Shown here: positions 1 through 64,000 of the stretch, piece by piece
Layout: the number at the start of each line of letters is the position of its first letter
How positions within the stretch are numbered: the stretch's first letter is position 1
Assembly (NCBI RefSeq): GCF_013394595.1
Contig: NZ_CP053348.1
Span: 1,762,001 to 1,826,000 of the forward strand
Direction: 5' to 3'
DNA length: 64,000 nt
Source of the DNA: Winogradskyella forsetii
GTDB taxonomy: Bacteria > Bacteroidota > Bacteroidia > Flavobacteriales > Flavobacteriaceae
The notes under the pieces: model-generated
Seen by the model: only the letters and a program-made list of their open reading frames with translations
Databases searched by the model: none
What the model was told of the DNA's origin: nothing
Translations under genes and position numbers: made by a program

Positions 1-101
1 TTTTCTTCAATCGCCTCATTTTCAAAGCTATTTTCTTCACGCTTGTCATCTTTGCAAGCTGAAAACATTACGATTAGCACAAGTATATATATAAATTTCA
101 T
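1..101 (-). CDS. N-terminal fragment of a small lipoprotein, cut by window edge
   Basis: On the minus strand an ATG at 99-101 opens a frame that begins MKFIYILVLIVMFSACKDDK and runs off the left edge. The short hydrophobic stretch ending in FSAC followed by a charged, Glu/Lys/Asn-rich tail is a typical lipoprotein signal with the acylated Cys near residue 16, so the product is probably anchored in a membrane facing the periplasm. It starts only 16 bp after the stop of the flavin-binding protein gene and may share its transcript. Function cannot be given from the 33 codons visible. Confidence 0.6.
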   Translation of the reverse strand, partial: MKFIYILVLIVMFSACKDDKREENSFENEAIEE

Positions 102-117
102 AGTCCTTTATTTTGAA

Positions 118-573
118 TTAATTGTGTCTCATTTTACCAGTAATCTCATCAACTTTAATCTGGAAAACAATTGGTAAATCGTCTTTATATATTTTACTGG
201 AAAATTCACTTATAAAATCCAACTTTCTATGTTCTTGGTCAATAATTAAATCTTTTACACCTAAAGAAAAAATGTGCAATTGCGCTTTGGCATGGCTTCC
301 GGAAAGCTCCTTAAATGTGCCATGGGCAAGAACCGAATTCCATGAATTAACGGAATCCACTTCTGAAACTCCTAGAGCTACGTTTTCGTTTTGACGCATA
401 GCTCTAATTTTGTGCCCTTCTTCCGAGTACCCAATGATGACCATATTTTGATCATCAAAAAAATAAGTTATTGGCACCACATATGGTCTGCCTCTATAGA
501 TATAGGAAAGATTTCCAATATAGTTTGATGCCAGGGTCTTAGTGCTTTCATTTTGATTCAAATTTCTGATCAT
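118..573 (-). CDS. Pyridoxamine 5'-phosphate oxidase-fold flavin-binding protein
   Basis: A 151-residue protein with the compact split beta-barrel pattern of small FMN- or haem-binding proteins of the pyridoxamine-phosphate oxidase superfamily. The signature is the segment around residues 20-45 (YIGNLSYIYRGRPYVVPITY), followed by a strand pair with G-HKIRAMRQNENVALGV. Such proteins bind flavin or F420 in the cytoplasm; true PdxH is longer, so pyridoxamine oxidation is not implied. It has its own promoter with a near-consensus Fnr box (629-640) and a -7 element (598-605), giving a leader of about 20 nt. This ties it to the stress regulon of the neighbouring two-component system. The substrate is unknown. 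Confidence 0.75.
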   Translation of the reverse strand: MIRNLNQNESTKTLASNYIGNLSYIYRGRPYVVPITYFFDDQNMVIIGYSEEGHKIRAMRQNENVALGVSEVDSVNSWNSVLAHGTFKELSGSHAKAQLHIFSLGVKDLIIDQEHRKLDFISEFSSKIYKDDLPIVFQIKVDEITGKMRHN

Positions 574-597
574 GGCATTGTTTTTTTAGACTAACCC

Positions 598-640
598 CTA
601 AATTATTCAGAATGTTTGTTTTAGACTATGATATTAGTCA
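598..640 (-). promoter_or_regulatory. Fnr-type class II promoter of the flavin-binding protein gene
   Basis: Read on the minus strand: TGACTAATATCA at 640-629 (one mismatch to TGAT-N4-ATCA), then TAATTTAG at 605-598 as the -7 element. The box start lies 35 bp before the -7 start, as at seven other promoters here. The predicted start site is about 593, 20 nt before the ATG at 573. Confidence 0.6.
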
Positions 641-656
641 GTTCCTTTAAATTAAA

Positions 657-1244
657 TTATTTTTTCTTTAGACGTCTTTTGTCCATTAATGCCCAATAAA
701 TTCCTTTGACATCTGAAGCCCAATTATCATACATAAAAATGAGCGAAATTTCCTCAATAGTTTCTAATAAGCCAATGCCAATCATGATATAGAAAAGTGA
801 ATAATTAGGTGAGAAAAACAAAGACCATAAAATAAAAACACTTTGCATTACAGCAGAAACCTTAGCCAAATAGGTGTGGAAAGCAGTGGCTTTGCCATAT
901 TTGGAATAGGCGATAATCATTTGTAAAATGTATGGGACAAAAGCAATAAGAATTAAAATAAAATTGGTTTTAATAAAATCAGTTTCAAAATAAAATAAAC
1001 CTAATAAACCAATTATCAAGGTTATTTGGTCTCCAAAAGAGTCCAATTGCGAACCTCTAGGACTGGTAATCTTCAATCTTCGTGCTAAATAGCCATCAAT
1101 GGCGTCAGTTGAATAACTTACTAAAAGCAGCCATGTAAAAATTAAACGCTGGTCAAAACAAATAAGTGCCAATAGAAATGGTGCTGCAAAAATTCTATAG
1201 AATGAAAACCAATCAGCAATGTTGAAGTTTTTGAAAGTGAGCAT
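657..1244 (-). CDS. CDP-alcohol phosphatidyltransferase family protein
   Basis: A 195-residue integral membrane enzyme with the complete family signature DG-x2-AR-x8-G-x3-D-x3-D, seen as DGYLARRLKITSPRGSQLDSFGD around residues 48-70. These acidic residues bind the metal and the CDP-diacylglycerol (or other CDP-alcohol) whose phosphatidyl group is moved to an alcohol acceptor in phospholipid synthesis. Four or more hydrophobic segments follow. The family includes PgsA, PssA and phosphatidylinositol-phosphate synthases; the acceptor cannot be told here. It lies 99 bp downstream of the metal ATPase gene and has its own promoter with a degenerate Fnr-like box at 1293-1304, so it is probably a stress-linked paralogue rather than the housekeeping enzyme. 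Confidence 0.85.
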   Translation of the reverse strand: MLTFKNFNIADWFSFYRIFAAPFLLALICFDQRLIFTWLLLVSYSTDAIDGYLARRLKITSPRGSQLDSFGDQITLIIGLLGLFYFETDFIKTNFILILIAFVPYILQMIIAYSKYGKATAFHTYLAKVSAVMQSVFILWSLFFSPNYSLFYIMIGIGLLETIEEISLIFMYDNWASDVKGIYWALMDKRRLKKK

Positions 1245-1261
1245 TGTTATTTTGTTTTCGG

Positions 1262-1304
1262 TAAAATTATCACAATGCTGTTGTATCTAAAATGAGAAAT
1301 GTCA
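1262..1304 (-). promoter_or_regulatory. Degenerate Fnr-type promoter of the CDP-alcohol transferase gene
   Basis: On the minus strand TGACATTTCTCA (1304-1293) has one mismatch in each half-site of TGAT-N4-ATCA. A -7 element, TAATTTTA, lies at 1269-1262, exactly 35 bp on. The predicted leader is about 13 nt. The box alone would not convince; the exact spacing does most of the work. Confidence 0.4.
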
Positions 1305-1343
1305 GTTTAAACACTAACATTTCTATAATTAAAAAAACTGAAA

Positions 1344-3311
1344 TTAATGGATTTTATAACGAAGCAATCGCAAAGCATTTAAAACCACAACAATAGTAGA
1401 TCCTTCATGAAAAGCAACTGCTACTCCAATATTAGTTAGTCCTAAAATTGTGATAGGAACCAATAAAACCACAACACCTAGACTTATAAAAATGTTTTGT
1501 TTGATGATACGTTTTGATGCGCGACTCAAACCTATAACAAATGGTAAATTTTCAATTTTATCAGACATAAGAGCAACATCAGCAGTTTCTAGCGCGACAT
1601 CACTTCCTGCTGCTCCCATCGCGATACTCACTGTACTTAATGCCATGGCTGGGGCATCATTAACACCATCACCAACCATTGCGATTTTCTTATCTCTTTT
1701 TATTAATAGTTTTATGGCCTCAACTTTATCTTCTGGCAGTAAGTTTCCTTTGGCCTCTGTAAGTCCAATTTGTTTGGCAATGGCATTCCCAACATTTTGA
1801 TGGTCTCCTGTGAGCATGATCATGTGTTTAATGCCAATTTCTTTTAACCGCTTTAGTGTGGAGGTAGCAGTTTTTCGCGGTAAATCCATGACACTTATCA
1901 GTCCAACAATTTCGGTTTTAAAAGCAACTAACATTACGGTATGTCCATGTTGTAGAAGATCGTCCATTTTAGAGCGAATAGTGTCATCTACTATTATGCC
2001 AGAATCTTCCATCAGTTTTACATTTCCGACAAATACTTTATGACCGTGATATTTTGCTTGAATACCTTTACCTTGAATGGCGTTAACGTTTGAGGCATTA
2101 TTATGAAATTCAATACTGTACTTAATCTTTAAATCATTAGCTATCGCTTGTGCTAATGGATGATTACTTAAACTTTCCACTTCCAACACCAACTTAGCCA
2201 AGGCTTCCTCATCGAAATCCTTTAAAGGAATTAGATTTGTAAGTTTTGGTTTGCCTTCGGTCAATGTACCTGTTTTATCAAATGCAATCGTTGTGATTTC
2301 CCCTAAATCCTCTAAAGCTTTTCCGCCTTTAATGAGAACCCCTTTTTGTGCGGCTCTTGCTATTCCACTTAAAACGGCACTTGGCGTAGATATTGCCAAT
2401 GCGCAAGGACTAGCTGCAACTAATACTGTTATGGCTCTGTATATACTAGTATTAAAACTTTCATCTATAATCAAAAATGCAAAACACAATAGAATTACGA
2501 CTAAAATAACTATGGGGACGTACCATTTTTCAAACTTTTTAGTGAGTCGCTGTGTTGGTGATTTTTGAGCCTCAACTTCGCTTACCATATTAATTAATCT
2601 GGACACCGTAGAATCTTTTGTCAGTTTGAGAACTAAAACCTCAATACTACTATCGCCATTGATAGTGCCTGCAAATACAACGTGGGTTTTATCAATATCT
2701 TTAAACTCAGGTAAATTTGTTGTGTTTTCAATAAATGTTTTGTCAACAGGAATACTTTCTCCAGTTATTGGTGCCTGATTGATAGTACTGCTACCACTTA
2801 TAATAATGCCATCTGCGGCAATTTTTGTATTAGGCTTCACAATAATAACGTCATCTATTTTTAAAGCCTCAATTGATACTTCTTCAAGTTTCCCGTTCCT
2901 TTTAATTAAAGCTGTTTTTGGTGATATATTGCCCAATGCTTCAATTGATTTTTTAGCTTTTTTCATGGCATAATGCTCCAATGCGTGGCCTAAACTAAAC
3001 AGAAACAAAAGTAATGCGCCTTCTGCCCAACTACCAATATAGGCTGCACCAGCTGCTGCTGCAATCATTAAAAAATCGATATCAAATTCTCCTTTAGGAA
3101 TTTTTTTAGATGCTTCTATAGTGATAAAGTAGCCGCCGAAACAATAGGATATAATGTAGCTCAATAAAGACATCCAATCTGCTAAACCGGTTAATTTTTC
3201 AATTAAAAAGCCTATGAATAGAAATACTCCACACAAAATTGCGAAATAGAGTTCTGTTTTTTTACCTAAAATTTGATGATTTACATGAGTAGTTTGTTCT
3301 TTATTTGCCAT
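1344..3311 (-). CDS. P1B-4-type heavy-metal efflux ATPase
   Basis: A 655-residue P-type ATPase. Visible motifs are TGES in the actuator domain, SPC at about residues 301-303 in the metal-binding transmembrane helix, the phosphorylation site DKTGTLTEG with D345, the HP dipeptide of the nucleotide-binding domain (SNHPLAQAI), GDGVNDAP in the hinge, and HEGST near residue 635 in the last helices. SPC plus HEGxT defines subgroup P1B-4 (CoaT/CtpD-like), which exports Co(II), Fe(II), Zn(II) or Cd(II), rather than the CPC copper or CPC-zinc groups. There is no N-terminal HMA domain or CXXC motif, as is usual for P1B-4. I found no Fnr box in its own upstream region. Confidence 0.9.
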   Translation of the reverse strand: MANKEQTTHVNHQILGKKTELYFAILCGVFLFIGFLIEKLTGLADWMSLLSYIISYCFGGYFITIEASKKIPKGEFDIDFLMIAAAAGAAYIGSWAEGALLLFLFSLGHALEHYAMKKAKKSIEALGNISPKTALIKRNGKLEEVSIEALKIDDVIIVKPNTKIAADGIIISGSSTINQAPITGESIPVDKTFIENTTNLPEFKDIDKTHVVFAGTINGDSSIEVLVLKLTKDSTVSRLINMVSEVEAQKSPTQRLTKKFEKWYVPIVILVVILLCFAFLIIDESFNTSIYRAITVLVAASPCALAISTPSAVLSGIARAAQKGVLIKGGKALEDLGEITTIAFDKTGTLTEGKPKLTNLIPLKDFDEEALAKLVLEVESLSNHPLAQAIANDLKIKYSIEFHNNASNVNAIQGKGIQAKYHGHKVFVGNVKLMEDSGIIVDDTIRSKMDDLLQHGHTVMLVAFKTEIVGLISVMDLPRKTATSTLKRLKEIGIKHMIMLTGDHQNVGNAIAKQIGLTEAKGNLLPEDKVEAIKLLIKRDKKIAMVGDGVNDAPAMALSTVSIAMGAAGSDVALETADVALMSDKIENLPFVIGLSRASKRIIKQNIFISLGVVVLLVPITILGLTNIGVAVAFHEGSTIVVVLNALRLLRYKIH

Positions 3312-3435
3312 TAATGGTAATGTGTTTTTAATTCAAAAATTATAAAAAATGTTAATTTTCATTTTAGGGGTTATTTAGAAATAAATCTTTGAAAGGACAT
3401 CTGGTAATATAAAGTAACTCAATCTTGAGTGACTA

Positions 3436-4356
3436 TCATGGCTTTTCAGATTTGTCTGACGTAATTTTTATTTCAGGAATTTTAATAAGCTCTATTGTTG
3501 TTGATGCCAACACCACTTTCCCATTAGTTTGTTCAAAAGCTTTACGAATGCTATCGTGAAGCATATGTCTCGTCAATCGTCTTTTTTTGTAATCAACAAT
3601 ATATCTTAAATTGAACTCCACCCAATTATCGGTAAGTTTAATAGCAAGTGACGGTTCAACTACAGCATCTTCAATATAATACTTTTTTACAACTGCTTCC
3701 CATTGTGATTTAGATGCTTTAGTGTATTCTGAAAGTGTGTCTGAAGCAATTTTAATAACAATAGATTTTGCAAGTTCCATGTCAGAGCCATAACGAATTG
3801 GTAAATTGAATTGATCCCATATAAAGGGGAAATCCTGCGAATAGTTATAGATTGGTCCTTTAAAAACGAAGGCATTGCTCAACTTCACAATGCGCCCGCT
3901 ATAATTATCACTTTCTACCCATTTTCCTATTTCCATCATGGTGGTATAAATACTATCCACATCAATAACATCGCCTTTAATACCATTGATTTCAATACGA
4001 TCACCTGGCTTATAAACTTTTACCAAAAAGATATAAATGGAACCAGCAATGCTTAATATGAGTTCCTGTAGCGTAAATGCCAAACCTGCAGTAAACAACC
4101 CTATGATTATGGTAAAATCCTTAATTGTTCCAGAAAAATAAGTGATGGCAAAAAAAACTAATAACACGTAACCTATAATCTCTATGCCTTTTTGTGCTTT
4201 ATAACGTATTACAGTATTTGAAATCCGCTTTTTTAAATAACGTCTTAGCAACTGAATTACAAATAAAATAAGGACTAATATGGCAAGAAATTTAATAACA
4301 CTCCATATAAATGGATTCGTATATAACCATTCTTTTATTTGTTCTATTGCATTCAT
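3436..4356 (-). CDS. Small-conductance mechanosensitive ion channel (MscS family)
   Basis: A 306-residue protein with three hydrophobic helices (about 17-40, 60-78 and 82-112). The third is the glycine/alanine-rich pore helix GLFTAGLAFTLQELILSIAG. It is followed by the MscS beta domain, recognisable from the segment KVYKPGDRIEINGIKGDVIDV, and an alpha/beta C-terminal cage. The channel opens under membrane tension to release solutes on hypo-osmotic shock. The gene follows two small stress genes on the same strand with a 94-bp gap. I see no Fnr-type box directly upstream, so read-through from the TerB-like operon is possible. Confidence 0.88.
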   Translation of the reverse strand: MNAIEQIKEWLYTNPFIWSVIKFLAILVLILFVIQLLRRYLKKRISNTVIRYKAQKGIEIIGYVLLVFFAITYFSGTIKDFTIIIGLFTAGLAFTLQELILSIAGSIYIFLVKVYKPGDRIEINGIKGDVIDVDSIYTTMMEIGKWVESDNYSGRIVKLSNAFVFKGPIYNYSQDFPFIWDQFNLPIRYGSDMELAKSIVIKIASDTLSEYTKASKSQWEAVVKKYYIEDAVVEPSLAIKLTDNWVEFNLRYIVDYKKRRLTRHMLHDSIRKAFEQTNGKVVLASTTIELIKIPEIKITSDKSEKP

Positions 4357-4450
4357 GATTAGGTTATTAGAAATCCTGATGAATTCCGATTGATTCTATA
4401 ATATGCGTACGCTTTTAATACACAACTTTTGGTGAAAATCATAATAGCCC

Positions 4451-4663
4451 TTACACTTTATTGTGTGTTTTAGTATACTGTTTTAGTATCTCTTTTAGAC
4501 TTTCTAAATAATCTTCCATAACACTAATGGTCATATCTGGATGAATTTCATCTGAAATCGTTAATGGATTTTCATCTAGTTTAGCATAGAGCTCAGGGTA
4601 ATTTACGTCTATGCTTGTCGTTAAGGTTATTATTTGATTTTCTAAATCTTGTAGTGTTCTCAT
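4451..4663 (-). CDS. Small conserved-type hypothetical protein, 70 aa
   Basis: A 70-residue, acidic, mainly helical protein (MRTLQDLENQIITLTTSID at the start). It has no signal peptide, membrane segment or metal motif, and I do not recognise the family. It lies 61 bp downstream of the TerB-like gene on the same strand and probably shares the Fnr-type promoter of that gene. The ATG follows a low-complexity AT-rich stretch and the reading frame is well behaved, so I take it as real despite its size. Confidence 0.6.
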   Translation of the reverse strand: MRTLQDLENQIITLTTSIDVNYPELYAKLDENPLTISDEIHPDMTISVMEDYLESLKEILKQYTKTHNKV

Positions 4664-4724
4664 AACATTTGTCTTAAATATAAAGTGAGATTCAAACTGA
4701 AATATGTATTCTTATTATTCAGTT

Positions 4725-5138
4725 TTAAGTTTTTTTTAATTCCATATCCAATTTTGCCATTAACATTAATTCCGATTTATTAATACCAGAAAATGCATGT
4801 GCAATGGCTGAGCCTGTTTTTATAATCAACTTTTTTACTTTATCAGTGAACAGGTGTTTTTGGTCGTTTTTATAAGAAACAAAATCCTTATAGCAAATAT
4901 CGCTATCAATTTCTTCATCATAATTGAGCCAATCAAAAACAACTTCTATTTGGTAAGCGGCATCGATCCCAAAAACATCTTCAATATCATCGATTTTAAG
5001 CCAGTGTTCTTTAACAAAAGTTTTGAGTTTTTCTATTTCTATAGGTCTGATGGTTCCATCTATAGCTGCAATGGCATAAAATAGTTTACCGAGATTCTGA
5101 TAAAACTTTACGGTCATTTTCTTTTTAGTTGTCATCAT
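4725..5138 (-). CDS. TerB-like helical protein
   Basis: A 137-residue all-helical protein. The segment GKLFYAIAAIDGTIRPIEIEK near residues 15-36 resembles TerB/DjlA-like domains, in which an acidic 'A.aDG.i...E' helix pair is associated with tellurite resistance and stress response. The rest of the protein does not clearly continue the TerB pattern, so the assignment is tentative. An in-frame second Met (MTVKFYQ) is an alternative start. It is transcribed divergently from the LOV kinase, with an Fnr box at 5191-5202 spaced correctly for this gene (leader about 17 nt). It therefore appears to be the lead gene of a small stress operon. Confidence 0.6.
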   Translation of the reverse strand: MMTTKKKMTVKFYQNLGKLFYAIAAIDGTIRPIEIEKLKTFVKEHWLKIDDIEDVFGIDAAYQIEVVFDWLNYDEEIDSDICYKDFVSYKNDQKHLFTDKVKKLIIKTGSAIAHAFSGINKSELMLMAKLDMELKKT

Positions 5139-5159
5139 TTTGACATTAATTCATACCGT

Positions 5160-5202
5160 AAATTTAAATTTCTCATTTGGTTCACGGAATGATATTCATC
5201 AG
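5160..5202 (-). promoter_or_regulatory. Fnr-type class II promoter facing the TerB-like gene
   Basis: TGATGAATATCA (5202-5191 on the minus strand) is a perfect TGAT-N4-ATCA palindrome. The -7 element TAAATTTT (5167-5160) starts 35 bp on. The same box is centred about 76 bp upstream of the predicted start of the divergent kinase gene, so it might also act on that promoter. Confidence 0.65.
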
Positions 5203-5236
5203 CTAAAAATCATTTCTTAAACCTTAACAAACTGGA

Positions 5237-5268
5237 TTGTAATAATCGAATAGGATTATCTATCTTTA
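5237..5268 (+). promoter_or_regulatory. Probable constitutive promoter of the LOV kinase operon
   Basis: TATCTTTA at 5261-5268 fits the flavobacterial -7 element (TANNTTTG with a final A), with TTG at 5237-5239 as a possible -33 element 21 bp before it. The start site would be about 5273, 16 nt before the GTG start codon. There is no Fnr box at the class II position. Confidence 0.4.
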
Positions 5269-5288
5269 GTTTCTAATCTAACCCTATT

Positions 5289-7169
5289 GTGTTTCAACAA
5301 GACCAGGAAATATTTAATATTCTATTAGAATCCGTTGCAGAAGGGGTCATAGTTGTGGATGATCACCAAATTATTGTTGAAGTGAATAATACTGCAGCAA
5401 AAATGTTTGGTTATGAAACTAAAGAACTCTTAAAGCAACCGCTAAACATTCTAATACCAAAAAAACACCAAAAGACACATGATACACAAGTTAAAGACTT
5501 TTTGAAAGAACAAAGCCATCGTTCAATGAAACATAGGCCAGATATTTTTGGAGCAAAAAAAGATGGTACTGTTTTTCCTATTGAGGCCAGTTTGAGTTCG
5601 TTTAAAATTTATAATCAAAATTTTACAATGGCCTTGGTTATTGATATTACAGCACGTAAAGATTTTGAATATAACTTAGCAATGAAAAGTAAGGCATTGC
5701 AATCTTCAAGTAATGGAATTCTAATCACAGATGCGCTCAAAAAGGATAATCCCATTATTTATTTTAATCCAGCATTTACAGAATTAACGGGCTATTCAAA
5801 AGAAGAAATCTTAAACAAAAATTGTAGATTTCTGCAGGCTGATGATAGAGATCAAGACAGCATAAAAGAAATGCGTCTAGCTATAAAAGAGGGCAGAAGC
5901 TACAAAACCATTATTCGCAATTACAAGAAAGATGGTACACTATTTTGGAATGATTTGAGCATCACACCTATCACGAATAATGATGGCATAATCACTAATT
6001 TTATTGGGATACAAAATGATATCACGGAACGAAAAAAATTAGAACAGGAGAAAAATCATTTAGCTAAGATATTTGAAGAGTCTCTTAATGAAATCTATGT
6101 TTTTGATGCTGAAAGTCTAAAATTTATCAACGTTAATCATGGTGCTCAAATAAATATAGGTTATAGTTTGGAAGAATTGCTTTCTATGACACCATTGGAC
6201 ATAAAACCCGATTTTTCACAAGCAAAATTTAAAAAGGAAATAGAACATCTTGAAAAAGAGACCGTTGACAAAATTGAATTTGAAACCGTTCATCGACGAA
6301 AATCAGGAACTACCTATCCCGTAAATGTACATTTACAACGTTCTAAACTTGGCAATAAAGCAGTTTACGTCGCCATTATTTTAGACATCACTGAACAAAA
6401 AAATTATACAGAAACGTTAGAAAAAACGGTTAAAATTAGAACAGAGGAATTACAGACCGCTTTAGCTGCGGAAAAGGATCTGAACGAACTAAAAACAAAA
6501 TTTCTGTCTATGGTTTCGCATGAGTTCAAAACACCGTTAAGTGGTATTTTAACCTCTACCATGCTACTCAGAAAGTACAAGTTAACCGATCAGCAAGATA
6601 AACGCGAAAAGCACATAGATACCATTTCAGACAAAGTACACTATCTCAATACTATTCTCAATGATTTTCTTTCCGTAGAGAAACTGGAAAAAGGTAAAGT
6701 CAATTATAAATTTACCAATTTCAAATTAAGCAAAGTTTTAAATGAAGTCATCTACAATGCCAATATGCTCTTAAAAAATGGGCAAAAAATCAATTATCCC
6801 GAAAACATAGATGATATTTCCTTATTTCAAGATGAAAAAATTTTAGAACTGATCTTGTCAAATCTTATTTATAATGCCATTAAATATTCGTCTGAAAACA
6901 CCATGGTTGATATCAACATTTCCCAAAATGAAACGAGTACTATTTTCAAAATCAAGGACAATGGCATTGGCATTCCCGAGAAAGATCAAAAAAATATTTT
7001 CAATCGTTACTTTAGAGCCGAAAATGTTTTGCTCATGCAAGGCACAGGTATTGGTTTGAATATCGTAAAAGACCATTTAGAAAACTTAAATGGCAGCATT
7101 ACTTTTGAAAGCATAGAACACAAAGGTTCAACCTTTACCATAGAACTTCCCAACAAAGCGCGACTATGA
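5289..7169 (+). CDS. PAS-LOV-PAS sensor histidine kinase (blue-light receptor type)
   Basis: A 626-residue soluble kinase starting at GTG. Domain order is PAS (about 5-120), LOV (about 130-250), PAS (about 255-375), a short coiled coil, HisKA with H411 in MVSHEFKTPLSG, and an HATPase domain with N, DNGIGIP and GTGIGLNIV boxes. The middle domain has the LOV signature NCRFLQ with the photoactive C179, the FMN-contacting N211 and N221 in NYKKDGTLFWND, and Q242 in FIGIQNDIT. These are the residues that form the blue-light cysteinyl-flavin adduct in YtvA and phototropins. No membrane segment is seen. The gene overlaps the response-regulator gene by 4 bp (ATGA), so the two are translationally coupled. 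Sensing of flavin redox state rather than light remains possible. Confidence 0.93.
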   Translation: MFQQDQEIFNILLESVAEGVIVVDDHQIIVEVNNTAAKMFGYETKELLKQPLNILIPKKHQKTHDTQVKDFLKEQSHRSMKHRPDIFGAKKDGTVFPIEASLSSFKIYNQNFTMALVIDITARKDFEYNLAMKSKALQSSSNGILITDALKKDNPIIYFNPAFTELTGYSKEEILNKNCRFLQADDRDQDSIKEMRLAIKEGRSYKTIIRNYKKDGTLFWNDLSITPITNNDGIITNFIGIQNDITERKKLEQEKNHLAKIFEESLNEIYVFDAESLKFINVNHGAQINIGYSLEELLSMTPLDIKPDFSQAKFKKEIEHLEKETVDKIEFETVHRRKSGTTYPVNVHLQRSKLGNKAVYVAIILDITEQKNYTETLEKTVKIRTEELQTALAAEKDLNELKTKFLSMVSHEFKTPLSGILTSTMLLRKYKLTDQQDKREKHIDTISDKVHYLNTILNDFLSVEKLEKGKVNYKFTNFKLSKVLNEVIYNANMLLKNGQKINYPENIDDISLFQDEKILELILSNLIYNAIKYSSENTMVDINISQNETSTIFKIKDNGIGIPEKDQKNIFNRYFRAENVLLMQGTGIGLNIVKDHLENLNGSITFESIEHKGSTFTIELPNKARL

Positions 7170-8218
7170 AAACAGTACTATTAATAGAGGACGATACCGT
7201 GTTACGGGAAAATACCGCCGAATTATTAGAACTTTCCAATTACGAAGTTGTCACAGCTGCGAATGGGCAAATAGGTCTAGAGAAGGCAGTGCTTAAGAAA
7301 CCTGACATCATTGTTTGCGATATTATGATGCCTGTTCTTGATGGTTATGGTGTTTTGGAAGGCTTATCAAAATATAACGACACAAAATTTATTCCCTTCA
7401 TCTTCTTATCTGCTAAAACCGAGCATAAGGACGTGAGAAAAGGCATGGATTTGGGTGCAGACGATTATATTACAAAACCATTTACCGAAGATGAAATTAT
7501 AAGTGCCATAAAGAGCAGAATTGCAAAAGCTGCGCTGTTTAAAGAGGAACGTGAATCGGTTAAAAGCACCAATGGAACTAATGAAGAGGAGTTGAGTACT
7601 TTAAATGATTTAAAAAACTTTTTTGATGATAATGGCAGTGTTTTTAGCTACAAGAAAGATGATATCATTTATAAGGAAAGACATAATTCCAATTATATCT
7701 ATTTAATTTTGAAAGGTGTCGTAAGGTGTTATAAATTTGATGAAAATGGAAAGGAACTTACCACAGCACTTCATAAAGAAGATGATATTTTTGGATATAC
7801 ATCCTTTACACAGAACATTCCTTATAGAGAAACTGCAATAGCCTTGGACAATTTAAAAATGGTCGGTGTTTCTAAAACTGAGCTAAAAGATGTATTGGAC
7901 AAAAACCACAAAGTGACCTTAGAAGTCATTCAGTTATTGACTGATGATATTACAGGTGTTAAAGACCAGTTATTGCAAATGGCTTACAGTTCTGTAAAAC
8001 GAAAAACCGCATCGACTATCCTGAGATTTGCAGAAAAAATTAATTCAAAACCAGATGATCCCATAAAAATATCCCGTTACGATTTGGCAAGTGTTGCAGG
8101 CATTGCCACTGAAACTTTTATAAGAACCATGTCCGATTTTAAAAAGCAGGGACTCATAGAAATGGACGGGAGAAATATAAAAGTTATCGACCTAGAGAAG
8201 CTAAAGGATATTGACTAG
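7166..8218 (+). CDS. Response regulator with receiver, cNMP-like and Crp/Fnr DNA-binding domains
   Basis: A 350-residue transcription factor. Residues 1-120 form a receiver with acidic D9/D10, phospho-acceptor D52, S82 and K104 all in place. Residues about 155-275 match the cyclic-nucleotide-binding jelly roll, and the C-terminus is a Crp-type winged helix whose recognition helix contains E316-T-F-I-R320. This E-x3-R pair matches the base-reading Glu and Arg of Fnr and Crp. The N-terminal Cys cluster used by Fnr for its iron-sulfur centre is absent, so activation should come from phosphorylation by the overlapping LOV kinase. It is the natural candidate for reading the TGAT-N4-ATCA boxes in this region; that link is inferred. 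Confidence 0.92.
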   Translation: MKTVLLIEDDTVLRENTAELLELSNYEVVTAANGQIGLEKAVLKKPDIIVCDIMMPVLDGYGVLEGLSKYNDTKFIPFIFLSAKTEHKDVRKGMDLGADDYITKPFTEDEIISAIKSRIAKAALFKEERESVKSTNGTNEEELSTLNDLKNFFDDNGSVFSYKKDDIIYKERHNSNYIYLILKGVVRCYKFDENGKELTTALHKEDDIFGYTSFTQNIPYRETAIALDNLKMVGVSKTELKDVLDKNHKVTLEVIQLLTDDITGVKDQLLQMAYSSVKRKTASTILRFAEKINSKPDDPIKISRYDLASVAGIATETFIRTMSDFKKQGLIEMDGRNIKVIDLEKLKDID

Positions 8219-8239
8219 AATTCGTCATATTTTTCAATA

Positions 8240-8282
8240 TGATGGATATCATTTTATAAAAAAGCGTATCGTTTTAAATTTG
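8240..8282 (+). promoter_or_regulatory. Fnr-type class II promoter of the first usp gene
   Basis: A perfect box, TGATGGATATCA, at 8240-8251 and a perfect -7 element, TAAATTTG, at 8275-8282. The predicted start is about 8287, which places the box centre at -41.5. The leader to the ATG at 8304 is about 17 nt. Confidence 0.75.
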
Positions 8283-8303
8283 TAGGAACTAAGATTTTAA
8301 ACG

Positions 8304-9143
8304 ATGAATGTTTTATTACCAACAGACTTTTCTGAAAACGCAAAGAACGCCATTTCGTATGCCATTGATTTTTTTGAATCTAGGGAGTGTCATTTTTACG
8401 TGCTTCATGTCAACAGGATTGAAGGCATGGTCGCTGGAGTAGAACCTTATATGCCTACGGAAGAAGTTATAGAAGCGGTTTATACAAAACCATCGAGAAC
8501 AAAATTAAGACAATTGCTCAAAGAAATAAGCGCGAATAACAGACCAAACAAAAAGCACCGTTTTTATGCACTTACGGATAACGATTTCTTTTTAGAATCC
8601 ATAAGAAAATATGTAGATGAAAAGAAAATAGAAACAATTGTTATGGGTACAAAAGGTGCGTCAGGTCTTAGGGAATACATCATAGGTAGTAATACTGGCG
8701 ATGTTATCACAAAAGTAAAATGTACCACCTTGGTCGTACCAGAACATGCTAAATATAGCAGATTAAGGGAAATTGCATTTCCATCAGATTTCAATCTATC
8801 CTACGATATTAATATCCTACAACCATTAACTGAAATTTTAAAGAACTTTGAAAGCAAACTTAGGATTGTACATATACATAAAAGAGATACCCAATTAAAT
8901 ACTGAACAAAATAATAATAAGGAATTGCTCAATGATTATTTTGAAGAGTTTAATCCAACCTTTCATTTTCTAACCAATAAAAAAGTTGAAGATGCCATAC
9001 AGTGCTTTGTAGAAAGTAGGGCTGTAGATATGATTGTAATGGTGGCAAAGAACCTCAACTATTTCCAAAATATTTTATTTCATACCAAAGTTGAAAAAAT
9101 AACGTATCACACTGATATTCCATTCTTAGTATTACACGAATAA
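8304..9143 (+). CDS. Two-domain universal stress protein (UspA family)
   Basis: A 279-residue tandem Usp protein. The N-terminal domain begins MNVLLPTDFSENAKNA and carries the ATP-binding motif G115-x2-G118-x9-G128-S129 in VMGTKGASGLREYIIGSN. The C-terminal domain keeps the fold but has lost this glycine motif (VMVAKNLNYFQN), a pattern shared by all six Usp proteins here. Usp proteins are cytoplasmic and bind ATP or other nucleotides; they raise tolerance to starvation, hypoxia and other stress by means that are poorly known. The gene lies directly downstream of the two-component system but has its own Fnr-type promoter, and is followed 12 bp later by a small membrane-protein gene. Confidence 0.92.
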   Translation: MNVLLPTDFSENAKNAISYAIDFFESRECHFYVLHVNRIEGMVAGVEPYMPTEEVIEAVYTKPSRTKLRQLLKEISANNRPNKKHRFYALTDNDFFLESIRKYVDEKKIETIVMGTKGASGLREYIIGSNTGDVITKVKCTTLVVPEHAKYSRLREIAFPSDFNLSYDINILQPLTEILKNFESKLRIVHIHKRDTQLNTEQNNNKELLNDYFEEFNPTFHFLTNKKVEDAIQCFVESRAVDMIVMVAKNLNYFQNILFHTKVEKITYHTDIPFLVLHE

Positions 9144-9155
9144 ATCACTTAAATT

Positions 9156-9542
9156 ATGGACAATTCTATATTCTTAGCAAAATTTTGGGGATGGTATCTT
9201 ATCATTTTCTTTTTGATATTGAGTCTCAACCCAAAACGTATCAAGCAAATATTCAATGATTTAAAGGATGAAAAGTTTTTGATCATCTTTTCTTTTATCG
9301 CTATTATCATTGGCTTATTAAATATTTTATTTCATAACATCTGGGAACCAAATTATAAAATAATTATTACGCTCATAGGTTGGGCATCATTATTCTTAGG
9401 ATTGGCCTTATTCATGTTTCCAAAGCAAACGGTTAAATGGTTAATAATAACAAATATTAAGATGGTACAAGTCATTTACACACTATTGTTTCTAGTCGGT
9501 ATTTATTTGCTAAACGTAGTATATGGGATTGTACCAGTATAA
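9156..9542 (+). CDS. Small four-helix integral membrane protein
   Basis: A 128-residue hydrophobic protein with about four transmembrane helices (roughly 8-23, 40-60, 67-88 and 101-122) and short charged loops. It has no recognisable catalytic motif and I do not know the family. It starts 12 bp after the first usp gene and precedes a strong terminator at 9614-9648, so the two genes form a bicistronic unit under the Fnr-type promoter at 8240-8282. A role at the inner membrane during stress is only inferred from this context. Confidence 0.75.
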   Translation: MDNSIFLAKFWGWYLIIFFLILSLNPKRIKQIFNDLKDEKFLIIFSFIAIIIGLLNILFHNIWEPNYKIIITLIGWASLFLGLALFMFPKQTVKWLIITNIKMVQVIYTLLFLVGIYLLNVVYGIVPV

Positions 9543-9613
9543 ACTCATGAATTAAAAAAAATAATTTGATTTGATAATTATGAGGGATTAAAATTCTTCT
9601 TGCTATTAATCTG

Positions 9614-9648
9614 AAAAACATCTGGCTATTTTAGTTGGATGTTTTTTT
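9614..9648 (+). terminator. Rho-independent terminator after the usp/membrane protein operon
   Basis: The inverted repeat AAAAACATC (9614-9622) and GATGTTTTT (9638-9646) forms a 9-bp stem ending in a run of seven T. It separates the first usp unit from the next Fnr-type promoter 14 bp further on. Confidence 0.8.
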
Positions 9649-9661
9649 ATATAAATACATC

Positions 9662-9704
9662 TGATAAATATCATTGTTTTTAGACTATTTACACTTTAAT
9701 TTTA
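9662..9704 (+). promoter_or_regulatory. Fnr-type class II promoter of the second usp operon
   Basis: Perfect box TGATAAATATCA at 9662-9673, with -7 element TAATTTTA at 9697-9704, 35 bp from box start to -7 start. The predicted start is near 9709, 21 nt before the ATG at 9730. Confidence 0.72.
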
Positions 9705-9729
9705 TAAAGGAAATCTAAAAACAGTTACT

Positions 9730-10578
9730 ATGCTATCTATTCTGCTTCCTACCGACTTTTCAGAAAACGCCATGAACGCCATAAAGTACGCTCTGGAATT
9801 TTTCAAATACCAAAAAACCACTTTCTATTTTATGCATGCGTATCAAAATGAGTTTTATGACCATGAAGGGTTAACCTCTCGTGACGTATTTGATGATGTT
9901 TTAGATACCATAAAAAATGAATCGCAAACCAACTTAGAAAATCTGATAAATGAAGTAAAAAAAATAGCACCAAATCCCAGATTTACATATCATTCCATTT
10001 CAGCATATAATACATTAGTAGAAGAAGCAAATTTTATTGCAGATGACAAAAATATAGATTTGATAGTCATGGGCACTAAAGGCAAATCAGATGCGCGACA
10101 TATTGTATTTGGTAGTCAAACGTTCCAGGTTTTAAAATATGTGCAATGTCCTGTTCTAGCCATTCCATCCGATTATGCCCATACGCAACCCAAACGCATA
10201 TTGTTCCCAACAAATTACATGATGCCTTATAAGCGTCGCGAACTGAAACTACTATCCATTTTGGCAAAATCTTACAGAAGCCATATTGATGTTCTGTATG
10301 TTTCCACAAGTCACAAATTATCCATAAGACAAGAAGACAACAAAGCGTTTATTGCAGATGCATTATGTGAAAATGAAGTGAATTTTTGCCAAGAGGAGAG
10401 TCGACAAGTAACAGATGCTATTAAGACCTATATAAAAGAAAAAGACATTGATATTATTACCATGGTTAATAGCCAACATTCATTTTTAGAAGACATGCTA
10501 TTTCCTTCTAATATAGATAAAGTCAGCATTGACTTAAAAATACCGTTACTTGCTATGCAGAATACCACACGCTATTAA
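9730..10578 (+). CDS. Two-domain universal stress protein, operon lead gene
   Basis: A 282-residue tandem Usp protein starting MLSILLPTDFSENAMNA. The ATP motif is intact in the first domain (VMGTKGKSDARHIVFGSQ, i.e. G-x2-G-x9-G-S) and missing in the second. It is followed by two more usp genes with gaps of 18 and 72 bp on the same strand, and I take the three as one operon because only this gene has a clear Fnr-type promoter. The array has drifted well apart in sequence, so these are old duplications rather than recent copies. Confidence 0.9.
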   Translation: MLSILLPTDFSENAMNAIKYALEFFKYQKTTFYFMHAYQNEFYDHEGLTSRDVFDDVLDTIKNESQTNLENLINEVKKIAPNPRFTYHSISAYNTLVEEANFIADDKNIDLIVMGTKGKSDARHIVFGSQTFQVLKYVQCPVLAIPSDYAHTQPKRILFPTNYMMPYKRRELKLLSILAKSYRSHIDVLYVSTSHKLSIRQEDNKAFIADALCENEVNFCQEESRQVTDAIKTYIKEKDIDIITMVNSQHSFLEDMLFPSNIDKVSIDLKIPLLAMQNTTRY

Positions 10579-10596
10579 AACTTAAATTCCAACACC

Positions 10597-11439
10597 ATGA
10601 AACAGATACTCTTACCTACCGATTTTTCAGAAAATTCATGGAATGCCATTGCATATGCCATACAATTATTTAAAGATGAAGAATGCACGTTTCATTTATT
10701 GAATACTTACATACCAGTAATATACAATCTTGAATATGTTATCGGATATCCAGAACAATTTGGTTTAGTGGATGCCGTAAGAGATACTTCGAGACAAAAC
10801 TTATTCAAAGTGGTTTCAAGAATTTCTTCTGAGTTCATAAAAAATAAAAATCATACTTTTCAGACCCACGCTAAATTTGACACCATGTTGTCTGGTGTTA
10901 GAGAGGCTATAGAAGAATTCGACATCGACCTTATTGTAATGGGAACCAAAGGTGCAACTGGCGCAAAGGAAATCCTATTTGGTTCTAATACAGTACAGGT
11001 GTTCAACGAAATGAAATGTCCTGTATTAGCTATTCCGTCAGGTTTTGCCTATGAGGCACCACATGAGATATTGTTTCCTACCGATTTGGATGCTATCTAT
11101 AAACATTCAAACCTTAAAATTTTAAAAGACATTGTTTCTTCAAATCAGGCTAGGCTAAATGCCATGCACGTCTCAACAGGTTATGAACTGACCGAAAAAC
11201 AAGAGCGAAATAAAGACTTATTGGAATCCATGTTTAAGGACTCGGCATTTTTGTTTCATGATATCAAAACCATGGAAGTTACCCATGCTATCAATGAATT
11301 TCAAGTTAAGCATAAAATTAATCTATTGGTTATGATAAACAACAAGCATTCGTTCTTTGAAAACCTGTTTTTTAAGAATGTTATTAACCAGATCGGGTTT
11401 CATTTGAACGTGCCGTTTTTAGTAATTCCTACCGAATAA
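10597..11439 (+). CDS. Two-domain universal stress protein
   Basis: A 280-residue tandem Usp protein beginning MKQILLPTDFSENSWNA, with VMGTKGATGAKEILFGSN as the nucleotide-binding motif of domain one and a degenerate domain two. It begins 18 bp after the preceding usp gene, too close for its own regulated promoter, so it should be co-transcribed from 9709. Nothing in the sequence tells what stress or partner is specific to this paralogue. Confidence 0.9.
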   Translation: MKQILLPTDFSENSWNAIAYAIQLFKDEECTFHLLNTYIPVIYNLEYVIGYPEQFGLVDAVRDTSRQNLFKVVSRISSEFIKNKNHTFQTHAKFDTMLSGVREAIEEFDIDLIVMGTKGATGAKEILFGSNTVQVFNEMKCPVLAIPSGFAYEAPHEILFPTDLDAIYKHSNLKILKDIVSSNQARLNAMHVSTGYELTEKQERNKDLLESMFKDSAFLFHDIKTMEVTHAINEFQVKHKINLLVMINNKHSFFENLFFKNVINQIGFHLNVPFLVIPTE

Positions 11440-11511
11440 TAATTGCTATATGATTTATACTATTTCTTAAGCTCTTATATGATGAACTCGTTATAATAAT
11501 TAGACAAAACC

Positions 11512-12345
11512 ATGAAAAAAAACATCCTATTACCTACAGATTTTTCAGATAATGCATGGTGTGCAGCTGTGTATGCACTAAAATTATATGCTAATGTTGA
11601 ATGTAATTTCTATTTTTTACATAGTTGGTCGGTTTTACCTAACACTGCTAGAACTTACATTACCTCAAACTATGTCAATACCGTAAAAGAAAAGGCCTTG
11701 CAACAATTAGCCGATTTAAAGCACACCGCAGAAAATGCTAATGTTAATGCTAATCATAGTTTTGAGATTATTTTAAGTAAAGAAAAATTGCAAAAAGCAA
11801 TAACAACAGCGGTAGAAAAACATAAGATAGATCTCATTGTTATGGGAACTAAAGGCGCCTCAAAAACAAGAGAACTGTTTTTTGGCAGTAATACGGTCAA
11901 TACTATAAAATCAAAGTTGTGTCCCATATTTGTAGTTCCAGATGAATATGATTTTGTGACCCCTAAACAAATTGCTTTTCCTACTGACTTCAACAGGTTT
12001 TACGGCGAGGAATTACTACCAATAAAACACCTAGCAGATATGAATAATTCTAAAATTAGAATAGTTCATATTACTAAAAATAGTAATTTAACGAGCATGC
12101 AAGATTATAATCTGGCGATGTTAAAAGTCTACTTGGAAAACCATCCACACACATTTCATTGGATGCCGGATTACGCCAATAAGGTTCAGGAAATAAATGA
12201 TTTTATCGAAGAACTCGATATCAACATTCTAGTGATGATAAATTATCAACATAGCTTTATCGAAAAAGTAATGAACGAACCCGTGGTGCATAAAATTGGG
12301 TTTCATCCTAAAATTCCTTTTTTGGCTATTCCTTGTGTGATCTGA
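11512..12345 (+). CDS. Two-domain universal stress protein
   Basis: A 277-residue tandem Usp protein beginning MKKNILLPTDFSDNAWCA, with VMGTKGASKTRELFFGSN in domain one and a motif-less second domain. The 72-bp gap before it contains only a half Fnr site (TGAT at 11451) without a matching partner or correctly spaced -7 element, so I treat the gene as the last member of the three-gene usp operon. Its stop codon TGA at 12343-12345 is itself the first three bases of the next Fnr box. Confidence 0.9.
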   Translation: MKKNILLPTDFSDNAWCAAVYALKLYANVECNFYFLHSWSVLPNTARTYITSNYVNTVKEKALQQLADLKHTAENANVNANHSFEIILSKEKLQKAITTAVEKHKIDLIVMGTKGASKTRELFFGSNTVNTIKSKLCPIFVVPDEYDFVTPKQIAFPTDFNRFYGEELLPIKHLADMNNSKIRIVHITKNSNLTSMQDYNLAMLKVYLENHPHTFHWMPDYANKVQEINDFIEELDINILVMINYQHSFIEKVMNEPVVHKIGFHPKIPFLAIPCVI

Positions 12346-12385
12346 TATATATCATTTAATGTTATAGACTGTTAGACTATATTTA
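12343..12385 (+). promoter_or_regulatory. Fnr-type class II promoter of the fifth usp gene
   Basis: Perfect box TGATATATATCA at 12343-12354, overlapping the stop codon of the preceding usp gene, and -7 element TATATTTA at 12378-12385. The spacing is again 35 bp. The predicted start is about 12390, 21 nt before the ATG. Confidence 0.7.
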
Positions 12386-12410
12386 TAATAACGCTATAAA
12401 TAGGTCAATA

Positions 12411-13265
12411 ATGAGACATAGAATATTAGTACCAACAGACTTTTCCAAAAATGCAACAAAAGCATTGCGTTACGCTATAGAACTCTATAAAGATGTTCCT
12501 TGTGACTTTTATTTGCTGAACGTATTTACTGCAGGTGGTAACATCTTAGAAGACTTGCTGAACATGGAACCAGGAACTGAATCGTACGAAAGAAAAAAGA
12601 TAGATTCTGAAAATGGTTTAGCAAAAATTTACGATATGATTGCCATGACAGAATACGATAACCCTAAACATCATTTTAACGTCATCTCTGTTTTCAACAA
12701 TCCTATTGAAGCTATTAAAGATGCGGTAGAAAAAAATGATATTGAAATTATAGTTATGGGAACAAAAGGGGAAACTAATTCCAGAAAAACTGCTTTTGGG
12801 AGTACTGCGATTTACGTAATGGAAAAAGTACGCAACTGCCCAGTTATTGTGGTGCCACTGAATGCAAAATCGGTGATGCCAAAAGAAATAGTATTTCCCA
12901 CCAGCTACAAAACACATTATAAAAAAAGAGAATTAAATTACCTCGTAGATATAGCTAAAAAATTTGAAGCAACTATTATAGTACTTCATATATCTGAAGA
13001 AAATGAGCTAAGTAAAGAACAGAATGAAAACAGACAGTTACTGGAAAACATAATAGAAGACACAAACCACAAACCTCATTTCTTATCGCACAGTTCGGTA
13101 GAAACCGCTATCAACATTTTTATTGAAAGTAGAGATAGCGATATGGTTGCTTTTATAAATAAAAAGCATGTTTTTTTTGGAAGTATTTTAACAGATCCAT
13201 TAGTGAAACATATTTCATTTCATTCTAAAGTTCCAATACTGGTAATGCACGATTTAAGAAATTAA
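12411..13265 (+). CDS. Two-domain universal stress protein
   Basis: A 284-residue tandem Usp protein beginning MRHRILVPTDFSKNATKA. Its first-domain motif VMGTKGETNSRKTAFGST is intact; the second domain again lacks the glycines. It has its own Fnr-type promoter and is followed by the ATP-cone nuclease gene (75-bp gap) and the beta-CASP nuclease gene (12-bp gap) on the same strand. Since neither downstream gene has a clear regulated promoter, a usp-nuclease-RNase operon under Fnr-type control is likely. Confidence 0.9.
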   Translation: MRHRILVPTDFSKNATKALRYAIELYKDVPCDFYLLNVFTAGGNILEDLLNMEPGTESYERKKIDSENGLAKIYDMIAMTEYDNPKHHFNVISVFNNPIEAIKDAVEKNDIEIIVMGTKGETNSRKTAFGSTAIYVMEKVRNCPVIVVPLNAKSVMPKEIVFPTSYKTHYKKRELNYLVDIAKKFEATIIVLHISEENELSKEQNENRQLLENIIEDTNHKPHFLSHSSVETAINIFIESRDSDMVAFINKKHVFFGSILTDPLVKHISFHSKVPILVMHDLRN

Positions 13266-13340
13266 AAAATTTATTAATGGCTATTTATCGTAGTACTAAA
13301 ATACAATTGTTGCTGAAGTTAGGGACGTTAAATTATCAAT

Positions 13341-14180
13341 ATGAAAATTTCAAACATAGATGTTATTAAATCTTCTGGTGAAAAAGTAAAGTTTTCTATG
13401 GAAAAATTACGAGCATCCCTAAAAAGATCTGGTGCAGATGATAAAATCGTGAAACAGATATTAGATAAAGTTCGTGATGAACTCTACCAAGGTATTTCTA
13501 CAAAAGAAATTTACAACAGAGCATTTGCGTTATTGAAAAAGAATAAAAGCTATTTCGCTTCAAAATATAAACTTAAAAAAGCCATTTACGAATTAGGGCC
13601 TACGGGTTTCCCTTTTGAGCATTTTGTAAGCGCTATTCTGAATTATTCAGGTTACAAAACCGAAGTTGGTACCATTTTAAAGGGTAAATGCGTATCTCAT
13701 GAAATAGACGTTATAGCACACAAGAATTCTGAAACCACTATAATAGAATGTAAATTTCATAGTGACCAAGGTCTAAATTGTAATGTTAAAATTCCCTTGT
13801 ATATCAATTCAAGATATCGGGACATTAAAGATAATTGGCAGACTCTAAAAAAACAGGATGCCTCACTAGCTAAAGGCTGGGTTGTGACCAATACAAGATT
13901 TACAAAAGATGCCATAAAATATGGTAATTGCTGTGGATTGTACTTATTGAGTTGGGATTATCCATCAAACGACGGATTAAAAGATAGGATAGACCGCTTG
14001 GGACTATACCCAATAACGGTATCCACATTGCTCTCACAACGTGAAAAACAGTTTCTTTTAAGTCGATCTGTTGTGCTGTGCAGAGATTTAATTAATGACA
14101 AATTTTATTTAGATCATCTTGGTATTTCAGAAACACGTAAGAACAGAATTCTTGATGAAATTTCTCAATTATGTGACTAA
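13341..14180 (+). CDS. ATP-cone domain fused to a PD-(D/E)XK (Mrr-like) nuclease
   Basis: A 279-residue cytoplasmic protein. Residues about 4-90 form an ATP-cone, the nucleotide-sensing domain found at the N-terminus of ribonucleotide reductases and in NrdR. Residues about 92-210 form a restriction-endonuclease-like fold with D123 in HEID and E136-C-K138 in TIIECKFH, the D...ExK catalytic triad of Mrr-type nucleases. The last 60 residues are helical and unassigned. No methylase or specificity subunit is nearby, so it is not an ordinary restriction enzyme. Its place between usp and the beta-CASP RNase suggests nucleic-acid cleavage gated by the ATP or dATP state under stress; this is inference. 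Confidence 0.82.
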   Translation: MKISNIDVIKSSGEKVKFSMEKLRASLKRSGADDKIVKQILDKVRDELYQGISTKEIYNRAFALLKKNKSYFASKYKLKKAIYELGPTGFPFEHFVSAILNYSGYKTEVGTILKGKCVSHEIDVIAHKNSETTIIECKFHSDQGLNCNVKIPLYINSRYRDIKDNWQTLKKQDASLAKGWVVTNTRFTKDAIKYGNCCGLYLLSWDYPSNDGLKDRIDRLGLYPITVSTLLSQREKQFLLSRSVVLCRDLINDKFYLDHLGISETRKNRILDEISQLCD

Positions 14181-14192
14181 TCTAATATTAAT

Positions 14193-15566
14193 ATGGAAAA
14201 GTTTGTAAAAATCAATTTTTTAGGAGCAGCAGGTGTTGTTACAGGTTCAAAATTTTTAATTGAAACTTCAGAAAAAAACATCCTGATAGATTGTGGGATG
14301 TTTCAAGGTTTAAAAGAGCTTCGACTACTTAATTGGGAAGATCTGCCTATCGATGTGCCATCCATTGATGTCGTTTTATTAACGCATGGCCATTTAGACC
14401 ATGTTGGTTATCTACCTCGTTTACTAAAACAAGGTTTTAAAGGCAAAGTTATCGGTACGGCACCAACTTTAGCTATAGCAGAAATTATATTAAAGGATAG
14501 CGCTAAAATCCATGAAGAAGAGGCCAAAAAAGCAAATGAGGAAAATTACACTAAACACAATCCCGCTCTACCTTTTTACACCATTAAAGATGCCGAAAAC
14601 ACCATCAAACAATTTGAAGTTGAAAATGAAGACCAATGGATTCAATTATCAGAACACATCGCTTTCCGCTTTCAATATAATGGACATATTTTAGGTGCCA
14701 CCTTTATAGAATTAGACATTAACGGAAAGCGATTTGTCTTTTCGGGAGATATTGGCAGAAGAAACGATTATTTATTAAACGATCCTAAAAGACCTGAAAG
14801 GGCAGATTTTTTATTCATAGAAAGTACGTATGGCAACAAATTACACCCTGAAGAAAATGTTGAAGAAGTTTTAACGGAAATCGTTTTAGACACCATCCAT
14901 AAAAAGGGCAATCTCATTATTCCGAGCTTTGCTGTCGAGCGATTACAAACACTGATGTTTATTATTTGGAGGTTATATCAAAAAAACAAAATTCCGAACA
15001 TTCCAATTTTTATCGATAGTCCTATGGGCAATAACGTGTTGGATGTCTTTAAGCGTTTTCCTAAATGGCATAAACTATCCACTGAAGACTATACTGCCAT
15101 GTGCAATCATTTTAATATCATTCAATCCTATAAAGAAACTTGGGAAACCATTGACGATAAACGATCTAAAATCATTATTGCCGGAAGTGGTATGGTTACA
15201 GGTGGAAGGGTATTAACTTATTTGCAACAACTTATTGATGAGCCTATGACCACCGTTTTATTAGTTGGTTATCAAGCAGAAGGTACTCGTGGTAGACAAC
15301 TTTTAGAAGGTACTCACGAAATTAAATTTTTCGGTAAATACTATCCTGTAAAAGCCAAAATAAGAAGTATCAAAAGCTTATCAGCCCATGCAGACCAGCA
15401 AGATTTGTTGGATTGGGTTAGCCATATTAATAACGTACCTGAAAAAGTTTTCCTAATCCATGGTGAACCTCCAGCTTTAGATGCTTTCAGAGTAAAATTA
15501 AAAGATGAATACCATTGGGATGTTACCATACCAAAGCTTACCGATGTATGCAAAGTGTTGGTTTAA
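14193..15566 (+). CDS. Beta-CASP metallo-beta-lactamase RNA-processing exonuclease
   Basis: A 457-residue enzyme of the YSH1/CPSF73-like family. The metal-binding motif T64-H-G-H67-L-D69-H70 is complete, and GHILGATFIE and FSGDIGRR supply further metal ligands. A beta-CASP insert follows (PSFAVERLQTLM; SGMVTGGRVLTYL), and the C-terminal motifs SLSAHADQ and LIHGEPPALDAF belong to the RMMBL region. Such proteins cut or trim RNA with two zinc ions. Length fits the bacterial family of about 450-460 residues. The gene starts 12 bp after the ATP-cone nuclease gene and is almost surely translated from the same mRNA. In this cluster it may reshape RNA pools during stress. Confidence 0.9.
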   Translation: MEKFVKINFLGAAGVVTGSKFLIETSEKNILIDCGMFQGLKELRLLNWEDLPIDVPSIDVVLLTHGHLDHVGYLPRLLKQGFKGKVIGTAPTLAIAEIILKDSAKIHEEEAKKANEENYTKHNPALPFYTIKDAENTIKQFEVENEDQWIQLSEHIAFRFQYNGHILGATFIELDINGKRFVFSGDIGRRNDYLLNDPKRPERADFLFIESTYGNKLHPEENVEEVLTEIVLDTIHKKGNLIIPSFAVERLQTLMFIIWRLYQKNKIPNIPIFIDSPMGNNVLDVFKRFPKWHKLSTEDYTAMCNHFNIIQSYKETWETIDDKRSKIIIAGSGMVTGGRVLTYLQQLIDEPMTTVLLVGYQAEGTRGRQLLEGTHEIKFFGKYYPVKAKIRSIKSLSAHADQQDLLDWVSHINNVPEKVFLIHGEPPALDAFRVKLKDEYHWDVTIPKLTDVCKVLV

Positions 15567-15583
15567 AACTAAGTCTCCCAAAC

Positions 15584-15626
15584 TGATATTTATCATTTCA
15601 ATATGTAACCTTAAGTATTAAATTAG
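15584..15626 (+). promoter_or_regulatory. Fnr-type class II promoter of the hsp20 gene
   Basis: Perfect box TGATATTTATCA at 15584-15595 and -7 element TAAATTAG at 15619-15626, spaced by 35 bp. The predicted start is near 15631, 31 nt before the ATG at 15662. Confidence 0.7.
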
Positions 15627-15661
15627 TGATAGAAACAAGGATAAACTAAAATCATAGTATT

Positions 15662-16114
15662 ATGTCACTCATTAAATTTAACAACAGAAATAGATTGTTC
15701 CCTTCTTGGAATAATGACAGCTTAACAAGTTTTTTAAGCAGCGATGATTTTTTGAATAATGACTTTTTTGATGAAGATAGCTTAATGCCAGCAATGAATG
15801 TAAAAGAACATGAAAATGACTTTGAAATTGAATTTGCAGCACCTGGATTTTCTAAAAAGGATTTTGAAGTAACCATTAGTGATAACATGCTTAATGTTTG
15901 TGGTGAAAAAAAGAAAGAAATTGAAGAAAAGCAGGGAGATTACACACGTAAGGAGTTTAGTTACAATTCATTTAGAAGATCATTGCAACTGCCAAAATCA
16001 GCTAATGCCGATCAAAAAGTAAAAGCGACTTACAAAGATGGTATCCTTAAGCTAAATCTTCAAAAGAAAACCGAAGCTAAAGCAAAATCAAAAAAAGTAA
16101 TTGAAGTTTTGTAG
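15662..16114 (+). CDS. Hsp20/alpha-crystallin family small heat-shock protein
   Basis: A 150-residue holdase chaperone. The alpha-crystallin domain spans about residues 42-140 and shows the usual motifs: FEIEFAAPGFSKKDFEVTI, a G-E-K-K-rich loop, EFSYNSFRRSLQLP, and the conserved ATYKDGILKLNL near the end. The N-terminal 40 residues are Asn/Asp/Phe-rich and disordered; the C-terminus is lysine-rich. It prevents aggregation of unfolded proteins in the cytoplasm without ATP. It has an Fnr-type promoter, and a 14-bp-stem hairpin follows 7 bp after the stop codon. I see no inverted-repeat CIRCE or heat-shock sigma motif. Confidence 0.93.
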   Translation: MSLIKFNNRNRLFPSWNNDSLTSFLSSDDFLNNDFFDEDSLMPAMNVKEHENDFEIEFAAPGFSKKDFEVTISDNMLNVCGEKKKEIEEKQGDYTRKEFSYNSFRRSLQLPKSANADQKVKATYKDGILKLNLQKKTEAKAKSKKVIEVL

Positions 16115-16121
16115 TAACTGA

Positions 16122-16160
16122 GAAAGCAGAGCGTGGTTAGAGGGATCACGTTCTGCTTTC
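16122..16160 (+). terminator. Strong hairpin after hsp20
   Basis: A 14-bp stem pairs 16122-16135 with 16147-16160 (one G-U pair) around an 11-nt loop. It is not followed by a T-run, so it may be an RNA stabiliser or a partial terminator rather than a full Rho-independent terminator, allowing some transcription into the next gene. Confidence 0.55.
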
Positions 16161-16176
16161 CTATTAAAAAAACACC

Positions 16177-16626
16177 ATGAAAACCACACGAACACATTTG
16201 CGCTACGTAGAATGGCTAAGTCCTGAGGAAATGCACAACGCGTCTAAAGAATGGTTATCTGAATTGAATTTTATTAAAGACGAACATCTATTTTTTGAAG
16301 ATTTGGTAACTCAATTTACATCCCAATTGATAGCGTTTGGTAATTTTTCCAGTATCAAGGAAATTATCGATACGGTCAACAGGTCCCAAAAACAAAATAA
16401 CACGCTGATAGAGGCTGTTAAACTTCATGAAAATGAATTACAAACAATGGTTGATGGTATTAATCAGATAAAAGAAGAAAAGGCTTATGTCAGGGAGCAT
16501 AGCGATTTAATCTTTGCTATTACCGAATTCTTAAAAGACTACAAATCACTCAAGTCACAACTTTTCGATATCATTAAAACCGTTAAGAAAGAAGATAAAA
16601 ACCGACATCTGCTGGACAGAAAATAA
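16177..16626 (+). CDS. Helical hypothetical protein, 149 aa
   Basis: A 149-residue, highly charged, all-helical cytoplasmic protein with likely coiled-coil segments at about 70-105 and 115-145. It has no metal site, signal or membrane helix, and I do not recognise a family. It starts 62 bp after hsp20, beyond a hairpin lacking a T-run, and has no Fnr box of its own, so it is probably expressed by read-through from the hsp20 promoter. It ends 68 bp before the convergent sixth usp gene. Confidence 0.65.
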   Translation: MKTTRTHLRYVEWLSPEEMHNASKEWLSELNFIKDEHLFFEDLVTQFTSQLIAFGNFSSIKEIIDTVNRSQKQNNTLIEAVKLHENELQTMVDGINQIKEEKAYVREHSDLIFAITEFLKDYKSLKSQLFDIIKTVKKEDKNRHLLDRK

Positions 16627-16694
16627 ATATAATGGGAACATTTAGACTTGTATGGATTGGTTTGCTAATTTTAATTGTTCCTCATCCTCATTGA

Positions 16695-17528
16695 CTAAGT
16701 ATGGAATACCAAAAGGGGAACTCGAATTGAATTACTAATTCTAGTTGTGGCTGAACCTATAAAAAAGCGCTCTAAAAGACTTTCTGGTTGCGCTAACAAT
16801 ATCATAAGATCAATTTTGTGGGTCTGTATATAACAATCAACAACATAGTTCATTGGTATATCATTTACTATGTGGTATTCGTAATCTGTACTTTTAAGAT
16901 AATTATCTAAATTTTCTTTATCCTTTTGGTCTTCTGGTAAGTTGTCACTATTGGGTATAATTCGCAGTACATGTATTTTTTCACTAAACCTATCAGTGAA
17001 TTTAGAAGCCTTATTAAAGGCATTACCACTCAACGTATCTTCAACATCTAATGGCAAAAGAATTTCATTTGCTTTTCTAAAATCAAACCCTTTTGGAACA
17101 ATTAAGGTTGGACAATCAATAGTTCTAATAACATTTATAGTATTACTGCCAAAAACAACTTCCTTAGCACCAGTAACACCATTTGTTCCCATGACAATTA
17201 AATCAATAGCTCTAGTTTTTATAACCTGATAAATAGCATCAGTTAAATTATCAAAATCAACGATAGTTTTAAATGTGAAAGTTTCAGAATTCAACCTTGT
17301 TTTCAAATCCAATACCATACGATCCAATTCCTCTTTTTCACCTTTGACAATTGAATTATAGATGCTTTCATTTCCTAAAGTCATGAGATCATCAGTAGTA
17401 TATGAGGCAGAACTTTTGACATGAAGTATAAAAAAGTCACAGGTATTCCCTTTAAATAAATTCATTGAATAGTCAATGGCATTTAAAGAATTTTCAGAGA
17501 AGTCCGTTAACAAGAGTATACGTTTCAT
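16695..17528 (-). CDS. Two-domain universal stress protein, convergent to the array
   Basis: A tandem Usp protein of 278 residues if started at the ATG at 17528 (MKRILLLTDFSENSLNA), which aligns with the N-termini of the other five. The frame stays open upstream to an ATG at 17585, but the predicted transcription start (about 17541) lies between the two, so the longer version would not be on the mRNA. Domain one has VMGTNGVTGAKEVVFGSN, with the G-x2-G-x9-G-S motif kept; domain two has lost it. It has its own perfect Fnr box. It closes the regulon on the right-hand side. Confidence 0.9.
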   Translation of the reverse strand: MKRILLLTDFSENSLNAIDYSMNLFKGNTCDFFILHVKSSASYTTDDLMTLGNESIYNSIVKGEKEELDRMVLDLKTRLNSETFTFKTIVDFDNLTDAIYQVIKTRAIDLIVMGTNGVTGAKEVVFGSNTINVIRTIDCPTLIVPKGFDFRKANEILLPLDVEDTLSGNAFNKASKFTDRFSEKIHVLRIIPNSDNLPEDQKDKENLDNYLKSTDYEYHIVNDIPMNYVVDCYIQTHKIDLMILLAQPESLLERFFIGSATTRISNSIRVPLLVFHT

Positions 17529-17545
17529 CATATCACAATTAAGTC

Positions 17546-17588
17546 TAAAATTAGATATTAATTTCCTCATTTTATATGATATCAATCA
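17546..17588 (-). promoter_or_regulatory. Fnr-type class II promoter of the sixth usp gene
   Basis: On the minus strand TGATTGATATCA (17588-17577) is a perfect box, and TAATTTTA (17553-17546) is the -7 element 35 bp from box start. The predicted start is about 17541, 13 nt before the ATG at 17528. Confidence 0.7.
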
Positions 17589-17699
17589 TTGTTAAAAAGT
17601 ATTTGATTTATAAATGGAATTATATCATGCATATCGCTATTGAGATAGATCGATTTTTCTTCTTTAAAGCTGCAAAAGCCTAATAAAGAGGTTTTAGAC

Positions 17700-17852
17700 T
17701 AAATTTTCGTGCTTTAATTTAGAATCTATTAATTCAAAAAGTTTTAAGATTTTAAAAACAATCCAAAAATTTAATTGAGTTTATGAAAGGGAAAACTAGC
17801 CACCATGTCTTATATCTACAACTCTAAAGCCTTTAATTTTAAATGGCTTTTT
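17700..17852 (+). ncRNA. Possible small RNA or leader with a strong terminator
   Basis: The 345-bp gap 17586-17931 contains no normal gene. It does hold a near-consensus -7 element TAAATTTT (17700-17707) and, 120 bp on, a hairpin AAAGCCTTTAA/TTAAATGGCTTT with a T-run at 17826-17852, both in plus orientation. No plus-strand gene lies in the gap to need this terminator. A 14-codon ORF beginning MKGKTSHH ends at the hairpin. The unit may be a small RNA, or a leader that terminates ahead of the TPR/AraC gene. Confidence 0.3.
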
Positions 17853-17931
17853 CACAAAGTTTACTATATTTACTCTTATATAAATATTGATTTCCAATTC
17901 CATTGGAGTCATTTATTAAAACTAAACAAGC

Positions 17932-19515
17932 TTGTATAAAAAAATACTTCTCATTTTACGTCTTAAACGCATTGCACTCGTTGCTTTGTGTCTAAGCGTG
18001 TTGTGTTCATTACCAGTTTGCGCCCAGAATGATGATTTATATGCTAAAGCTAAGGAGTTTGTTAATTCTAATCCAGACGAGTCCATTAAGATTGCAGAAC
18101 ACTTACTAAAAACAAGCAGTGAGAATCAAGGGAAGGCAATGGCAAATTTACTTTTGTCCCAATGCTATATGATTAAAGGGGACTATAATAGAGCCCTTAA
18201 TTATGCTTTTAATGAATACAGTCAATTTGAGGATGTAAATGTAATTACAAGAATAGAGAACTTTATTCTTAAAGCAACATTATTGAGGGAATTACGCTTA
18301 AATCAACAATCGCAATATTACTTAGATAAGGGACAAGCACTAACAGTGGGCTTGGATTCTAAAAGTAGAGATTCCTTATTGTTTTTAATTAAATTGGAAA
18401 CAATTAAAATGCTATTGAACAACCGTGATACTCAAGAGGCACTTGATTCATTAAATAAGATTGAAAAAGAGTCTAAGTCATTTTTATCTCAACATGTAAA
18501 TCAAAATAGAGGGTTGTTATTGTCTAAGTTACGTGCTTTTAGTGATCTTTCTAAATACGATTCTGCCTTTGTTTGTATTGATAAAATAATGGCTCTAATG
18601 AAGGTAGGCCCTTTAAATAGTTTATATGAAAAAGCTTGCATATATAGAGAATTAGGGCATTTACAATTACAAAAAAAAGAGTTCAGTAAAAGTGAAGAAA
18701 CCCTATTTATTGCTCTAAAATATGCTGAAATTCTAGATAATCCTTTTTTGAGTGAAAGAGTAAATAGGGATTTAGCCATAAATTATTTAGCCTCTAACAA
18801 AAAAAATCAGCATAGGGTTTATAATAATGAATTTTTGGTGCTAAATACTAAGGTCGAATTAATTGAACAAGAATCTGTTAATACGTACTATAATATTGTG
18901 ACAGAGCAAGATAATAATCGGGTGCTTGCGGAAAGTCAAAAATATAGAAAATACCATTATATCTTATTGACTATAACATTAGTCCTTGTAATGATTGGAA
19001 TTTTCGTGCTTCAAAAAAGTGAAAGCAGAAAAAAACGATTAAGAGAAATTATTAATTATCTAGAAGTTAGTAGAACTAAGATTATAAATACAAAAACGAC
19101 TCCAAAAACATCAAAAAAACAAATAGCCATTCCCGAGGAAACAGAGCGAGCCATCTTGGCTAAAATAAAAAGTTTTGAAAAATCAAAAATGTTTTTAAAT
19201 AAAGACATATCTCTTGCTTTTTTAGCAGGCAATTTTGAAACAAATACCAAGTACTTATCAGGTGTAATCCATAAACATTACAATGATAATTTTAATACGT
19301 TTATTAATAAAATGCGAATTAATTATATTATTGAAAAACTTAAAAATGATACGGTTTACATGAATTATAAAATTAGTTATTTAGCTTCAGAATGCGGTTT
19401 TACAACACATAGTAGGTTTGCTACCGTATTTAAATCTGTAATAGGAATGTCGCCAGTAACTTTTATAGATCTTTTAAAAGAGGAAAGAGAAGCTTTGGAT
19501 AAAACAAACGATTAA
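17932..19515 (+). CDS. Membrane TPR protein with C-terminal AraC-type DNA-binding domain
   Basis: A 527-residue regulator. A signal-like hydrophobic segment (residues about 12-30) precedes TPR-like helical repeats (about 35-330), one transmembrane helix (about 343-361) and an AraC double helix-turn-helix (about 425-520, ending ECGFTTHSRFATVFKSVIGMSP). The TPR sensor should face the periplasm and the HTH the cytoplasm, a layout common in Bacteroidetes one-component membrane regulators. The best start is TTG at 17932, since the next in-frame Met would remove the signal segment. It lies 2 bp upstream of a TPR gene that lacks the HTH. The likely targets are the surface-protein genes downstream, but this is inferred from position only. 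Confidence 0.82.
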   Translation: MYKKILLILRLKRIALVALCLSVLCSLPVCAQNDDLYAKAKEFVNSNPDESIKIAEHLLKTSSENQGKAMANLLLSQCYMIKGDYNRALNYAFNEYSQFEDVNVITRIENFILKATLLRELRLNQQSQYYLDKGQALTVGLDSKSRDSLLFLIKLETIKMLLNNRDTQEALDSLNKIEKESKSFLSQHVNQNRGLLLSKLRAFSDLSKYDSAFVCIDKIMALMKVGPLNSLYEKACIYRELGHLQLQKKEFSKSEETLFIALKYAEILDNPFLSERVNRDLAINYLASNKKNQHRVYNNEFLVLNTKVELIEQESVNTYYNIVTEQDNNRVLAESQKYRKYHYILLTITLVLVMIGIFVLQKSESRKKRLREIINYLEVSRTKIINTKTTPKTSKKQIAIPEETERAILAKIKSFEKSKMFLNKDISLAFLAGNFETNTKYLSGVIHKHYNDNFNTFINKMRINYIIEKLKNDTVYMNYKISYLASECGFTTHSRFATVFKSVIGMSPVTFIDLLKEEREALDKTND

Positions 19516-19517
19516 AA

Positions 19518-20681
19518 ATGGGGTTTAAGCAGACATATTTATTTCTCTTATTTAACTTATCAATTTGTGTCTGGAATTTAGCGGCAAATAATTGGCAAAA
19601 TAAAGACGTAGATAGCTTACTTGATGTGAAATCAGCAACTATTTACGAAAACCCAAATGCTTTTATTGAGTATGGCCTCTCTGTATTTAATGATGATACA
19701 AATTCGATTATTACAAAAATTAATGCACTTATGCATGTCTCAACGGCTTACTCTTCTAAAAGAGATTATAAGAAAGCCCTGGAGTATTCTATTATAGCAA
19801 ATGAGCTTTCAGAACAAGTCATTGATAATCCAATGTTGAAAATTAATATTTTACTTAGAACTGGTATCTTATACCAGCAGCTAAAGATTTTCGATAAATC
19901 TATGGAGGTTCTAGACAAAGCGGAACAATTATCTATTGCTCATCCTAATAGAAAGGAGGTCGCTTTCGCTTTGGGAAACATATACTTAACTAAAGGTTTT
20001 ATTTACAAAGACAACTTAAATTGTGACATAGGTTTAGTGTTTTTCGATAAAGGGATTTCGGAATATGAACAAATAGAAGAATTCCTATATTTAGGAAATT
20101 TAAGTATAGCTTATTACAACAAAGGCAACTGTTACACAGTATTATCAGAATATGGAATGGCCAAAAATAGTTTCTACAAAGCTATAGAATTGGCAAAGAT
20201 TCATAAGGCCAATAGTTTAATTTCATTTGCCCAAAAAGGCTTGGCAGAAGTTTACACTTTAGAGGGGAAATATCAAGAATCCATAGATCTTTTAACGGAT
20301 GCTTTAGAAAAATCAAGCGAGGTCGGAGATATTGTTTTAAATCACGGAATTTACAAAGGTTTGTTTGAGAATTATTTGGCGCTTAATCAATGGGATAAGT
20401 ATCAAACCAATTACGACCTTTTTTTAACAACGCAGTTAGCAATAAAAGAATCTGAGCGTAATTCTGTAAGCAACTCCATCGTGGATAGTTCTAAATCTAA
20501 GTCCGAAGAGCTTCAAGCGATAAAATCGAACTTCAATCTTAATCTTAAGATAGTAATATTTTTGAATGTATTTTTTATTGTGGTCATTGGTTATTTCGAA
20601 TTTCGAAACCGTAAAATTATAAAATCACTTCACAATACGGTAAAAACGATCCAAAATACAAAGCAAGTTTCAGATCATTAA
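19518..20681 (+). CDS. TPR-repeat membrane protein lacking a DNA-binding domain
   Basis: A 387-residue protein with an N-terminal signal (MGFKQTYLFLLFNLSICVWNLAAN), TPR-type helical repeats over about residues 60-310, and one transmembrane helix near 347-363 followed by a short cytoplasmic tail. It looks like the sensor half of the preceding TPR/AraC regulator without the AraC part. The two genes are 2 bp apart and surely co-transcribed, so this may be a co-sensor or competitor. No motif gives the ligand. Confidence 0.75.
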   Translation: MGFKQTYLFLLFNLSICVWNLAANNWQNKDVDSLLDVKSATIYENPNAFIEYGLSVFNDDTNSIITKINALMHVSTAYSSKRDYKKALEYSIIANELSEQVIDNPMLKINILLRTGILYQQLKIFDKSMEVLDKAEQLSIAHPNRKEVAFALGNIYLTKGFIYKDNLNCDIGLVFFDKGISEYEQIEEFLYLGNLSIAYYNKGNCYTVLSEYGMAKNSFYKAIELAKIHKANSLISFAQKGLAEVYTLEGKYQESIDLLTDALEKSSEVGDIVLNHGIYKGLFENYLALNQWDKYQTNYDLFLTTQLAIKESERNSVSNSIVDSSKSKSEELQAIKSNFNLNLKIVIFLNVFFIVVIGYFEFRNRKIIKSLHNTVKTIQNTKQVSDH

Positions 20682-20830
20682 AAATATCACATAAAACACT
20701 TATAATTAGTATTTTACGCTTTATTTGGGCTGTCACTTTTCGGGAAATGGGATAGTGATAACCTTGTATCATCTCATAAAGTGTCATAATTTTATTGGGA
20801 AGTTTAATAATTAATTAAAACCAAAAACCA

Positions 20831-23800
20831 ATGAAAAAAATTACCCTCTTTATTATGATGCTTGTAAGCATAACCATGTATGCCCAAGTAGAGATTGTTG
20901 AAAATTTTGATAATGCACCAGAATTTGGGCTTCCAGAAGGTTGGACGACTTCAACAAATGAATTTAATAGTCCTGCATACAACGCCGTACCTTACTCTCA
21001 ATGTGGAGGTACAGGTAAGAGTGTATTAACGGGAGCCAATACGGACTTTGGTCCAACACCTTGGGCGTTTGAATATATTTTAACAACTCCAAATTATCCA
21101 AGTATCACCAACAGTACAGATTTAACGGTTAGTTTTTCTATTAATGTATTTGAAGAGGGCTTTGCTTTTGTATTTCCTCCAACACCTCCATCGGCACCTG
21201 TTTCAGATTGGGGCACAGTAACTTTGGAATATACGGTCGATGGCGGCAACACTTGGATGACGGCTGTAACAGTAAATCCTTCTGATTTAACGTTTACGGA
21301 TGTTAATACCTGTACAACAATACCTGCTGCTAATTTAGGCGCACTTGCTGCTGGTAATGATTTTCAAGCGCGTTTTGTTTCTAATCTTAATAACATTGAT
21401 CCGAATAAATTTGCGCTAACTATTGCATTAGATAATATATCAATCACGCAAGTGGCAACGGAAGTACCAAATTGTGATACTACTTTATTATCGCCTTTGG
21501 ATGGTTCAGTTGGGACCGACTTAAATGATACCATTACATGGCAAGCGGCAACAGGAATTCCAACAGGATACAATGTTTCAATAGGTACCACTTCTGGTGG
21601 GACTGAAATTTTAGATAACGTAACTACAACTGAAACGAGTTATTCATTAGCTGGTCTTGGTTTAGCATACGCAACAGAGTACTTTGTTAATATTGTACCT
21701 TATAACGGATTTGGTGATGCAACAACAGGTTGTATAGAAGAAAGTTTTACAACTAGAAATGCGCCAATAGAGGGGGCTACATGTTCAAATCCTTATGTAA
21801 TTACATCATTTCCATATATAGGAGGAAGTGATAATACGGCCAATTATGAAAATAACGTTAATGAGGGACCTTGTGGAGGCTTTCCTGCAGCGAATATAGA
21901 TGGTTATGATGTGTTTTATGAAATTACACCAACCACAGATATTTCAATTAATATTGATTTAGCACAAATTACGGAATATGGAGCAGCTATTCATGTTACC
22001 GAAGGCTGTCCAGATAGTGCTACGGCGTGTGTTGCTCTTGCTAGTGATGATTACTCAACGGAACCACCTAATATTAACAGATCATTGCAGAATGTAGTAT
22101 TATTAGCTGGAAACACTTACTTTATTACAATTAGTAGTGCCGGTTTTGATAGTACTTTTAGTTATGGTGCCTTAGTCATTACTAAAAATAGTTGTATCAA
22201 CCCAGAATTTACTTTAACTCCTGTTGAAGATTGTGGAAACGGCCAATTTTCCGTAGACGTAGATGTTACATACCTTGGTGATGCCACTTCTTTAACCATA
22301 ACTGACGGAACTAATACAATTCCTAATATTACATCTACAGGTGTTTATAATATTGGTTCTTATCCAAGTACCACTACGGTAGATATAGTACTTACCAACG
22401 ACCAAGATAATTCTTGTGATTTTACGGATTCGACATTTTTCTACTGTCCACCTTCTAACGATGATTGTAGTGCTGCTATAGATTTAACAAGTACTATCAA
22501 TACTGATGATACATGTACATTATTTACTAGTGCTACAAATGCAGGGGCCACAGAATCTGCTAGTAATCCTGTAACTTGCGATTTTACAGGTGATAATGAT
22601 GTTTGGTTTACTTTTGTTGCTAGTAGTGAAACCATGATTATAGAATATCTTAATGTAGCTGCTGCAATTGGGGATTTCGCAGGAAATCAGTCTACTGAAT
22701 TATTAGACGGTAGTTGTGGTACGTTTACAAGTCTTGGATGTTTTACAAATGCTAATTATGTTACTCTTAATAATTTAACAATAAATAGCACTTACTATTT
22801 AAGAAATTCTTCTAGTAATACTGACGTGGCTCAAAATTTTGACATCTGTTTAAGAGAGTCACCAGCACCACCTGCGAACGATGAGTGTTCTGGCGCTATT
22901 GCATTGGCCGTTTCAACAGACGAAGCTTGCGATAACCTATTAACAGGTACAACTGTAGGAGCTACACCATCAATAGAAAATACATGTAACAATGGTTTTA
23001 CAGAATTCTGGAAGGATGTATGGTATGAATTTACTGCAACAGAGGAAGGACTTTACAGGTTCATATTCAATTCAACTAACTTTAACGCGAGTTATTTCAT
23101 TTACTCCGGAGCTTGTGGTGCTTTAATTGAAGAAAGCACAAATTGTTTTGATACCAACGCGCAAGTACATTCTATAGCTAGTGGCGAAAGTCGTTATGTT
23201 ATGGTAAGGTCTAGTAATACTGAACCTGGTTTTGAATTTGATTTATGTGTATTTAAACTGCCGCCTCCAGTTGAAAATAACGATTGTTCTACACCTACAG
23301 TGATGTTGGAATCTACGGATGATACAGGTAATAACATGATTTCTGGAAATTTCGCAAACTCTTATCCGTCATCAGAAGCCTGTGATATTGGAGGAAATAC
23401 AATTTGGTACAGTTTTACACCAACGTATACAGGGGAGTATAACTTTAATCTTATACCAGGCGTTGGGAATCCGTATTATTCAGTTTTCAATACTGATGAT
23501 TGTTCGCAAACAGCAAATAACTATGTGCCAAATTCTGGTTGCTATGGTTCTGGTCAGCTTACGACTGATTTAGTTGCAGGTACAACCTATTTAGTTTCAA
23601 TATATAGTTTTGATACGTCTAACAATGCTGAAACATTTGACTTTCTGGTATATCCGGATGCTTCTTTAAGTATTGATTCAAATAACATCGAAACTTTTAA
23701 TTATTATCCTAACCCAATAGTAAATACATTAACGGTTGAAGCTAAAACTTCAATTTCAAAAATCACTGTTTACAACATGGTAGGTCAACAAGTAAAAGTA

Positions 23801-23917
23801 GTAGCCCCTAACAACTTAATGACCGTGATTGACATGAATGATTTAAACACAGGTGTTTACTTTATCAATGTTATTATCAACGAGTCTCAACAGACTTTTA
23901 AGGTTATTAAAGAATAG
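20831..23917 (+). CDS. T9SS type A-sorted secreted surface protein
   Basis: A 1,028-residue secreted protein. A signal peptide (MKKITLFIMMLVSITMYAQ) is followed by a choice-of-anchor-type domain (about 20-210), a fibronectin type III-like domain (about 215-310) and four PPC-like beta-sandwich repeats. The last three repeats each begin with an N-D-(D/E)-C-S motif and contain a (D/T)-(V/I)-W-(F/Y)-x-F core. Residues about 955-1028 (NYYPNPIVNTLTVEA ... GVYFINVIINE) are a type A C-terminal sorting domain that sends the protein through the type IX secretion system to the cell surface. There is no enzymatic motif, so adhesion or matrix binding is the probable role. A GAAA-loop terminator follows at 23948-23975. 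Confidence 0.88.
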   Translation: MKKITLFIMMLVSITMYAQVEIVENFDNAPEFGLPEGWTTSTNEFNSPAYNAVPYSQCGGTGKSVLTGANTDFGPTPWAFEYILTTPNYPSITNSTDLTVSFSINVFEEGFAFVFPPTPPSAPVSDWGTVTLEYTVDGGNTWMTAVTVNPSDLTFTDVNTCTTIPAANLGALAAGNDFQARFVSNLNNIDPNKFALTIALDNISITQVATEVPNCDTTLLSPLDGSVGTDLNDTITWQAATGIPTGYNVSIGTTSGGTEILDNVTTTETSYSLAGLGLAYATEYFVNIVPYNGFGDATTGCIEESFTTRNAPIEGATCSNPYVITSFPYIGGSDNTANYENNVNEGPCGGFPAANIDGYDVFYEITPTTDISINIDLAQITEYGAAIHVTEGCPDSATACVALASDDYSTEPPNINRSLQNVVLLAGNTYFITISSAGFDSTFSYGALVITKNSCINPEFTLTPVEDCGNGQFSVDVDVTYLGDATSLTITDGTNTIPNITSTGVYNIGSYPSTTTVDIVLTNDQDNSCDFTDSTFFYCPPSNDDCSAAIDLTSTINTDDTCTLFTSATNAGATESASNPVTCDFTGDNDVWFTFVASSETMIIEYLNVAAAIGDFAGNQSTELLDGSCGTFTSLGCFTNANYVTLNNLTINSTYYLRNSSSNTDVAQNFDICLRESPAPPANDECSGAIALAVSTDEACDNLLTGTTVGATPSIENTCNNGFTEFWKDVWYEFTATEEGLYRFIFNSTNFNASYFIYSGACGALIEESTNCFDTNAQVHSIASGESRYVMVRSSNTEPGFEFDLCVFKLPPPVENNDCSTPTVMLESTDDTGNNMISGNFANSYPSSEACDIGGNTIWYSFTPTYTGEYNFNLIPGVGNPYYSVFNTDDCSQTANNYVPNSGCYGSGQLTTDLVAGTTYLVSIYSFDTSNNAETFDFLVYPDASLSIDSNNIETFNYYPNPIVNTLTVEAKTSISKITVYNMVGQQVKVVAPNNLMTVIDMNDLNTGVYFINVIINESQQTFKVIKE

Positions 23918-23947
23918 ATTAATAGCAGCTTTTTTTTACTACCCAAT

Positions 23948-23975
23948 AAGGGTAACATGAAAATGTTACCCTTTT
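23948..23975 (+). terminator. Rho-independent terminator after the type A-sorted protein gene
   Basis: An 11-bp stem, AAGGGTAACAT with ATGTTACCCTT, closes on a GAAA tetraloop and is followed by TTAAT. It separates the two large surface-protein genes. Confidence 0.85.
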
Positions 23976-23997
23976 AATCCAACAGAAATATAACACT

Positions 23998-26900
23998 ATG
24001 GGCAATATGGTTCAATTCATTCTAACAAGTCATAATTCTTTGTTCTCTAAAGTTTTTTCTTGTTCCAAGACTTTCAAAGTGAAGTTAATGGGAAAAGTAA
24101 GTTACACTCTACTTTTTTTAGTCTTGTTACTTTTTTCAGGTAAAAGTTTTGCACAATTATCTGAAAATTTTGATACTGGTATTCCAGCGACTTGGACACT
24201 TTTTGGAAATAGTAATGCGGTCCAAAGTTGGACCACAACAACTGATGGCTATTTGGGTACAAATGGGACTTCAATAAATCCAAGTGCTGATAATATTGGA
24301 GATCAAAATACAGCACAGTATTTTTTAGTAACACCGCAATTTACGGTTCCAGAAAATGGGGAAATTCAATTCTACACCAAACAATCTAATGAAGCAGACA
24401 ATGGCGCACAATATGAAATCAGACTTTCCACAGCGGCACAACCAGATATCAATGGTTTTAATATCACCGTACAATCTTATACAGAGACCAATCTAAATGT
24501 CGGATTGCAAACTGATTATGAACAGAAAGTTATAGAATTACCAACATCCATTCCTGCCGGATTGGAAATATATATTGCCTTTGTCGCGGTAAACACCCAA
24601 AATGGCGCAACTCCAACTGGAGATGAATGGTTTGTTGACGACATATCTATTTTAGAAGGGTGTATAGAAATTGACGACAATAACGTTTCAGTTGATGATA
24701 TCACAGTAGATGGAGCAGAGGTGACATGGTCGCATCCTACAGCCACAAATTTTGAAATACAGATCTTACCAACAGGCGGAGTTCCTGCCGATAGTGGAAT
24801 TCCTGTTTCAGGAACTTCCTATACATTATCTAATTTAGATGAAGACACTGAATTCGATATTTATATTTCTGCAATTTGCGATAATGAAACGCAAAGTGCC
24901 TTCACGGGACCTTACACGTTTGAAACTTTAAAGTTTGGTTTGTCTTGTGATGCACCAATTATCGTTCCAGATGTAACAGCTACACCTTATGTATTAGCAG
25001 ATAATTTAGCAAATTGGGTCAATCCAAATGAAAGTTATACCACACAAGGCTCAAATTGCTTGTCTACTACTGATAATCAAAATTATTTAAGTGGTGATAA
25101 AGTGTTTTTAACTTATACACCTACTGAAGATGGGTTGGTGACCATCACCCAAACTACTTTTGATGGTGGTAATGAAAATAACAACTGTTATAATCCACAA
25201 AGTTCGGTTCTTGTTTATGAAAGTTGTGCAGCAGTTGGTGTTAATTGTATTGCAGGTTTAAATACTACAAATGGTTTTGAGCCAAAATCAATAAATAACT
25301 TGTTGGTCGAAGCTGGGCAAACCTATGTTATTGTTGTCTCATCATTTTTCACATCTGGTGCTGGAATTTGTTTTGAATTGGAAATTTCAAGCCCAACTTG
25401 TGCGCCACCAGCGGATTTTACATTTAATAATTTAACCGAAAATAGTGTTTCTTATTCTTGGGATAATGTTGGAGGTTTTTCAGATTCTTGGGAATATGTT
25501 GCCGTTCCAACAGGGACTGGAGAGCCAATAGGTTCTGGAACCACCACCACTACCAATTTGGATAACAGTATTAACGGATTGATAACAGCAACCACATACG
25601 ATTTATACGTAAGGTCTATTTGTTCTGGTGTACCTGGTATTTGGAGCAATCCAATTACATTTACAACACAATGCAGTACATTCGATACCCCTTATTTTAC
25701 AGATTTCAATAACGCCACTAACGAAAACCCAGAACCATGTTGGACAACCATCGATGCCAATGGCGATGATAATAGCTGGAATTTTATCGGTGGATGGGCA
25801 ACGGTTAGAACATCACTCGCAAGATTTCAGAATAATGATTATTATGTTTCTCCGCGTATAAATTTCGATGGGACACCAAAACGTTTACGTTACAAGCATA
25901 GCTCTACGCAAGGTTCTTCAACTTATACCATAAAACTATCTACAACAGGAGTTGGCTACGACGATTTTACAACAGTCGTTTTATCACCAATCACCATTAA
26001 TAATACAAGTTTTCAAGAATATATTGTTGATTTGCCCGAAGGCATTACAGGAGAAGTTAATGTGGCTTGGATTGTTGAACCTAATACAACAGAGACGGCA
26101 TTAAGAGTATCTATTGATGATGTATATATTGAAGATAAACCATCCTGTCCTGATCCGTTGAATCCATTTGTTCTTGCATCACAAATTACCACCAATTCAG
26201 CATGGTTGTTTTGGACTGCAGGTGATGACGAAACCCAATGGGAATTAGTTATACAGGATTTGGATTCTGGTGAACCAACAACAAATGGTCTTTTAGTCAC
26301 AAATAATGCGCCATACATAGCCACGGGTTTAGAATCTGGTAGACGATATGAATTTTATGTGAGGGCTTATTGTGCTGAGGATGATCAAAGTGAATGGGTT
26401 GGTCCTGTTCCGTTTACAACCTTATGTGATTCTTATGACACACCATTTTTTGAAAGTTTTAATGACGAAGATGCAGATACCCAAAAATTTTGTTGGGAAA
26501 TCAATAATGTTAATAATGATAATATTACATGGACTATCAACGAAACCCTTGCGTTTATATCAACAGCATCTTTTAACCCACCAACAAGTTTTAATGATTA
26601 TTTAATTTCACCTCAAATTAATTTAATTGGTCAAAAAGAGTTAAAATTTAAAGTTAGGGCCGACTTTTCACTTTTTGCTAGCGCCACACGTTTTGGTTTA
26701 GAAGTGCTGATGTCAACCACAAACACTAATCCAGGCAGTTTTTCTGTGATATCGCCTCTCGAAATATATACCAATAGCGCTTTTATAGAAAAATCGATAA
26801 TTGTTGAAGGTAACGGACCTGTTTATTTTGCGTTTAGAGTACCACCGGAATTCACAGGGCCTTGGTCAAATATTAGTATTGATGATGTTAGTATTAACGA

Positions 26901-29900
26901 TGCACCTCCCTGTCCTAATCCATCTAATTTAATGGTAGATACTACTACCGCTACAACAGCTGATTTATCTTGGTCTCTAGGCTTTGAAGAGACAGATTGG
27001 AATATCGTTGTGCAGCCTGTTGGTTCTGGTGCGCCTACGGGAACAGGAGAAGCAGTGATGGTAACAAATTATACAGCAACAGATTTATTACCAGATACGG
27101 AGTACGAATTTTATGTTAGGGCAGATTGTAATTCTGAAACTAGCGAGTGGGTTGGCCCAATAACATTTAGAACTTTGTGTACCGCATTTACAACGCCTTT
27201 TGTTGAAACGTTTAACATAGGTTCTCCGTCCGAAAGTTGTTGGCAAACAGTAAATAATAACGGCGATGTTTTTATTTGGGAACTTAACAGTGCTATATTT
27301 CCTTTTGAAGGGGATCAATCTGCTGCTATTGCAACAACGACTAACGGTAATAGCGATGATTGGTTAATTTCTCCAACAATTACAATTACAGAAAATCAAC
27401 GTTTACGATATTACTATAGAGCAGCATATAGCTTTTACATTGAGGATTTAGAAGTTCTGCTTTCTACTAACGGAACTGGGTTAAGTGAATTCACAACTGT
27501 TTTATATGATTCTGACGACGATCCAGTGATCATTAATAATGAGGAATACAAAGTAAGAATCATAAACTTTCCAACAGGTATTAGTGGAGATGTCAACATA
27601 GCATTCCACGCGCCCTTTTTTCCTCCAGATCCTTCAGGTATTCGAGGTGTGGCTCTTTTTATAGACAATGTAAATATTGAAGATATTCCTGAATGTTCAG
27701 AACCCACAAATATCAGCTTTAATAATATTACGGATACTCAGGTACAAGTGGGTTGGGACACTAACGGTTCTGAAACAGCTTGGGAGATTTCAGTCCAACC
27801 AGCTGGAACGCCTGCTCCTGTTGGCGATACCGATCCAAGTTATTTGTATAATGCTACAACCAATCCATTTTCAATTACCGGATTGACAGCCTCAACAGCG
27901 TATGACATATATATTCGGGCAATATGTGACAATTCGCAGAGCGAATGGACAGGGCCAAAAGAGCTCACGACCAAATGTAGTTTTGAAAACTTATGTCAAT
28001 ATACTTTTATACTTACAAGTGACTTTGCCATATCAGCCTCCCTTGACATTACTCAAAATAATCAAGTCGTACAGTCATTACCTTTTAATGGGGAACAGGC
28101 CGAAGAATTCACTGTTTTTTTATGTTCAGGTGTTGAGTTTTCAGTATTCTTCGAAACGTTAGGAAGTGCTCAAAGCCAGTATGAGAGTTATAAATTTGAA
28201 ATTAGAGATGGTTTAGGCGTTACGGTTTACGACAGTCCATTTAACATCCCACTTAAAACAACGGTTTACGAGGGCACAGCGCTTTGTGGAACAATTGCAT
28301 GTCCACAACCAACAGATTTAACTATTAGTGACACTAATGTGATGTCTTGGCTTCCTGGAGGAAGCGAAACACAATGGGAAGTGGCTATTCAGCAAATTGG
28401 GAATGGCACTTTACCACAGTCAGGGACCATAGTGTCAACAAATTCTTATACACCGACAGCTTCTGATTTTAATGATCCTTTTGCAGCGACTTACGAGTAT
28501 TTTGTTAGATCCGTTTGCGGTACAGGTGATGAAAGCTTCTGGTCTGGTCCTTTTGAATTCGTCAGAAATGACGATGTTAGCAATGCTATTACACTTCCAA
28601 TAAATGCTGATAATGTCTGCGAGATATCAGCAACTGAAGTATCGTTTATTGGAGCAACGATTTCTTCAGAAAGCCTATCATGTGATGGAGCTAACAACGG
28701 TGATGTTTGGTTTGACTTTACAGCAGAATCCCTAGTACATATTATTGAAGTTAATGGCTTTACAGGCGAGTTCTACTATTTTGATGGTGCACCACGTTTT
28801 CCAAATATTGCCATGACACTTTATAGAGACACTGGTGTGACTCTTGAGGAAATAGCATGTACCTATGACAAAATTATGGTTACTATGTATTCTTCAGAAT
28901 TAGTTGTTGGTGATAACTATAAATTGAGACTATCCTTAAACACGCCAGATTCTAGTATGTATAGATTTAACGTATGTATTAAGACACCTCAAGAATTGTG
29001 CTCAGTAGATACTGTCAACGGTGGTTTTGAAACACCTGCATTGAATTTTATAGGTGGAGTATCTTCAATTGTTACCATGGAAGTGGTTCCAGGTTGGCGT
29101 ACAAATCTAACAACATGGGGCGAGGATGGTGCCATCTTTATTTGGGAAGGTTTAGGTGCTCCAGGATTTGAACCTTATGAGGGTAGTCAATGTGTACAGC
29201 TATTGGGCGATATAGACGACCCTGCAGATCCAAACGATCCAGAAGATATACGAGGCTATTATAAAGACTTTGATACCTCAGAAACAACTTTGTTCGATTA
29301 TAGTTTTGCACATCTAGGGAGGTCTGAAGGTAATATAGTTCAACTCTTTGCTGGACCACCAGGTGGACCTTATACCTTGGTTGATGAAAACTTAGCTGAA
29401 GTTCAAGCTTGGACACTTGTGTCCGGTGAATACCAAATTCCTGTTGGTCAAAATGCGACACGATTTATTTTTAGAGCCGGTAATGATAATGATATTGGTA
29501 ATATTTTGGATGCTGTAAGCTTTCTTCCCAATAATGAAATTATTACAGAATCATTTACGGTAGATTGCGATAATACAAATGCTAATGTTCAGGCAAATGG
29601 TTTTGGTACTTGGGTTCCAAGTGATTCTAATCCAGGTGATGTATTGATTACTGGTGCAGATACCAACAACGCAATGATTACCAATTTTATTCAACCAGGC
29701 GTTTACACATTTACATGGCAAACTTCTTATTGTGCCTATGATATCGAGATCACCTACAACGGCATCGCTGAGACACCAGAAGTGACCAGTCCAGTTGAGT
29801 ATTGTTTAGGGGATACGGCGGAGCAACTCTCAGCGTCGACCTCGGACCTTTACGATCTGATGTGGTTCACACAGGCATCAGGCGGCACAGGAAGCGAAAC

Positions 29901-31329
29901 GGGACCGACACCTGATACCTCAGTGGTCAGTACAACATCGTATTACGCAGCTTATGTTGACACCGAAGGTTGCGAAGGGCCAAGGGCGGAAATCGTGGTC
30001 ACGGTGAGTGAATCGTTTACACCGGAACTGACATTCAGTTATGAAGATACCTGTGCGGTAGCCACAGAAAACCCAACCCCAATTTTAAGCGACGGCTTTG
30101 AAACAGGAGGCACATTCTCATCAACGACCCTAACTGTAGATGCTACAACAGGCGTCATTGATATGGCCTCGGCATCAGCAGGGCAACATGACGTAACCTA
30201 TACTTTTGACGGCAATGAAGAGACTTGTACGTCTGCAGGATCGTTTATGGTAACTATAACGTTTACGGCCGCATCGGTGCCAGTAACCGTATTTGACTAC
30301 GGAACCACGGCTTACTGTGTACTCTCTTCAGAGACCATTACACCATCACTGGCGAACAACTTTACAACAGGAGGTACATTTAGTTCCTCAACATTAACGG
30401 TGGATGCCGCAACGGGAGTCGTTGACCTATCTTCCGCTACGGCCGGTAGCCATGACGTTACTTACAACGTTGAAGCAGATGCCACAGCATGTTCCGGTTC
30501 AGGTATGTTTACCGCAACTATAGAGATTACAGCAAGTACAAGTCCTGTTACAGCGTTCACTTATGCCGAAGATATATATTGTGCGGATAGTAATACCATT
30601 CTTCCAGAACTGGCTACAGGCTTTACGACTGGAGGCCTGTTTTCATCCGACAACGGCCTGTCCATCAACGGGAATACAGGGGAAATCGATGTGGCTTCAA
30701 GTACATTGGGCAATTATGACGTGACCTATACGGTTGCGGAAAATGTTTCAAATTGTGTCGAAGCGGCAACGGGCACGTTCAACATTACCATTTTGGATGC
30801 CATTGAAGTGGGCGTGCAGGGCGGATGCGACGGCGCGGATTACATACTTACCGCATCGCCGGTCAACAATTCGTTCGAGACCGAGGAAGCCACGTATACC
30901 TGGAAGGATGCCAACGGGACTACCGTTGGTCAGAATTCTGAAGTGTTCAATGTCACGGACTATGCGGACTTAAACCCTAATGCATCGGCACCGTTGCAAT
31001 TCTCGGTAACGGTGGATTTCGGCGGTTGTTCAATCACAACGGCCTACACCTCCGAACGTTTGGCATGCGGCACCATACCACAGGGCATTTCGCCGGACGG
31101 GAACAACAAGAACGATACGTTCGACCTTACGGGATATGGCGTAAGATCACTGATCATTTTCAACCGTTACGGTCGGGAAGTGTTCAATTATAGCGGTAGC
31201 TATACCGATCAATGGTACGGACAGACCAATGATGGCAAGGAACTACCGGACGGCACCTATTTCTACAGTATTGAAAAGGAAGACGGAAACGGGGAAACTG
31301 GTTGGGTTTACATAAACAGGGCGCATTAA
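23998..31329 (+). CDS. Giant fibronectin-type adhesin with type B (CHU_C) sorting domain
   Basis: A 2,443-residue secreted protein. The signal peptide starts at an internal Met at 24088 (MGKVSYTLLFLVLLLFSG); the frame is open from 23998, so the first 30 residues are either an extended leader or not translated. Then come alternating MAM/choice-of-anchor-J-like domains and fibronectin type III domains (WxExxVQP ... YEFYVRAxC ... EWVGP motifs), a PPC-like domain, an Ig-like domain, three tandem repeats of about 83 residues (30,030-30,800), and a gliding-motility-associated type B sorting domain at the end (SPDGNNKNDTFDL ... IIFNRYGREVF). It is exported by T9SS, probably to serve in surface adhesion or gliding. 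GC content jumps at about 29,755 within the gene. Confidence 0.88.
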   Translation: MGNMVQFILTSHNSLFSKVFSCSKTFKVKLMGKVSYTLLFLVLLLFSGKSFAQLSENFDTGIPATWTLFGNSNAVQSWTTTTDGYLGTNGTSINPSADNIGDQNTAQYFLVTPQFTVPENGEIQFYTKQSNEADNGAQYEIRLSTAAQPDINGFNITVQSYTETNLNVGLQTDYEQKVIELPTSIPAGLEIYIAFVAVNTQNGATPTGDEWFVDDISILEGCIEIDDNNVSVDDITVDGAEVTWSHPTATNFEIQILPTGGVPADSGIPVSGTSYTLSNLDEDTEFDIYISAICDNETQSAFTGPYTFETLKFGLSCDAPIIVPDVTATPYVLADNLANWVNPNESYTTQGSNCLSTTDNQNYLSGDKVFLTYTPTEDGLVTITQTTFDGGNENNNCYNPQSSVLVYESCAAVGVNCIAGLNTTNGFEPKSINNLLVEAGQTYVIVVSSFFTSGAGICFELEISSPTCAPPADFTFNNLTENSVSYSWDNVGGFSDSWEYVAVPTGTGEPIGSGTTTTTNLDNSINGLITATTYDLYVRSICSGVPGIWSNPITFTTQCSTFDTPYFTDFNNATNENPEPCWTTIDANGDDNSWNFIGGWATVRTSLARFQNNDYYVSPRINFDGTPKRLRYKHSSTQGSSTYTIKLSTTGVGYDDFTTVVLSPITINNTSFQEYIVDLPEGITGEVNVAWIVEPNTTETALRVSIDDVYIEDKPSCPDPLNPFVLASQITTNSAWLFWTAGDDETQWELVIQDLDSGEPTTNGLLVTNNAPYIATGLESGRRYEFYVRAYCAEDDQSEWVGPVPFTTLCDSYDTPFFESFNDEDADTQKFCWEINNVNNDNITWTINETLAFISTASFNPPTSFNDYLISPQINLIGQKELKFKVRADFSLFASATRFGLEVLMSTTNTNPGSFSVISPLEIYTNSAFIEKSIIVEGNGPVYFAFRVPPEFTGPWSNISIDDVSINDAPPCPNPSNLMVDTTTATTADLSWSLGFEETDWNIVVQPVGSGAPTGTGEAVMVTNYTATDLLPDTEYEFYVRADCNSETSEWVGPITFRTLCTAFTTPFVETFNIGSPSESCWQTVNNNGDVFIWELNSAIFPFEGDQSAAIATTTNGNSDDWLISPTITITENQRLRYYYRAAYSFYIEDLEVLLSTNGTGLSEFTTVLYDSDDDPVIINNEEYKVRIINFPTGISGDVNIAFHAPFFPPDPSGIRGVALFIDNVNIEDIPECSEPTNISFNNITDTQVQVGWDTNGSETAWEISVQPAGTPAPVGDTDPSYLYNATTNPFSITGLTASTAYDIYIRAICDNSQSEWTGPKELTTKCSFENLCQYTFILTSDFAISASLDITQNNQVVQSLPFNGEQAEEFTVFLCSGVEFSVFFETLGSAQSQYESYKFEIRDGLGVTVYDSPFNIPLKTTVYEGTALCGTIACPQPTDLTISDTNVMSWLPGGSETQWEVAIQQIGNGTLPQSGTIVSTNSYTPTASDFNDPFAATYEYFVRSVCGTGDESFWSGPFEFVRNDDVSNAITLPINADNVCEISATEVSFIGATISSESLSCDGANNGDVWFDFTAESLVHIIEVNGFTGEFYYFDGAPRFPNIAMTLYRDTGVTLEEIACTYDKIMVTMYSSELVVGDNYKLRLSLNTPDSSMYRFNVCIKTPQELCSVDTVNGGFETPALNFIGGVSSIVTMEVVPGWRTNLTTWGEDGAIFIWEGLGAPGFEPYEGSQCVQLLGDIDDPADPNDPEDIRGYYKDFDTSETTLFDYSFAHLGRSEGNIVQLFAGPPGGPYTLVDENLAEVQAWTLVSGEYQIPVGQNATRFIFRAGNDNDIGNILDAVSFLPNNEIITESFTVDCDNTNANVQANGFGTWVPSDSNPGDVLITGADTNNAMITNFIQPGVYTFTWQTSYCAYDIEITYNGIAETPEVTSPVEYCLGDTAEQLSASTSDLYDLMWFTQASGGTGSETGPTPDTSVVSTTSYYAAYVDTEGCEGPRAEIVVTVSESFTPELTFSYEDTCAVATENPTPILSDGFETGGTFSSTTLTVDATTGVIDMASASAGQHDVTYTFDGNEETCTSAGSFMVTITFTAASVPVTVFDYGTTAYCVLSSETITPSLANNFTTGGTFSSSTLTVDAATGVVDLSSATAGSHDVTYNVEADATACSGSGMFTATIEITASTSPVTAFTYAEDIYCADSNTILPELATGFTTGGLFSSDNGLSINGNTGEIDVASSTLGNYDVTYTVAENVSNCVEAATGTFNITILDAIEVGVQGGCDGADYILTASPVNNSFETEEATYTWKDANGTTVGQNSEVFNVTDYADLNPNASAPLQFSVTVDFGGCSITTAYTSERLACGTIPQGISPDGNNKNDTFDLTGYGVRSLIIFNRYGREVFNYSGSYTDQWYGQTNDGKELPDGTYFYSIEKEDGNGETGWVYINRAH
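30030..30800 (+). repeat. Three tandem repeats of about 83 codons in the adhesin
   Basis: Three consecutive copies share the pattern F-x-Y-x5-C, F-x-T-G-G-x-F-S-S, a short V-D-x-x-T-G stretch and H/Y-D-V-T-Y. They start at about 30,030, 30,290 and 30,550. They are similar in protein but clearly diverged in DNA. They lie wholly within the high-GC segment. Confidence 0.75.
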
Positions 31330-31447
31330 GCACTGGCGAAACCATAGCAAATTAAATAGAGTCAAAAACATCTTGGTCTAAGCTGAAATAGTCGAACTGA
31401 ATTACGGCTATTCCGTTTAGCCCTTGACAACCAATAGATATATTCAA

Positions 31448-32383
31448 ATGAAAAAACTATATTTCACAACCGTTTTCGCACTCCTGGTCTCGGTAGGTGC
31501 CCATGCGCAGCAAGACCCTCAGTATACGCAGTACATGTACAACATGAACGTTGTAAACCCGGCATACGCGGGCTCGAAAGAAGCGTTGTCCATCGGCCTG
31601 TTGTACAGATCGCAATGGGTCGGTATTACCGACGCACCAAAGACAGCGACACTGTCGGTCCATAGCCCAATTGGTAGCAACGTCGGTCTGGGATTATCGG
31701 TGATTTCCGATAGGATCGGGCCTGTTGAGGAAAACAATGTGTTCGCGGATTTTTCATATACGCTCAATTTGGGAGGCGAGCATAAGTTGGCATTTGGCCT
31801 AAAGGCAGGCGCCACGTTCCATGACATAGGCCTGTTCAGCGATATAGGAAATGGTTTTGTACCAGATGCAGGGGACGAGGCCTTCAGTGAAAATACAACG
31901 AACACCTATCTGAATTTTGGGGCCGGTGCATTTTATTACACGGACAAATATTACCTGTCCCTATCCGTGCCCAACATGTTAAAGGGCACCCATCTGGACG
32001 TGACCAATAACGGACAGGAATTCAGTTACGGTTCAGAGGTGCTGCACTATTTCCTTTCCGCGGGTTATGTGTTCGACCTAGCGGGCAGCACAAAATTCAA
32101 ACCGTCGTTTTTATTGAAGTCGGCCTTTGATGCACCGACATCGCTGGACCTCTCTGCCAATTTTTTATTCTATGATAAACTGGAGGTCGGCGCCACCTAC
32201 CGCTTGGAGGATTCGGTCGGTGCCATGGCAAATTTTGCGGTCACGCCGGACATTAGGATAGGCTATGCCTATGACTATACAACCTCGGACCTTAATGTGA
32301 GATCATCCGGATCCCATGAGATCATGTTGTTGTTCGATCTAAGTCCGTCTAAAAAAGTATCCATTTCACCTCGATTTTTCTAA
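31448..32383 (+). CDS. PorP/SprF family T9SS outer-membrane protein
   Basis: A 311-residue outer-membrane beta-barrel. The start ATG at 31448 gives a clean signal peptide (MKKLYFTTVFALLVSVGAHAQ); an in-frame TTG 24 bp upstream is less likely. The mature N-terminus QQDPQYTQYMYNMNVVNPAYAGS is the family hallmark. The rest is rich in alternating hydrophobic strands and ends in an aromatic residue, as barrels do. PorP/SprF proteins pair with type B-sorted adhesins and help to anchor or secrete them. The position directly after a CHU_C adhesin and before an OmpA gene is the usual arrangement. The gene lies in the high-GC segment. Confidence 0.92.
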   Translation: MKKLYFTTVFALLVSVGAHAQQDPQYTQYMYNMNVVNPAYAGSKEALSIGLLYRSQWVGITDAPKTATLSVHSPIGSNVGLGLSVISDRIGPVEENNVFADFSYTLNLGGEHKLAFGLKAGATFHDIGLFSDIGNGFVPDAGDEAFSENTTNTYLNFGAGAFYYTDKYYLSLSVPNMLKGTHLDVTNNGQEFSYGSEVLHYFLSAGYVFDLAGSTKFKPSFLLKSAFDAPTSLDLSANFLFYDKLEVGATYRLEDSVGAMANFAVTPDIRIGYAYDYTTSDLNVRSSGSHEIMLLFDLSPSKKVSISPRFF

Positions 32384-32401
32384 TCTTTTAAACGTTTAAA
32401 A

Positions 32402-34276
32402 ATGAAAAAAATATATCGTCTCTTGAGCTTGGTCCTGGTCATAACGACTTCAAGCTTCGGACAGAATAAGCAAACAGAAAAGGCAGACCAGCTCTACGAT
32501 GGCTATCAGTATGTGGATGCCATAGAAGCATACCTAAAGCTTGTAGAGGATAACAGTGCGGACGCGTATGTTTACAGGCAATTGGCGGACAGTTATTACA
32601 ACGTGTTCAACATTGGCGAAGCCTCAAAATGGTACAAAAAGGCCTTGGAGAACAACCAGGATGCCGAGACCCATTACCGTTATGCACAGGTGCTGAAGTC
32701 GCAAGGGGATTATGAAGCGGCCAATGCGCAAATGGACGCCTTTTCAAGAATGAGCCCAGATGATATCCGTGCCAAGGCCCACTTGGGAAACCCGAATTAC
32801 ATCCCCAAATTGGCCGATATCACCAAAACGTTCACTGTTGAGAACATAGCGATCAATGACGAGGGACAAAGCGATTTTGGAGCGGTTCTCTCCAATGACA
32901 ACATCCTGTATTTTGTAAGTACAAGAAAGACCTCAGGCAAAGAAGATGCCTGGACGAACCAGCCCTATCTGGATATTTATAGGTCCATTAGGAACGATGA
33001 GGGAGCGCTGTCAGAACCTGAAGGCGTGGAAGAGTTGAACACCATTTACCACGACGGTCCCATAACCATCAGCGCAGATGGGAAAACGATGTATTTTTCC
33101 CGGGACGGCCATTCGGACGGCACGTTCAAAAAGATAAAGAACAACCGAGTGAAACTAGCACAGCAAGGCATCTATAAAGCCACGATGGTTGATGGGAAAT
33201 GGGGAAATATAGAGGCCCTGCCCATAAACAGCAAGGATTATACGGTAAGCCATCCAAGTTTGAGCAGTGACGGCAAGACCCTCTATTTTGCGTCCAACAT
33301 GCCAGGAGGACTTGGGGGCACGGATATCTGGAAAGTAAGGGTGAGCGGAAATACATATGGCGAACCGGAAAATTTGGGGCCCAAGGTCAACACATCCGGC
33401 AAGGAAGGGTTTCCGTATATCAGCGAGGACAATATTCTATATTTCGCATCAAGCGGAAGGCAAGGGTTCGGAGGGCTCGATATTTTCAAATATGACATGA
33501 ACACTGATGAATCCGCTGAAAACCTGGGAAACGTCATAAACACTAAGAGGGACGACTTTGCTTTTAGTGTGAACAACACCTTGAAAGTCGGTTACTTTTC
33601 GTCAAACAGATCTGGAGTGGACAATATTTACATGGCCATCCCCATTTGCCAGTTTGAAACGATAGCAATTGTTAAGGACAAGGATACGAACTCGGTACTT
33701 CCTGGAGCAAGTGTTACAATTTTAGATGCCCAGAACAATGAAATAGCGGCACAGGCAACCGATATGAAAGGTAAGACCGACTTTAACGTTGGCTGTGACA
33801 ACAACTATGTTCTGAACGTTTCAATGGAAGGCTATGAAACCACTTCAGTTCCTGTTGGGGAATCGGATGGAGAAGCTGTTGAAGTGGCCATAGAGCTAAA
33901 ACCGATAAATGAAATGATCACGGAAACCGAAGTGAAACTGAACAATATCTACTTTGAGTTCAACAAGAGCAATATCACTAACCAAGGTGCTATGGAACTG
34001 GATAAACTGGTGGCCATAATGAAGGATCACCCAGAGATGAAGATTTTGGTAAGATCCCATACGGATTCTAAGGGAAATGCGGATTACAACCTAAAGCTGT
34101 CCGAAAGGCGCGCACAATCCACCATGCAGTATGTGATATCCAAGGGCATCGATGGCCAGAGGTTATCTGCAAAGGGTATGGGAGCCACGGCACCAAAAGT
34201 AAATTGTGGCCCTAATTGCACGGAAGATGAGGATGCGCAGAACAGACGATCGGAGTTCTTAATTGTTAGGGACTAA
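32402..34276 (+). CDS. PorE-like OmpA-family lipid/peptidoglycan anchor protein
   Basis: A 624-residue envelope protein. After a signal peptide (residues 1-20) come TPR-like repeats (about 22-115), a WD40-like PD40 beta-propeller (about 150-410, with repeated YFxSxxxG(G)xGGxDI(W/F)K motifs), a carboxypeptidase-regulatory-like domain (about 420-500) and a C-terminal OmpA peptidoglycan-binding domain (about 515-624; SHTDSKGNADYNLKLSERRA). This TPR-PD40-CRD-OmpA order is that of PorE of the type IX secretion system. It begins 18 bp after the PorP/SprF gene and the two are co-transcribed. It probably ties the PorP-adhesin complex to the cell wall. Multiple paralogues are usual in this family, so it need not be the core T9SS copy. 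Confidence 0.9.
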   Translation: MKKIYRLLSLVLVITTSSFGQNKQTEKADQLYDGYQYVDAIEAYLKLVEDNSADAYVYRQLADSYYNVFNIGEASKWYKKALENNQDAETHYRYAQVLKSQGDYEAANAQMDAFSRMSPDDIRAKAHLGNPNYIPKLADITKTFTVENIAINDEGQSDFGAVLSNDNILYFVSTRKTSGKEDAWTNQPYLDIYRSIRNDEGALSEPEGVEELNTIYHDGPITISADGKTMYFSRDGHSDGTFKKIKNNRVKLAQQGIYKATMVDGKWGNIEALPINSKDYTVSHPSLSSDGKTLYFASNMPGGLGGTDIWKVRVSGNTYGEPENLGPKVNTSGKEGFPYISEDNILYFASSGRQGFGGLDIFKYDMNTDESAENLGNVINTKRDDFAFSVNNTLKVGYFSSNRSGVDNIYMAIPICQFETIAIVKDKDTNSVLPGASVTILDAQNNEIAAQATDMKGKTDFNVGCDNNYVLNVSMEGYETTSVPVGESDGEAVEVAIELKPINEMITETEVKLNNIYFEFNKSNITNQGAMELDKLVAIMKDHPEMKILVRSHTDSKGNADYNLKLSERRAQSTMQYVISKGIDGQRLSAKGMGATAPKVNCGPNCTEDEDAQNRRSEFLIVRD

Positions 34277-34325
34277 TATCTTATTTGGTTACGATCTTAA
34301 AAATTTTAGATATCAGAAAAACTAA

Positions 34326-35141
34326 CTAATCAACCACATAAACCAATTCAACAAATTCAGATAGCCTAAAATATCCAAAAGGATAGTTATCTGAATTGGT
34401 TGTATTAATGCAATTGCCTCTTACGGTTGCTGGTTGTGTTTCAAATGGTCCGCCACCTTGTTCACTTCCTTGCTGTAAAAGAATAAACATAAATTCATAA
34501 TATTGTTCTGAAACTCCAAAATGGCGCATGATCACTTCATCCCCAGATTCTAAATCTTCCTCGGTGTAATAAGCAAAAATTTGATTGCCATCAATAAATT
34601 CATCATCTAAAACGTCTAAAGTTGGAACCACTGGAATATCACTTATATATTCAAAGAAATAAAAATTATCGATATCCGGAGGATCTGTAAAATAGGTTTT
34701 TAATTCAATATCCTCACCTGTAAAACCGCCTTCATTATTCTGTTCTACAAATTCTATTGGAACTACTGACTTCAAGGTTTCCGATGCTGTATAAATTTCC
34801 CCATTGTAATTAATAGTTAAGTTATAGACACCATCAATGACTGGAATGAAATTATTGTTTCGATAGATACCAGTATCAGCTTCCTCAATAAAATTAAACG
34901 TATTATTGTTGGTATCTGTAATTTGAACCGTAGCTCCATTTGCGGGTGGAGTAGCATCATCAAAAAATGGCGCTGACAGTGATAATTTTATACTTTGTTG
35001 GTTTCCTGTTGTATTTTTTAACCAGTTGATGGAAGCTTCAATAACTAACCGTGGTTCTGCTTCATTAAGGTCGACGTCAATGACATCTTCGCACGTATAA
35101 AATAATGAAAAGACGAGGAGCATATAGATTGATTTTTTCAT
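34326..35141 (-). CDS. DUF4249 family lipoprotein, TonB-receptor partner
   Basis: A 271-residue surface or periplasmic lipoprotein with lipobox LFYTC (acylated Cys near residue 17), followed by the DUF4249 start CEDVIDVDLNEAEPRLVIEA and a beta-rich body. DUF4249 genes in Bacteroidetes almost always follow a TonB-dependent receptor gene, as here with a 3-bp gap, and probably encode a surface substrate-binding partner. The substrate is unknown. It ends convergently with the high-GC OmpA gene 49 bp away. Confidence 0.85.
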   Translation of the reverse strand: MKKSIYMLLVFSLFYTCEDVIDVDLNEAEPRLVIEASINWLKNTTGNQQSIKLSLSAPFFDDATPPANGATVQITDTNNNTFNFIEEADTGIYRNNNFIPVIDGVYNLTINYNGEIYTASETLKSVVPIEFVEQNNEGGFTGEDIELKTYFTDPPDIDNFYFFEYISDIPVVPTLDVLDDEFIDGNQIFAYYTEEDLESGDEVIMRHFGVSEQYYEFMFILLQQGSEQGGGPFETQPATVRGNCINTTNSDNYPFGYFRLSEFVELVYVVD

Positions 35142-35144
35142 GAT

Positions 35145-37520
35145 TTAAAATTTAAAATTATAAGAAATTGAAGGTACCATTCCAAAAATGGCTAAACGTA
35201 CGGCTTCATTCGTTCCAGTATCCCTGTTTTCCCTAAAGGATATACTGGCTGCATTTTTACGACCATAAACGTTGTAAACTCCAAACACCCATTCGCCTTT
35301 AAATCCTTTGGTACTCTCTTGTTTTGGGTTAAAATTTGCAGAAATATCCAAGCGATGATATGTCGGTAATCTACTGGAGTTTCTGGCTTCGTAATTTGGG
35401 ATTACCAAGCCATTGTACTCGTATTGACCGTTGGGATAGGTGGTAGGCTGCCCTGTTTGAAATAAGAAATTTGAACTAAACGACCACTTTTTGTTCAACT
35501 CATAGCTTCCTGTCAAGGAAATATCATGGGTTTTGTCATAAGCCGTATTATACCATTGGCCATTACTGATTCCTGTTTCCACGGGAGTTCTTCCTGGCGT
35601 TCTTTGTTCGGACTTAGACAACGTATATGCCAGCCAACCTGTAAACCTGCCTTCATTTTTTCTAAACAGAACTTCCAATCCGTATGCTCTTGCTTCACCA
35701 TTCAAGATAACCTGCTCTATGGCATCATTGGCTATTAAATTGGCACCATCCACATAATCGATTCGGTTTTTAATGGTTTTATAGAAGCTTTCAACCTCTA
35801 AGGAAAATGTATTGTCTTTAATGGTTCTAAAGTATCCAACAGCAACTTGATCCAACAATTGTGGTTTCACATATTTACCACTAGGCGTCCACACATCTAA
35901 AGGCGTAGGAGAGTTGGTATTGGATAATAAATGCAAATATTGGCTCATTCGGTTGTAACTGGCCTTAACCGATGAATTATCGTTAAGCTGATAGGCAATT
36001 GCCAATCTAGGTTCAATATTTGAAAACGATTCTATGACATCACTTCTGTTAAAAGTTTCTGTACCGATTGGTTCTGCTTTTTCATAGATGCCAATGGCTT
36101 CATTAAATGTTAAAGCAGAATTGTTTTCATAAATATTTAATTCATCTTGTCCCAAACGATGAAACGTACTGAAACGTGCGCCATAACTTACAGAAAGCTT
36201 GTTACTTAATTTATGCTCAGCATCTAGATATATGGCATTTTCAAAAGCATATTTATCAATTAATTTATAAGGGTTGATCCCTGAACTTTCAGTTGTCGGA
36301 TTGATATCACCAGGATTAAACTTATAGTAAATGCTGTTTAGTCCATATTCAAGTTTAAAATTATTGTTGATGTAATGTTTGAAATCGTATTTCAGATTAA
36401 AGTTTCTTATACCAGACTCCCAATCAAATTCAACAAAAGTTAATTTTAAACCGTAATAGTAATCGGAATAAATTAAGGATAGATTAGAAAATAATTTATC
36501 TGAAAACAAATGATTCCACCTAAAATTAATAACCGTATTCCCAAATGTGTTTTCAAAACTGTCTGAGATTTCAAAGACATCCCTGCCAAAATAACCTGAT
36601 AAGTAAACATTATTGTTTTTATTGATATTGTAGCTAAGTTTAGTGTTTAAATCGTAGAAATAAGCTTTACTATCAATATCAAAAAGTGGCAGGAACAAGT
36701 GCGCATAACTACTTCGGCCACCAACCAAAAAAGAACCCTTCTCCTTTACTATAGGACCTTCAGCTAATAAACGACTGGAAATTAAGCCGATGCCACCATT
36801 CATGTGAAATGTATTGCTATTGCCTTCTTTTTGGTAAATATCCAAAACAGAAGATACGCGACCGCCATATTTGGCAGGTATTCCGCCTTTATATAGTTTA
36901 AGGTCTTTGATCGCATCTGGATTAAAAACCGAAAAGAAACCAAAAAGATGGGACGAGTTAAATATGGTGGCTTCATCTAAAAGAATTAAATTTTGGTCAG
37001 CCGCTCCACCTCTTACATTAAAGCCAGAAGAGCCTTCGCCAGCATTGGTAACACCTGGTAACAATGTTATGGATTTTATAACATCAACTTCACCCAAAAC
37101 CACTGGCATATTCTTTATGGTTTTAATTGATAAAGAATTCACGCTCATTTGTGGTTTTTTAATGTTCAGTTTTTCGATATCTTCAGTCACAACAACTTCA
37201 TCCAAACTTTCGGCAGCTTCCTCAAGTTTATAGTTTTTTGTCACATTATCGTTAAGTTCTAAGGTCTCTGAAATGGTTTTAAAACCTAAATAACTTATTT
37301 GTATGTCATAAGTGCCTGATGGTAAGGTGATAGAGTAGAATCCGTATTCATTGGTCACTGTTCCTGTTTGTAATTCTGGGATTATAATGTTCACACCAAT
37401 AAGGGTTTCATTACTAAGAATATCGGTTATGGTGCCGCTAAGTGTAAATTTGTCTTGAGCTTGAAGTCCGAATACATTGAGCAATAAACAGAGGATAAAA
37501 CCTCTAAGAAGTAATTTCAT
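35145..37520 (-). CDS. TonB-dependent outer-membrane receptor with CarboxypepD-reg domain
   Basis: A 791-residue receptor: signal peptide (residues 1-21), carboxypeptidase-regulatory-like domain (about 25-110), plug domain (about 120-230, with GSSGFNVRGGAADQNLILLDEA and PAKYGGRVSSVLDI), then a 22-strand barrel ending in phenylalanine. It imports a large or scarce ligand using energy from TonB-ExbBD. Its partner is the DUF4249 lipoprotein 3 bp downstream. This class is distinct from SusC, since no SusD gene is near. No metal box or other operator is evident upstream. Confidence 0.9.
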   Translation of the reverse strand: MKLLLRGFILCLLLNVFGLQAQDKFTLSGTITDILSNETLIGVNIIIPELQTGTVTNEYGFYSITLPSGTYDIQISYLGFKTISETLELNDNVTKNYKLEEAAESLDEVVVTEDIEKLNIKKPQMSVNSLSIKTIKNMPVVLGEVDVIKSITLLPGVTNAGEGSSGFNVRGGAADQNLILLDEATIFNSSHLFGFFSVFNPDAIKDLKLYKGGIPAKYGGRVSSVLDIYQKEGNSNTFHMNGGIGLISSRLLAEGPIVKEKGSFLVGGRSSYAHLFLPLFDIDSKAYFYDLNTKLSYNINKNNNVYLSGYFGRDVFEISDSFENTFGNTVINFRWNHLFSDKLFSNLSLIYSDYYYGLKLTFVEFDWESGIRNFNLKYDFKHYINNNFKLEYGLNSIYYKFNPGDINPTTESSGINPYKLIDKYAFENAIYLDAEHKLSNKLSVSYGARFSTFHRLGQDELNIYENNSALTFNEAIGIYEKAEPIGTETFNRSDVIESFSNIEPRLAIAYQLNDNSSVKASYNRMSQYLHLLSNTNSPTPLDVWTPSGKYVKPQLLDQVAVGYFRTIKDNTFSLEVESFYKTIKNRIDYVDGANLIANDAIEQVILNGEARAYGLEVLFRKNEGRFTGWLAYTLSKSEQRTPGRTPVETGISNGQWYNTAYDKTHDISLTGSYELNKKWSFSSNFLFQTGQPTTYPNGQYEYNGLVIPNYEARNSSRLPTYHRLDISANFNPKQESTKGFKGEWVFGVYNVYGRKNAASISFRENRDTGTNEAVRLAIFGMVPSISYNFKF

Positions 37521-37612
37521 ATGCGATGAATATTGTAGTTTGATTGGTACTGTGTTTCTACTAAAAACGATTAACCTATAACGTTGTTACACTAAAAGTA
37601 AATTAAAACATA

Positions 37613-37640
37613 AAAAAAGCTTCCCTAAAGAAGCTTTTTT
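37613..37640 (-). terminator. Bidirectional terminator downstream of icd
   Basis: AAAAAAGCTTC (37613-37623) pairs with GAAGCTTTTTT (37630-37640) around a 6-nt loop, giving an 11-bp stem with a T-run on both strands. It lies 22 bp beyond the icd stop codon. Confidence 0.85.
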
Positions 37641-37661
37641 AACATAACCTTAATCTAAGGA

Positions 37662-39992
<2,331 letters not shown>

Positions 39993-40032
39993 TTAAGGAA
40001 TCTGTAAATTACAGAAGAAATCCATTAAATTA

Positions 40033-40605
40033 TTATTTTATCTTTATTTTGAAGGCTTCTAGCAGTCCCAAAATATTTTCTTTTGAAAAAGATGCATTCT
40101 TAATTTGATTGATGGAAGGGTTAATATTGAAATTAAAAGCCGAAGTAAAATCCGTATGTTCTAGGTTGGTTCTGTCGAAAGTGGAGTTACTTAAATCACA
40201 GTCCTTAAAGACCACGTGTTTGGCTTCGCTTTCTGTGAAATCCACTTGATGCATTATACAATTTGAAAATTGCGTATGATTGATTTTTAGTTGGTAGAAA
40301 CTACTTAAATTCAAGGTGCAATTTTGAAACTTGAAGGACAACAAAAAGGCATTACAATTTTGAAATAAAACTCCTAGAATTTTACAATCTTTAAAGTTAA
40401 CAGCGTTGAAGGTTGTATGCATCACATTAACATTACTAAAATTACAATCCACAAAATCACATTCCAAAAAATTAATATTGGAGAGGTCGGAGTTTTCAAA
40501 ATTACAATTGGTAAACGTGCATTCCATATATTCTGCTTTTGGGAGCGGATTGTTTGTATAATCTTTTGAGTTGAAGTTTTGATTGTCCGTTAATGGTGGG
40601 TTCAT
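40033..40605 (-). CDS. Pentapeptide-repeat protein
   Basis: A 190-residue protein made almost wholly of A(D/N)LXX-type pentapeptides in the Cys/Phe-rich variant (CNFENSDLSNINFLECDF, CNFSNVNVMHTTFNAVNF, and so on), which folds into a right-handed quadrilateral beta-helix. It has no signal peptide or membrane helix. Some members (Qnr, MfpA, McbG) mimic DNA and protect gyrase; others have no known role, and nothing here tells which applies. It is preceded at 40683-40730 by a strong terminator on the same strand, so its expression may depend on read-through or on a promoter inside the 78-bp gap. Confidence 0.85.
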   Translation of the reverse strand: MNPPLTDNQNFNSKDYTNNPLPKAEYMECTFTNCNFENSDLSNINFLECDFVDCNFSNVNVMHTTFNAVNFKDCKILGVLFQNCNAFLLSFKFQNCTLNLSSFYQLKINHTQFSNCIMHQVDFTESEAKHVVFKDCDLSNSTFDRTNLEHTDFTSAFNFNINPSINQIKNASFSKENILGLLEAFKIKIK

Positions 40606-41300
40606 GTTGGTAGCGTACTAAATGATTTGATCTGTTTGAGATCCTGAAATAAGTTCAGGATGACGAAATTAGAAATTTAGTCAAAAAAAAAGCCATATCA
40701 CTCAGATAAAATCTGCGCTGACATGGCTTTCATAGAAACAGTACTAACGTGACCTACTTAGCTTGCACTAACACAACTGAATGACCTAAGTCAACAGTTT
40801 TTCGGTTCAAGGGTTTCTGTTTCAAATTCGAAACAGTTCATATCTTTCAAAATGTATTGACCTGATATTACTTTGTTTCTTAGGTCTGTTTTTCTTGATG
40901 TTTTCCTAAAATACTCGCATAAACGAAAATTAGGTTTAAAACATTGCTCGTCCTTTTCGTGTTCACTTTCGGTTCCACTACTTCTTCGGAGCTTTCCACT
41001 TTAACACTACAACCTGCCGAAACATGTTATATTCTTAAAGCTTCATGATTATTTCACAAACACTTGCTTTCACAAGTTGCTACATAACCTCAAAAAACAA
41101 CCTCAATACATAAAGAACGAATCTCTAGTAACAATTTAACATTAATTTGAAATGAATTTCAATCCCGATAATTATCGGAACAAACACAAAGGTTTGTTGT
41201 TAATTGTTTTACTAAATTAAGAAATTATTTCGAGAAACGGCAGTGTTTTAACATTTTAGATATCAACAGATTATAAACCGTAGTTATTAACAATTGTTTA
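40606..41300 (-). ncRNA. Gene-free region with a probable unidentified minus-strand RNA
   Basis: This 700-bp stretch between the pentapeptide-repeat gene and the rplS terminator holds no normal coding gene. On the minus strand it contains a hairpin CTGTTTC-GAATTT-GAAACAG (about 40836-40817), other short stems and a strong terminal hairpin with a nine-T run at 40730-40683. Since rplS has its own terminator at 41308-41334, a separate transcript is likely. Short frames exist (a 15-codon ORF at 41025-40978 starting MFRQ, and a 16-codon ORF at 40841-40791 starting MNCFEFET); a 76-codon open stretch includes the second but has no good start. It does not match the tmRNA tag or RNase P core motifs as I know them. 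Confidence 0.4.
40683..40730 (-). terminator. Strong Rho-independent terminator of the unidentified RNA
   Basis: AAAGCCAT (minus strand from 40730) pairs with ATGGCTTT (ending 40689), with an inner CAGAT/ATCTG stem and TGA/TCA pairs. A run of nine T follows, interpreting 40691-40683 on the minus strand. It lies 78 bp before the pentapeptide-repeat start codon and could act as an attenuator. Confidence 0.8.
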
Positions 41301-41307
41301 TAACAAG

Positions 41308-41334
41308 AAGAGCCTTCTTAAACAGAAGGCTCTT
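41308..41334 (-). terminator. Terminator hairpin of rplS
   Basis: AAGAGCCTTCT and AGAAGGCTCTT form an 11-bp stem with a 5-nt loop, 23 bp after the rplS stop codon. The T-run after it is short on the minus strand. Confidence 0.75.
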
Positions 41335-41356
41335 TATTGTAATATATAAGTTGGAA

Positions 41357-41707
41357 TTATCTTCTAACTTCCTTGATTCTTGCTTTTTTACCAGTAAGAC
41401 CTCTAAAGTAGTAAATTCTAGCTCTACGTACTTTACCACGTTTGTTAACTTCTACTTTTTGCAACGCAGGTAAATTAACTGGGAAGATACGTTCTACACC
41501 AATTGTTCCTGACATTTTACGGATGGTAAACGTTTCAGAAGATCCAGTTCCTTTACGTTGTAATACGACACCTCTAAAAAACTGGGTACGTACTTTTTCA
41601 CCTTCTCTAATTTCGTAGTAAACTGTGATGGTATCACCAGCTCCAAATTCTGGAAAGTCTTTACGGGTTACAAATTCGTCTTGTACAAATTTTACTAAAG
41701 AATTCAT
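41357..41707 (-). CDS. rplS: 50S ribosomal protein L19
   Basis: A 116-residue protein with the L19 landmarks FGAGDTITVYYEIREGEKVRTQ, FRGVVLQRKGTG, SETFTIRKMSGTIGVERIFPV and RRARIYYFRGLTGKKARIKE. It sits at the interface of the two ribosomal subunits. It follows trmD on the same strand, as in most bacteria, but with a 186-bp gap that contains its own perfect -7 element (41788-41781), so it is at least partly transcribed separately. Confidence 0.97.
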   Translation of the reverse strand: MNSLVKFVQDEFVTRKDFPEFGAGDTITVYYEIREGEKVRTQFFRGVVLQRKGTGSSETFTIRKMSGTIGVERIFPVNLPALQKVEVNKRGKVRRARIYYFRGLTGKKARIKEVRR

Positions 41708-41780
41708 TTTCTTTTATTTATAATAGTTGATTCAAAGCAACATTCACGATTCTCGCCAGAGGTTGGTCCAAATTGGTTTG

Positions 41781-41788
41781 CAAAAGTA
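41781..41788 (-). promoter_or_regulatory. Housekeeping -7 element of rplS
   Basis: TACTTTTG on the minus strand is an exact TANNTTTG match. The predicted start near 41776 gives a 69-nt leader, long enough to hold regulatory structure. Confidence 0.5.
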
Positions 41789-41893
41789 GTACTTTTTTGC
41801 ATATTCACAATACTTTATGCTTTATTTTTGGTATAAAGTTTTAACTTGAAAAACCAGGTTTGTTCTTCTGTGATCCGTCTTCCGTCACCTTTG

Positions 41894-42571
41894 TCATTCG
41901 TCCAAAAGATCTGGTCGTCGTTGCTTAGTTCTTTTATAGGCTTCTTCCTCTCTCCATTTTTCAATTTTGGCAAAGTTACCACTGAATAGCACTTCCGGCA
42001 CTTTCATACCGTCGTATTCCCTGGGTTTGGTATAAATTGGTGGTGCCAATAAACCATCTTGAAACGAATCGGTTAGGGCAGAGGTCTCATTTCCCAATAC
42101 GCCAGGAATTAAACGAATTACCGCATCACATAAAACGGCTGCGCCCAATTCGCCTCCAGAAAGGACGTAATCGCCAATGGAAATTTCACGTGTGATGAAT
42201 TTATCGCGCACACGTTGGTCCACACCTTTATAATGTCCGCAGAGAATAATAATGTTTTCCTTTAAAGAAGTCTGGTTGGCAATGCTTTGGTTGAGTTGCT
42301 CGCCATCTGGTGTCATATATATAATCTCGTCGTAATGACGCTCGTTTTGCAATTTGGTAATACACTTATCAATAGGTGCAATGCTCATCACCATGCCTGC
42401 GCCACCTCCGAACTGGGTATCATCAACCGATTTGTAACCTCCAGTTGCAAAATCCCTTAAATTATGTAAATGGACTTCTACCAAACCGGCTTCAATGGCA
42501 CGTTTTAGAATTGAAGCTTCAAACGGACTTTTTAAAAGTTCTGGTAATACGGTGATGATGTCTATGCGCAT
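41894..42571 (-). CDS. trmD: tRNA (guanine-37-N1)-methyltransferase
   Basis: A 225-residue SPOUT-class methyltransferase that uses S-adenosylmethionine to methylate G37 next to the anticodon and so prevent +1 frameshifting. The trefoil-knot motifs [14 protein letters not shown] and [27 protein letters not shown] are intact, as is the early GGGAGM(V) stretch. The start ATG at 42571 follows a perfect -7 element (42599-42592) with a 16-nt leader. It lies upstream of rplS as expected. Confidence 0.97.
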
Positions 42572-42591
42572 GATGTTGTCAAAATTGAGTG

Positions 42592-42599
42592 CAAAGATA
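42592..42599 (-). promoter_or_regulatory. Housekeeping -7 element of trmD
   Basis: TATCTTTG on the minus strand matches TANNTTTG exactly, with a predicted start near 42587 and a 16-nt leader. Confidence 0.6.
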
Positions 42600-42639
42600 G
42601 GCTTTATTGGTATTAATTTGAATGCCGTTTCAGAAGCAA

Positions 42640-43638
42640 TTAATCATTCCCATAAACTAGGTCTAGAAATTCCGACTTCTCTAATTTTCCGAAATAGTTT
42701 TGAATTGATACATTTTCTAGTTTCTTATTGATTTCATGTTTGTCATAAGGCACACCAATGAGTAGATCTTCTATTTCTGAAACGGGTTGCCTTCCAAAAA
42801 AATCACCAAAGATTTTAAGGTCTGAAATATGCCCTTTTTCCACAAAAATACGAAGGTCAATTTCTCCTATCGGAAAACGTTTATTGCGTTGAATATTGAA
42901 TTTAGGTGAACGGCCAAAATTCCAGTCCCATAAATCATACTTTTCGGCTTTTAATTCATGGACGGCTTTCCATTCGGTTTCGGTTAACTTATAAGTTTCA
43001 AAGGGTTCGCTGGCTTCATATAGTCCAATGAGTAATTGTTTTTTAAAGTCGGACATTGAAATTGGCCTCTCTAAAAAATCACTGATATTTGCCACACGAC
43101 TTCTCACGGATTTATGACCTTTAGATTGAATTTTACTCATTTTTACTTGAAGCGCTTTTACCACTTCCGTCATCTCCGTATCGAATAATAGTGTGCCATG
43201 ACTAATCATCCGTTTTCCTGTGGAAAATTGTGCTGTTCCAGAGATTTTCTTCTCATCTACTAAAATATCATTTCGTCCTTTTAGTTCGGCAGCAACTCCC
43301 ATAGCATTCAATACACGGATGACAGGTGCTGTAAACTTTTTAAAATTGCTGATGCTTTTTCCATCGTGATTGGTAATAAAACTAAAGTTCAGATTTCCTA
43401 AATCGTGATACACCGCGCCACCACCAGAAATACGTCGAACCACATGGATGTTATTGGCTTCTATATAGTCTTGGTTGATTTCTTCCAAAGTATTTTGGTT
43501 ACGTCCAATAATAATGGATGGCTCGTTGATATAGAACAACAAGTAATCTGTGGACTTATCAAAATGTCTTAAGGCATATTCTTCTAAGGCTAAGTTTAAT
43601 TTTGGATTAGTATGGCCTTCATTGTCAATAAAAATCAT
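42640..43638 (-). CDS. lplA: Lipoate-protein ligase A
   Basis: A 332-residue enzyme that activates free lipoate with ATP and attaches it to lysines of 2-oxoacid dehydrogenase E2 subunits and GcvH. The lipoyl-AMP site is visible as [21 protein letters not shown] and the catalytic lysine region as [17 protein letters not shown], followed by the accessory C-terminal domain. A perfect -7 element (43671-43664) lies 21 nt plus start-site spacing upstream. It allows salvage of lipoate; no lipB or lipA gene is present in the window. Confidence 0.93.
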
Positions 43639-43663
43639 AAGGTATTTTTGGTTTAATTTCCAA

Positions 43664-43671
43664 CAAAGATA
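43664..43671 (-). promoter_or_regulatory. Housekeeping -7 element of lplA
   Basis: TATCTTTG on the minus strand, identical to the trmD element. The predicted start near 43659 gives a 21-nt leader. Confidence 0.55.
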
Positions 43672-43722
43672 AAGAAATTGGGTATGGTTAATGGGCTGAG
43701 CAAAGTGAGTGCAGCTTAAGAC

Positions 43723-44676
43723 CTAGTCACTTGATGGGTCATTTAAAAAGGCTTGCATTTTTTTATTGACCATTTCAGCTTGATCGATAGATAGAAAGTG
43801 GCCTGCATTTGGGATCACTTCTCCTTTTCCTTTTGGAAGTTCGTTGGCGATTTTTACGGTTTTTTTTGTATTGATCATATCATCATCGCCAATTAAAACC
43901 AAAATAGGCATTTGTAAAGATTTTAGTTCGCTATCAGAGAAAGGCTTCATACTCGCCATAAATTTGTTTTCCAAATCTTTTTTGATCCCAATTCTATATT
44001 GCTTTAAGTACACCTCACTAATATTAGCAGCGTTGCTGGACATACTTTCTAAACTTTGCGATATTTGTTTTTCTTTTGAAGAAAATAGGGATACTATATT
44101 TTTAAGTAAATCTGTACTTGGTCTAATCCATGTGAAGGTTTGCGCAGGACTTAATAATACCAAGCTTTTTATCTTTTCTTGATGCTTTAAGGCCAAATTA
44201 ACGGCTAGCCAACCACCTTTTGAAGCGCCAATGACATGAAAGCTATCCAATTCCAAAACGAACAAAACTTCCTTATACCAATCGATTACTTTTTCAACAC
44301 TTTCAATATCGTTATACAAATAGGACTTTCCGGGTTCTAAAATAAAGTCAATGGCAAACACACGATGGTTTTCAGTCAATGCTTCGATATTTGGATACCA
44401 CATGGTAGAACTTGCATTCATACCGTGAAGTAAGACCACAGGTTCTCCGTTTTTAGGACCGCTCACAATGACATGCGCAATACCATTAGTTGTGGTAATG
44501 TATAATTCTTCAAAATCAACATTCCACAATTTTAATGATTCGTCGTAAGCCTCATAATAAGCTTTATCAGCAGCAGAAGCTTTTTCTATATAGTCTGGAG
44601 TTTTTTTATAATTATTGTAATTGTCAGTACAACTCATAAATAAAATAGAAAACGAAAGCCATAAAAATAGTTTCAT
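43723..44676 (-). CDS. Alpha/beta-hydrolase lipoprotein
   Basis: A 317-residue hydrolase from the ATG at 44676, which gives a lipoprotein signal ending LFMSC. A further in-frame ATG at 44721 would add 15 residues ahead of the signal and is less likely. The oxyanion HG motif (VVLLHGMNAS), nucleophile elbow GASKGG with the catalytic Ser, Asp in GDDDM and His in NAGHFLS make a complete triad. The substrate may be an ester or amide; members of this group are often annotated only as alpha/beta hydrolases. The upstream region has a (TA)8 tract at 44723-44739. Confidence 0.85.
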   Translation of the reverse strand: MKLFLWLSFSILFMSCTDNYNNYKKTPDYIEKASAADKAYYEAYDESLKLWNVDFEELYITTTNGIAHVIVSGPKNGEPVVLLHGMNASSTMWYPNIEALTENHRVFAIDFILEPGKSYLYNDIESVEKVIDWYKEVLFVLELDSFHVIGASKGGWLAVNLALKHQEKIKSLVLLSPAQTFTWIRPSTDLLKNIVSLFSSKEKQISQSLESMSSNAANISEVYLKQYRIGIKKDLENKFMASMKPFSDSELKSLQMPILVLIGDDDMINTKKTVKIANELPKGKGEVIPNAGHFLSIDQAEMVNKKMQAFLNDPSSD

Positions 44677-44722
44677 AAAGGGTTTTGTGAATTTTTTTAA
44701 ATCTAGGGATTGCAAGAGCACT

Positions 44723-44739
44723 TATATATATATATATAT
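44723..44739. repeat. (TA)8 dinucleotide tract
   Basis: An uninterrupted TA run lies 47 bp upstream of the hydrolase start codon, in the place where promoter elements would be expected. Slippage there could alter promoter spacing, but there is no direct sign that it does. Confidence 0.6.
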
Positions 44740-44833
44740 TGTGATTTATTTAAAAGACTCATATTTGACCAAGATTACAAGTCCTTTAATAAAATATCAA
44801 TGCTGCCTTGCTTCTTACTTAGCACATTATTTG

Positions 44834-45439
44834 TTAGGCATAGTTTTTTATCCAAGTTTGCATAATTTCAATTAATTCATTGAATGGAATAGCCCAAATA
44901 TTCTCAGGATTCAAATCTTCAGATTCCATTTGTTCTTTAAAATCAAAATTAAATTCATTATATGCATCCCAAATCACTTTAGAACTATTGGTGTCACGTC
45001 TTGGAAAAATAGTTTTGTACCAATTCCTTATCACTTTTACAAGTTCATAAGGTTCATTGTTATGAGAAAATATGTCTTGTCCAGAGATATCAGACATGAC
45101 TTCTTTAAATCTATAGGGTTCTTTTTCAAGAATCATATATTTTTTATTCTTCCTTAGGTAAGTCTTACATCCAACATCAATACCTAGTTCAAATGGCATA
45201 TTGAATCTGGGAAGATCGCCTTTGGAAATAGGTTCTATTCTACTAATGTCATGAATCGAATACCTGCAATTCTCAATTAATTTTTTTATTTCGTGAACTC
45301 TTATGTCATCTGAATTCTGAGTTTGAGAAATTTTAGGTCTCAATTTTAAATATATGACAGTAAAAAGAAGTGATTTCAATAATGGGTAGTAGTCGTCGTC
45401 AAATGGACAATTAATAAAAATATTATCATTATACGCCAC
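44834..45439 (-). CDS. Putative nucleoside deoxyribosyltransferase-like protein
   Basis: A 201-residue soluble protein from a GTG at 45439, which gives the N-terminus MAYNDNIFINCPFDDDYYPL. The frame is open to an ATG at 45472 inside the previous gene. The motifs FINCPFD, CRYSIHDISRIEP, PRFNMPFELGIDVG and MSDISGQDIFSHN recall a family of deoxyribosyltransferase/TIR-like proteins, some of which act as effectors in retron and other phage-defence loci. I make this link from memory of the motif pattern. No reverse transcriptase is nearby. The first 11 bp overlap the end of the DUF2188 gene, so the two are translationally coupled. Confidence 0.5.
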   Translation of the reverse strand: MAYNDNIFINCPFDDDYYPLLKSLLFTVIYLKLRPKISQTQNSDDIRVHEIKKLIENCRYSIHDISRIEPISKGDLPRFNMPFELGIDVGCKTYLRKNKKYMILEKEPYRFKEVMSDISGQDIFSHNNEPYELVKVIRNWYKTIFPRRDTNSSKVIWDAYNEFNFDFKEQMESEDLNPENIWAIPFNELIEIMQTWIKNYA

Positions 45440-45683
45440 TTTGAACAATTTTACCTTCTTTGTTATGAACAACCACTTTTGAAGCTTGACCTTTTTCTAC
45501 TAATGTTTTAGCGGCATCAATGGCCTCCTCAAGAGTGGTATAAGTATTTGAGGCTTTAATGTTTCCTTCTTTTTTAATTGCCCATGAAGCTGTTCCTCTA
45601 GTAGTAACATGTACTCTATGAGAATTGGTTTTGGCAGCTATTGCCATTTTTTTTATAATGGCAGATGTTCTAACTTTTGTCAT
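45429..45683 (-). CDS. DUF2188-type small protein
   Basis: An 84-residue basic protein. The segment HRVHVTTRGTASWAIKKEGNIKASNTYTTLEEAIDAAKTLVEK followed by VVVHNKEGKI fits DUF2188, a small beta-beta-alpha fold in which a phage- or plasmid-like 'W.vk..g...a......k.eAi..A' motif recurs. The function of the family is not known. A second Met at residue 13 is an alternative start. Its stop lies within the start of the deoxyribosyltransferase-like gene (11-bp overlap), which implies joint expression. Confidence 0.65.
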   Translation of the reverse strand: MTKVRTSAIIKKMAIAAKTNSHRVHVTTRGTASWAIKKEGNIKASNTYTTLEEAIDAAKTLVEKGQASKVVVHNKEGKIVQSGV

Positions 45684-45843
45684 CGTTTTTCAGTTTATTC
45701 TAATTAAAATATAAATTTATTAAATTCAATATTTCTTTCCTAGTTAAAGTACAATAATTATGACTGCCTACTTGGCTAAATACAATAGTAATCGCTATAA
45801 TTATCGAGATAACGCTGGGTTTTTTAAATACTCTGTGTATTGG

Positions 45844-47988
45844 TTAATCCGAAACAGGAAACCCACGATCTTTCATCAAGGCTTCAATCTTAGCATCACG
45901 ACCTCTAAATTTTCTATAAGCTTCCGCAGGATCCATGGCATTTCGTGGTGCGAACAAATATTTTACTAATTTTTCCGCAACTTCTTTATCGTAAAATCCA
46001 CCTTCGGCTTCTCTAAAAGCTTCTGAAGCATCACTCGTTAAGACATCTGCCCACATATAACCATAGTAAGCCGTTGCATAGCCTTCACCAGAAAACACAT
46101 GGCCAAAATGTGGCGTTCTATGGCGCATTGGCAATTCTTTTGGCATGCCTAATTCGTCTAAAGTTTCACGTTCAAACTTATCGATATCAATATCTTTTGG
46201 ATCTGCTAAATGTAATTTCATATCAATTAATGCAGACGCTAAATATTCTGTAGTTCCAAAGCCTTGGTTGAATGTGGAGGCTTTCTTGATTTTTTCGACC
46301 AATGATTTTGGTATTGGTTCACCTGTTTTATAATGTACCAAATATTGGTTGATAACTTTATCCGTAGATAACCAACGTTCTAATAATTGTGATTGGAATT
46401 CGGTGTAATCTCGAACACCTCCATTTAAGGTTGGATATTTCACATCAGCAGAAAAGAAGTGAAGTGCGTGACCAAACTCATGAAAAAACGTGGTAGCATC
46501 ATCCCAAGATATTAAAACAGCTTCGCCTGGAGCAGGTTTTACAAAATTGGAATTGTTTGATGCCAAGACATTTTTTTCGCCTTCAAAAGAATCTGAACTT
46601 CTATAAGTGGTTGCCCAGGCTCCAGACCGTTTTCCTTGACGTGCATACGGATCTAAATACCATAAGCCAATATGCTTTCCAGAATCTTTATCGGTTACTT
46701 CCCAAACTTTTACATCTTCGTGAAATACAGGAACTGAACCTTCCTCTACAGGTGTAAACTTGTAATTAAACAATTCACCTGCAACATAAAACATGGCCTC
46801 GGTTAATTTATCTAAATGCAAATATTGCTTTACCTCGTCGCTATCTAAATCATATTTCTTTTTGCGGACTTTTTCAGCATAATATCTATAATCCCATGGT
46901 TCTATGGTAATGTTATCGCCAAGTTCATTGGCTACGCTTTGCATATCTGAGACTTCTTCCTGTACTCTTTGTTTTGCAGCTGGCCAAACGGCCATCATTA
47001 AATCCATGGCATTTTCTGGTGTTTTTGCCATGCGGTCCTGTAATCGCCATTCAGCATAATTATCGTAACCCATGAGCCCAACCCGTTCTTTTCGCAATCT
47101 TAAGATTTCGGCAATGATTTCATTATTATCATAGTCATCTGCATTGTCTCCTCTCGAATAATAATTCTCCCAAACTTGCTTTCGTAACTCGCGATTGGTA
47201 GAATAGGTGAGGAACGGATCCATGGAAGAGCGTGTGTTAGTAATGGCATATTTACCTTCTTGCCCTTTGTCAGTGGCAATTTTTGCAGCCGATTTTATAA
47301 ACCCATCAGATAAACCACCTAATTGATCTTCGTTTAAATAGGTAATGTAGTTTTCTTCGTCGTGCAAAACATTATTGGCAAAGTCTGTATAAAGTGTAGA
47401 AAGTTCTTTATTAATTTCGGCATAACGCTTTTTCTTTTCGGCATTGAGATTGGCACCGTTCATTTCAAAGCGCTTATAGGTTAAATCTACCACACGTTGC
47501 GCTTGCGGTTCTAAAGGCGTTTCTTGAGATGCTTCATAAACAGCTTTAATACGTTGGAATAGTTTTTCGTTCTGTGAAATTTGAGATCTAAAATCTGAAA
47601 GTTTAGGAGCTAATTCTGCTTGTACATCCCTGAATTCTGGTGAGGACACATTGCTTCCCATGACACCATAATAAGCAGATACACGGTCAAGTGCTTTACC
47701 AGCTTTTTCCATGGCAACAATGGTATTGTCAAAAGTCGGTGGTTCAGGGTTGTTGGCTATTTCTTCTATTTCGGCTAAATTTAGCTTCATGGCTTCTTCC
47801 ATAGCAGGTTTTATGGCTTCTACAGAAATTTTATTAAATGCAGGAACACCTTCATAAGGGCCTTTCCATTCTTGGATTAGTAGGTTATCACTCATTGTTT
47901 TTTCGGTTGTTTCTTTGGTTTCTTCTTTACAGCTTGAGAATAGTACAATACTGCAAATTAATGCACATTTAATGGACTTGGAAATCAT
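45844..47988 (-). CDS. M3 family zinc peptidase (dipeptidyl carboxypeptidase-like lipoprotein)
   Basis: A 714-residue metallopeptidase with lipobox LFSSC near residue 20. The zinc-binding helix HEFGH has H503, E504 and H507, and the third ligand Glu follows in the family-typical place (YTEFQSQLLERW). The M3A family includes Dcp and oligopeptidase A, which cut short peptides; the lipoprotein signal implies action in the periplasm. Full length for the family. The gene stands alone, about 400 bp downstream of the cyclophilin gene. Confidence 0.92.
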   Translation of the reverse strand: MISKSIKCALICSIVLFSSCKEETKETTEKTMSDNLLIQEWKGPYEGVPAFNKISVEAIKPAMEEAMKLNLAEIEEIANNPEPPTFDNTIVAMEKAGKALDRVSAYYGVMGSNVSSPEFRDVQAELAPKLSDFRSQISQNEKLFQRIKAVYEASQETPLEPQAQRVVDLTYKRFEMNGANLNAEKKKRYAEINKELSTLYTDFANNVLHDEENYITYLNEDQLGGLSDGFIKSAAKIATDKGQEGKYAITNTRSSMDPFLTYSTNRELRKQVWENYYSRGDNADDYDNNEIIAEILRLRKERVGLMGYDNYAEWRLQDRMAKTPENAMDLMMAVWPAAKQRVQEEVSDMQSVANELGDNITIEPWDYRYYAEKVRKKKYDLDSDEVKQYLHLDKLTEAMFYVAGELFNYKFTPVEEGSVPVFHEDVKVWEVTDKDSGKHIGLWYLDPYARQGKRSGAWATTYRSSDSFEGEKNVLASNNSNFVKPAPGEAVLISWDDATTFFHEFGHALHFFSADVKYPTLNGGVRDYTEFQSQLLERWLSTDKVINQYLVHYKTGEPIPKSLVEKIKKASTFNQGFGTTEYLASALIDMKLHLADPKDIDIDKFERETLDELGMPKELPMRHRTPHFGHVFSGEGYATAYYGYMWADVLTSDASEAFREAEGGFYDKEVAEKLVKYLFAPRNAMDPAEAYRKFRGRDAKIEALMKDRGFPVSD

Positions 47989-47999
47989 TGTTATTAGTT

Positions 48000-48392
48000 T
48001 TTATTTGGTGAAAACAAATAGGGATTTATTAAGCAAACAAGGTACTTAAAATAGGGTAGAAGAATCTTAAATTTTTTATAATTCTTGGAGGTTGGTAATT
48101 GCATATTGTCTTGATAAATGTTGACACAAATTATTACGAATGGATCCAGGCAAGAAATAATAAAAAAATTATACAGAGATTCGCAGAGTTTTCACTGAGA
48201 TGCACGAAGAAATAGGGTAAAACAGATTTTATCGGATGGATTGCGCTTTCTGTTTTTTATATGACTTTCATCTTAAAACCTTTTAGGGATTGTGGGAGAA
48301 AAATATATAACTAAATGCGTAAGGATTAATTAAAGGATTACAGAATTACTCCGTGAATCGCTGTGTATCTCAGCATATCTCTGTGCACTAGC
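48000..48392. other. Non-coding gap with degenerate inverted repeats
   Basis: No gene or RNA is recognisable. The segments 48170-48210 and 48345-48390 contain related 'ACAGAGATTCGCAGAG'-like units in opposite orientation. Such diverged repeats are frequent between genes in flavobacteria. The gap lies between the M3 peptidase and cyclophilin genes. Confidence 0.4.
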
Positions 48393-49106
48393 TTAATCAA
48401 TCAACTCCACTTTCTTGATATAGACGTTTTTTAGAGGCCATTCGCCTTCATCGGTTTCTACCGCAGCGATTTTATCAACCACATCCATACCGGAAATAAC
48501 TTCACCAAAAACGGTATAGTCACCATCGAGATGGTAAGCACCATCTGGTTTTTGAACAATAAAAAACTGATAAGGAGAGGCCAATTTATAGGCATTTTCA
48601 ATTTCGCTACTAGGCATGGAAACTGCTCCTCTTTTATGCGTGTAACCGCGTTTGGTATCTGGTGGTAAAAGATAGCGTCCTATGTTTTGTCTTTTTTTGT
48701 ATAAATTCATGCCATCACCACTTCCGCCTTGTATCACAAAGTTATTGACCACTCTGTAAAATTGTGTGTTATCAAAATAATTTCTTTTGGTTAGGTAAAT
48801 AAAATTGGCTCTGTGGAATTTGGTTTTATCGTACAGTTGGATATCAATTGTACCGAAATCGGTGGTAATCCGTACTTTATCTTCTTTGTTTTCTTTTTCG
48901 TATTCTAAAAAGAATTCCATGGCGTTTTCATCGGTAAGTTTAGGGAATTTCGTTTTTGTCTTCTTTTTGGGTTTAATTTTAGTTTCAGTTATCGTTGAAT
49001 CTTTTACGACTGTTGTATCTGTTTTTTTTGAAGTTTGTTTATCTTCACAATTCAGAAGCAACAATCCTATTCCGATAACCATTGTAAACACTAATTGAAA
49101 TTTCAT
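48393..49106 (-). CDS. Cyclophilin-type peptidyl-prolyl isomerase lipoprotein
   Basis: A 237-residue protein with a lipoprotein signal (lipobox LLLNC, Cys about residue 20), a lysine/threonine-rich linker and a cyclophilin domain (about 80-235). The domain contains NYFDNTQFYRVVNNFVIQGG, SSEIENAYKLASPYQFFIV and DYTVFGEVISGMDVVDKI. It catalyses proline cis-trans isomerisation to aid folding of exported proteins. Its start codon lies only 2 bp from that of the divergent Nudix gene, so each promoter must lie within the other's coding region. Confidence 0.9.
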   Translation of the reverse strand: MKFQLVFTMVIGIGLLLLNCEDKQTSKKTDTTVVKDSTITETKIKPKKKTKTKFPKLTDENAMEFFLEYEKENKEDKVRITTDFGTIDIQLYDKTKFHRANFIYLTKRNYFDNTQFYRVVNNFVIQGGSGDGMNLYKKRQNIGRYLLPPDTKRGYTHKRGAVSMPSSEIENAYKLASPYQFFIVQKPDGAYHLDGDYTVFGEVISGMDVVDKIAAVETDEGEWPLKNVYIKKVELID

Positions 49107-49108
49107 AA

Positions 49109-49753
49109 ATGCTATTTAGTACGTTTTTAGAATCTGTAGTAAAAATAAAAAATCTAGAACTTTCTGGCGAAGACTCGCATGCAAAAATGTCTCCGCCTTA
49201 TCGTTTGGAACTGGCAGAAAAAATGAAATCTAAGTCAGAAACGGCTAGAAAAGCGGCTGTTATGGCATTGTTTTACCCGAATACCAATGATGAAACTTAT
49301 TTAGTTCTTATTCTGCGTAAAACCTATAGAGGTGTGCATTCTGCACAAATTGGATTTCCGGGTGGAAAATATGAAGATGAAGATCAAAACGATTTAATGC
49401 AAACCGCTATAAGGGAAACCGAGGAAGAAATAGGCGTGTCGCGTATGCACATTGACGTTTTAAAAAAAATGTCTCCTATTTATATACCACCAAGTAATTT
49501 TATGGTGCATCCTTATATTGGTATTTCGAAAGAATATTTAATTTTTACCAAACAAGATGAAGAGGTAGAAGCTGTTATAGAGGTTAAACTCAAGGATTTT
49601 TTAAGCGATAGCAATACGCTAACCGCAACAGTGCCAACCTCTTTTGATGTGGAAGTAGATGTGCCAGCTTTTAAATTTAATAACCATATTGTTTGGGGAG
49701 CAACAGCCATGATGCTAGGCGAAATAAAAGACTTGCTAAAACAGGTTTTATAA
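49109..49753 (+). CDS. Nudix hydrolase, CoA pyrophosphatase-like
   Basis: A 214-residue cytoplasmic enzyme. The Nudix box is complete (GGKYEDEDQNDLMQTAIRETEEEIGV, with the REtEEEIG core), preceded by the CoA-diphosphatase-type region LILRKTYRGVHSAQIGFPGG. It probably splits CoA or related nucleoside diphosphates. The N-terminus MLFSTFLESVVKIKN fits relatives, supporting the start although it leaves only 2 bp to the divergent cyclophilin gene. The acyltransferase gene follows 44 bp downstream with its own promoter. Confidence 0.88.
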   Translation: MLFSTFLESVVKIKNLELSGEDSHAKMSPPYRLELAEKMKSKSETARKAAVMALFYPNTNDETYLVLILRKTYRGVHSAQIGFPGGKYEDEDQNDLMQTAIRETEEEIGVSRMHIDVLKKMSPIYIPPSNFMVHPYIGISKEYLIFTKQDEEVEAVIEVKLKDFLSDSNTLTATVPTSFDVEVDVPAFKFNNHIVWGATAMMLGEIKDLLKQVL

Positions 49754-49762
49754 CTTTATGGT

Positions 49763-49770
49763 TACATTTG
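49763..49770 (+). promoter_or_regulatory. Housekeeping -7 element of the acyltransferase gene
   Basis: TACATTTG matches TANNTTTG exactly. The predicted start near 49775 gives a 23-nt leader to the ATG at 49798. Confidence 0.5.
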
Positions 49771-49797
49771 TAATCGACTAAAATTTGAAAATTAACT

Positions 49798-50598
49798 ATG
49801 GGATTATTCAAAAGAAATCCTTTTGGACATATACTTTGGGTCAAAAAATGGCTTATTAGAATCTTAGGTGTGTCTACACACAGACGTTTTAGAGGATTTA
49901 ATGACTTACAGATTGAAGGTTCTGAGATTATTAAAAATCTTCCTGATACCAATGTGTTGTTCATTTCCAACCATCAGACCTATTTTGCTGATGTTATTGC
50001 GATGTTCCATGTGTTTAATGCGAGTTTGAGCGGTCGATTGGATAACATTAAAAACGTCGGTTATCTCTGGAACCCGAAATTGAATATGTATTATGTTGCG
50101 GCGAAGGAAACCATGAAATCTGGTTTGCTTCCAAAGATATTCGCTTATACTGGTTCTATTAGTATTGAACGTACTTGGCGTTCACAAGGAAAAGATGTGA
50201 ACCGACAAGTGAAGATGAGTGATATTACCATGATAAAAACGGCGTTGGATGATGGTTGGGTTGTGACATTTCCGCAGGGAACAACCACACCTTTTAAACC
50301 GATTAGAAAAGGAACAGCTCATATTATCAAAACCTACAAACCCATTGTTGTACCTATTGTTATTGATGGTTTTAGACGTTCGTTTGATAAAAAAGGATTA
50401 CGAATTAAAAAGAAGAATATTTTTCAATCTTTTGAGATCAAAGAACCTTTGGACATTGATTATGAAAATGAATCTATAGCCAGTATCGTTGAAAAGATTG
50501 AATATGCCATCGAGCAACATCCATCCTTCTTAAAAGTGATTCCTCAAGACGTACTTGAAGAGAATGAACGATTGAATAGGGAGTTGCGGGATATGTGA
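49798..50598 (+). CDS. 1-acyl-glycerol-3-phosphate acyltransferase family protein
   Basis: A 266-residue PlsC-type acyltransferase. The catalytic HX4D motif is NHQTYFAD (residues about 58-65), and the glycerol-phosphate-binding block is FPQGTTTPFKPIRKGTAH. The family transfers acyl groups from ACP or CoA to lysophosphatidate or related lysophospholipids at the inner membrane. There is no strong transmembrane helix beyond an amphipathic N-terminus. Short tandem repeats of 'CAGTCCA' follow the gene at 50612-50645. Confidence 0.88.
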   Translation: MGLFKRNPFGHILWVKKWLIRILGVSTHRRFRGFNDLQIEGSEIIKNLPDTNVLFISNHQTYFADVIAMFHVFNASLSGRLDNIKNVGYLWNPKLNMYYVAAKETMKSGLLPKIFAYTGSISIERTWRSQGKDVNRQVKMSDITMIKTALDDGWVVTFPQGTTTPFKPIRKGTAHIIKTYKPIVVPIVIDGFRRSFDKKGLRIKKKNIFQSFEIKEPLDIDYENESIASIVEKIEYAIEQHPSFLKVIPQDVLEENERLNRELRDM

Positions 50599-50609
50599 TT
50601 TTTTTAGTA

Positions 50610-50655
50610 TTCAGTCCACAGTCCACAGTCCACAGTCCACAATCTACAGTATTCA
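50610..50655. repeat. Short tandem repeat of an 8-bp CAGTCCA unit
   Basis: Four near-identical 8-bp units in a row lie just after the acyltransferase stop. The repeat is too short and regular for CRISPR and has no spacer variation. Confidence 0.6.
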
Positions 50656-50788
50656 GTTGGCGATTTATATTAAAGTTGTAAAGTAACACGTGTAAAGTAG
50701 AAAATTTCGTTCAATTAAACCACGTTTCTTATTTGTGGATTATGTGCAATAATTTTTTTGGCATTTAAGAACTAATTCGATATAAAAT

Positions 50789-51421
50789 TTAAACTTCAAG
50801 TTTCTTCAGTTCCTTATAATTTCTATTCAATCGCTTAATTAAAATTCCATAAATCAACTTATAAAACAACCAAATCAACACTAAGAATACGGCTGTAATT
50901 CCAACAGTAATTAATGCCATAACCACTAATTGTCTAGATGAAGCATCTTCTAATTGTTGCGAAATTTCGGGATGTTCATTAATGGAAAAATAAAGTGATA
51001 CAGGAATACTGATTAATGCAATCAATAAATTATAGAGAACATAATACTTTATGACCTTTCTGGTTTTTAGTATACTTTCCATTAATTTTTTCGCATTATC
51101 GGTTACAGAAATGGCTCTATATGCTTTCCATAAAAGATAAACAAATAATATAATAACTGCATAACTCAGAATATTCAATCCAATATAAATCCAGCTATGA
51201 CTCATTTCTTCTAATTGCGCTTTCATTTTAGCTGAAACCACAAAAGGTAGGAAATTCATCAATATCCAAAACCCTAATTCTGCAACGCTTATGTAAAACA
51301 AAGTCTTTACAATGGAGGATGATTTTTTATGTAACATTGGGTAGATATCAGCATCTGAATAGTTCTTATATTCAGCAGATTCTTTATTCCAATTTTTCTT
51401 TAATAATTCTAATTCATCCAT
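50789..51421 (-). CDS. Membrane protein paired with an ECF sigma factor
   Basis: A 210-residue protein. A soluble N-terminus of about 35 residues (MDELELLKKNWNKESAEYKN) is followed by four transmembrane helices (about 38-62, 75-98, 122-145 and 170-195). It starts 4 bp after the sigma gene and is co-transcribed with it. This arrangement fits a membrane-bound anti-sigma or regulatory partner, although no zinc-binding anti-sigma motif (HxxxCxxC) is seen. The identity of the signal is unknown. Confidence 0.75.
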   Translation of the reverse strand: MDELELLKKNWNKESAEYKNYSDADIYPMLHKKSSSIVKTLFYISVAELGFWILMNFLPFVVSAKMKAQLEEMSHSWIYIGLNILSYAVIILFVYLLWKAYRAISVTDNAKKLMESILKTRKVIKYYVLYNLLIALISIPVSLYFSINEHPEISQQLEDASSRQLVVMALITVGITAVFLVLIWLFYKLIYGILIKRLNRNYKELKKLEV

Positions 51422-51425
51422 AATC

Positions 51426-51920
51426 TTACGGATTTAGTATGGTTCTTAATTTCTTTTTCACACGGTTCATTTTAACGCGTGCATTGACTTCTGTTATACC
51501 TAAAGTCGTGCTTATTTCTCTATAATCCTTGTCTTCTAAGTACAAGAAAACTAAAGCTTTTTCAATATCATTCAATTGATGTACGGCTTGGTATAATAGT
51601 TTTAATTGTTGTTCCTCTGTATCGTCATATTCTTCAGCTTTTATTTTAAATTCTACAGCATCAAAGGCTTGTGTGTTAATACGTCTTTTCGATTTTCTAT
51701 ATAAAGTAATTGCAGTATTCAATCCTACTCGGTACATCCATGTACTAAATTTTGCGTCTCCTCTAAATTTTGGAAAAGCTTTCCACAGTTGTATGGTGAT
51801 TTCTTGAAACAGATCGTTATGTGCATCTGCATTGTTGGTGTATAATCGACACACCTTATGTACAATGTTTTGATGCTTTTGCAACTGTTCTACAAAACTA
51901 TGTTCTAGTTCTTTGTTCAA
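51426..51920 (-). CDS. ECF RNA polymerase sigma factor
   Basis: A 164-residue sigma-70-family factor. Region 2 (about 25-90) contains NDLFQEITIQLWKAFPKFRG and FSTWMYRVGLNTAITLYRK; region 4 (about 105-160) contains LVFLYLEDKDYREISTTLGITEVNARVKMNRVKKKL. It directs RNA polymerase to a special promoter set, probably when released from the adjacent membrane protein. A perfect -7 element (51981-51974) is present upstream, so basal expression is from the housekeeping sigma factor. Confidence 0.93.
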   Translation of the reverse strand: MNKELEHSFVEQLQKHQNIVHKVCRLYTNNADAHNDLFQEITIQLWKAFPKFRGDAKFSTWMYRVGLNTAITLYRKSKRRINTQAFDAVEFKIKAEEYDDTEEQQLKLLYQAVHQLNDIEKALVFLYLEDKDYREISTTLGITEVNARVKMNRVKKKLRTILNP

Positions 51921-51973
51921 TTGATGAAAAATAGTTGGTTATCTAATTAGTAGTATGGATTTAGGATTTGTTA

Positions 51974-51981
51974 CAAATTTA
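51974..51981 (-). promoter_or_regulatory. Housekeeping -7 element of the ECF sigma gene
   Basis: TAAATTTG on the minus strand matches TANNTTTG. The predicted start near 51969 gives a 49-nt leader. Confidence 0.45.
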
Positions 51982-52024
51982 TTCAACTAATGTTTTAAAA
52001 GGGAATTTTAGCTTTGATAATTTG

Positions 52025-52032
52025 TATTTTTG
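52025..52032 (+). promoter_or_regulatory. Housekeeping -7 element of the NDH-2 gene
   Basis: TATTTTTG matches TANNTTTG. The predicted start near 52037 is downstream of an earlier in-frame start at 52014, so translation should begin at the ATG at 52059. Confidence 0.55.
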
Positions 52033-52058
52033 CAAGAGAAATTTCAATTATATATATA

Positions 52059-53330
52059 ATGAACATTCCTCAGTCCAACCTACCAAGAATCGTCATTATA
52101 GGAGGTGGCTTTGCTGGAGTAAATTTAGCGAAAACTCTAGCGAATAAAAATGCACAGGTCGTTCTCATAGACAAGCACAACTATCATACATTTCAACCTT
52201 TATTATACCAAGTTTCGAGTTCTGGGTTAGAGCCAGATTCCATAGCTTATCCTTTACGAAAAATTATAAAAAAGCATAAAACTTCTTTTTTCCGTTTGGC
52301 AGAAGTGGAGCAAATTGTGCCTGAAAATAATGAAATCATTACCTCAATTGGTCATCTGTCTTACGACTATTTAGTGATTGCCACTGGGACAAAAACCAAC
52401 TATTTTGGCAACAAAGCGATCCAGTCTAACAGTATGCCCATGAAGTCTGTGCCACAGGCATTAAATATAAGAAGTCTTATTTTACAAAATTTTGAAAAGG
52501 CCGCTATCGCAGATGCAAAAGAAGAACGCGAGGCTTATTTAAATTTTGTTATTGTCGGTGCAGGGCCAACAGGCGTGGAGCTTGCAGGTGCCATAGCAGA
52601 ACTGAAAAATAATATCTTACCAAGGGATTATCATGATTTAGATCCTGACGATATGCATATCTACTTACTGGAAGGAGCAGAGCGTGTATTGCCACCTATG
52701 AGCGAACATGCCTCAAAAAAAGCGGAAAAGTTTTTAACGAAATTAGGTGTAATAGTACGATGCAACACAGTCGTTAAACATTATGATGGTTCTACGGTAA
52801 CAACCAATTCTGACTTAAAAATGGAATCGGAAACCTTAATATGGGCGGCAGGCGTGACTGGAGCTCCAGTACAGGGTTTAAAAGCCGAAGCTTTAATGGA
52901 TAAAACGAATCGTTATAATGTCAACCAATTCAACCAAGTTGAAGACTATCCGAACATTTTTGCGGTTGGCGATATTGCATTAATGACTTTAGAGGATTAC
53001 CCAAAAGGCCACCCACAAGTTGCACAACCAGCTATTCAACAAGGAAAATTATTGGGCAAGAATTTGTTACGACTTATTGACAATAAACCAATGAAACCCT
53101 TTGTGTATAAGGATAAAGGCTCAATGGCAACCATTGGCAGAAATAAAGCCGTTGTGGATTTAAAACATTACAAATTCGGAGGCTTTTTTGCTTGGTTTGT
53201 ATGGATGTTTGTGCACCTAATGTCTTTGGTTGGTTTTAGAAATCGTGTGATTGTACTCTTCAACTGGACCTACAATTATATCAATTTTGATAAAGCAGCA
53301 CGATTGATTATTCGGCCTTTTAAGAAGTAG
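52059..53330 (+). CDS. Type II NADH:quinone oxidoreductase (NDH-2)
   Basis: A 423-residue FAD enzyme that passes electrons from NADH to the quinone pool without pumping protons. It has two Rossmann motifs: IVIIGGGFAGVNLA for FAD near the start and IVGAGPTGVELAGAIAEL for NADH near residue 165. The family motifs HNYHTFQPLLYQVS, GTKTNYFG and AVGDIA are present, and the amphipathic C-terminal helices (FFAWFVWMFVHLMSLVGF) bind the membrane. The chosen start follows the promoter rather than an upstream frame extension. It is likely the respiratory NADH dehydrogenase partner to Na+-NQR or complex I elsewhere. Confidence 0.92.
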   Translation: MNIPQSNLPRIVIIGGGFAGVNLAKTLANKNAQVVLIDKHNYHTFQPLLYQVSSSGLEPDSIAYPLRKIIKKHKTSFFRLAEVEQIVPENNEIITSIGHLSYDYLVIATGTKTNYFGNKAIQSNSMPMKSVPQALNIRSLILQNFEKAAIADAKEEREAYLNFVIVGAGPTGVELAGAIAELKNNILPRDYHDLDPDDMHIYLLEGAERVLPPMSEHASKKAEKFLTKLGVIVRCNTVVKHYDGSTVTTNSDLKMESETLIWAAGVTGAPVQGLKAEALMDKTNRYNVNQFNQVEDYPNIFAVGDIALMTLEDYPKGHPQVAQPAIQQGKLLGKNLLRLIDNKPMKPFVYKDKGSMATIGRNKAVVDLKHYKFGGFFAWFVWMFVHLMSLVGFRNRVIVLFNWTYNYINFDKAARLIIRPFKK

Positions 53331-53599
53331 TCCTTGCATTACTGTTGAGTAGGTTTTTGCCAAATTATTTATGAATGTGTCCTAAAGTATATTCCCTGAT
53401 TTGTCTTTTTTAGCTGAATATATTTCGGAACGAACTCAAATATTCAATTCGTCATCAAAATATTACAATTCGGTAGATTAGAATTCATAAGGAAGATAAA
53501 ATGATGGAAGTTTGTCTCATCAATTTATGCTGAATTTGTTTTAGTATCCTGCTGAAATAAATTCAGCATAAGAAAAACGAACTTTTAATCAATCAATCC

Positions 53600-55750
53600 A
53601 TGAACAAGCTGATCACAATTCTAATTTTACTTTTTGTCAGTATAGGAAATGCACAAAACACCATTTCCGGAAAAGTAACAGACACAAAAAACCAATCCAT
53701 TAATGGTGTTAATGTCTATTTAGAAGGCACTTATGATGGGGCAACCACTGACGACCAAGGCAACTTTACATTTACAACAGAAGAAAAAGGGACACAAACT
53801 TTAGTCATTTCGTTTCTGTCTTACGAAACGAAGTCCATTATCAAAGCGGTTTCTGAAATGAACAATCTCACTATTAAATTAAGGGAAAGTGTAGAGTCTT
53901 TAGATGCCGTGGTTATTAGTGCAGGAACTTTTGAAGCGAGCGATAATAGTAAAGTATCTGTTTTAAAACCTTTGGATGTTGTAACCACGGCCAGTGCGTT
54001 GGGCGATTTTGTTGGCGCATTACAGACCTTGCCAGGAACATCCAACGTTGCGGAAGATGGTCGATTGTTTGTGAGAGGTGGAAATGCTGACGAAACACAA
54101 ATATTTATCGATGGCATTCGGGTTTTCACACCTTATAAGCCAACCACGAATAACATTCCGACGCGTGGACGTTATTCCCCATTTTTATTCGACGGTATTA
54201 CGTTTTCCACAGGTGGTTATTCTTCGGAATTTGGACAAGCCTTATCGAGTGTGTTACTTTTAAATACCATTGACGAACCCGATCAAGAAAAAACCGATAT
54301 TAGCATTATGACCGTTGGTGCTGCGCTTGGAAACACTCAGAAATGGGAAAAATCATCCTTGAGTTTTAATGCATCCTATATTAATCTTGCACCATATTTG
54401 GAGCTTTTTAAAGATAGAAATGACTGGCACAAACCCTATCAAGGTGCACAAGGCGAAACTGTTTTTAGACAAAAATTAAATAGTGGTATGTTGAAATTTT
54501 ATGCCGCATTTGACACGTCGCAATTTGAATTAACCCAAGAAGATATCAACTTAAGTGAAGGCTTAGACTATAAGCTGAATAACAATAACTTTTACTTAAA
54601 CACATCGTATAAAGGAAGTTTAGGGAATAGTTGGAGCATCCAAACGGGATTGAGTTACACCTTTGCAGATACAGACCTGGGAATTCAGTCGAGCGAAATT
54701 AGCAATATTGAAAATTCGGCACATATAAAATTGAAGTTAAGAAAACGCTTCAATAGTCGATTCAAACTAAGTTTTGGTGCAGAACAATTTATTACAGATT
54801 TTGAAGAAAACTTCAAGGAAGGACCAGTTGATGCCACTTATGGTTATGACAATAATATCACAGCCGCGTTTGCGGAAGCAGATTTGATATTCTCTAAAAA
54901 ACTGGCTTTAAAAATGGGGTTGAGGGCTGATCATAGTTCAATTTTTAGTACAACGGATGTCGCACCAAGAGCAGCTATTGCTTATAAAAGCTCTAAAAAT
55001 GGTCAATTTTCTTTGGCTTATGGGAACTTTTTTCAAAACCCGAATAGTGCCATTTTAAAGTTTAATCAAGATTTAAAGGCAGAACAGACCTCGCATTATA
55101 TTTTGAATTATCAGTATGTAAATAACGGTAAGATTTTTAGGGCTGAAGCTTACAGAAAAGATTACGATAATTTGGTAAAGTTCGATTCTCAATTTGAAAG
55201 TTTTGACAGTAACTTTAATTCTTCAGGCGATGGTTATGCCCAAGGCATCGATTTATTTTGGAGAGATAATACAGGTATCAAAAACGTCGATTATTGGGTG
55301 AGTTATTCATATTTGGATACCGAACGTGATTATCGGAATTTTGAAACTGCGGCGCAACCAGGTTATGCCACCAATCATAACTTATCAATAGTTGGTAAAT
55401 ATTGGATAGACAGTTGGAAAAGTCAAGTAGGCCTTTCTTACGGTTTTTCTTCTGGTCGTCCATATACCAATCCAAACACTAATGATTTTTTAAGCGAACG
55501 CACAAAATCCTTTAATAATTTGAGCTTGAATTGGGCTTATTTACTCAGTCCACAAAAGATTTTATATTTCTCGGTAAATAATGTTTTAGGACTTAAAAAC
55601 GTTAATGGGTATCAATACGCAAATACACCGGATTTTAACGGACAGTTTAATAGACGCGCCTTAACGCCTGCAGCAGACCAATTCTTTTTTGTAGGGTTCT
55701 TTTGGACGATTAGTGAAGATGGTACGGATAATCAGTTGGATAATTTATAG
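53600..55750 (+). CDS. TonB-dependent receptor with CarboxypepD-reg domain
   Basis: A 716-residue outer-membrane receptor: signal peptide (MNKLITILILLFVSIGNAQ), a carboxypeptidase-regulatory-like domain (about 20-100), plug (about 110-215, with EDGRLFVRGGNADETQIFIDG and TGGYSSEFGQALSSVLLL), then a beta-barrel. The substrate is not evident. A dedicated tonB gene follows 81 bp downstream with its own promoter, which suggests a specific uptake unit. The 269-bp gap upstream has no gene. Confidence 0.9.
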   Translation: MNKLITILILLFVSIGNAQNTISGKVTDTKNQSINGVNVYLEGTYDGATTDDQGNFTFTTEEKGTQTLVISFLSYETKSIIKAVSEMNNLTIKLRESVESLDAVVISAGTFEASDNSKVSVLKPLDVVTTASALGDFVGALQTLPGTSNVAEDGRLFVRGGNADETQIFIDGIRVFTPYKPTTNNIPTRGRYSPFLFDGITFSTGGYSSEFGQALSSVLLLNTIDEPDQEKTDISIMTVGAALGNTQKWEKSSLSFNASYINLAPYLELFKDRNDWHKPYQGAQGETVFRQKLNSGMLKFYAAFDTSQFELTQEDINLSEGLDYKLNNNNFYLNTSYKGSLGNSWSIQTGLSYTFADTDLGIQSSEISNIENSAHIKLKLRKRFNSRFKLSFGAEQFITDFEENFKEGPVDATYGYDNNITAAFAEADLIFSKKLALKMGLRADHSSIFSTTDVAPRAAIAYKSSKNGQFSLAYGNFFQNPNSAILKFNQDLKAEQTSHYILNYQYVNNGKIFRAEAYRKDYDNLVKFDSQFESFDSNFNSSGDGYAQGIDLFWRDNTGIKNVDYWVSYSYLDTERDYRNFETAAQPGYATNHNLSIVGKYWIDSWKSQVGLSYGFSSGRPYTNPNTNDFLSERTKSFNNLSLNWAYLLSPQKILYFSVNNVLGLKNVNGYQYANTPDFNGQFNRRALTPAADQFFFVGFFWTISEDGTDNQLDNL

Positions 55751-55804
55751 AACCGTTTTAGTAGCAACATGACATAAATCATATTTTTTCAGCTTAATGA
55801 AGTT

Positions 55805-55812
55805 TAACTTTA
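55805..55812 (+). promoter_or_regulatory. -7 element of the tonB gene
   Basis: TAACTTTA fits TANNTTTG with a final A. The predicted start near 55817 gives a 15-nt leader to the ATG at 55832. Confidence 0.4.
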
Positions 55813-55831
55813 TACTATAAAATTAAACGTC

Positions 55832-56575
55832 ATGGAACTCAAGAAAAACCCAAAAGCCAATGTAGGTCGAAACAGCAGTTTGTATTTTGCTGTTGGCTTA
55901 AACGTAATGTTACTCCTTACATATTTAGGACTAGAACATAAGACTTACGAGACAGAAGCGACAAAGATTGATATCTTAATGTTAGACAATCAGATTGATG
56001 AAGATATTCCGATAACAACGATAGAATTTGTTCCTCCACCTCCGCCTAAGGCAACACAAGCGCGAAAAGATGTAGTTCCAGAAATAATAACAATTGTTGA
56101 GGATGTAGAAGATATTGAGGAAAGTATTATACAAAGCACAGAGGTAGGGCAAGATGATATTATTGATGATCGTGAAGTTGGTGTGGAAGATGTAGCAGTA
56201 ACGGAAGTTGAAGAAGATATTGAAGTGCCTTTTGCTATAATTGAAAAAGTACCTCAATTTCCAGGTTGTACAGGCAACAATTCAGAGTTAAGAGCTTGTT
56301 TTGAACGAAAAATCCAAGAGCATTTACAGAAACACTTTAGATATCCAGATCCTGCTGTCGAGCTTGATATTCAAGGTAGGGTTTTTGTATTCTTCTTAAT
56401 TGATAAAAATGGACTCGTTACTAAAATCAAAAGTAGGGGACCAGATCAATTGTTGGAAACTGAAGCAGAACGTATTATAAGTTTACTGCCTAAAATGATA
56501 CCTGGTAGACAACGAGATAGAAATGTAAGCGTCCCTTATAGCATTCCTATAAACTTTAAATTACAAACACAATAA
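55832..56575 (+). CDS. TonB energy-transducing protein
   Basis: A 247-residue protein with one N-terminal transmembrane helix (about 15-36, YFAVGLNVMLLLTYLGL), a periplasmic linker with VPPPPPKATQ and many acidic residues, and a C-terminal TonB domain (about 160-247; GRVFVFFLIDKNGLVTKI ... SVPYSIPINFKLQ). It carries proton-motive force from ExbB/ExbD to outer-membrane receptors. It is followed by a strong terminator. Position suggests it serves the preceding receptor first, though TonB proteins can be shared. Confidence 0.92.
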   Translation: MELKKNPKANVGRNSSLYFAVGLNVMLLLTYLGLEHKTYETEATKIDILMLDNQIDEDIPITTIEFVPPPPPKATQARKDVVPEIITIVEDVEDIEESIIQSTEVGQDDIIDDREVGVEDVAVTEVEEDIEVPFAIIEKVPQFPGCTGNNSELRACFERKIQEHLQKHFRYPDPAVELDIQGRVFVFFLIDKNGLVTKIKSRGPDQLLETEAERIISLLPKMIPGRQRDRNVSVPYSIPINFKLQTQ

Positions 56576-56599
56576 CTATTTAATTTCTCTTATTAACAG

Positions 56600-56631
56600 A
56601 ACAAAATCCCTGAAACGGGATTTTGTTTTTT
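56600..56631 (+). terminator. Rho-independent terminator after tonB
   Basis: AACAAAATCCC (56600-56610) pairs with GGGATTTTGTT (56617-56627), closing a 6-nt loop, followed by T-rich sequence. It overlaps the end of the convergent GNAT gene and may act on both strands. Confidence 0.85.
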
Positions 56632-57154
56632 ATAAATAAGGATTTTTCAATATATACCAATTGCACAAGTCATTATCATACACAAAAGTACCTGAAGGTT
56701 GCATACCTAATTTTTTAAGAATGGTGTTAGAAGCTATATGATTGACATCAGCTGCTGCTCCAATTTCTTTTAACTCTAAATCTTTAAACCCATAATCTAA
56801 AGACGCAAAAGCCGCTTCTGTGGCATAACCTTTTCCCCAGAATTGTTCTTTTAGTCTATAGCCTAAATCGTAATAATTAAATTCTTTTCTCAACTGTTCT
56901 TCATATTTGAGTCCAGACCAACCAATAAATTCATTTGTAGATTTATCTATCATTGCCAAACGTCCTAAACCATTAGTTTTGTATTGTTCTAGGATATTGG
57001 CAATCATAGCTTCAGATTCCTCAATGGTTTTTACAGGTTTATTCCCTAGGAACGCATGGACTTTAGGATTAGAATCTAATTGGAAGAAATCTTGTGCATC
57101 AGCTTCAGTAACTGGTCTTAGGATAAGACGTTTGGTTTCTAGTTTAATAATCAT
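56630..57154 (-). CDS. GNAT family N-acetyltransferase (RimJ/RimL-like)
   Basis: A 174-residue GCN5-type acetyltransferase. It opens with the RimJ/RimL pattern ETKRLILRPVTEADAQDFFQL; the acetyl-CoA-binding loop is QFWGKGYATEAAFASLDYGF (Q-x2-G-x-G/A), and the C-terminal ASNTILKKLGMQPSG is also typical. It transfers an acetyl group to an amine, perhaps an N-terminus of a ribosomal protein or a small molecule. The gene stands alone, convergent with tonB. Confidence 0.88.
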   Translation of the reverse strand: MIIKLETKRLILRPVTEADAQDFFQLDSNPKVHAFLGNKPVKTIEESEAMIANILEQYKTNGLGRLAMIDKSTNEFIGWSGLKYEEQLRKEFNYYDLGYRLKEQFWGKGYATEAAFASLDYGFKDLELKEIGAAADVNHIASNTILKKLGMQPSGTFVYDNDLCNWYILKNPYL

Positions 57155-57366
57155 TCTTTTGAAAATATTTGATTTCTATTTTTAATTTTTCTTCCCTAAG
57201 CTTAGAAAAGTCAATACCCTTAAGGTCTAAATATACTGATGTTCCGATTTTAAGTTCGAATTAATTTCCAACAAAAAATAATAAAAATTTAGTCATATAA
57301 ATTTAAGTCTGTATCTTTTATCACAAAATCGTATGACAATCAATTATTAACGCATTACAAAGAACT

Positions 57367-58377
57367 ATGGAGAAGCAACAGATTATAACATTTGGCGAAG
57401 TTTTACTTCGTATTTCGCCAAGAGGCAATAAAACATTTATGCAATCCAATAATGTGGAATTCTATTTTGGCGGTACGGAGTTAAACGTCAGCATTTCCAT
57501 TGCCAATTTTGGCGGAAGCGTAAAACATATAAGTGCTGTTTCTGAAGATTTTATTGGTGATACTGCCATTTCATATATTCGAAAGTTTGGTGTGAGCACC
57601 TCGTCTATTGTACGTTCTAAGCGACCTTTGGGTGTTTACTTTCTGGAAGTCGGAGCTGTAATGCGACCAAGCAAAATTTCATATAACAGATCCCATTCGT
57701 CATTTTCCGATATCTTACCCGCTATGGTAGATTGGGAAAAGGCGCTGAGAAAAGGGAATTGGATGCATTGGACAGGTATAACACCTGCACTGACTCAAGG
57801 GACTTACGATACCTTAAAAGAGGGTTTAAAATTAGCCAAGGAAAAAGGATTGACGGTTTCTGCAGATCCTACCTATCGCAGTGGTTTATGGAAATATGGT
57901 CAAGATCCGAAAGAGGTATTGACTGAATTATTACACTATTCCAATATTTTTATTGGTGGCATCAATGAAATTAATGAAGTATTGGGTACCGATTACAGTT
58001 ATTCTAACGACGATTTCCTGAAAGCAAGTCAACAACTCATAGAAACTTTTCCGACGATCGAAAAAGTATTTGATAAGATTAGAACCTCCTTAAATTCATC
58101 ATGGCATAAAATTAGAGCACGAATGTGGAACGGCAAAGAATTTAGGGAAACAGAAGATTTAGAAATTACACACATCGTGGATCGTATTGGAACGGGAGAT
58201 GCTTTTGCCGCAGGATTGATTCATGGTTTACAGCATTATGACGATTATAAAGCCATGCTTTTTGCAAGTGCTGCCTGTGCTTTAAAACATACTTACGAGG
58301 GCGACGTTAACCATAGTGATGTTAACGATGTGGTTAAAATTATTGAAGGGAATATTTCAGGGCGTTTTGAACGTTAG
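57367..58377 (+). CDS. PfkB-family sugar kinase, 2-dehydro-3-deoxygluconokinase-like
   Basis: A 336-residue ribokinase-fold enzyme. The N-terminal substrate region GEVLLRISPRGNKTFMQ and GGTELNVSISIANFGG, and the C-terminal PfkB signature DRIGTGDAFAAGLIHGL with the catalytic Asp, are complete. The sequence layout fits KdgK, which phosphorylates KDG from uronate breakdown (alginate, pectin); the paired aldolase gene is not in the window. Gene fits a marine polysaccharide degrader. Other ketose or carbohydrate substrates cannot be ruled out. Confidence 0.85.
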   Translation: MEKQQIITFGEVLLRISPRGNKTFMQSNNVEFYFGGTELNVSISIANFGGSVKHISAVSEDFIGDTAISYIRKFGVSTSSIVRSKRPLGVYFLEVGAVMRPSKISYNRSHSSFSDILPAMVDWEKALRKGNWMHWTGITPALTQGTYDTLKEGLKLAKEKGLTVSADPTYRSGLWKYGQDPKEVLTELLHYSNIFIGGINEINEVLGTDYSYSNDDFLKASQQLIETFPTIEKVFDKIRTSLNSSWHKIRARMWNGKEFRETEDLEITHIVDRIGTGDAFAAGLIHGLQHYDDYKAMLFASAACALKHTYEGDVNHSDVNDVVKIIEGNISGRFER

Positions 58378-58419
58378 ACATGTAGTTTTAGAAAAAAAGA
58401 ATTAAATTTTATTAAAGTC

Positions 58420-58465
58420 AATTCTGTCATTCCGAATGAGGCACGAAGAGGAATCTCACTGTTTT
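58420..58465. repeat. Dispersed intergenic repeat (GTCATTCCGAATGAGG type)
   Basis: The segment resembles a palindromic unit scattered through many flavobacterial genomes. A related unit (GAGATCCTGAAATAAGTTC) lies at 40638-40665. No coding role is seen. Confidence 0.45.
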
Positions 58466-58608
58466 AAGATTTCTCATCACGCTCCCAATAGTTATCCGAA
58501 TCACTCTATTGAAATCACAAAATAATTGTAAAAGCTTATAGAAACTAAAGTAAATGAAATGACATTATTGGGTTTTAATTTTTGAATTGAGAACAAAGAA
58601 ACAATCAA

Positions 58609-59664
58609 TTATTCTCCAGCGATTTCAGGCGTATCATAATACTTCCTTTTCAACCAAAACGAAACCCGAACCAATAAAATCAAGGCTGGCACTTCAACCA
58701 AAGGCCCAATAACGCCTGCAAATGCTTGGCCTGAATTCAGTCCGAACACAGCAATAGCAACAGCAATAGCCAACTCAAAGTTGTTTCCAGCAGCTGTAAA
58801 TGCAACTGCTGTAGTTTTGTCGTATTCCGCTCCTGTGGCTTTGGTAAAGAAAAAACCAATGATAAACATTAACGTGAAATAAACCAATAATGGTACCGCA
58901 ATGATTAACACATCCATTGGGATTTCAACAATCAATTCACCTTTTAAAGAGAACATAATCACGATGGTGAATAATAACGCTATCAATGTTAACGGAGAAA
59001 TAGTGGGTATGAATTTTTCGGTGTACCACACTTCGCCTTTAAGTTTTACTAAAATGAGTCGGCTTAAAATACCCAATGCAAAAGGAATACCTAAATATAT
59101 GGCCACACTTTCTGCGATGGTTGTAATTGAAATATCTACGATGGCACCCTCAAATCCAAAATAGGGTGGCAGTACTGTGATGAAAATCCAGGCGTAAAAG
59201 CTATAGGCGAATACTTGAAAAATACTGTTTAATGCGACTAAGCCAGCGCCATATTCGCTGCTACCATCGGCTAAATCGTTCCAAACCAAAACCATGGCAA
59301 TACAACGTGCCAGACCAATTAAAATCAATCCGACCATATATTCCGGATAGTCACGCAAAAAAATAATGGCTAAAACGAACATCAACACAGGACCAATAAT
59401 CCAATTGAGGATTAATGATATGGAAAGGATTTTTGTATTTCTGAACACTTTAGGTAACAAAGCGAAATTAACTTTGGCCAAAGGTGGATACATCATCACG
59501 ATCAACCCAATAGCAATGGGAATATTGGTACTTCCACTGCTATAGGAATTCACGATTTCTGGAAATGATGGAAAGAAATAACCAATACCTACACCAATGG
59601 CCATGGCGGCAAATATCCAAAGCGTTAAGTAACTATCGAGGAAACTGAGTTTTTTAGTGGCCAT
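58609..59664 (-). CDS. ACR3-family arsenite efflux transporter
   Basis: A 351-residue inner-membrane protein with about ten transmembrane helices. The family motif [25 protein letters not shown] contains the functional Cys that is conserved in Acr3, and [20 protein letters not shown] is the second hallmark. It exports arsenite As(III), driven by the membrane potential. It is the last gene of the arsenic operon, 3 bp after the phosphatase-fold reductase gene. Confidence 0.93.
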
Positions 59665-59667
59665 TTT

Positions 59668-60300
59668 TTAGGAATTGATTTGAGAGAAAACGTAAAATAA
59701 TTCAGTCGCAATTTGTAGACTTCTTTCCCTGTATTTTTCAGATTGTTGTGGTGTGTTATCGAAAGCTTTTGGATCTTCAAAAGTTATTGGAATTCGTTTT
59801 TCAGCTCCCAAAACAAGAGGACAAGCTTCGTTAGCAGAGTCACAGGTCATAATAGCGGCAAACCCAGATTTCGGATTGAAATCATCGTCCAATTTTTTTG
59901 AAAATCCGATAACAGGATGCTCGTTTTCGGCATATTTAATACTGTAAACCGGATTTTTACCTTCTGAAAGTGTTTTAATTTCAAAGCCAGAATGCTGTAA
60001 TGTTTCTGCAGCCATCGGAAAAAGTGCCGTGGCTTCTGTTCCTCCAGAATAACAGAACACATTCTTTATATGAAAGTAATGCGCCAAGGTTTGCGCCCAG
60101 ACTTGTGACAAATGACTGCGTCGCGAGTTGTGAGTGCATATAAAATTGAGTCGGATTTCCGCATCAATTGCCACTTTGGACTGGATAAATTCGGTTAAAG
60201 GTTTTAGAACTTCTTTTCGGTCTTCTGATATAGTTTCAGGATTTAGTGCCTTAATAATAAATTCTATTTCTGAAAATAAGGTTGATTGTGTTGATGTCAT
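59668..60300 (-). CDS. Low-molecular-weight protein-tyrosine-phosphatase fold, probable arsenate reductase
   Basis: A 210-residue protein. The CX5R phosphate- or arsenate-binding loop is C-THNSR-R in FICTHNSRRSHLSQVW (about residues 50-65), and the general acid Asp lies in the later MTCDSANEACP region, which also gives a pair of cysteines like those used in thioredoxin-type arsenate reductases. In flavobacteria this protein is regularly found beside acr3. It should reduce arsenate to arsenite for export. It lies 18 bp after the DUF6428 gene. Confidence 0.85.
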   Translation of the reverse strand: MTSTQSTLFSEIEFIIKALNPETISEDRKEVLKPLTEFIQSKVAIDAEIRLNFICTHNSRRSHLSQVWAQTLAHYFHIKNVFCYSGGTEATALFPMAAETLQHSGFEIKTLSEGKNPVYSIKYAENEHPVIGFSKKLDDDFNPKSGFAAIMTCDSANEACPLVLGAEKRIPITFEDPKAFDNTPQQSEKYRERSLQIATELFYVFSQINS

Positions 60301-60318
60301 TTTATGAATGTTATAAGT

Positions 60319-60786
60319 TTAGCAGCAATTTCCTCTAGGTGAGCAACAAGGTTCATCGTTAAGTTCCGCTAATTTTACTTTTGGTTTTTCAACGGGAACA
60401 CCACATTGGTCTTTTGCCAAACAATCGGTTTGTTTATTGGTCAATAAGAAGTGTTTGCCATCAAAGTCCAATCCGAACTTTCCAATGGTTTCACCTTGAT
60501 ATTCTACTTCGATTTCAGAATCTTCAATACCTAAAACTTTTTCAGATAACTCAATAATATCGACTAACTTTTCTGGATGTAATCGGTGGTCATAGTCGTT
60601 GGCATTCCATAGTTGAAAGTTCACCACTTCTTCGTTTCTTACGGTGCCTCCGCAGTCGATAAAGTGTTTAGTGATTTTTCCAACTTCTGTCACGTGAAAG
60701 TGACTGGGTACTAATTCGCCATTTGGCAATTGAAAGGAAATCGTTTCCAATGTGTTCAGTTTGTTTTTAACTTCTGATAATTTCAT
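60319..60786 (-). CDS. DUF6428 family arsenic-operon protein
   Basis: A 155-residue cytoplasmic protein of the DUF6428 type. It has conserved LPNGELVPSHFHVTEVG and IDCGGTVRNEEVV near residues 20-55 and a cysteine-rich end, EPCCSPRGNCC. The function of the family is unknown but it is strongly linked to ars operons. The CC-x5-CC tail could bind As(III). It begins 52 bp after arsR, and this gap holds a second copy of the arsR operator-like element, so it may be controlled separately. Confidence 0.7.
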   Translation of the reverse strand: MKLSEVKNKLNTLETISFQLPNGELVPSHFHVTEVGKITKHFIDCGGTVRNEEVVNFQLWNANDYDHRLHPEKLVDIIELSEKVLGIEDSEIEVEYQGETIGKFGLDFDGKHFLLTNKQTDCLAKDQCGVPVEKPKVKLAELNDEPCCSPRGNCC

Positions 60787-60793
60787 AATATGT

Positions 60794-60824
60794 TTTATTT
60801 GTTTATTGCGATGATACGATTAAT
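60794..60824 (-). promoter_or_regulatory. Second copy of the 31-bp ArsR operator-like element
   Basis: This 31-bp stretch matches 61175-61205 at 27 of 31 positions. It ends 8 bp before the DUF6428 start codon, as the first copy does for arsR. The shared core includes TTTATTTGTT and TACGATTAAT. Confidence 0.6.
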
Positions 60825-60838
60825 GAGTATAAATTTTT

Positions 60839-61168
60839 TTAGCAACAACTAGACTTTGAAACATCCTGATCTAAAAATTGAAGCATCACTTCTTTCATTT
60901 TAGTCCAATTTTCGGTATCGATACAATAGCACACACTTGTACCTTCAACATTACCTTTAATGAGTCCCAAATGCTTTAGCTCTTTAAGATGTTGCGAAAT
61001 GGTAGGTTGAGCCAATCCGATTTCGTTTACCAAATCGCCACATACACAAGAGTTTATTTTGAATAAATGTTGCAATATGGAAACTCTTGCCGGATGACCA
61101 AAGACCTTTGCAAAAAGAGCAATTTCATTTTGTAGGTCGGTAAACATTTCTGTTTTTGCTAATCCCAT
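60839..61168 (-). CDS. arsR: ArsR-family arsenic-responsive repressor
   Basis: A 109-residue winged-helix repressor. The metal site lies at the start of helix 3 (KINSCVCGDLVNEIG, CxC) and the recognition helix follows as LAQPTISQHLKELKHLGLI. Binding of As(III) to the two Cys releases DNA. The C-terminus SKSSCC adds a vicinal Cys pair that could widen the site. It leads the ars operon and is preceded by an operator-like element beginning 7 bp upstream of the start codon, so it represses itself. Confidence 0.92.
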   Translation of the reverse strand: MGLAKTEMFTDLQNEIALFAKVFGHPARVSILQHLFKINSCVCGDLVNEIGLAQPTISQHLKELKHLGLIKGNVEGTSVCYCIDTENWTKMKEVMLQFLDQDVSKSSCC

Positions 61169-61174
61169 GTTATA

Positions 61175-61205
61175 TTTATTTGTTCATTGCAATATTACGA
61201 TTAAT
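61175..61205 (-). promoter_or_regulatory. First copy of the ArsR operator-like element
   Basis: An imperfect palindrome, ATTGCAATATTACGAT (61186-61201), lies within a 31-bp block repeated before DUF6428. Its position right ahead of arsR fits autoregulation. Confidence 0.6.
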
Positions 61206-61339
61206 AATTTGATTTTAAAAGAAAAAAGAAAAAAAGAGATGAGCGATGAGAGGTGAGAGGTGAGTGAATATGATGGATGATGGATAAAGCTTAACCATAT
61301 AAATGTGATGTTTTAAAATTAGTTAGCGGGCATAAAAAG

Positions 61340-61690
61340 TCAGTTAAACCAAACCGCATAGCCTTCACGTCTGAGTTCAAGTGCAATTTGTTCTTCAGCT
61401 TTCATGGCTTCGGCTCGTGTAAAAAAGGGATCAATATGATTGAAAAGACTGGGACGCAAATAGGTACCATATTTCTCAACAATATTCGATGATATTTTAT
61501 GGCCTTTTTTGTTACGATGGCCAGTTTTATGTTGTAGAAAGCGTTCTTTAGGTGTTTTACTCGTCATGCCAACATATAAACATTCCAACACACCATTAAA
61601 CTGAGGATTTGCATTTCTGAACTTTGTGTTTTCAGTATAAACCCGTTTGGAAAGTTCTATGACATAAATGGTGTAGAGGGTTTTGGGCAT
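61340..61690 (-). CDS. GIY-YIG nuclease-fold protein
   Basis: A 116-residue protein. The GIY-YIG-like pair is IYVIEL near the N-terminus and LYVGMTSKTPKERFLQH further on, with the catalytic Arg and a later Glu (KAEEQIALELR). Stand-alone small GIY-YIG proteins may nick DNA, but most are uncharacterised. It is 6 bp before the end of the GNAT gene on the same strand, so the pair is probably co-transcribed. Confidence 0.75.
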   Translation of the reverse strand: MPKTLYTIYVIELSKRVYTENTKFRNANPQFNGVLECLYVGMTSKTPKERFLQHKTGHRNKKGHKISSNIVEKYGTYLRPSLFNHIDPFFTRAEAMKAEEQIALELRREGYAVWFN

Positions 61691-61696
61691 AATGAT

Positions 61697-62266
61697 TTAT
61701 TTGTGCTGAATTGGTTTTTGCCTAAAAGTTGAACCTTTAAAATCAACATCTAAAGTTCGGTAGTAATGCAATAGCTCCTCATCATTGTTTGGAAGTGTTC
61801 CCTTTCCTATGATTTTAAAGCCTAAGCGTTCTAAAAGTTTTCTTGATGCCAAATTAGCTTCAAGTGTATAAGCGCTTAATTCTTTTAAACGATACTCGTT
61901 TTTTGCGGCCATCATTAATTCATTGGCAGCTTCAAACGCATAACCATTGCCTTCATAAGCGGGCAGAAAAGCAAAACCTATATCAGGATCCGGTTTACCT
62001 TCTCGATGGTATAAACCACAAGTGCCCAGTTTTATTTGGTCTGCTTTTCTAATGATAACATTGTTACCATAACCATAAGTTTCCAGTTGAGGCAGTGCTT
62101 TTTCTTTGACGTAGTTTGCGGCTTCCTCAACCGTTCTTACATGTCTATCGCCAATGTTTTTAAGCCACTTTGGTGTGTTCATAAGCTCTAGGATGAATGT
62201 GGCATCTTTAGGAGTGACTGGTCTGATGGTTAGTCTTTTGGTCTGTAGTGGTTTGTGTTTTGGCAT
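61697..62266 (-). CDS. GNAT family N-acetyltransferase
   Basis: A 189-residue acetyltransferase of the RimJ/RimL type. It begins QTKRLTIRPVTPKDATFILEL, has the acetyl-CoA loop PAYEGNGYAFEAANELMMAA, and ends with NLASRKLLERLGFKIIGKG. The substrate is unknown. It is a paralogue of the GNAT gene at 56.6 kb but is clearly diverged. Confidence 0.87.
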   Translation of the reverse strand: MPKHKPLQTKRLTIRPVTPKDATFILELMNTPKWLKNIGDRHVRTVEEAANYVKEKALPQLETYGYGNNVIIRKADQIKLGTCGLYHREGKPDPDIGFAFLPAYEGNGYAFEAANELMMAAKNEYRLKELSAYTLEANLASRKLLERLGFKIIGKGTLPNNDEELLHYYRTLDVDFKGSTFRQKPIQHK

Positions 62267-62369
62267 TTTTAGAATGAATTACTATTTATAGATTTATAGC
62301 TTTCATAAATTATATTTCTGTTTTTCCTTTAAAATGCTGTTTCGAGCTTTTAATAATTCTAAGAAATAA

Positions 62370-63659
62370 TCACTTCAACAAAAACCCCTTCAACTCCTCA
62401 TAAGTAGCAATTTTAGTCGCCACTTTTTCCTTATCCATAACCGCTTCAATTTGAGGAGGTAAATCTATATTTTCTCTAATAACGTCTTCTACCACATCCA
62501 AAAATTTTGTTGGGTGCGCCGTTTCTAAAAACACCACATGAGCATCGTTGTTCTTTAAATAATCTTTGGCACCTAAATAACCCACAGCTCCATGTGGATC
62601 TGCCACATAAGAGAAATCGTTATAGAGTTCCAATAATGCTTCCCGAGTTTCATCGTCTGTATAACTAAACGAGGATAAATTCGATTTTAAAGTCTCAAAA
62701 TCATTATTGTGCAATTCCTGGATTCTTATAAAATTACTTGGGTTTCCAACATCCATGGCGTTGCTGATGGTTTGCACGGAAGGCTTCGGTGTATAAGTTT
62801 GGGAAAGCATATAATTCACTACAGTGGCATTCGCATTGTTGGAAGCAATAAAATGCTTGACTGGTAATCCTAATTTTTGAGCGACCATACCAGCACAAAT
62901 ATTCCCAAAGTTACCACTTGGCACCGAAAACGCAATGTCTTTATGCTTTGATTTTAGTTGCTTGTAGGTGAACATAAAATAAAACAGCTGTGGCAACCAA
63001 CGTGCAATATTTATGGAATTGGCTGAGGTTAATTGCATTTTGCTCGTCAATTCTTTATCCATAAAAGCTTGTTTTACCATGTCTTGGCAATCGTCAAAAA
63101 CACCATCAACTTCTAAGGCTGTGATGTTTTGACCTAAGGTGGTCAATTGTTTTTCTTGAATATCACTTACTTTTCCACTAGGATAGAGGATAACCACATT
63201 TACACCTTTGACGCCTAAAAACCCATTAGCGACTGCACCTCCTGTATCGCCTGAAGTGGCCACTAAAACGGTTACATCATTGGTGTTTGTTTTGTTGAAA
63301 TAGCCTAAACAACGTGCCATAAAACGTGCCCCAACATCTTTGAATGCCATGGTTGGACCGTGAAATAATTCAAGCGTAGAAATGTTTTCATTGATTTCTA
63401 CCACAGGAAAATCGAAACTTAAGGTTTCTTCAACAATGGTTTTTAAAACGTCCTCTGGAATTTCAGGAACAATGAATTGTCTGATCGCTTCCAATGCAAT
63501 TTCTGCATTCGATTTATCTTCGATATTTTCAAAAAAAGAAACGTCTAAGGGTGTTATTGATTCAGGGAAATATAAGCCTTTGTCTGGCGCCAATCCTCTG
63601 ACAACGGCTTCTTCGAAGGTTGTGTTTGGGGCTTTTTTATTGAGTGAGTAGTAGTTCAT
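62370..63659 (-). CDS. thrC: Threonine synthase
   Basis: A 429-residue PLP enzyme converting O-phosphohomoserine to threonine. The start at 63659 (MNYYSLNKKAPNTTFEEAVVRGLAPDKGLY) matches the family; the frame is open a further 51 bp through short 'GACGGAT' repeats that are clearly not coding. The PLP-Lys motif lies in HGPTMAFKDVGARFM and the phosphate-binding loop in VATSGDTGGAVANGF. It belongs to the shorter bacterial class. No thrA or thrB gene is seen within the window, which ends upstream of it. Confidence 0.95.
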   Translation of the reverse strand: MNYYSLNKKAPNTTFEEAVVRGLAPDKGLYFPESITPLDVSFFENIEDKSNAEIALEAIRQFIVPEIPEDVLKTIVEETLSFDFPVVEINENISTLELFHGPTMAFKDVGARFMARCLGYFNKTNTNDVTVLVATSGDTGGAVANGFLGVKGVNVVILYPSGKVSDIQEKQLTTLGQNITALEVDGVFDDCQDMVKQAFMDKELTSKMQLTSANSINIARWLPQLFYFMFTYKQLKSKHKDIAFSVPSGNFGNICAGMVAQKLGLPVKHFIASNNANATVVNYMLSQTYTPKPSVQTISNAMDVGNPSNFIRIQELHNNDFETLKSNLSSFSYTDDETREALLELYNDFSYVADPHGAVGYLGAKDYLKNNDAHVVFLETAHPTKFLDVVEDVIRENIDLPPQIEAVMDKEKVATKIATYEELKGFLLK

Positions 63660-63664
63660 AATGA

Positions 63665-63700
63665 ATTTTGACGGATGACGGATGACGGATGACAAGTGAC
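63665..63700. repeat. Tandem GACGGAT-type 8-bp repeat upstream of thrC
   Basis: Three to four copies of GATGACGG-like units lie between thrC and the next gene, of the same general kind as the repeats at 50.6 kb and 61.24 kb. No function is apparent. Confidence 0.5.
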
Positions 63701-63715
63701 CGAAATCCAATGATT

Positions 63716-64000
63716 TTAATTGATATTTCTTTTGAATGCTGCCATTTTGTTCATCAGATGAAACGCAGAATTGTATAATTCAATAAACGAGTCTTCTGGA
63801 ATATAACTTCGCCTGTTTGCTTTAAATAAGCAGGTTACCACTTCTGCTAATGAGCGAATTGAATATCCAATAAATTTACGCTGTTCAGGATTGGATTGAC
63901 CAATTGACCCTTCTGAAATATTAAGAGCAACAGAATCCACAGCTCTCATAATTTGTGATGTTAAATTAAATTTTTCTTTATCCGGAAATTGTTGGGAAAT
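63716..64000 (-). CDS. Four-helix-bundle protein (23S rRNA intervening-sequence/Avd-like), cut at the window end
   Basis: The reading frame runs off the right edge: the segment QQFPDKEKFNLTSQIMRAVDS joins to VALNISEGSIGQSNPEQRKF and the C-terminal helices. This is the S23/avd-like four-helix-bundle family, about 115-125 residues when complete, of which about 94 are visible. Members occur in rRNA intervening sequences and next to diversity-generating retroelements, but are also common as lone genes in Bacteroidetes. No retroelement is visible here. Confidence 0.8.
   Translation of the reverse strand: MSQQFPDKEKFNLTSQIMRAVDSVALNISEGSIGQSNPEQRKFIGYSIRSLAEVVTCLFKANRRSYIPEDSFIELYNSAFHLMNKMAAFKRNIN

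Follow-up and report, generated by a model that had tools for sequence, protein, structure and literature searches.

The promoters described here are probably activator-dependent class II promoters of a low-oxygen regulon, one that, as far as the sequence allows it to be read, could be activated by either an Fnr-like protein or a receiver-Crp fusion (REC-Crp). Promoter geometry, its recurrence in relatives, and the domain make-up of the regulators were established by computation. The window (i.e., the whole stretch of 64,000 nucleotides of Winogradskyella forsetii DNA that was analyzed) contains the six perfect TGAT-N4-ATCA boxes reported in the preliminary description, starting at 5190 (listed there as 5191), 8240, 9662, 12343, 15584, and 17577, as well as the two near matches, which have one mismatch (629) and two mismatches (1293). 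These promoters comprise the following features, with scores from a weight matrix trained on relatives:

598-605, minus strand: −7 element TAATTTAG of the 629 promoter
629-640, minus strand: box TGACTAATATCA, one mismatch, serving the Pyridox_ox_2 gene at 118-573; score 21.1
1262-1269, minus strand: −7 element TAATTTTA of the 1293 promoter
1293-1304, minus strand: box TGACATTTCTCA, two mismatches, serving the CDP-alcohol phosphatidyltransferase gene at 657-1244; score 16.2
5159-5166, minus strand: −7 element TAAATTTA of the 5190 promoter
5190-5201, minus strand: box serving the weakly TerB-like gene at 4725-5138; score 27.0
8240-8251, plus strand: box upstream of usp (8304-9143); score 29.1
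8275-8282, plus strand: −7 element TAAATTTG of the 8240 promoter
9662-9673, plus strand: box upstream of usp (9730-10578); score 34.7
9697-9704, plus strand: −7 element TAATTTTA of the 9662 promoter
12343-12354, plus strand: box upstream of usp (12411-13265); score 31.0
12378-12385, plus strand: −7 element TATATTTA of the 12343 promoter
15584-15595, plus strand: box upstream of hsp20 (15662-16114, named in the preliminary description and by eye); score 30.0
15619-15626, plus strand: −7 element TAAATTAG of the 15584 promoter
17546-17553, minus strand: −7 element TAATTTTA of the 17577 promoter
17577-17588, minus strand: box of a usp gene starting near 17531 (ORF 16695-17585); score 26.6

Perfect boxes number nine in the whole window, compared to 2.45 ± 1.49 in shuffled sequences (0 of 100 shuffles reached nine); the three further ones fall inside ORFs, at 5843 (ORF 5289-7169), 34582 (34326-35141), and 56739 (56630-57154). 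All eight promoters point toward the gene served, and in all eight the −7 element starts 35 bp from the start of the box, as originally proposed. The −7 element matches TANNTTT perfectly in the 1293, 5190, 8240, 9662, 12343, and 17577 promoters and with one mismatch in the other two (629, TAATTTAG; 15584, TAAATTAG); no −7 element was found at +35 on the kinase-facing side of the 5190 box. The final G is usually missing, as had been noted (five of the eight −7 elements; G is found at only 34% of 283 sites in relatives). Leaders had been put at 13-31 nt; they run here from about 10 to 31 nt from the predicted start, with the shortest length depending on the choice between two adjacent ATGs of the 17577 gene.

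The weight matrix was built from 196 non-redundant sites of relatives only; because the window was not among the training loci, scanning it represents an independent test. The matrix recovered the eight sites and one absent from the preliminary description (scores of 16.2 to 34.7), with nothing else scoring ≥9 in the window and nothing scoring ≥9 in the reversed window. This ninth site lies in front of tonB:

55770-55781, plus strand: box TGACATAAATCA; score 20.2
55805-55812, plus strand: −7 element TAACTTTA of the 55770 promoter
55832-56575: tonB gene (TonB_C, 6.5e-13)

The same arrangement recurs in 80 related loci, where a perfect TANNTTT was found at +35 for 171 of 283 gene-facing box orientations (149 of 252 after removal of near-copies) and at most six times at any other single offset from 16 to 74. 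The core TGAT-N4-ATCA occurs 309 times in these loci, compared to 31 times when reversed and 20-100 times for other palindromes of the same letters. Matrix sites numbered 339 against none in reversed sequences, in a count where the matrix had been trained on sites of the same 80 loci. Six of the 80 loci had no matrix site with a gene, and 16 had no exact box with at least four of five −7 letters. Outside the Flavobacteriaceae, a box with a matrix score ≥15 was present at two of 18 REC-Crp loci, in flanks of only 1.5 kb.

The E. coli Fnr consensus is TTGAT-N4-ATCAA, and class II Crp-Fnr sites are centered at −41.5. The boxes described here share the core, the −41.5 position, and targets of a low-oxygen type with that system, but differ in the outer bases (A/C on the left and T/G on the right, where the consensus has T and A), in the TAnnTTT(A/G) −7 element, and in apparently serving two activators. 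The designation "Fnr-type" holds for the core and fails for the outer letters (among 283 sites in relatives, T immediately precedes TGAT in 8% and A immediately follows ATCA in 5%). The −41.5 position is relative to the predicted transcript start and follows from the 35-bp offset when the −7 element is placed at −12 to −5, where, according to PMC9723704, the σA-type −7 element TAnnTTTG was mapped in F. psychrophilum; on this placement the class II geometry initially claimed is borne out. The promoters here share that −7 element, but they carry an activator box at a fixed upstream distance and mostly lack the final G.

Eight perfect copies of the spaced motif are present in the 4.51-Mb W. forsetii genome, five of them clustered in a 12.4-kb stretch of the window, compared to none for the reversed pattern; the three matches outside the cluster are inside open frames and seem non-promoter or doubtful. 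The genome is AT-rich, and when up to one mismatch is allowed, 69 matches are found versus 32 for the reversed pattern, so that single weak matches are often due to chance. As an account of the promoters themselves, however, chance or low-complexity AT-rich matching is scarcely credible: it is refuted by the spacing and palindrome controls, and wrong-offset, reversed-sequence, and wrong-spacing controls agree that eight equal spacings would hardly arise by accident, as previously argued. Among 20 own-genome stretches chosen around matches, six contain a distal site that is followed by an ATG after 55-130 nt and whose box is not crossed by a long frame; the genes that follow distal sites include, by eye, ccoS, ccoI, pta, a hibernation factor, and a CBS protein (pta, ccoS, ccoI, hemN, HPF, CBS, NorC, and WG-repeat were named by inspecting translations rather than through a family search). 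The regulon is therefore not local, as it had been called, given these distal sites, the tonB site in the window, and the occurrence of the motif in other genomes of the family.

Two genes in the window encode a two-component system:

5289-7169, plus strand: sensor histidine kinase gene (Pfam and PDB matches), directly upstream of REC-Crp
7166-8218, plus strand: REC-Crp response regulator gene, a proposed box reader (Pfam domains, likeness to FixK2)

REC-Crp contains Response_reg (8.5e-27), cNMP_binding (4.1e-16), and HTH_Crp_2 (7.3e-14) domains; the closest solved structure to its Crp half is FixK2 (4i2o, 6.8e-14). In its receiver, the EDD, DIMMP, and TKPF letters, which hold the acidic pocket, Asp, and Lys, are kept in at least 95% of 81 sequences; no N-terminal cysteine cluster was seen by eye. 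The kinase consists of a FixL-like PAS domain (best PDB match FixL, 5.6e-11), a LOV domain (residues ~130-260, best matched by LOV-type photoreceptors, with the NCRFLQ cysteine), a third PAS domain, HisKA, and HATPase_c. The Fnr-like protein, encoded elsewhere in the genome (2659602-2660276), has six cysteines in all 30 sequences compared (its own and the best 29 of 95 genomes), spaced differently from those of E. coli Fnr. Both regulators combine a cNMP-binding-type domain with HTH_Crp_2, which places them in the Crp/Fnr superfamily.

Across 149 genomes of the family, the motif with the N23 spacing was found 893 times, compared to 170 and 173 times at wrong spacings (about 171 each). The ratio of right to wrong spacing was 8.7 in genomes with both regulators, 6.7 with REC-Crp only, 3.6 with the Fnr-like protein only, and 1.7 with neither (46 sites in 31 genomes; one of these, G138, 99% complete, has six sites versus four for the reversed pattern), in a comparison that ignores kinship and calls regulators by E-value cut-offs among the best 14-19 candidates per genome. 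Motif number is thus statistically dependent on each regulator. Ascribing the boxes to the response regulator alone is not supported: the cysteine-rich Fnr-like protein also appears to read them. The opposite possibility, that only the Fnr-like protein reads the boxes while REC-Crp reads another site and merely resides in the cluster, is unlikely. It would fit the location of the Fnr-like gene beside box-bearing cco-type genes (by eye), the 3.6-fold excess in Fnr-like-only genomes, where usp-, hemN-, and ccoS-like genes are among those that the motif precedes, and the E-x-x-I-R pattern that its recognition helix shares. However, the 30 genomes with REC-Crp that lack an Fnr-like protein (E ≤ 1e-60) still have a 6.7-fold excess, and in the five of them with listed places, 17 of 39 sites are within 12 kb of REC-Crp (~0.7% of a genome); a third Crp protein, considered as a hidden reader, was ruled out, as it is found in only five of 149 genomes (E ≤ 1e-35), too few to account for these sites. 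In four REC-Crp-only genomes, 20 sites were inspected (three within 12 kb of REC-Crp), and the genes at these sites include, by eye, some like usp, hemN, ccoS, cytochrome c, NorC, and a hibernation factor. Distinct box flavors for each regulator were also considered and rejected (C before TGAT, by eye, at 7/20 sites in REC-Crp-only and 4/20 in Fnr-like-only genomes); because the boxes of the two regulators could not be separated, none of the promoters in the window can be credited to REC-Crp in preference to the Fnr-like protein.

In the dual-reader reading that we favor, a Crp/Fnr-type dimer would bind directly to (A/C)TGAT-N4-ATCA(T/G), centered at −41.5, and would recruit RNA polymerase to the fixed TAnnTTT(A/G) −7 element. 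Two activators in Flavobacteriaceae appear to read this one box, the six-cysteine Fnr-like protein and REC-Crp with its upstream PAS histidine kinase. The latter pair would represent a compressed FixL-FixJ-FixK system, in which a sensor kinase acts by phosphorylation, the presumed switch, on a single protein that joins receiver and FixK. The likely targets form a low-oxygen survival set (usp, hsp20, TerB-like, and pyridoxamine-oxidase-like genes and, by eye, a hibernation factor, hemN, ccoS, cytochromes, and pta), and oxygen was probably the ancestral signal. Similarity to the rhizobial system extends from the closest solved structures (FixL for the first PAS domain, FixK2 for the Crp half) to the cbb3/hemN-type targets (by eye); here, however, receiver and FixK halves are fused and no FixJ was seen as a protein of its own, LOV is present in some of the kinases, the target set is rich in usp and hsp20, and phylum and promoter core are different. 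The mycobacterial DosR-type hypoxia regulon is likewise a dormancy set with many usp and small heat shock genes that is controlled by a two-component system, but there the regulator is of the LuxR type, rather than REC-Crp, and the DNA box is another.

The FixL His, an axial haem ligand in FixL, is kept in all 78 kinases compared (77 named loci and the window) and the regulatory FixL Arg in 67; in REC-Crp-only genomes, both are kept in 26 of 29 kinases examined. Aligned to FixL chains, the window kinase has the His, but Pro at the Arg position (FixL Arg220), which makes oxygen sensing by this kinase doubtful; together with the LOV domain, this suggests that its inputs may include blue light, which would be an added input in this genome. 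LOV is not a constant part of the system: of the 77 adjacent kinases in the named loci, 11 carry it (the L016, L018, and L019 kinases, seemingly cut by the locus edge, were excluded as evidence for a missing PAS). It is conceivable, if somewhat doubtful, that in this organism the regulon is now mainly a blue-light regulon, with the LOV kinase driving REC-Crp and the Fnr-like protein alone handling oxygen. Along with the NCRFLQ cysteine, such a division would be consistent with the FixL Arg position being other than Arg in 9 of 12 LOV kinases, as compared to 2 of 66 others, and with LOV kinases being found in 11 of 36 genomes with an Fnr-like protein versus one of 29 without (Fisher p = 0.008, uncorrected). 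The retained FixL His argues against it, as do the targets of the window cluster, which are the same as those of relatives' clusters; moreover, the LOV association gives only four independent pairs on supported branches (3.5 in the same direction, p = 0.125), on a REC-Crp tree from which kinases may move separately.

We tentatively propose, as a possible scenario, that Flavobacteriaceae use one low-oxygen promoter grammar with interchangeable Fnr-like and fused "FixJ-FixK" (REC-Crp) activators, of which genomes keep either or both. With oxygen taken care of by an Fnr-like protein, the fused system's kinase could exchange a haem-based oxygen switch for a LOV switch that responds to blue light, and the same dormancy genes may then become light-responsive, as in the genome studied here. 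Crp/Fnr homologues of a Flavobacteriales genome have been predicted to sense carbon availability, according to PMC8510549; these could belong elsewhere in the superfamily, but the gene content observed here argues for oxygen as the signal in this branch. Among the matches listed from open-licence literature (titles and beginnings of abstracts, leaving aside censuses of response-regulator output domains), neither the REC-Crp regulator nor this box was described in flavobacteria. For a widespread environmental family, these results provide a concrete low-oxygen regulon whose exact promoter grammar can be scanned for in genomes, and name two probable regulators of it; they also suggest a natural exchange of sensors, oxygen for light, ahead of an unchanged output.

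All six perfect TGAT-N4-ATCA boxes and both near matches of the preliminary description are present in the window, and in 8/8 cases the −7 element begins 35 bp downstream of the start of the box, each promoter facing the gene that it serves, as had been claimed. The exact box occurs nine times in the window versus 2.45 expected; six of these are those already described, and the remaining three (5843, 34582, and 56739) lie within open reading frames. A weight matrix trained only on sites from relatives scored the same eight boxes and one at 55770 at ≥16.2, with nothing else in the window scoring ≥9; the reversed window gave no match ≥9 in the same scan. The box added by the matrix scan is:

55770-55781, a ninth box belonging to this class, upstream of a tonB gene

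TonB-like genes (named by eye) in locus L041 and genome G017 (L172) likewise bear boxes. The box at 5190 has the TerB-like gene on one side and the kinase gene on the other, with a −7 element on the TerB-like side only.

The promoter class is real and recurrent in relatives, as seen in the best 80 of 403 candidate loci encoding relatives of REC-Crp, the response regulator of the window (10 kb flanks where the contig permits; all record titles carry flavobacterial names). These loci contain 309 copies of TGAT-N4-ATCA versus 31 of the reversed pattern, 20–100 of each other palindrome built from the same four letters, and 36–88 of TGAT/ATCA with each other gap from 0 to 11. A total of 235 boxes provided 283 gene-facing orientations, 48 boxes facing genes both ways; a perfect TANNTTT was found at offset 35 in 171 of the 283 (149/252 with near-copies removed) and at every other offset from 16 to 74 in ≤6. 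As the adjoining offsets 34 and 36 gave just three each, the spacing between box and −7 is rigid. In relatives, 51% of the −7 elements have A as their eighth base and 34% have G. No exact box having at least four of the five letters of the −7 was found in 16 of the 80 loci.

In E. coli, −41.5 is the class II position. A box beginning 35 bp upstream of such a −7 spans −47 to −36 and is centered at −41.5, because the −7 is placed at −12 to −5, where a F. psychrophilum study maps the TAnnTTTG element (PMC9723704); with the TGAT-N4-ATCA core, this placement upholds the earlier assignment as class II with an Fnr-type core. Start codons in the relatives' loci are mostly 59–71 nt from the box start, giving leaders of ~12–24 nt; that study gives a median leader of 24 for F. 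psychrophilum (PMC9723704).

A gene start follows 295 of 339 matrix matches, spread over 74 of the 80 loci. The most frequent target is usp (131 sites in 67 loci), followed by a TerB-like 136-aa protein (40 sites in 39 loci), a WG-repeat-like protein (17 sites), hsp20 (13), a pyridoxamine-oxidase-like gene (10), a 149-aa protein (9), a 70-aa protein (8), a cation ATPase (6), and a hibernation factor (5); rarer targets include genes that by eye resemble hemN, ccoS, and class II reductase. In the window, 4725-5138 encodes a 137-aa protein that is weakly TerB-like (Pfam E 0.16), and 16177-16626, downstream of hsp20 and without its own box, encodes a 149-aa protein with no family above the cut-off, a box target in nine relatives' loci. 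Among 20 chosen sites from four genomes with REC-Crp only, three hemN-like genes, two each of the cytochrome-c-, HPF-, and usp-like kinds, and one each of the ccoS- and NorC-like kinds were recognized by eye; 20 chosen sites from six genomes with only Fnr-like, a second, cysteine-rich regulator, included two hemN-like genes, two CBS genes, and single genes resembling ccoS, usp, cytochrome c, and pta (by eye), five sites being without a called gene. The regulon had been described as local; this does not hold, as the motif occurs across the family and, among 20 stretches of the W. forsetii genome picked from motif matches, six contain a distal site that is followed by a start codon at 55–130 nt and whose box is not crossed by a long reading frame. 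These six include sites before ccoS-, pta-, HPF-, and CBS-like genes, and a further site precedes a ccoI-like gene (by eye). Because of the target genes found in loci and genomes, we read the regulon as a low-oxygen survival set.

Fnr-like is encoded in W. forsetii outside the window:

2659602-2660276, Fnr-like gene, adjoining box-bearing cco-type genes

Six cysteines are present in 30/30 Fnr-like sequences (W. forsetii and the best 29 orthologues among 95 matching genomes). Exact copies of the spaced motif were tallied in 149 genomes of the family, each from a different genus, with REC-Crp present in 66 (E ≤ 1e-40) and Fnr-like in 88 (E ≤ 1e-60; seven with weaker matches scored as absent). 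The 36 genomes that have both regulators averaged 2.88 sites per Mb; the density was 1.98 in the 30 genomes with REC-Crp alone, 1.40 in the 52 with Fnr-like alone, and 0.63 in the 31 that lack both, versus 0.10–0.23 for the reversed pattern. The proposed scan of related flavobacteria found the motif above six wrong spacings, by ratios of 8.7, 6.7, 3.6, and 1.7 in these four groups, respectively. Rank tests against neither, uncorrected for ancestry, gave p = 1.5e-7 for REC-Crp only and p = 6e-6 for Fnr-like only; in genomes ≥2.5 Mb the order of medians was kept, with an excess of 2.10, 1.70, 0.91, and 0.15 sites/Mb. In the five of the 30 REC-Crp-only genomes with places listed (G027, G036, G101, G130, and G143), 17/39 sites are ≤12 kb from REC-Crp. 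From the motif counts by regulator content and this proximity, both proteins are taken as candidate readers of the box; control of the promoter class is probably shared between them, either may act at a given promoter of the window, and the response regulator would not be the sole reader, given the 3.6-fold ratio with Fnr-like only. Two or three REC-Crp matches are present in 16 of the 66 genomes (G007, G011, G022, G031, G037, G047, G054, G056, G061, G063, G108, G110, G111, G121, G129, and G133). The two regulator genes are sometimes near neighbors, ~1 kb apart in G061, G071, G110, G121, and G134.

REC-Crp (E ≤ 1e-45) is found in 43 of 296 genomes sampled from the phylum, in several families. 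The box is shown for Flavobacteriaceae and not for the phylum, since outside the family just 2 of 18 REC-Crp loci (1.5-kb flanks) have a matrix site ≥15, both before a kinase-like gene.

REC-Crp, which adjoins the boxes, joins a receiver to a cNMP-binding-type domain and an HTH_Crp_2 domain. The solved structure closest to its Crp half is that of FixK2 (6.8e-14), with FNR next. A kinase gene lies directly upstream in the window and in 77 of the 80 named loci, and two of the other three reach a contig edge. The first PAS domain of the window kinase is nearest to FixL among solved structures (5.6e-11; 8e-15 for a relative's PAS). In its mode of action the system would resemble a FixL-FixK chain and also Fnr. 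It is classed as a member of neither, because its haem, cluster, and DNA binding are putative and the outer bases of the flavobacterial box differ from those of an E. coli-type Fnr box. The FixL haem histidine aligns with His in 78/78 kinases, those of 77 named loci plus that of the window; the position of FixL Arg220 is Arg in 64/66 non-LOV versus 3/12 LOV kinases. The window kinase, encoded at 5289-7169, has Pro at this position and a LOV domain that contains the photoactive cysteine motif; LOV is absent from 66 of the 77 adjacent kinases in named loci. LOV kinases are dispersed over the REC-Crp tree (seven changes), and its supported branches provide only four independent pairs, 3.5 in the same direction, too few for a test. 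In 65 of the 66 REC-Crp genomes (G089 left out), LOV is present in 11/36 with both regulators versus 1/29 with REC-Crp only (Fisher p = 0.008, uncorrected). These results suit oxygen as the probable ancestral input of the kinase, to which light may have been added or which it may have replaced.
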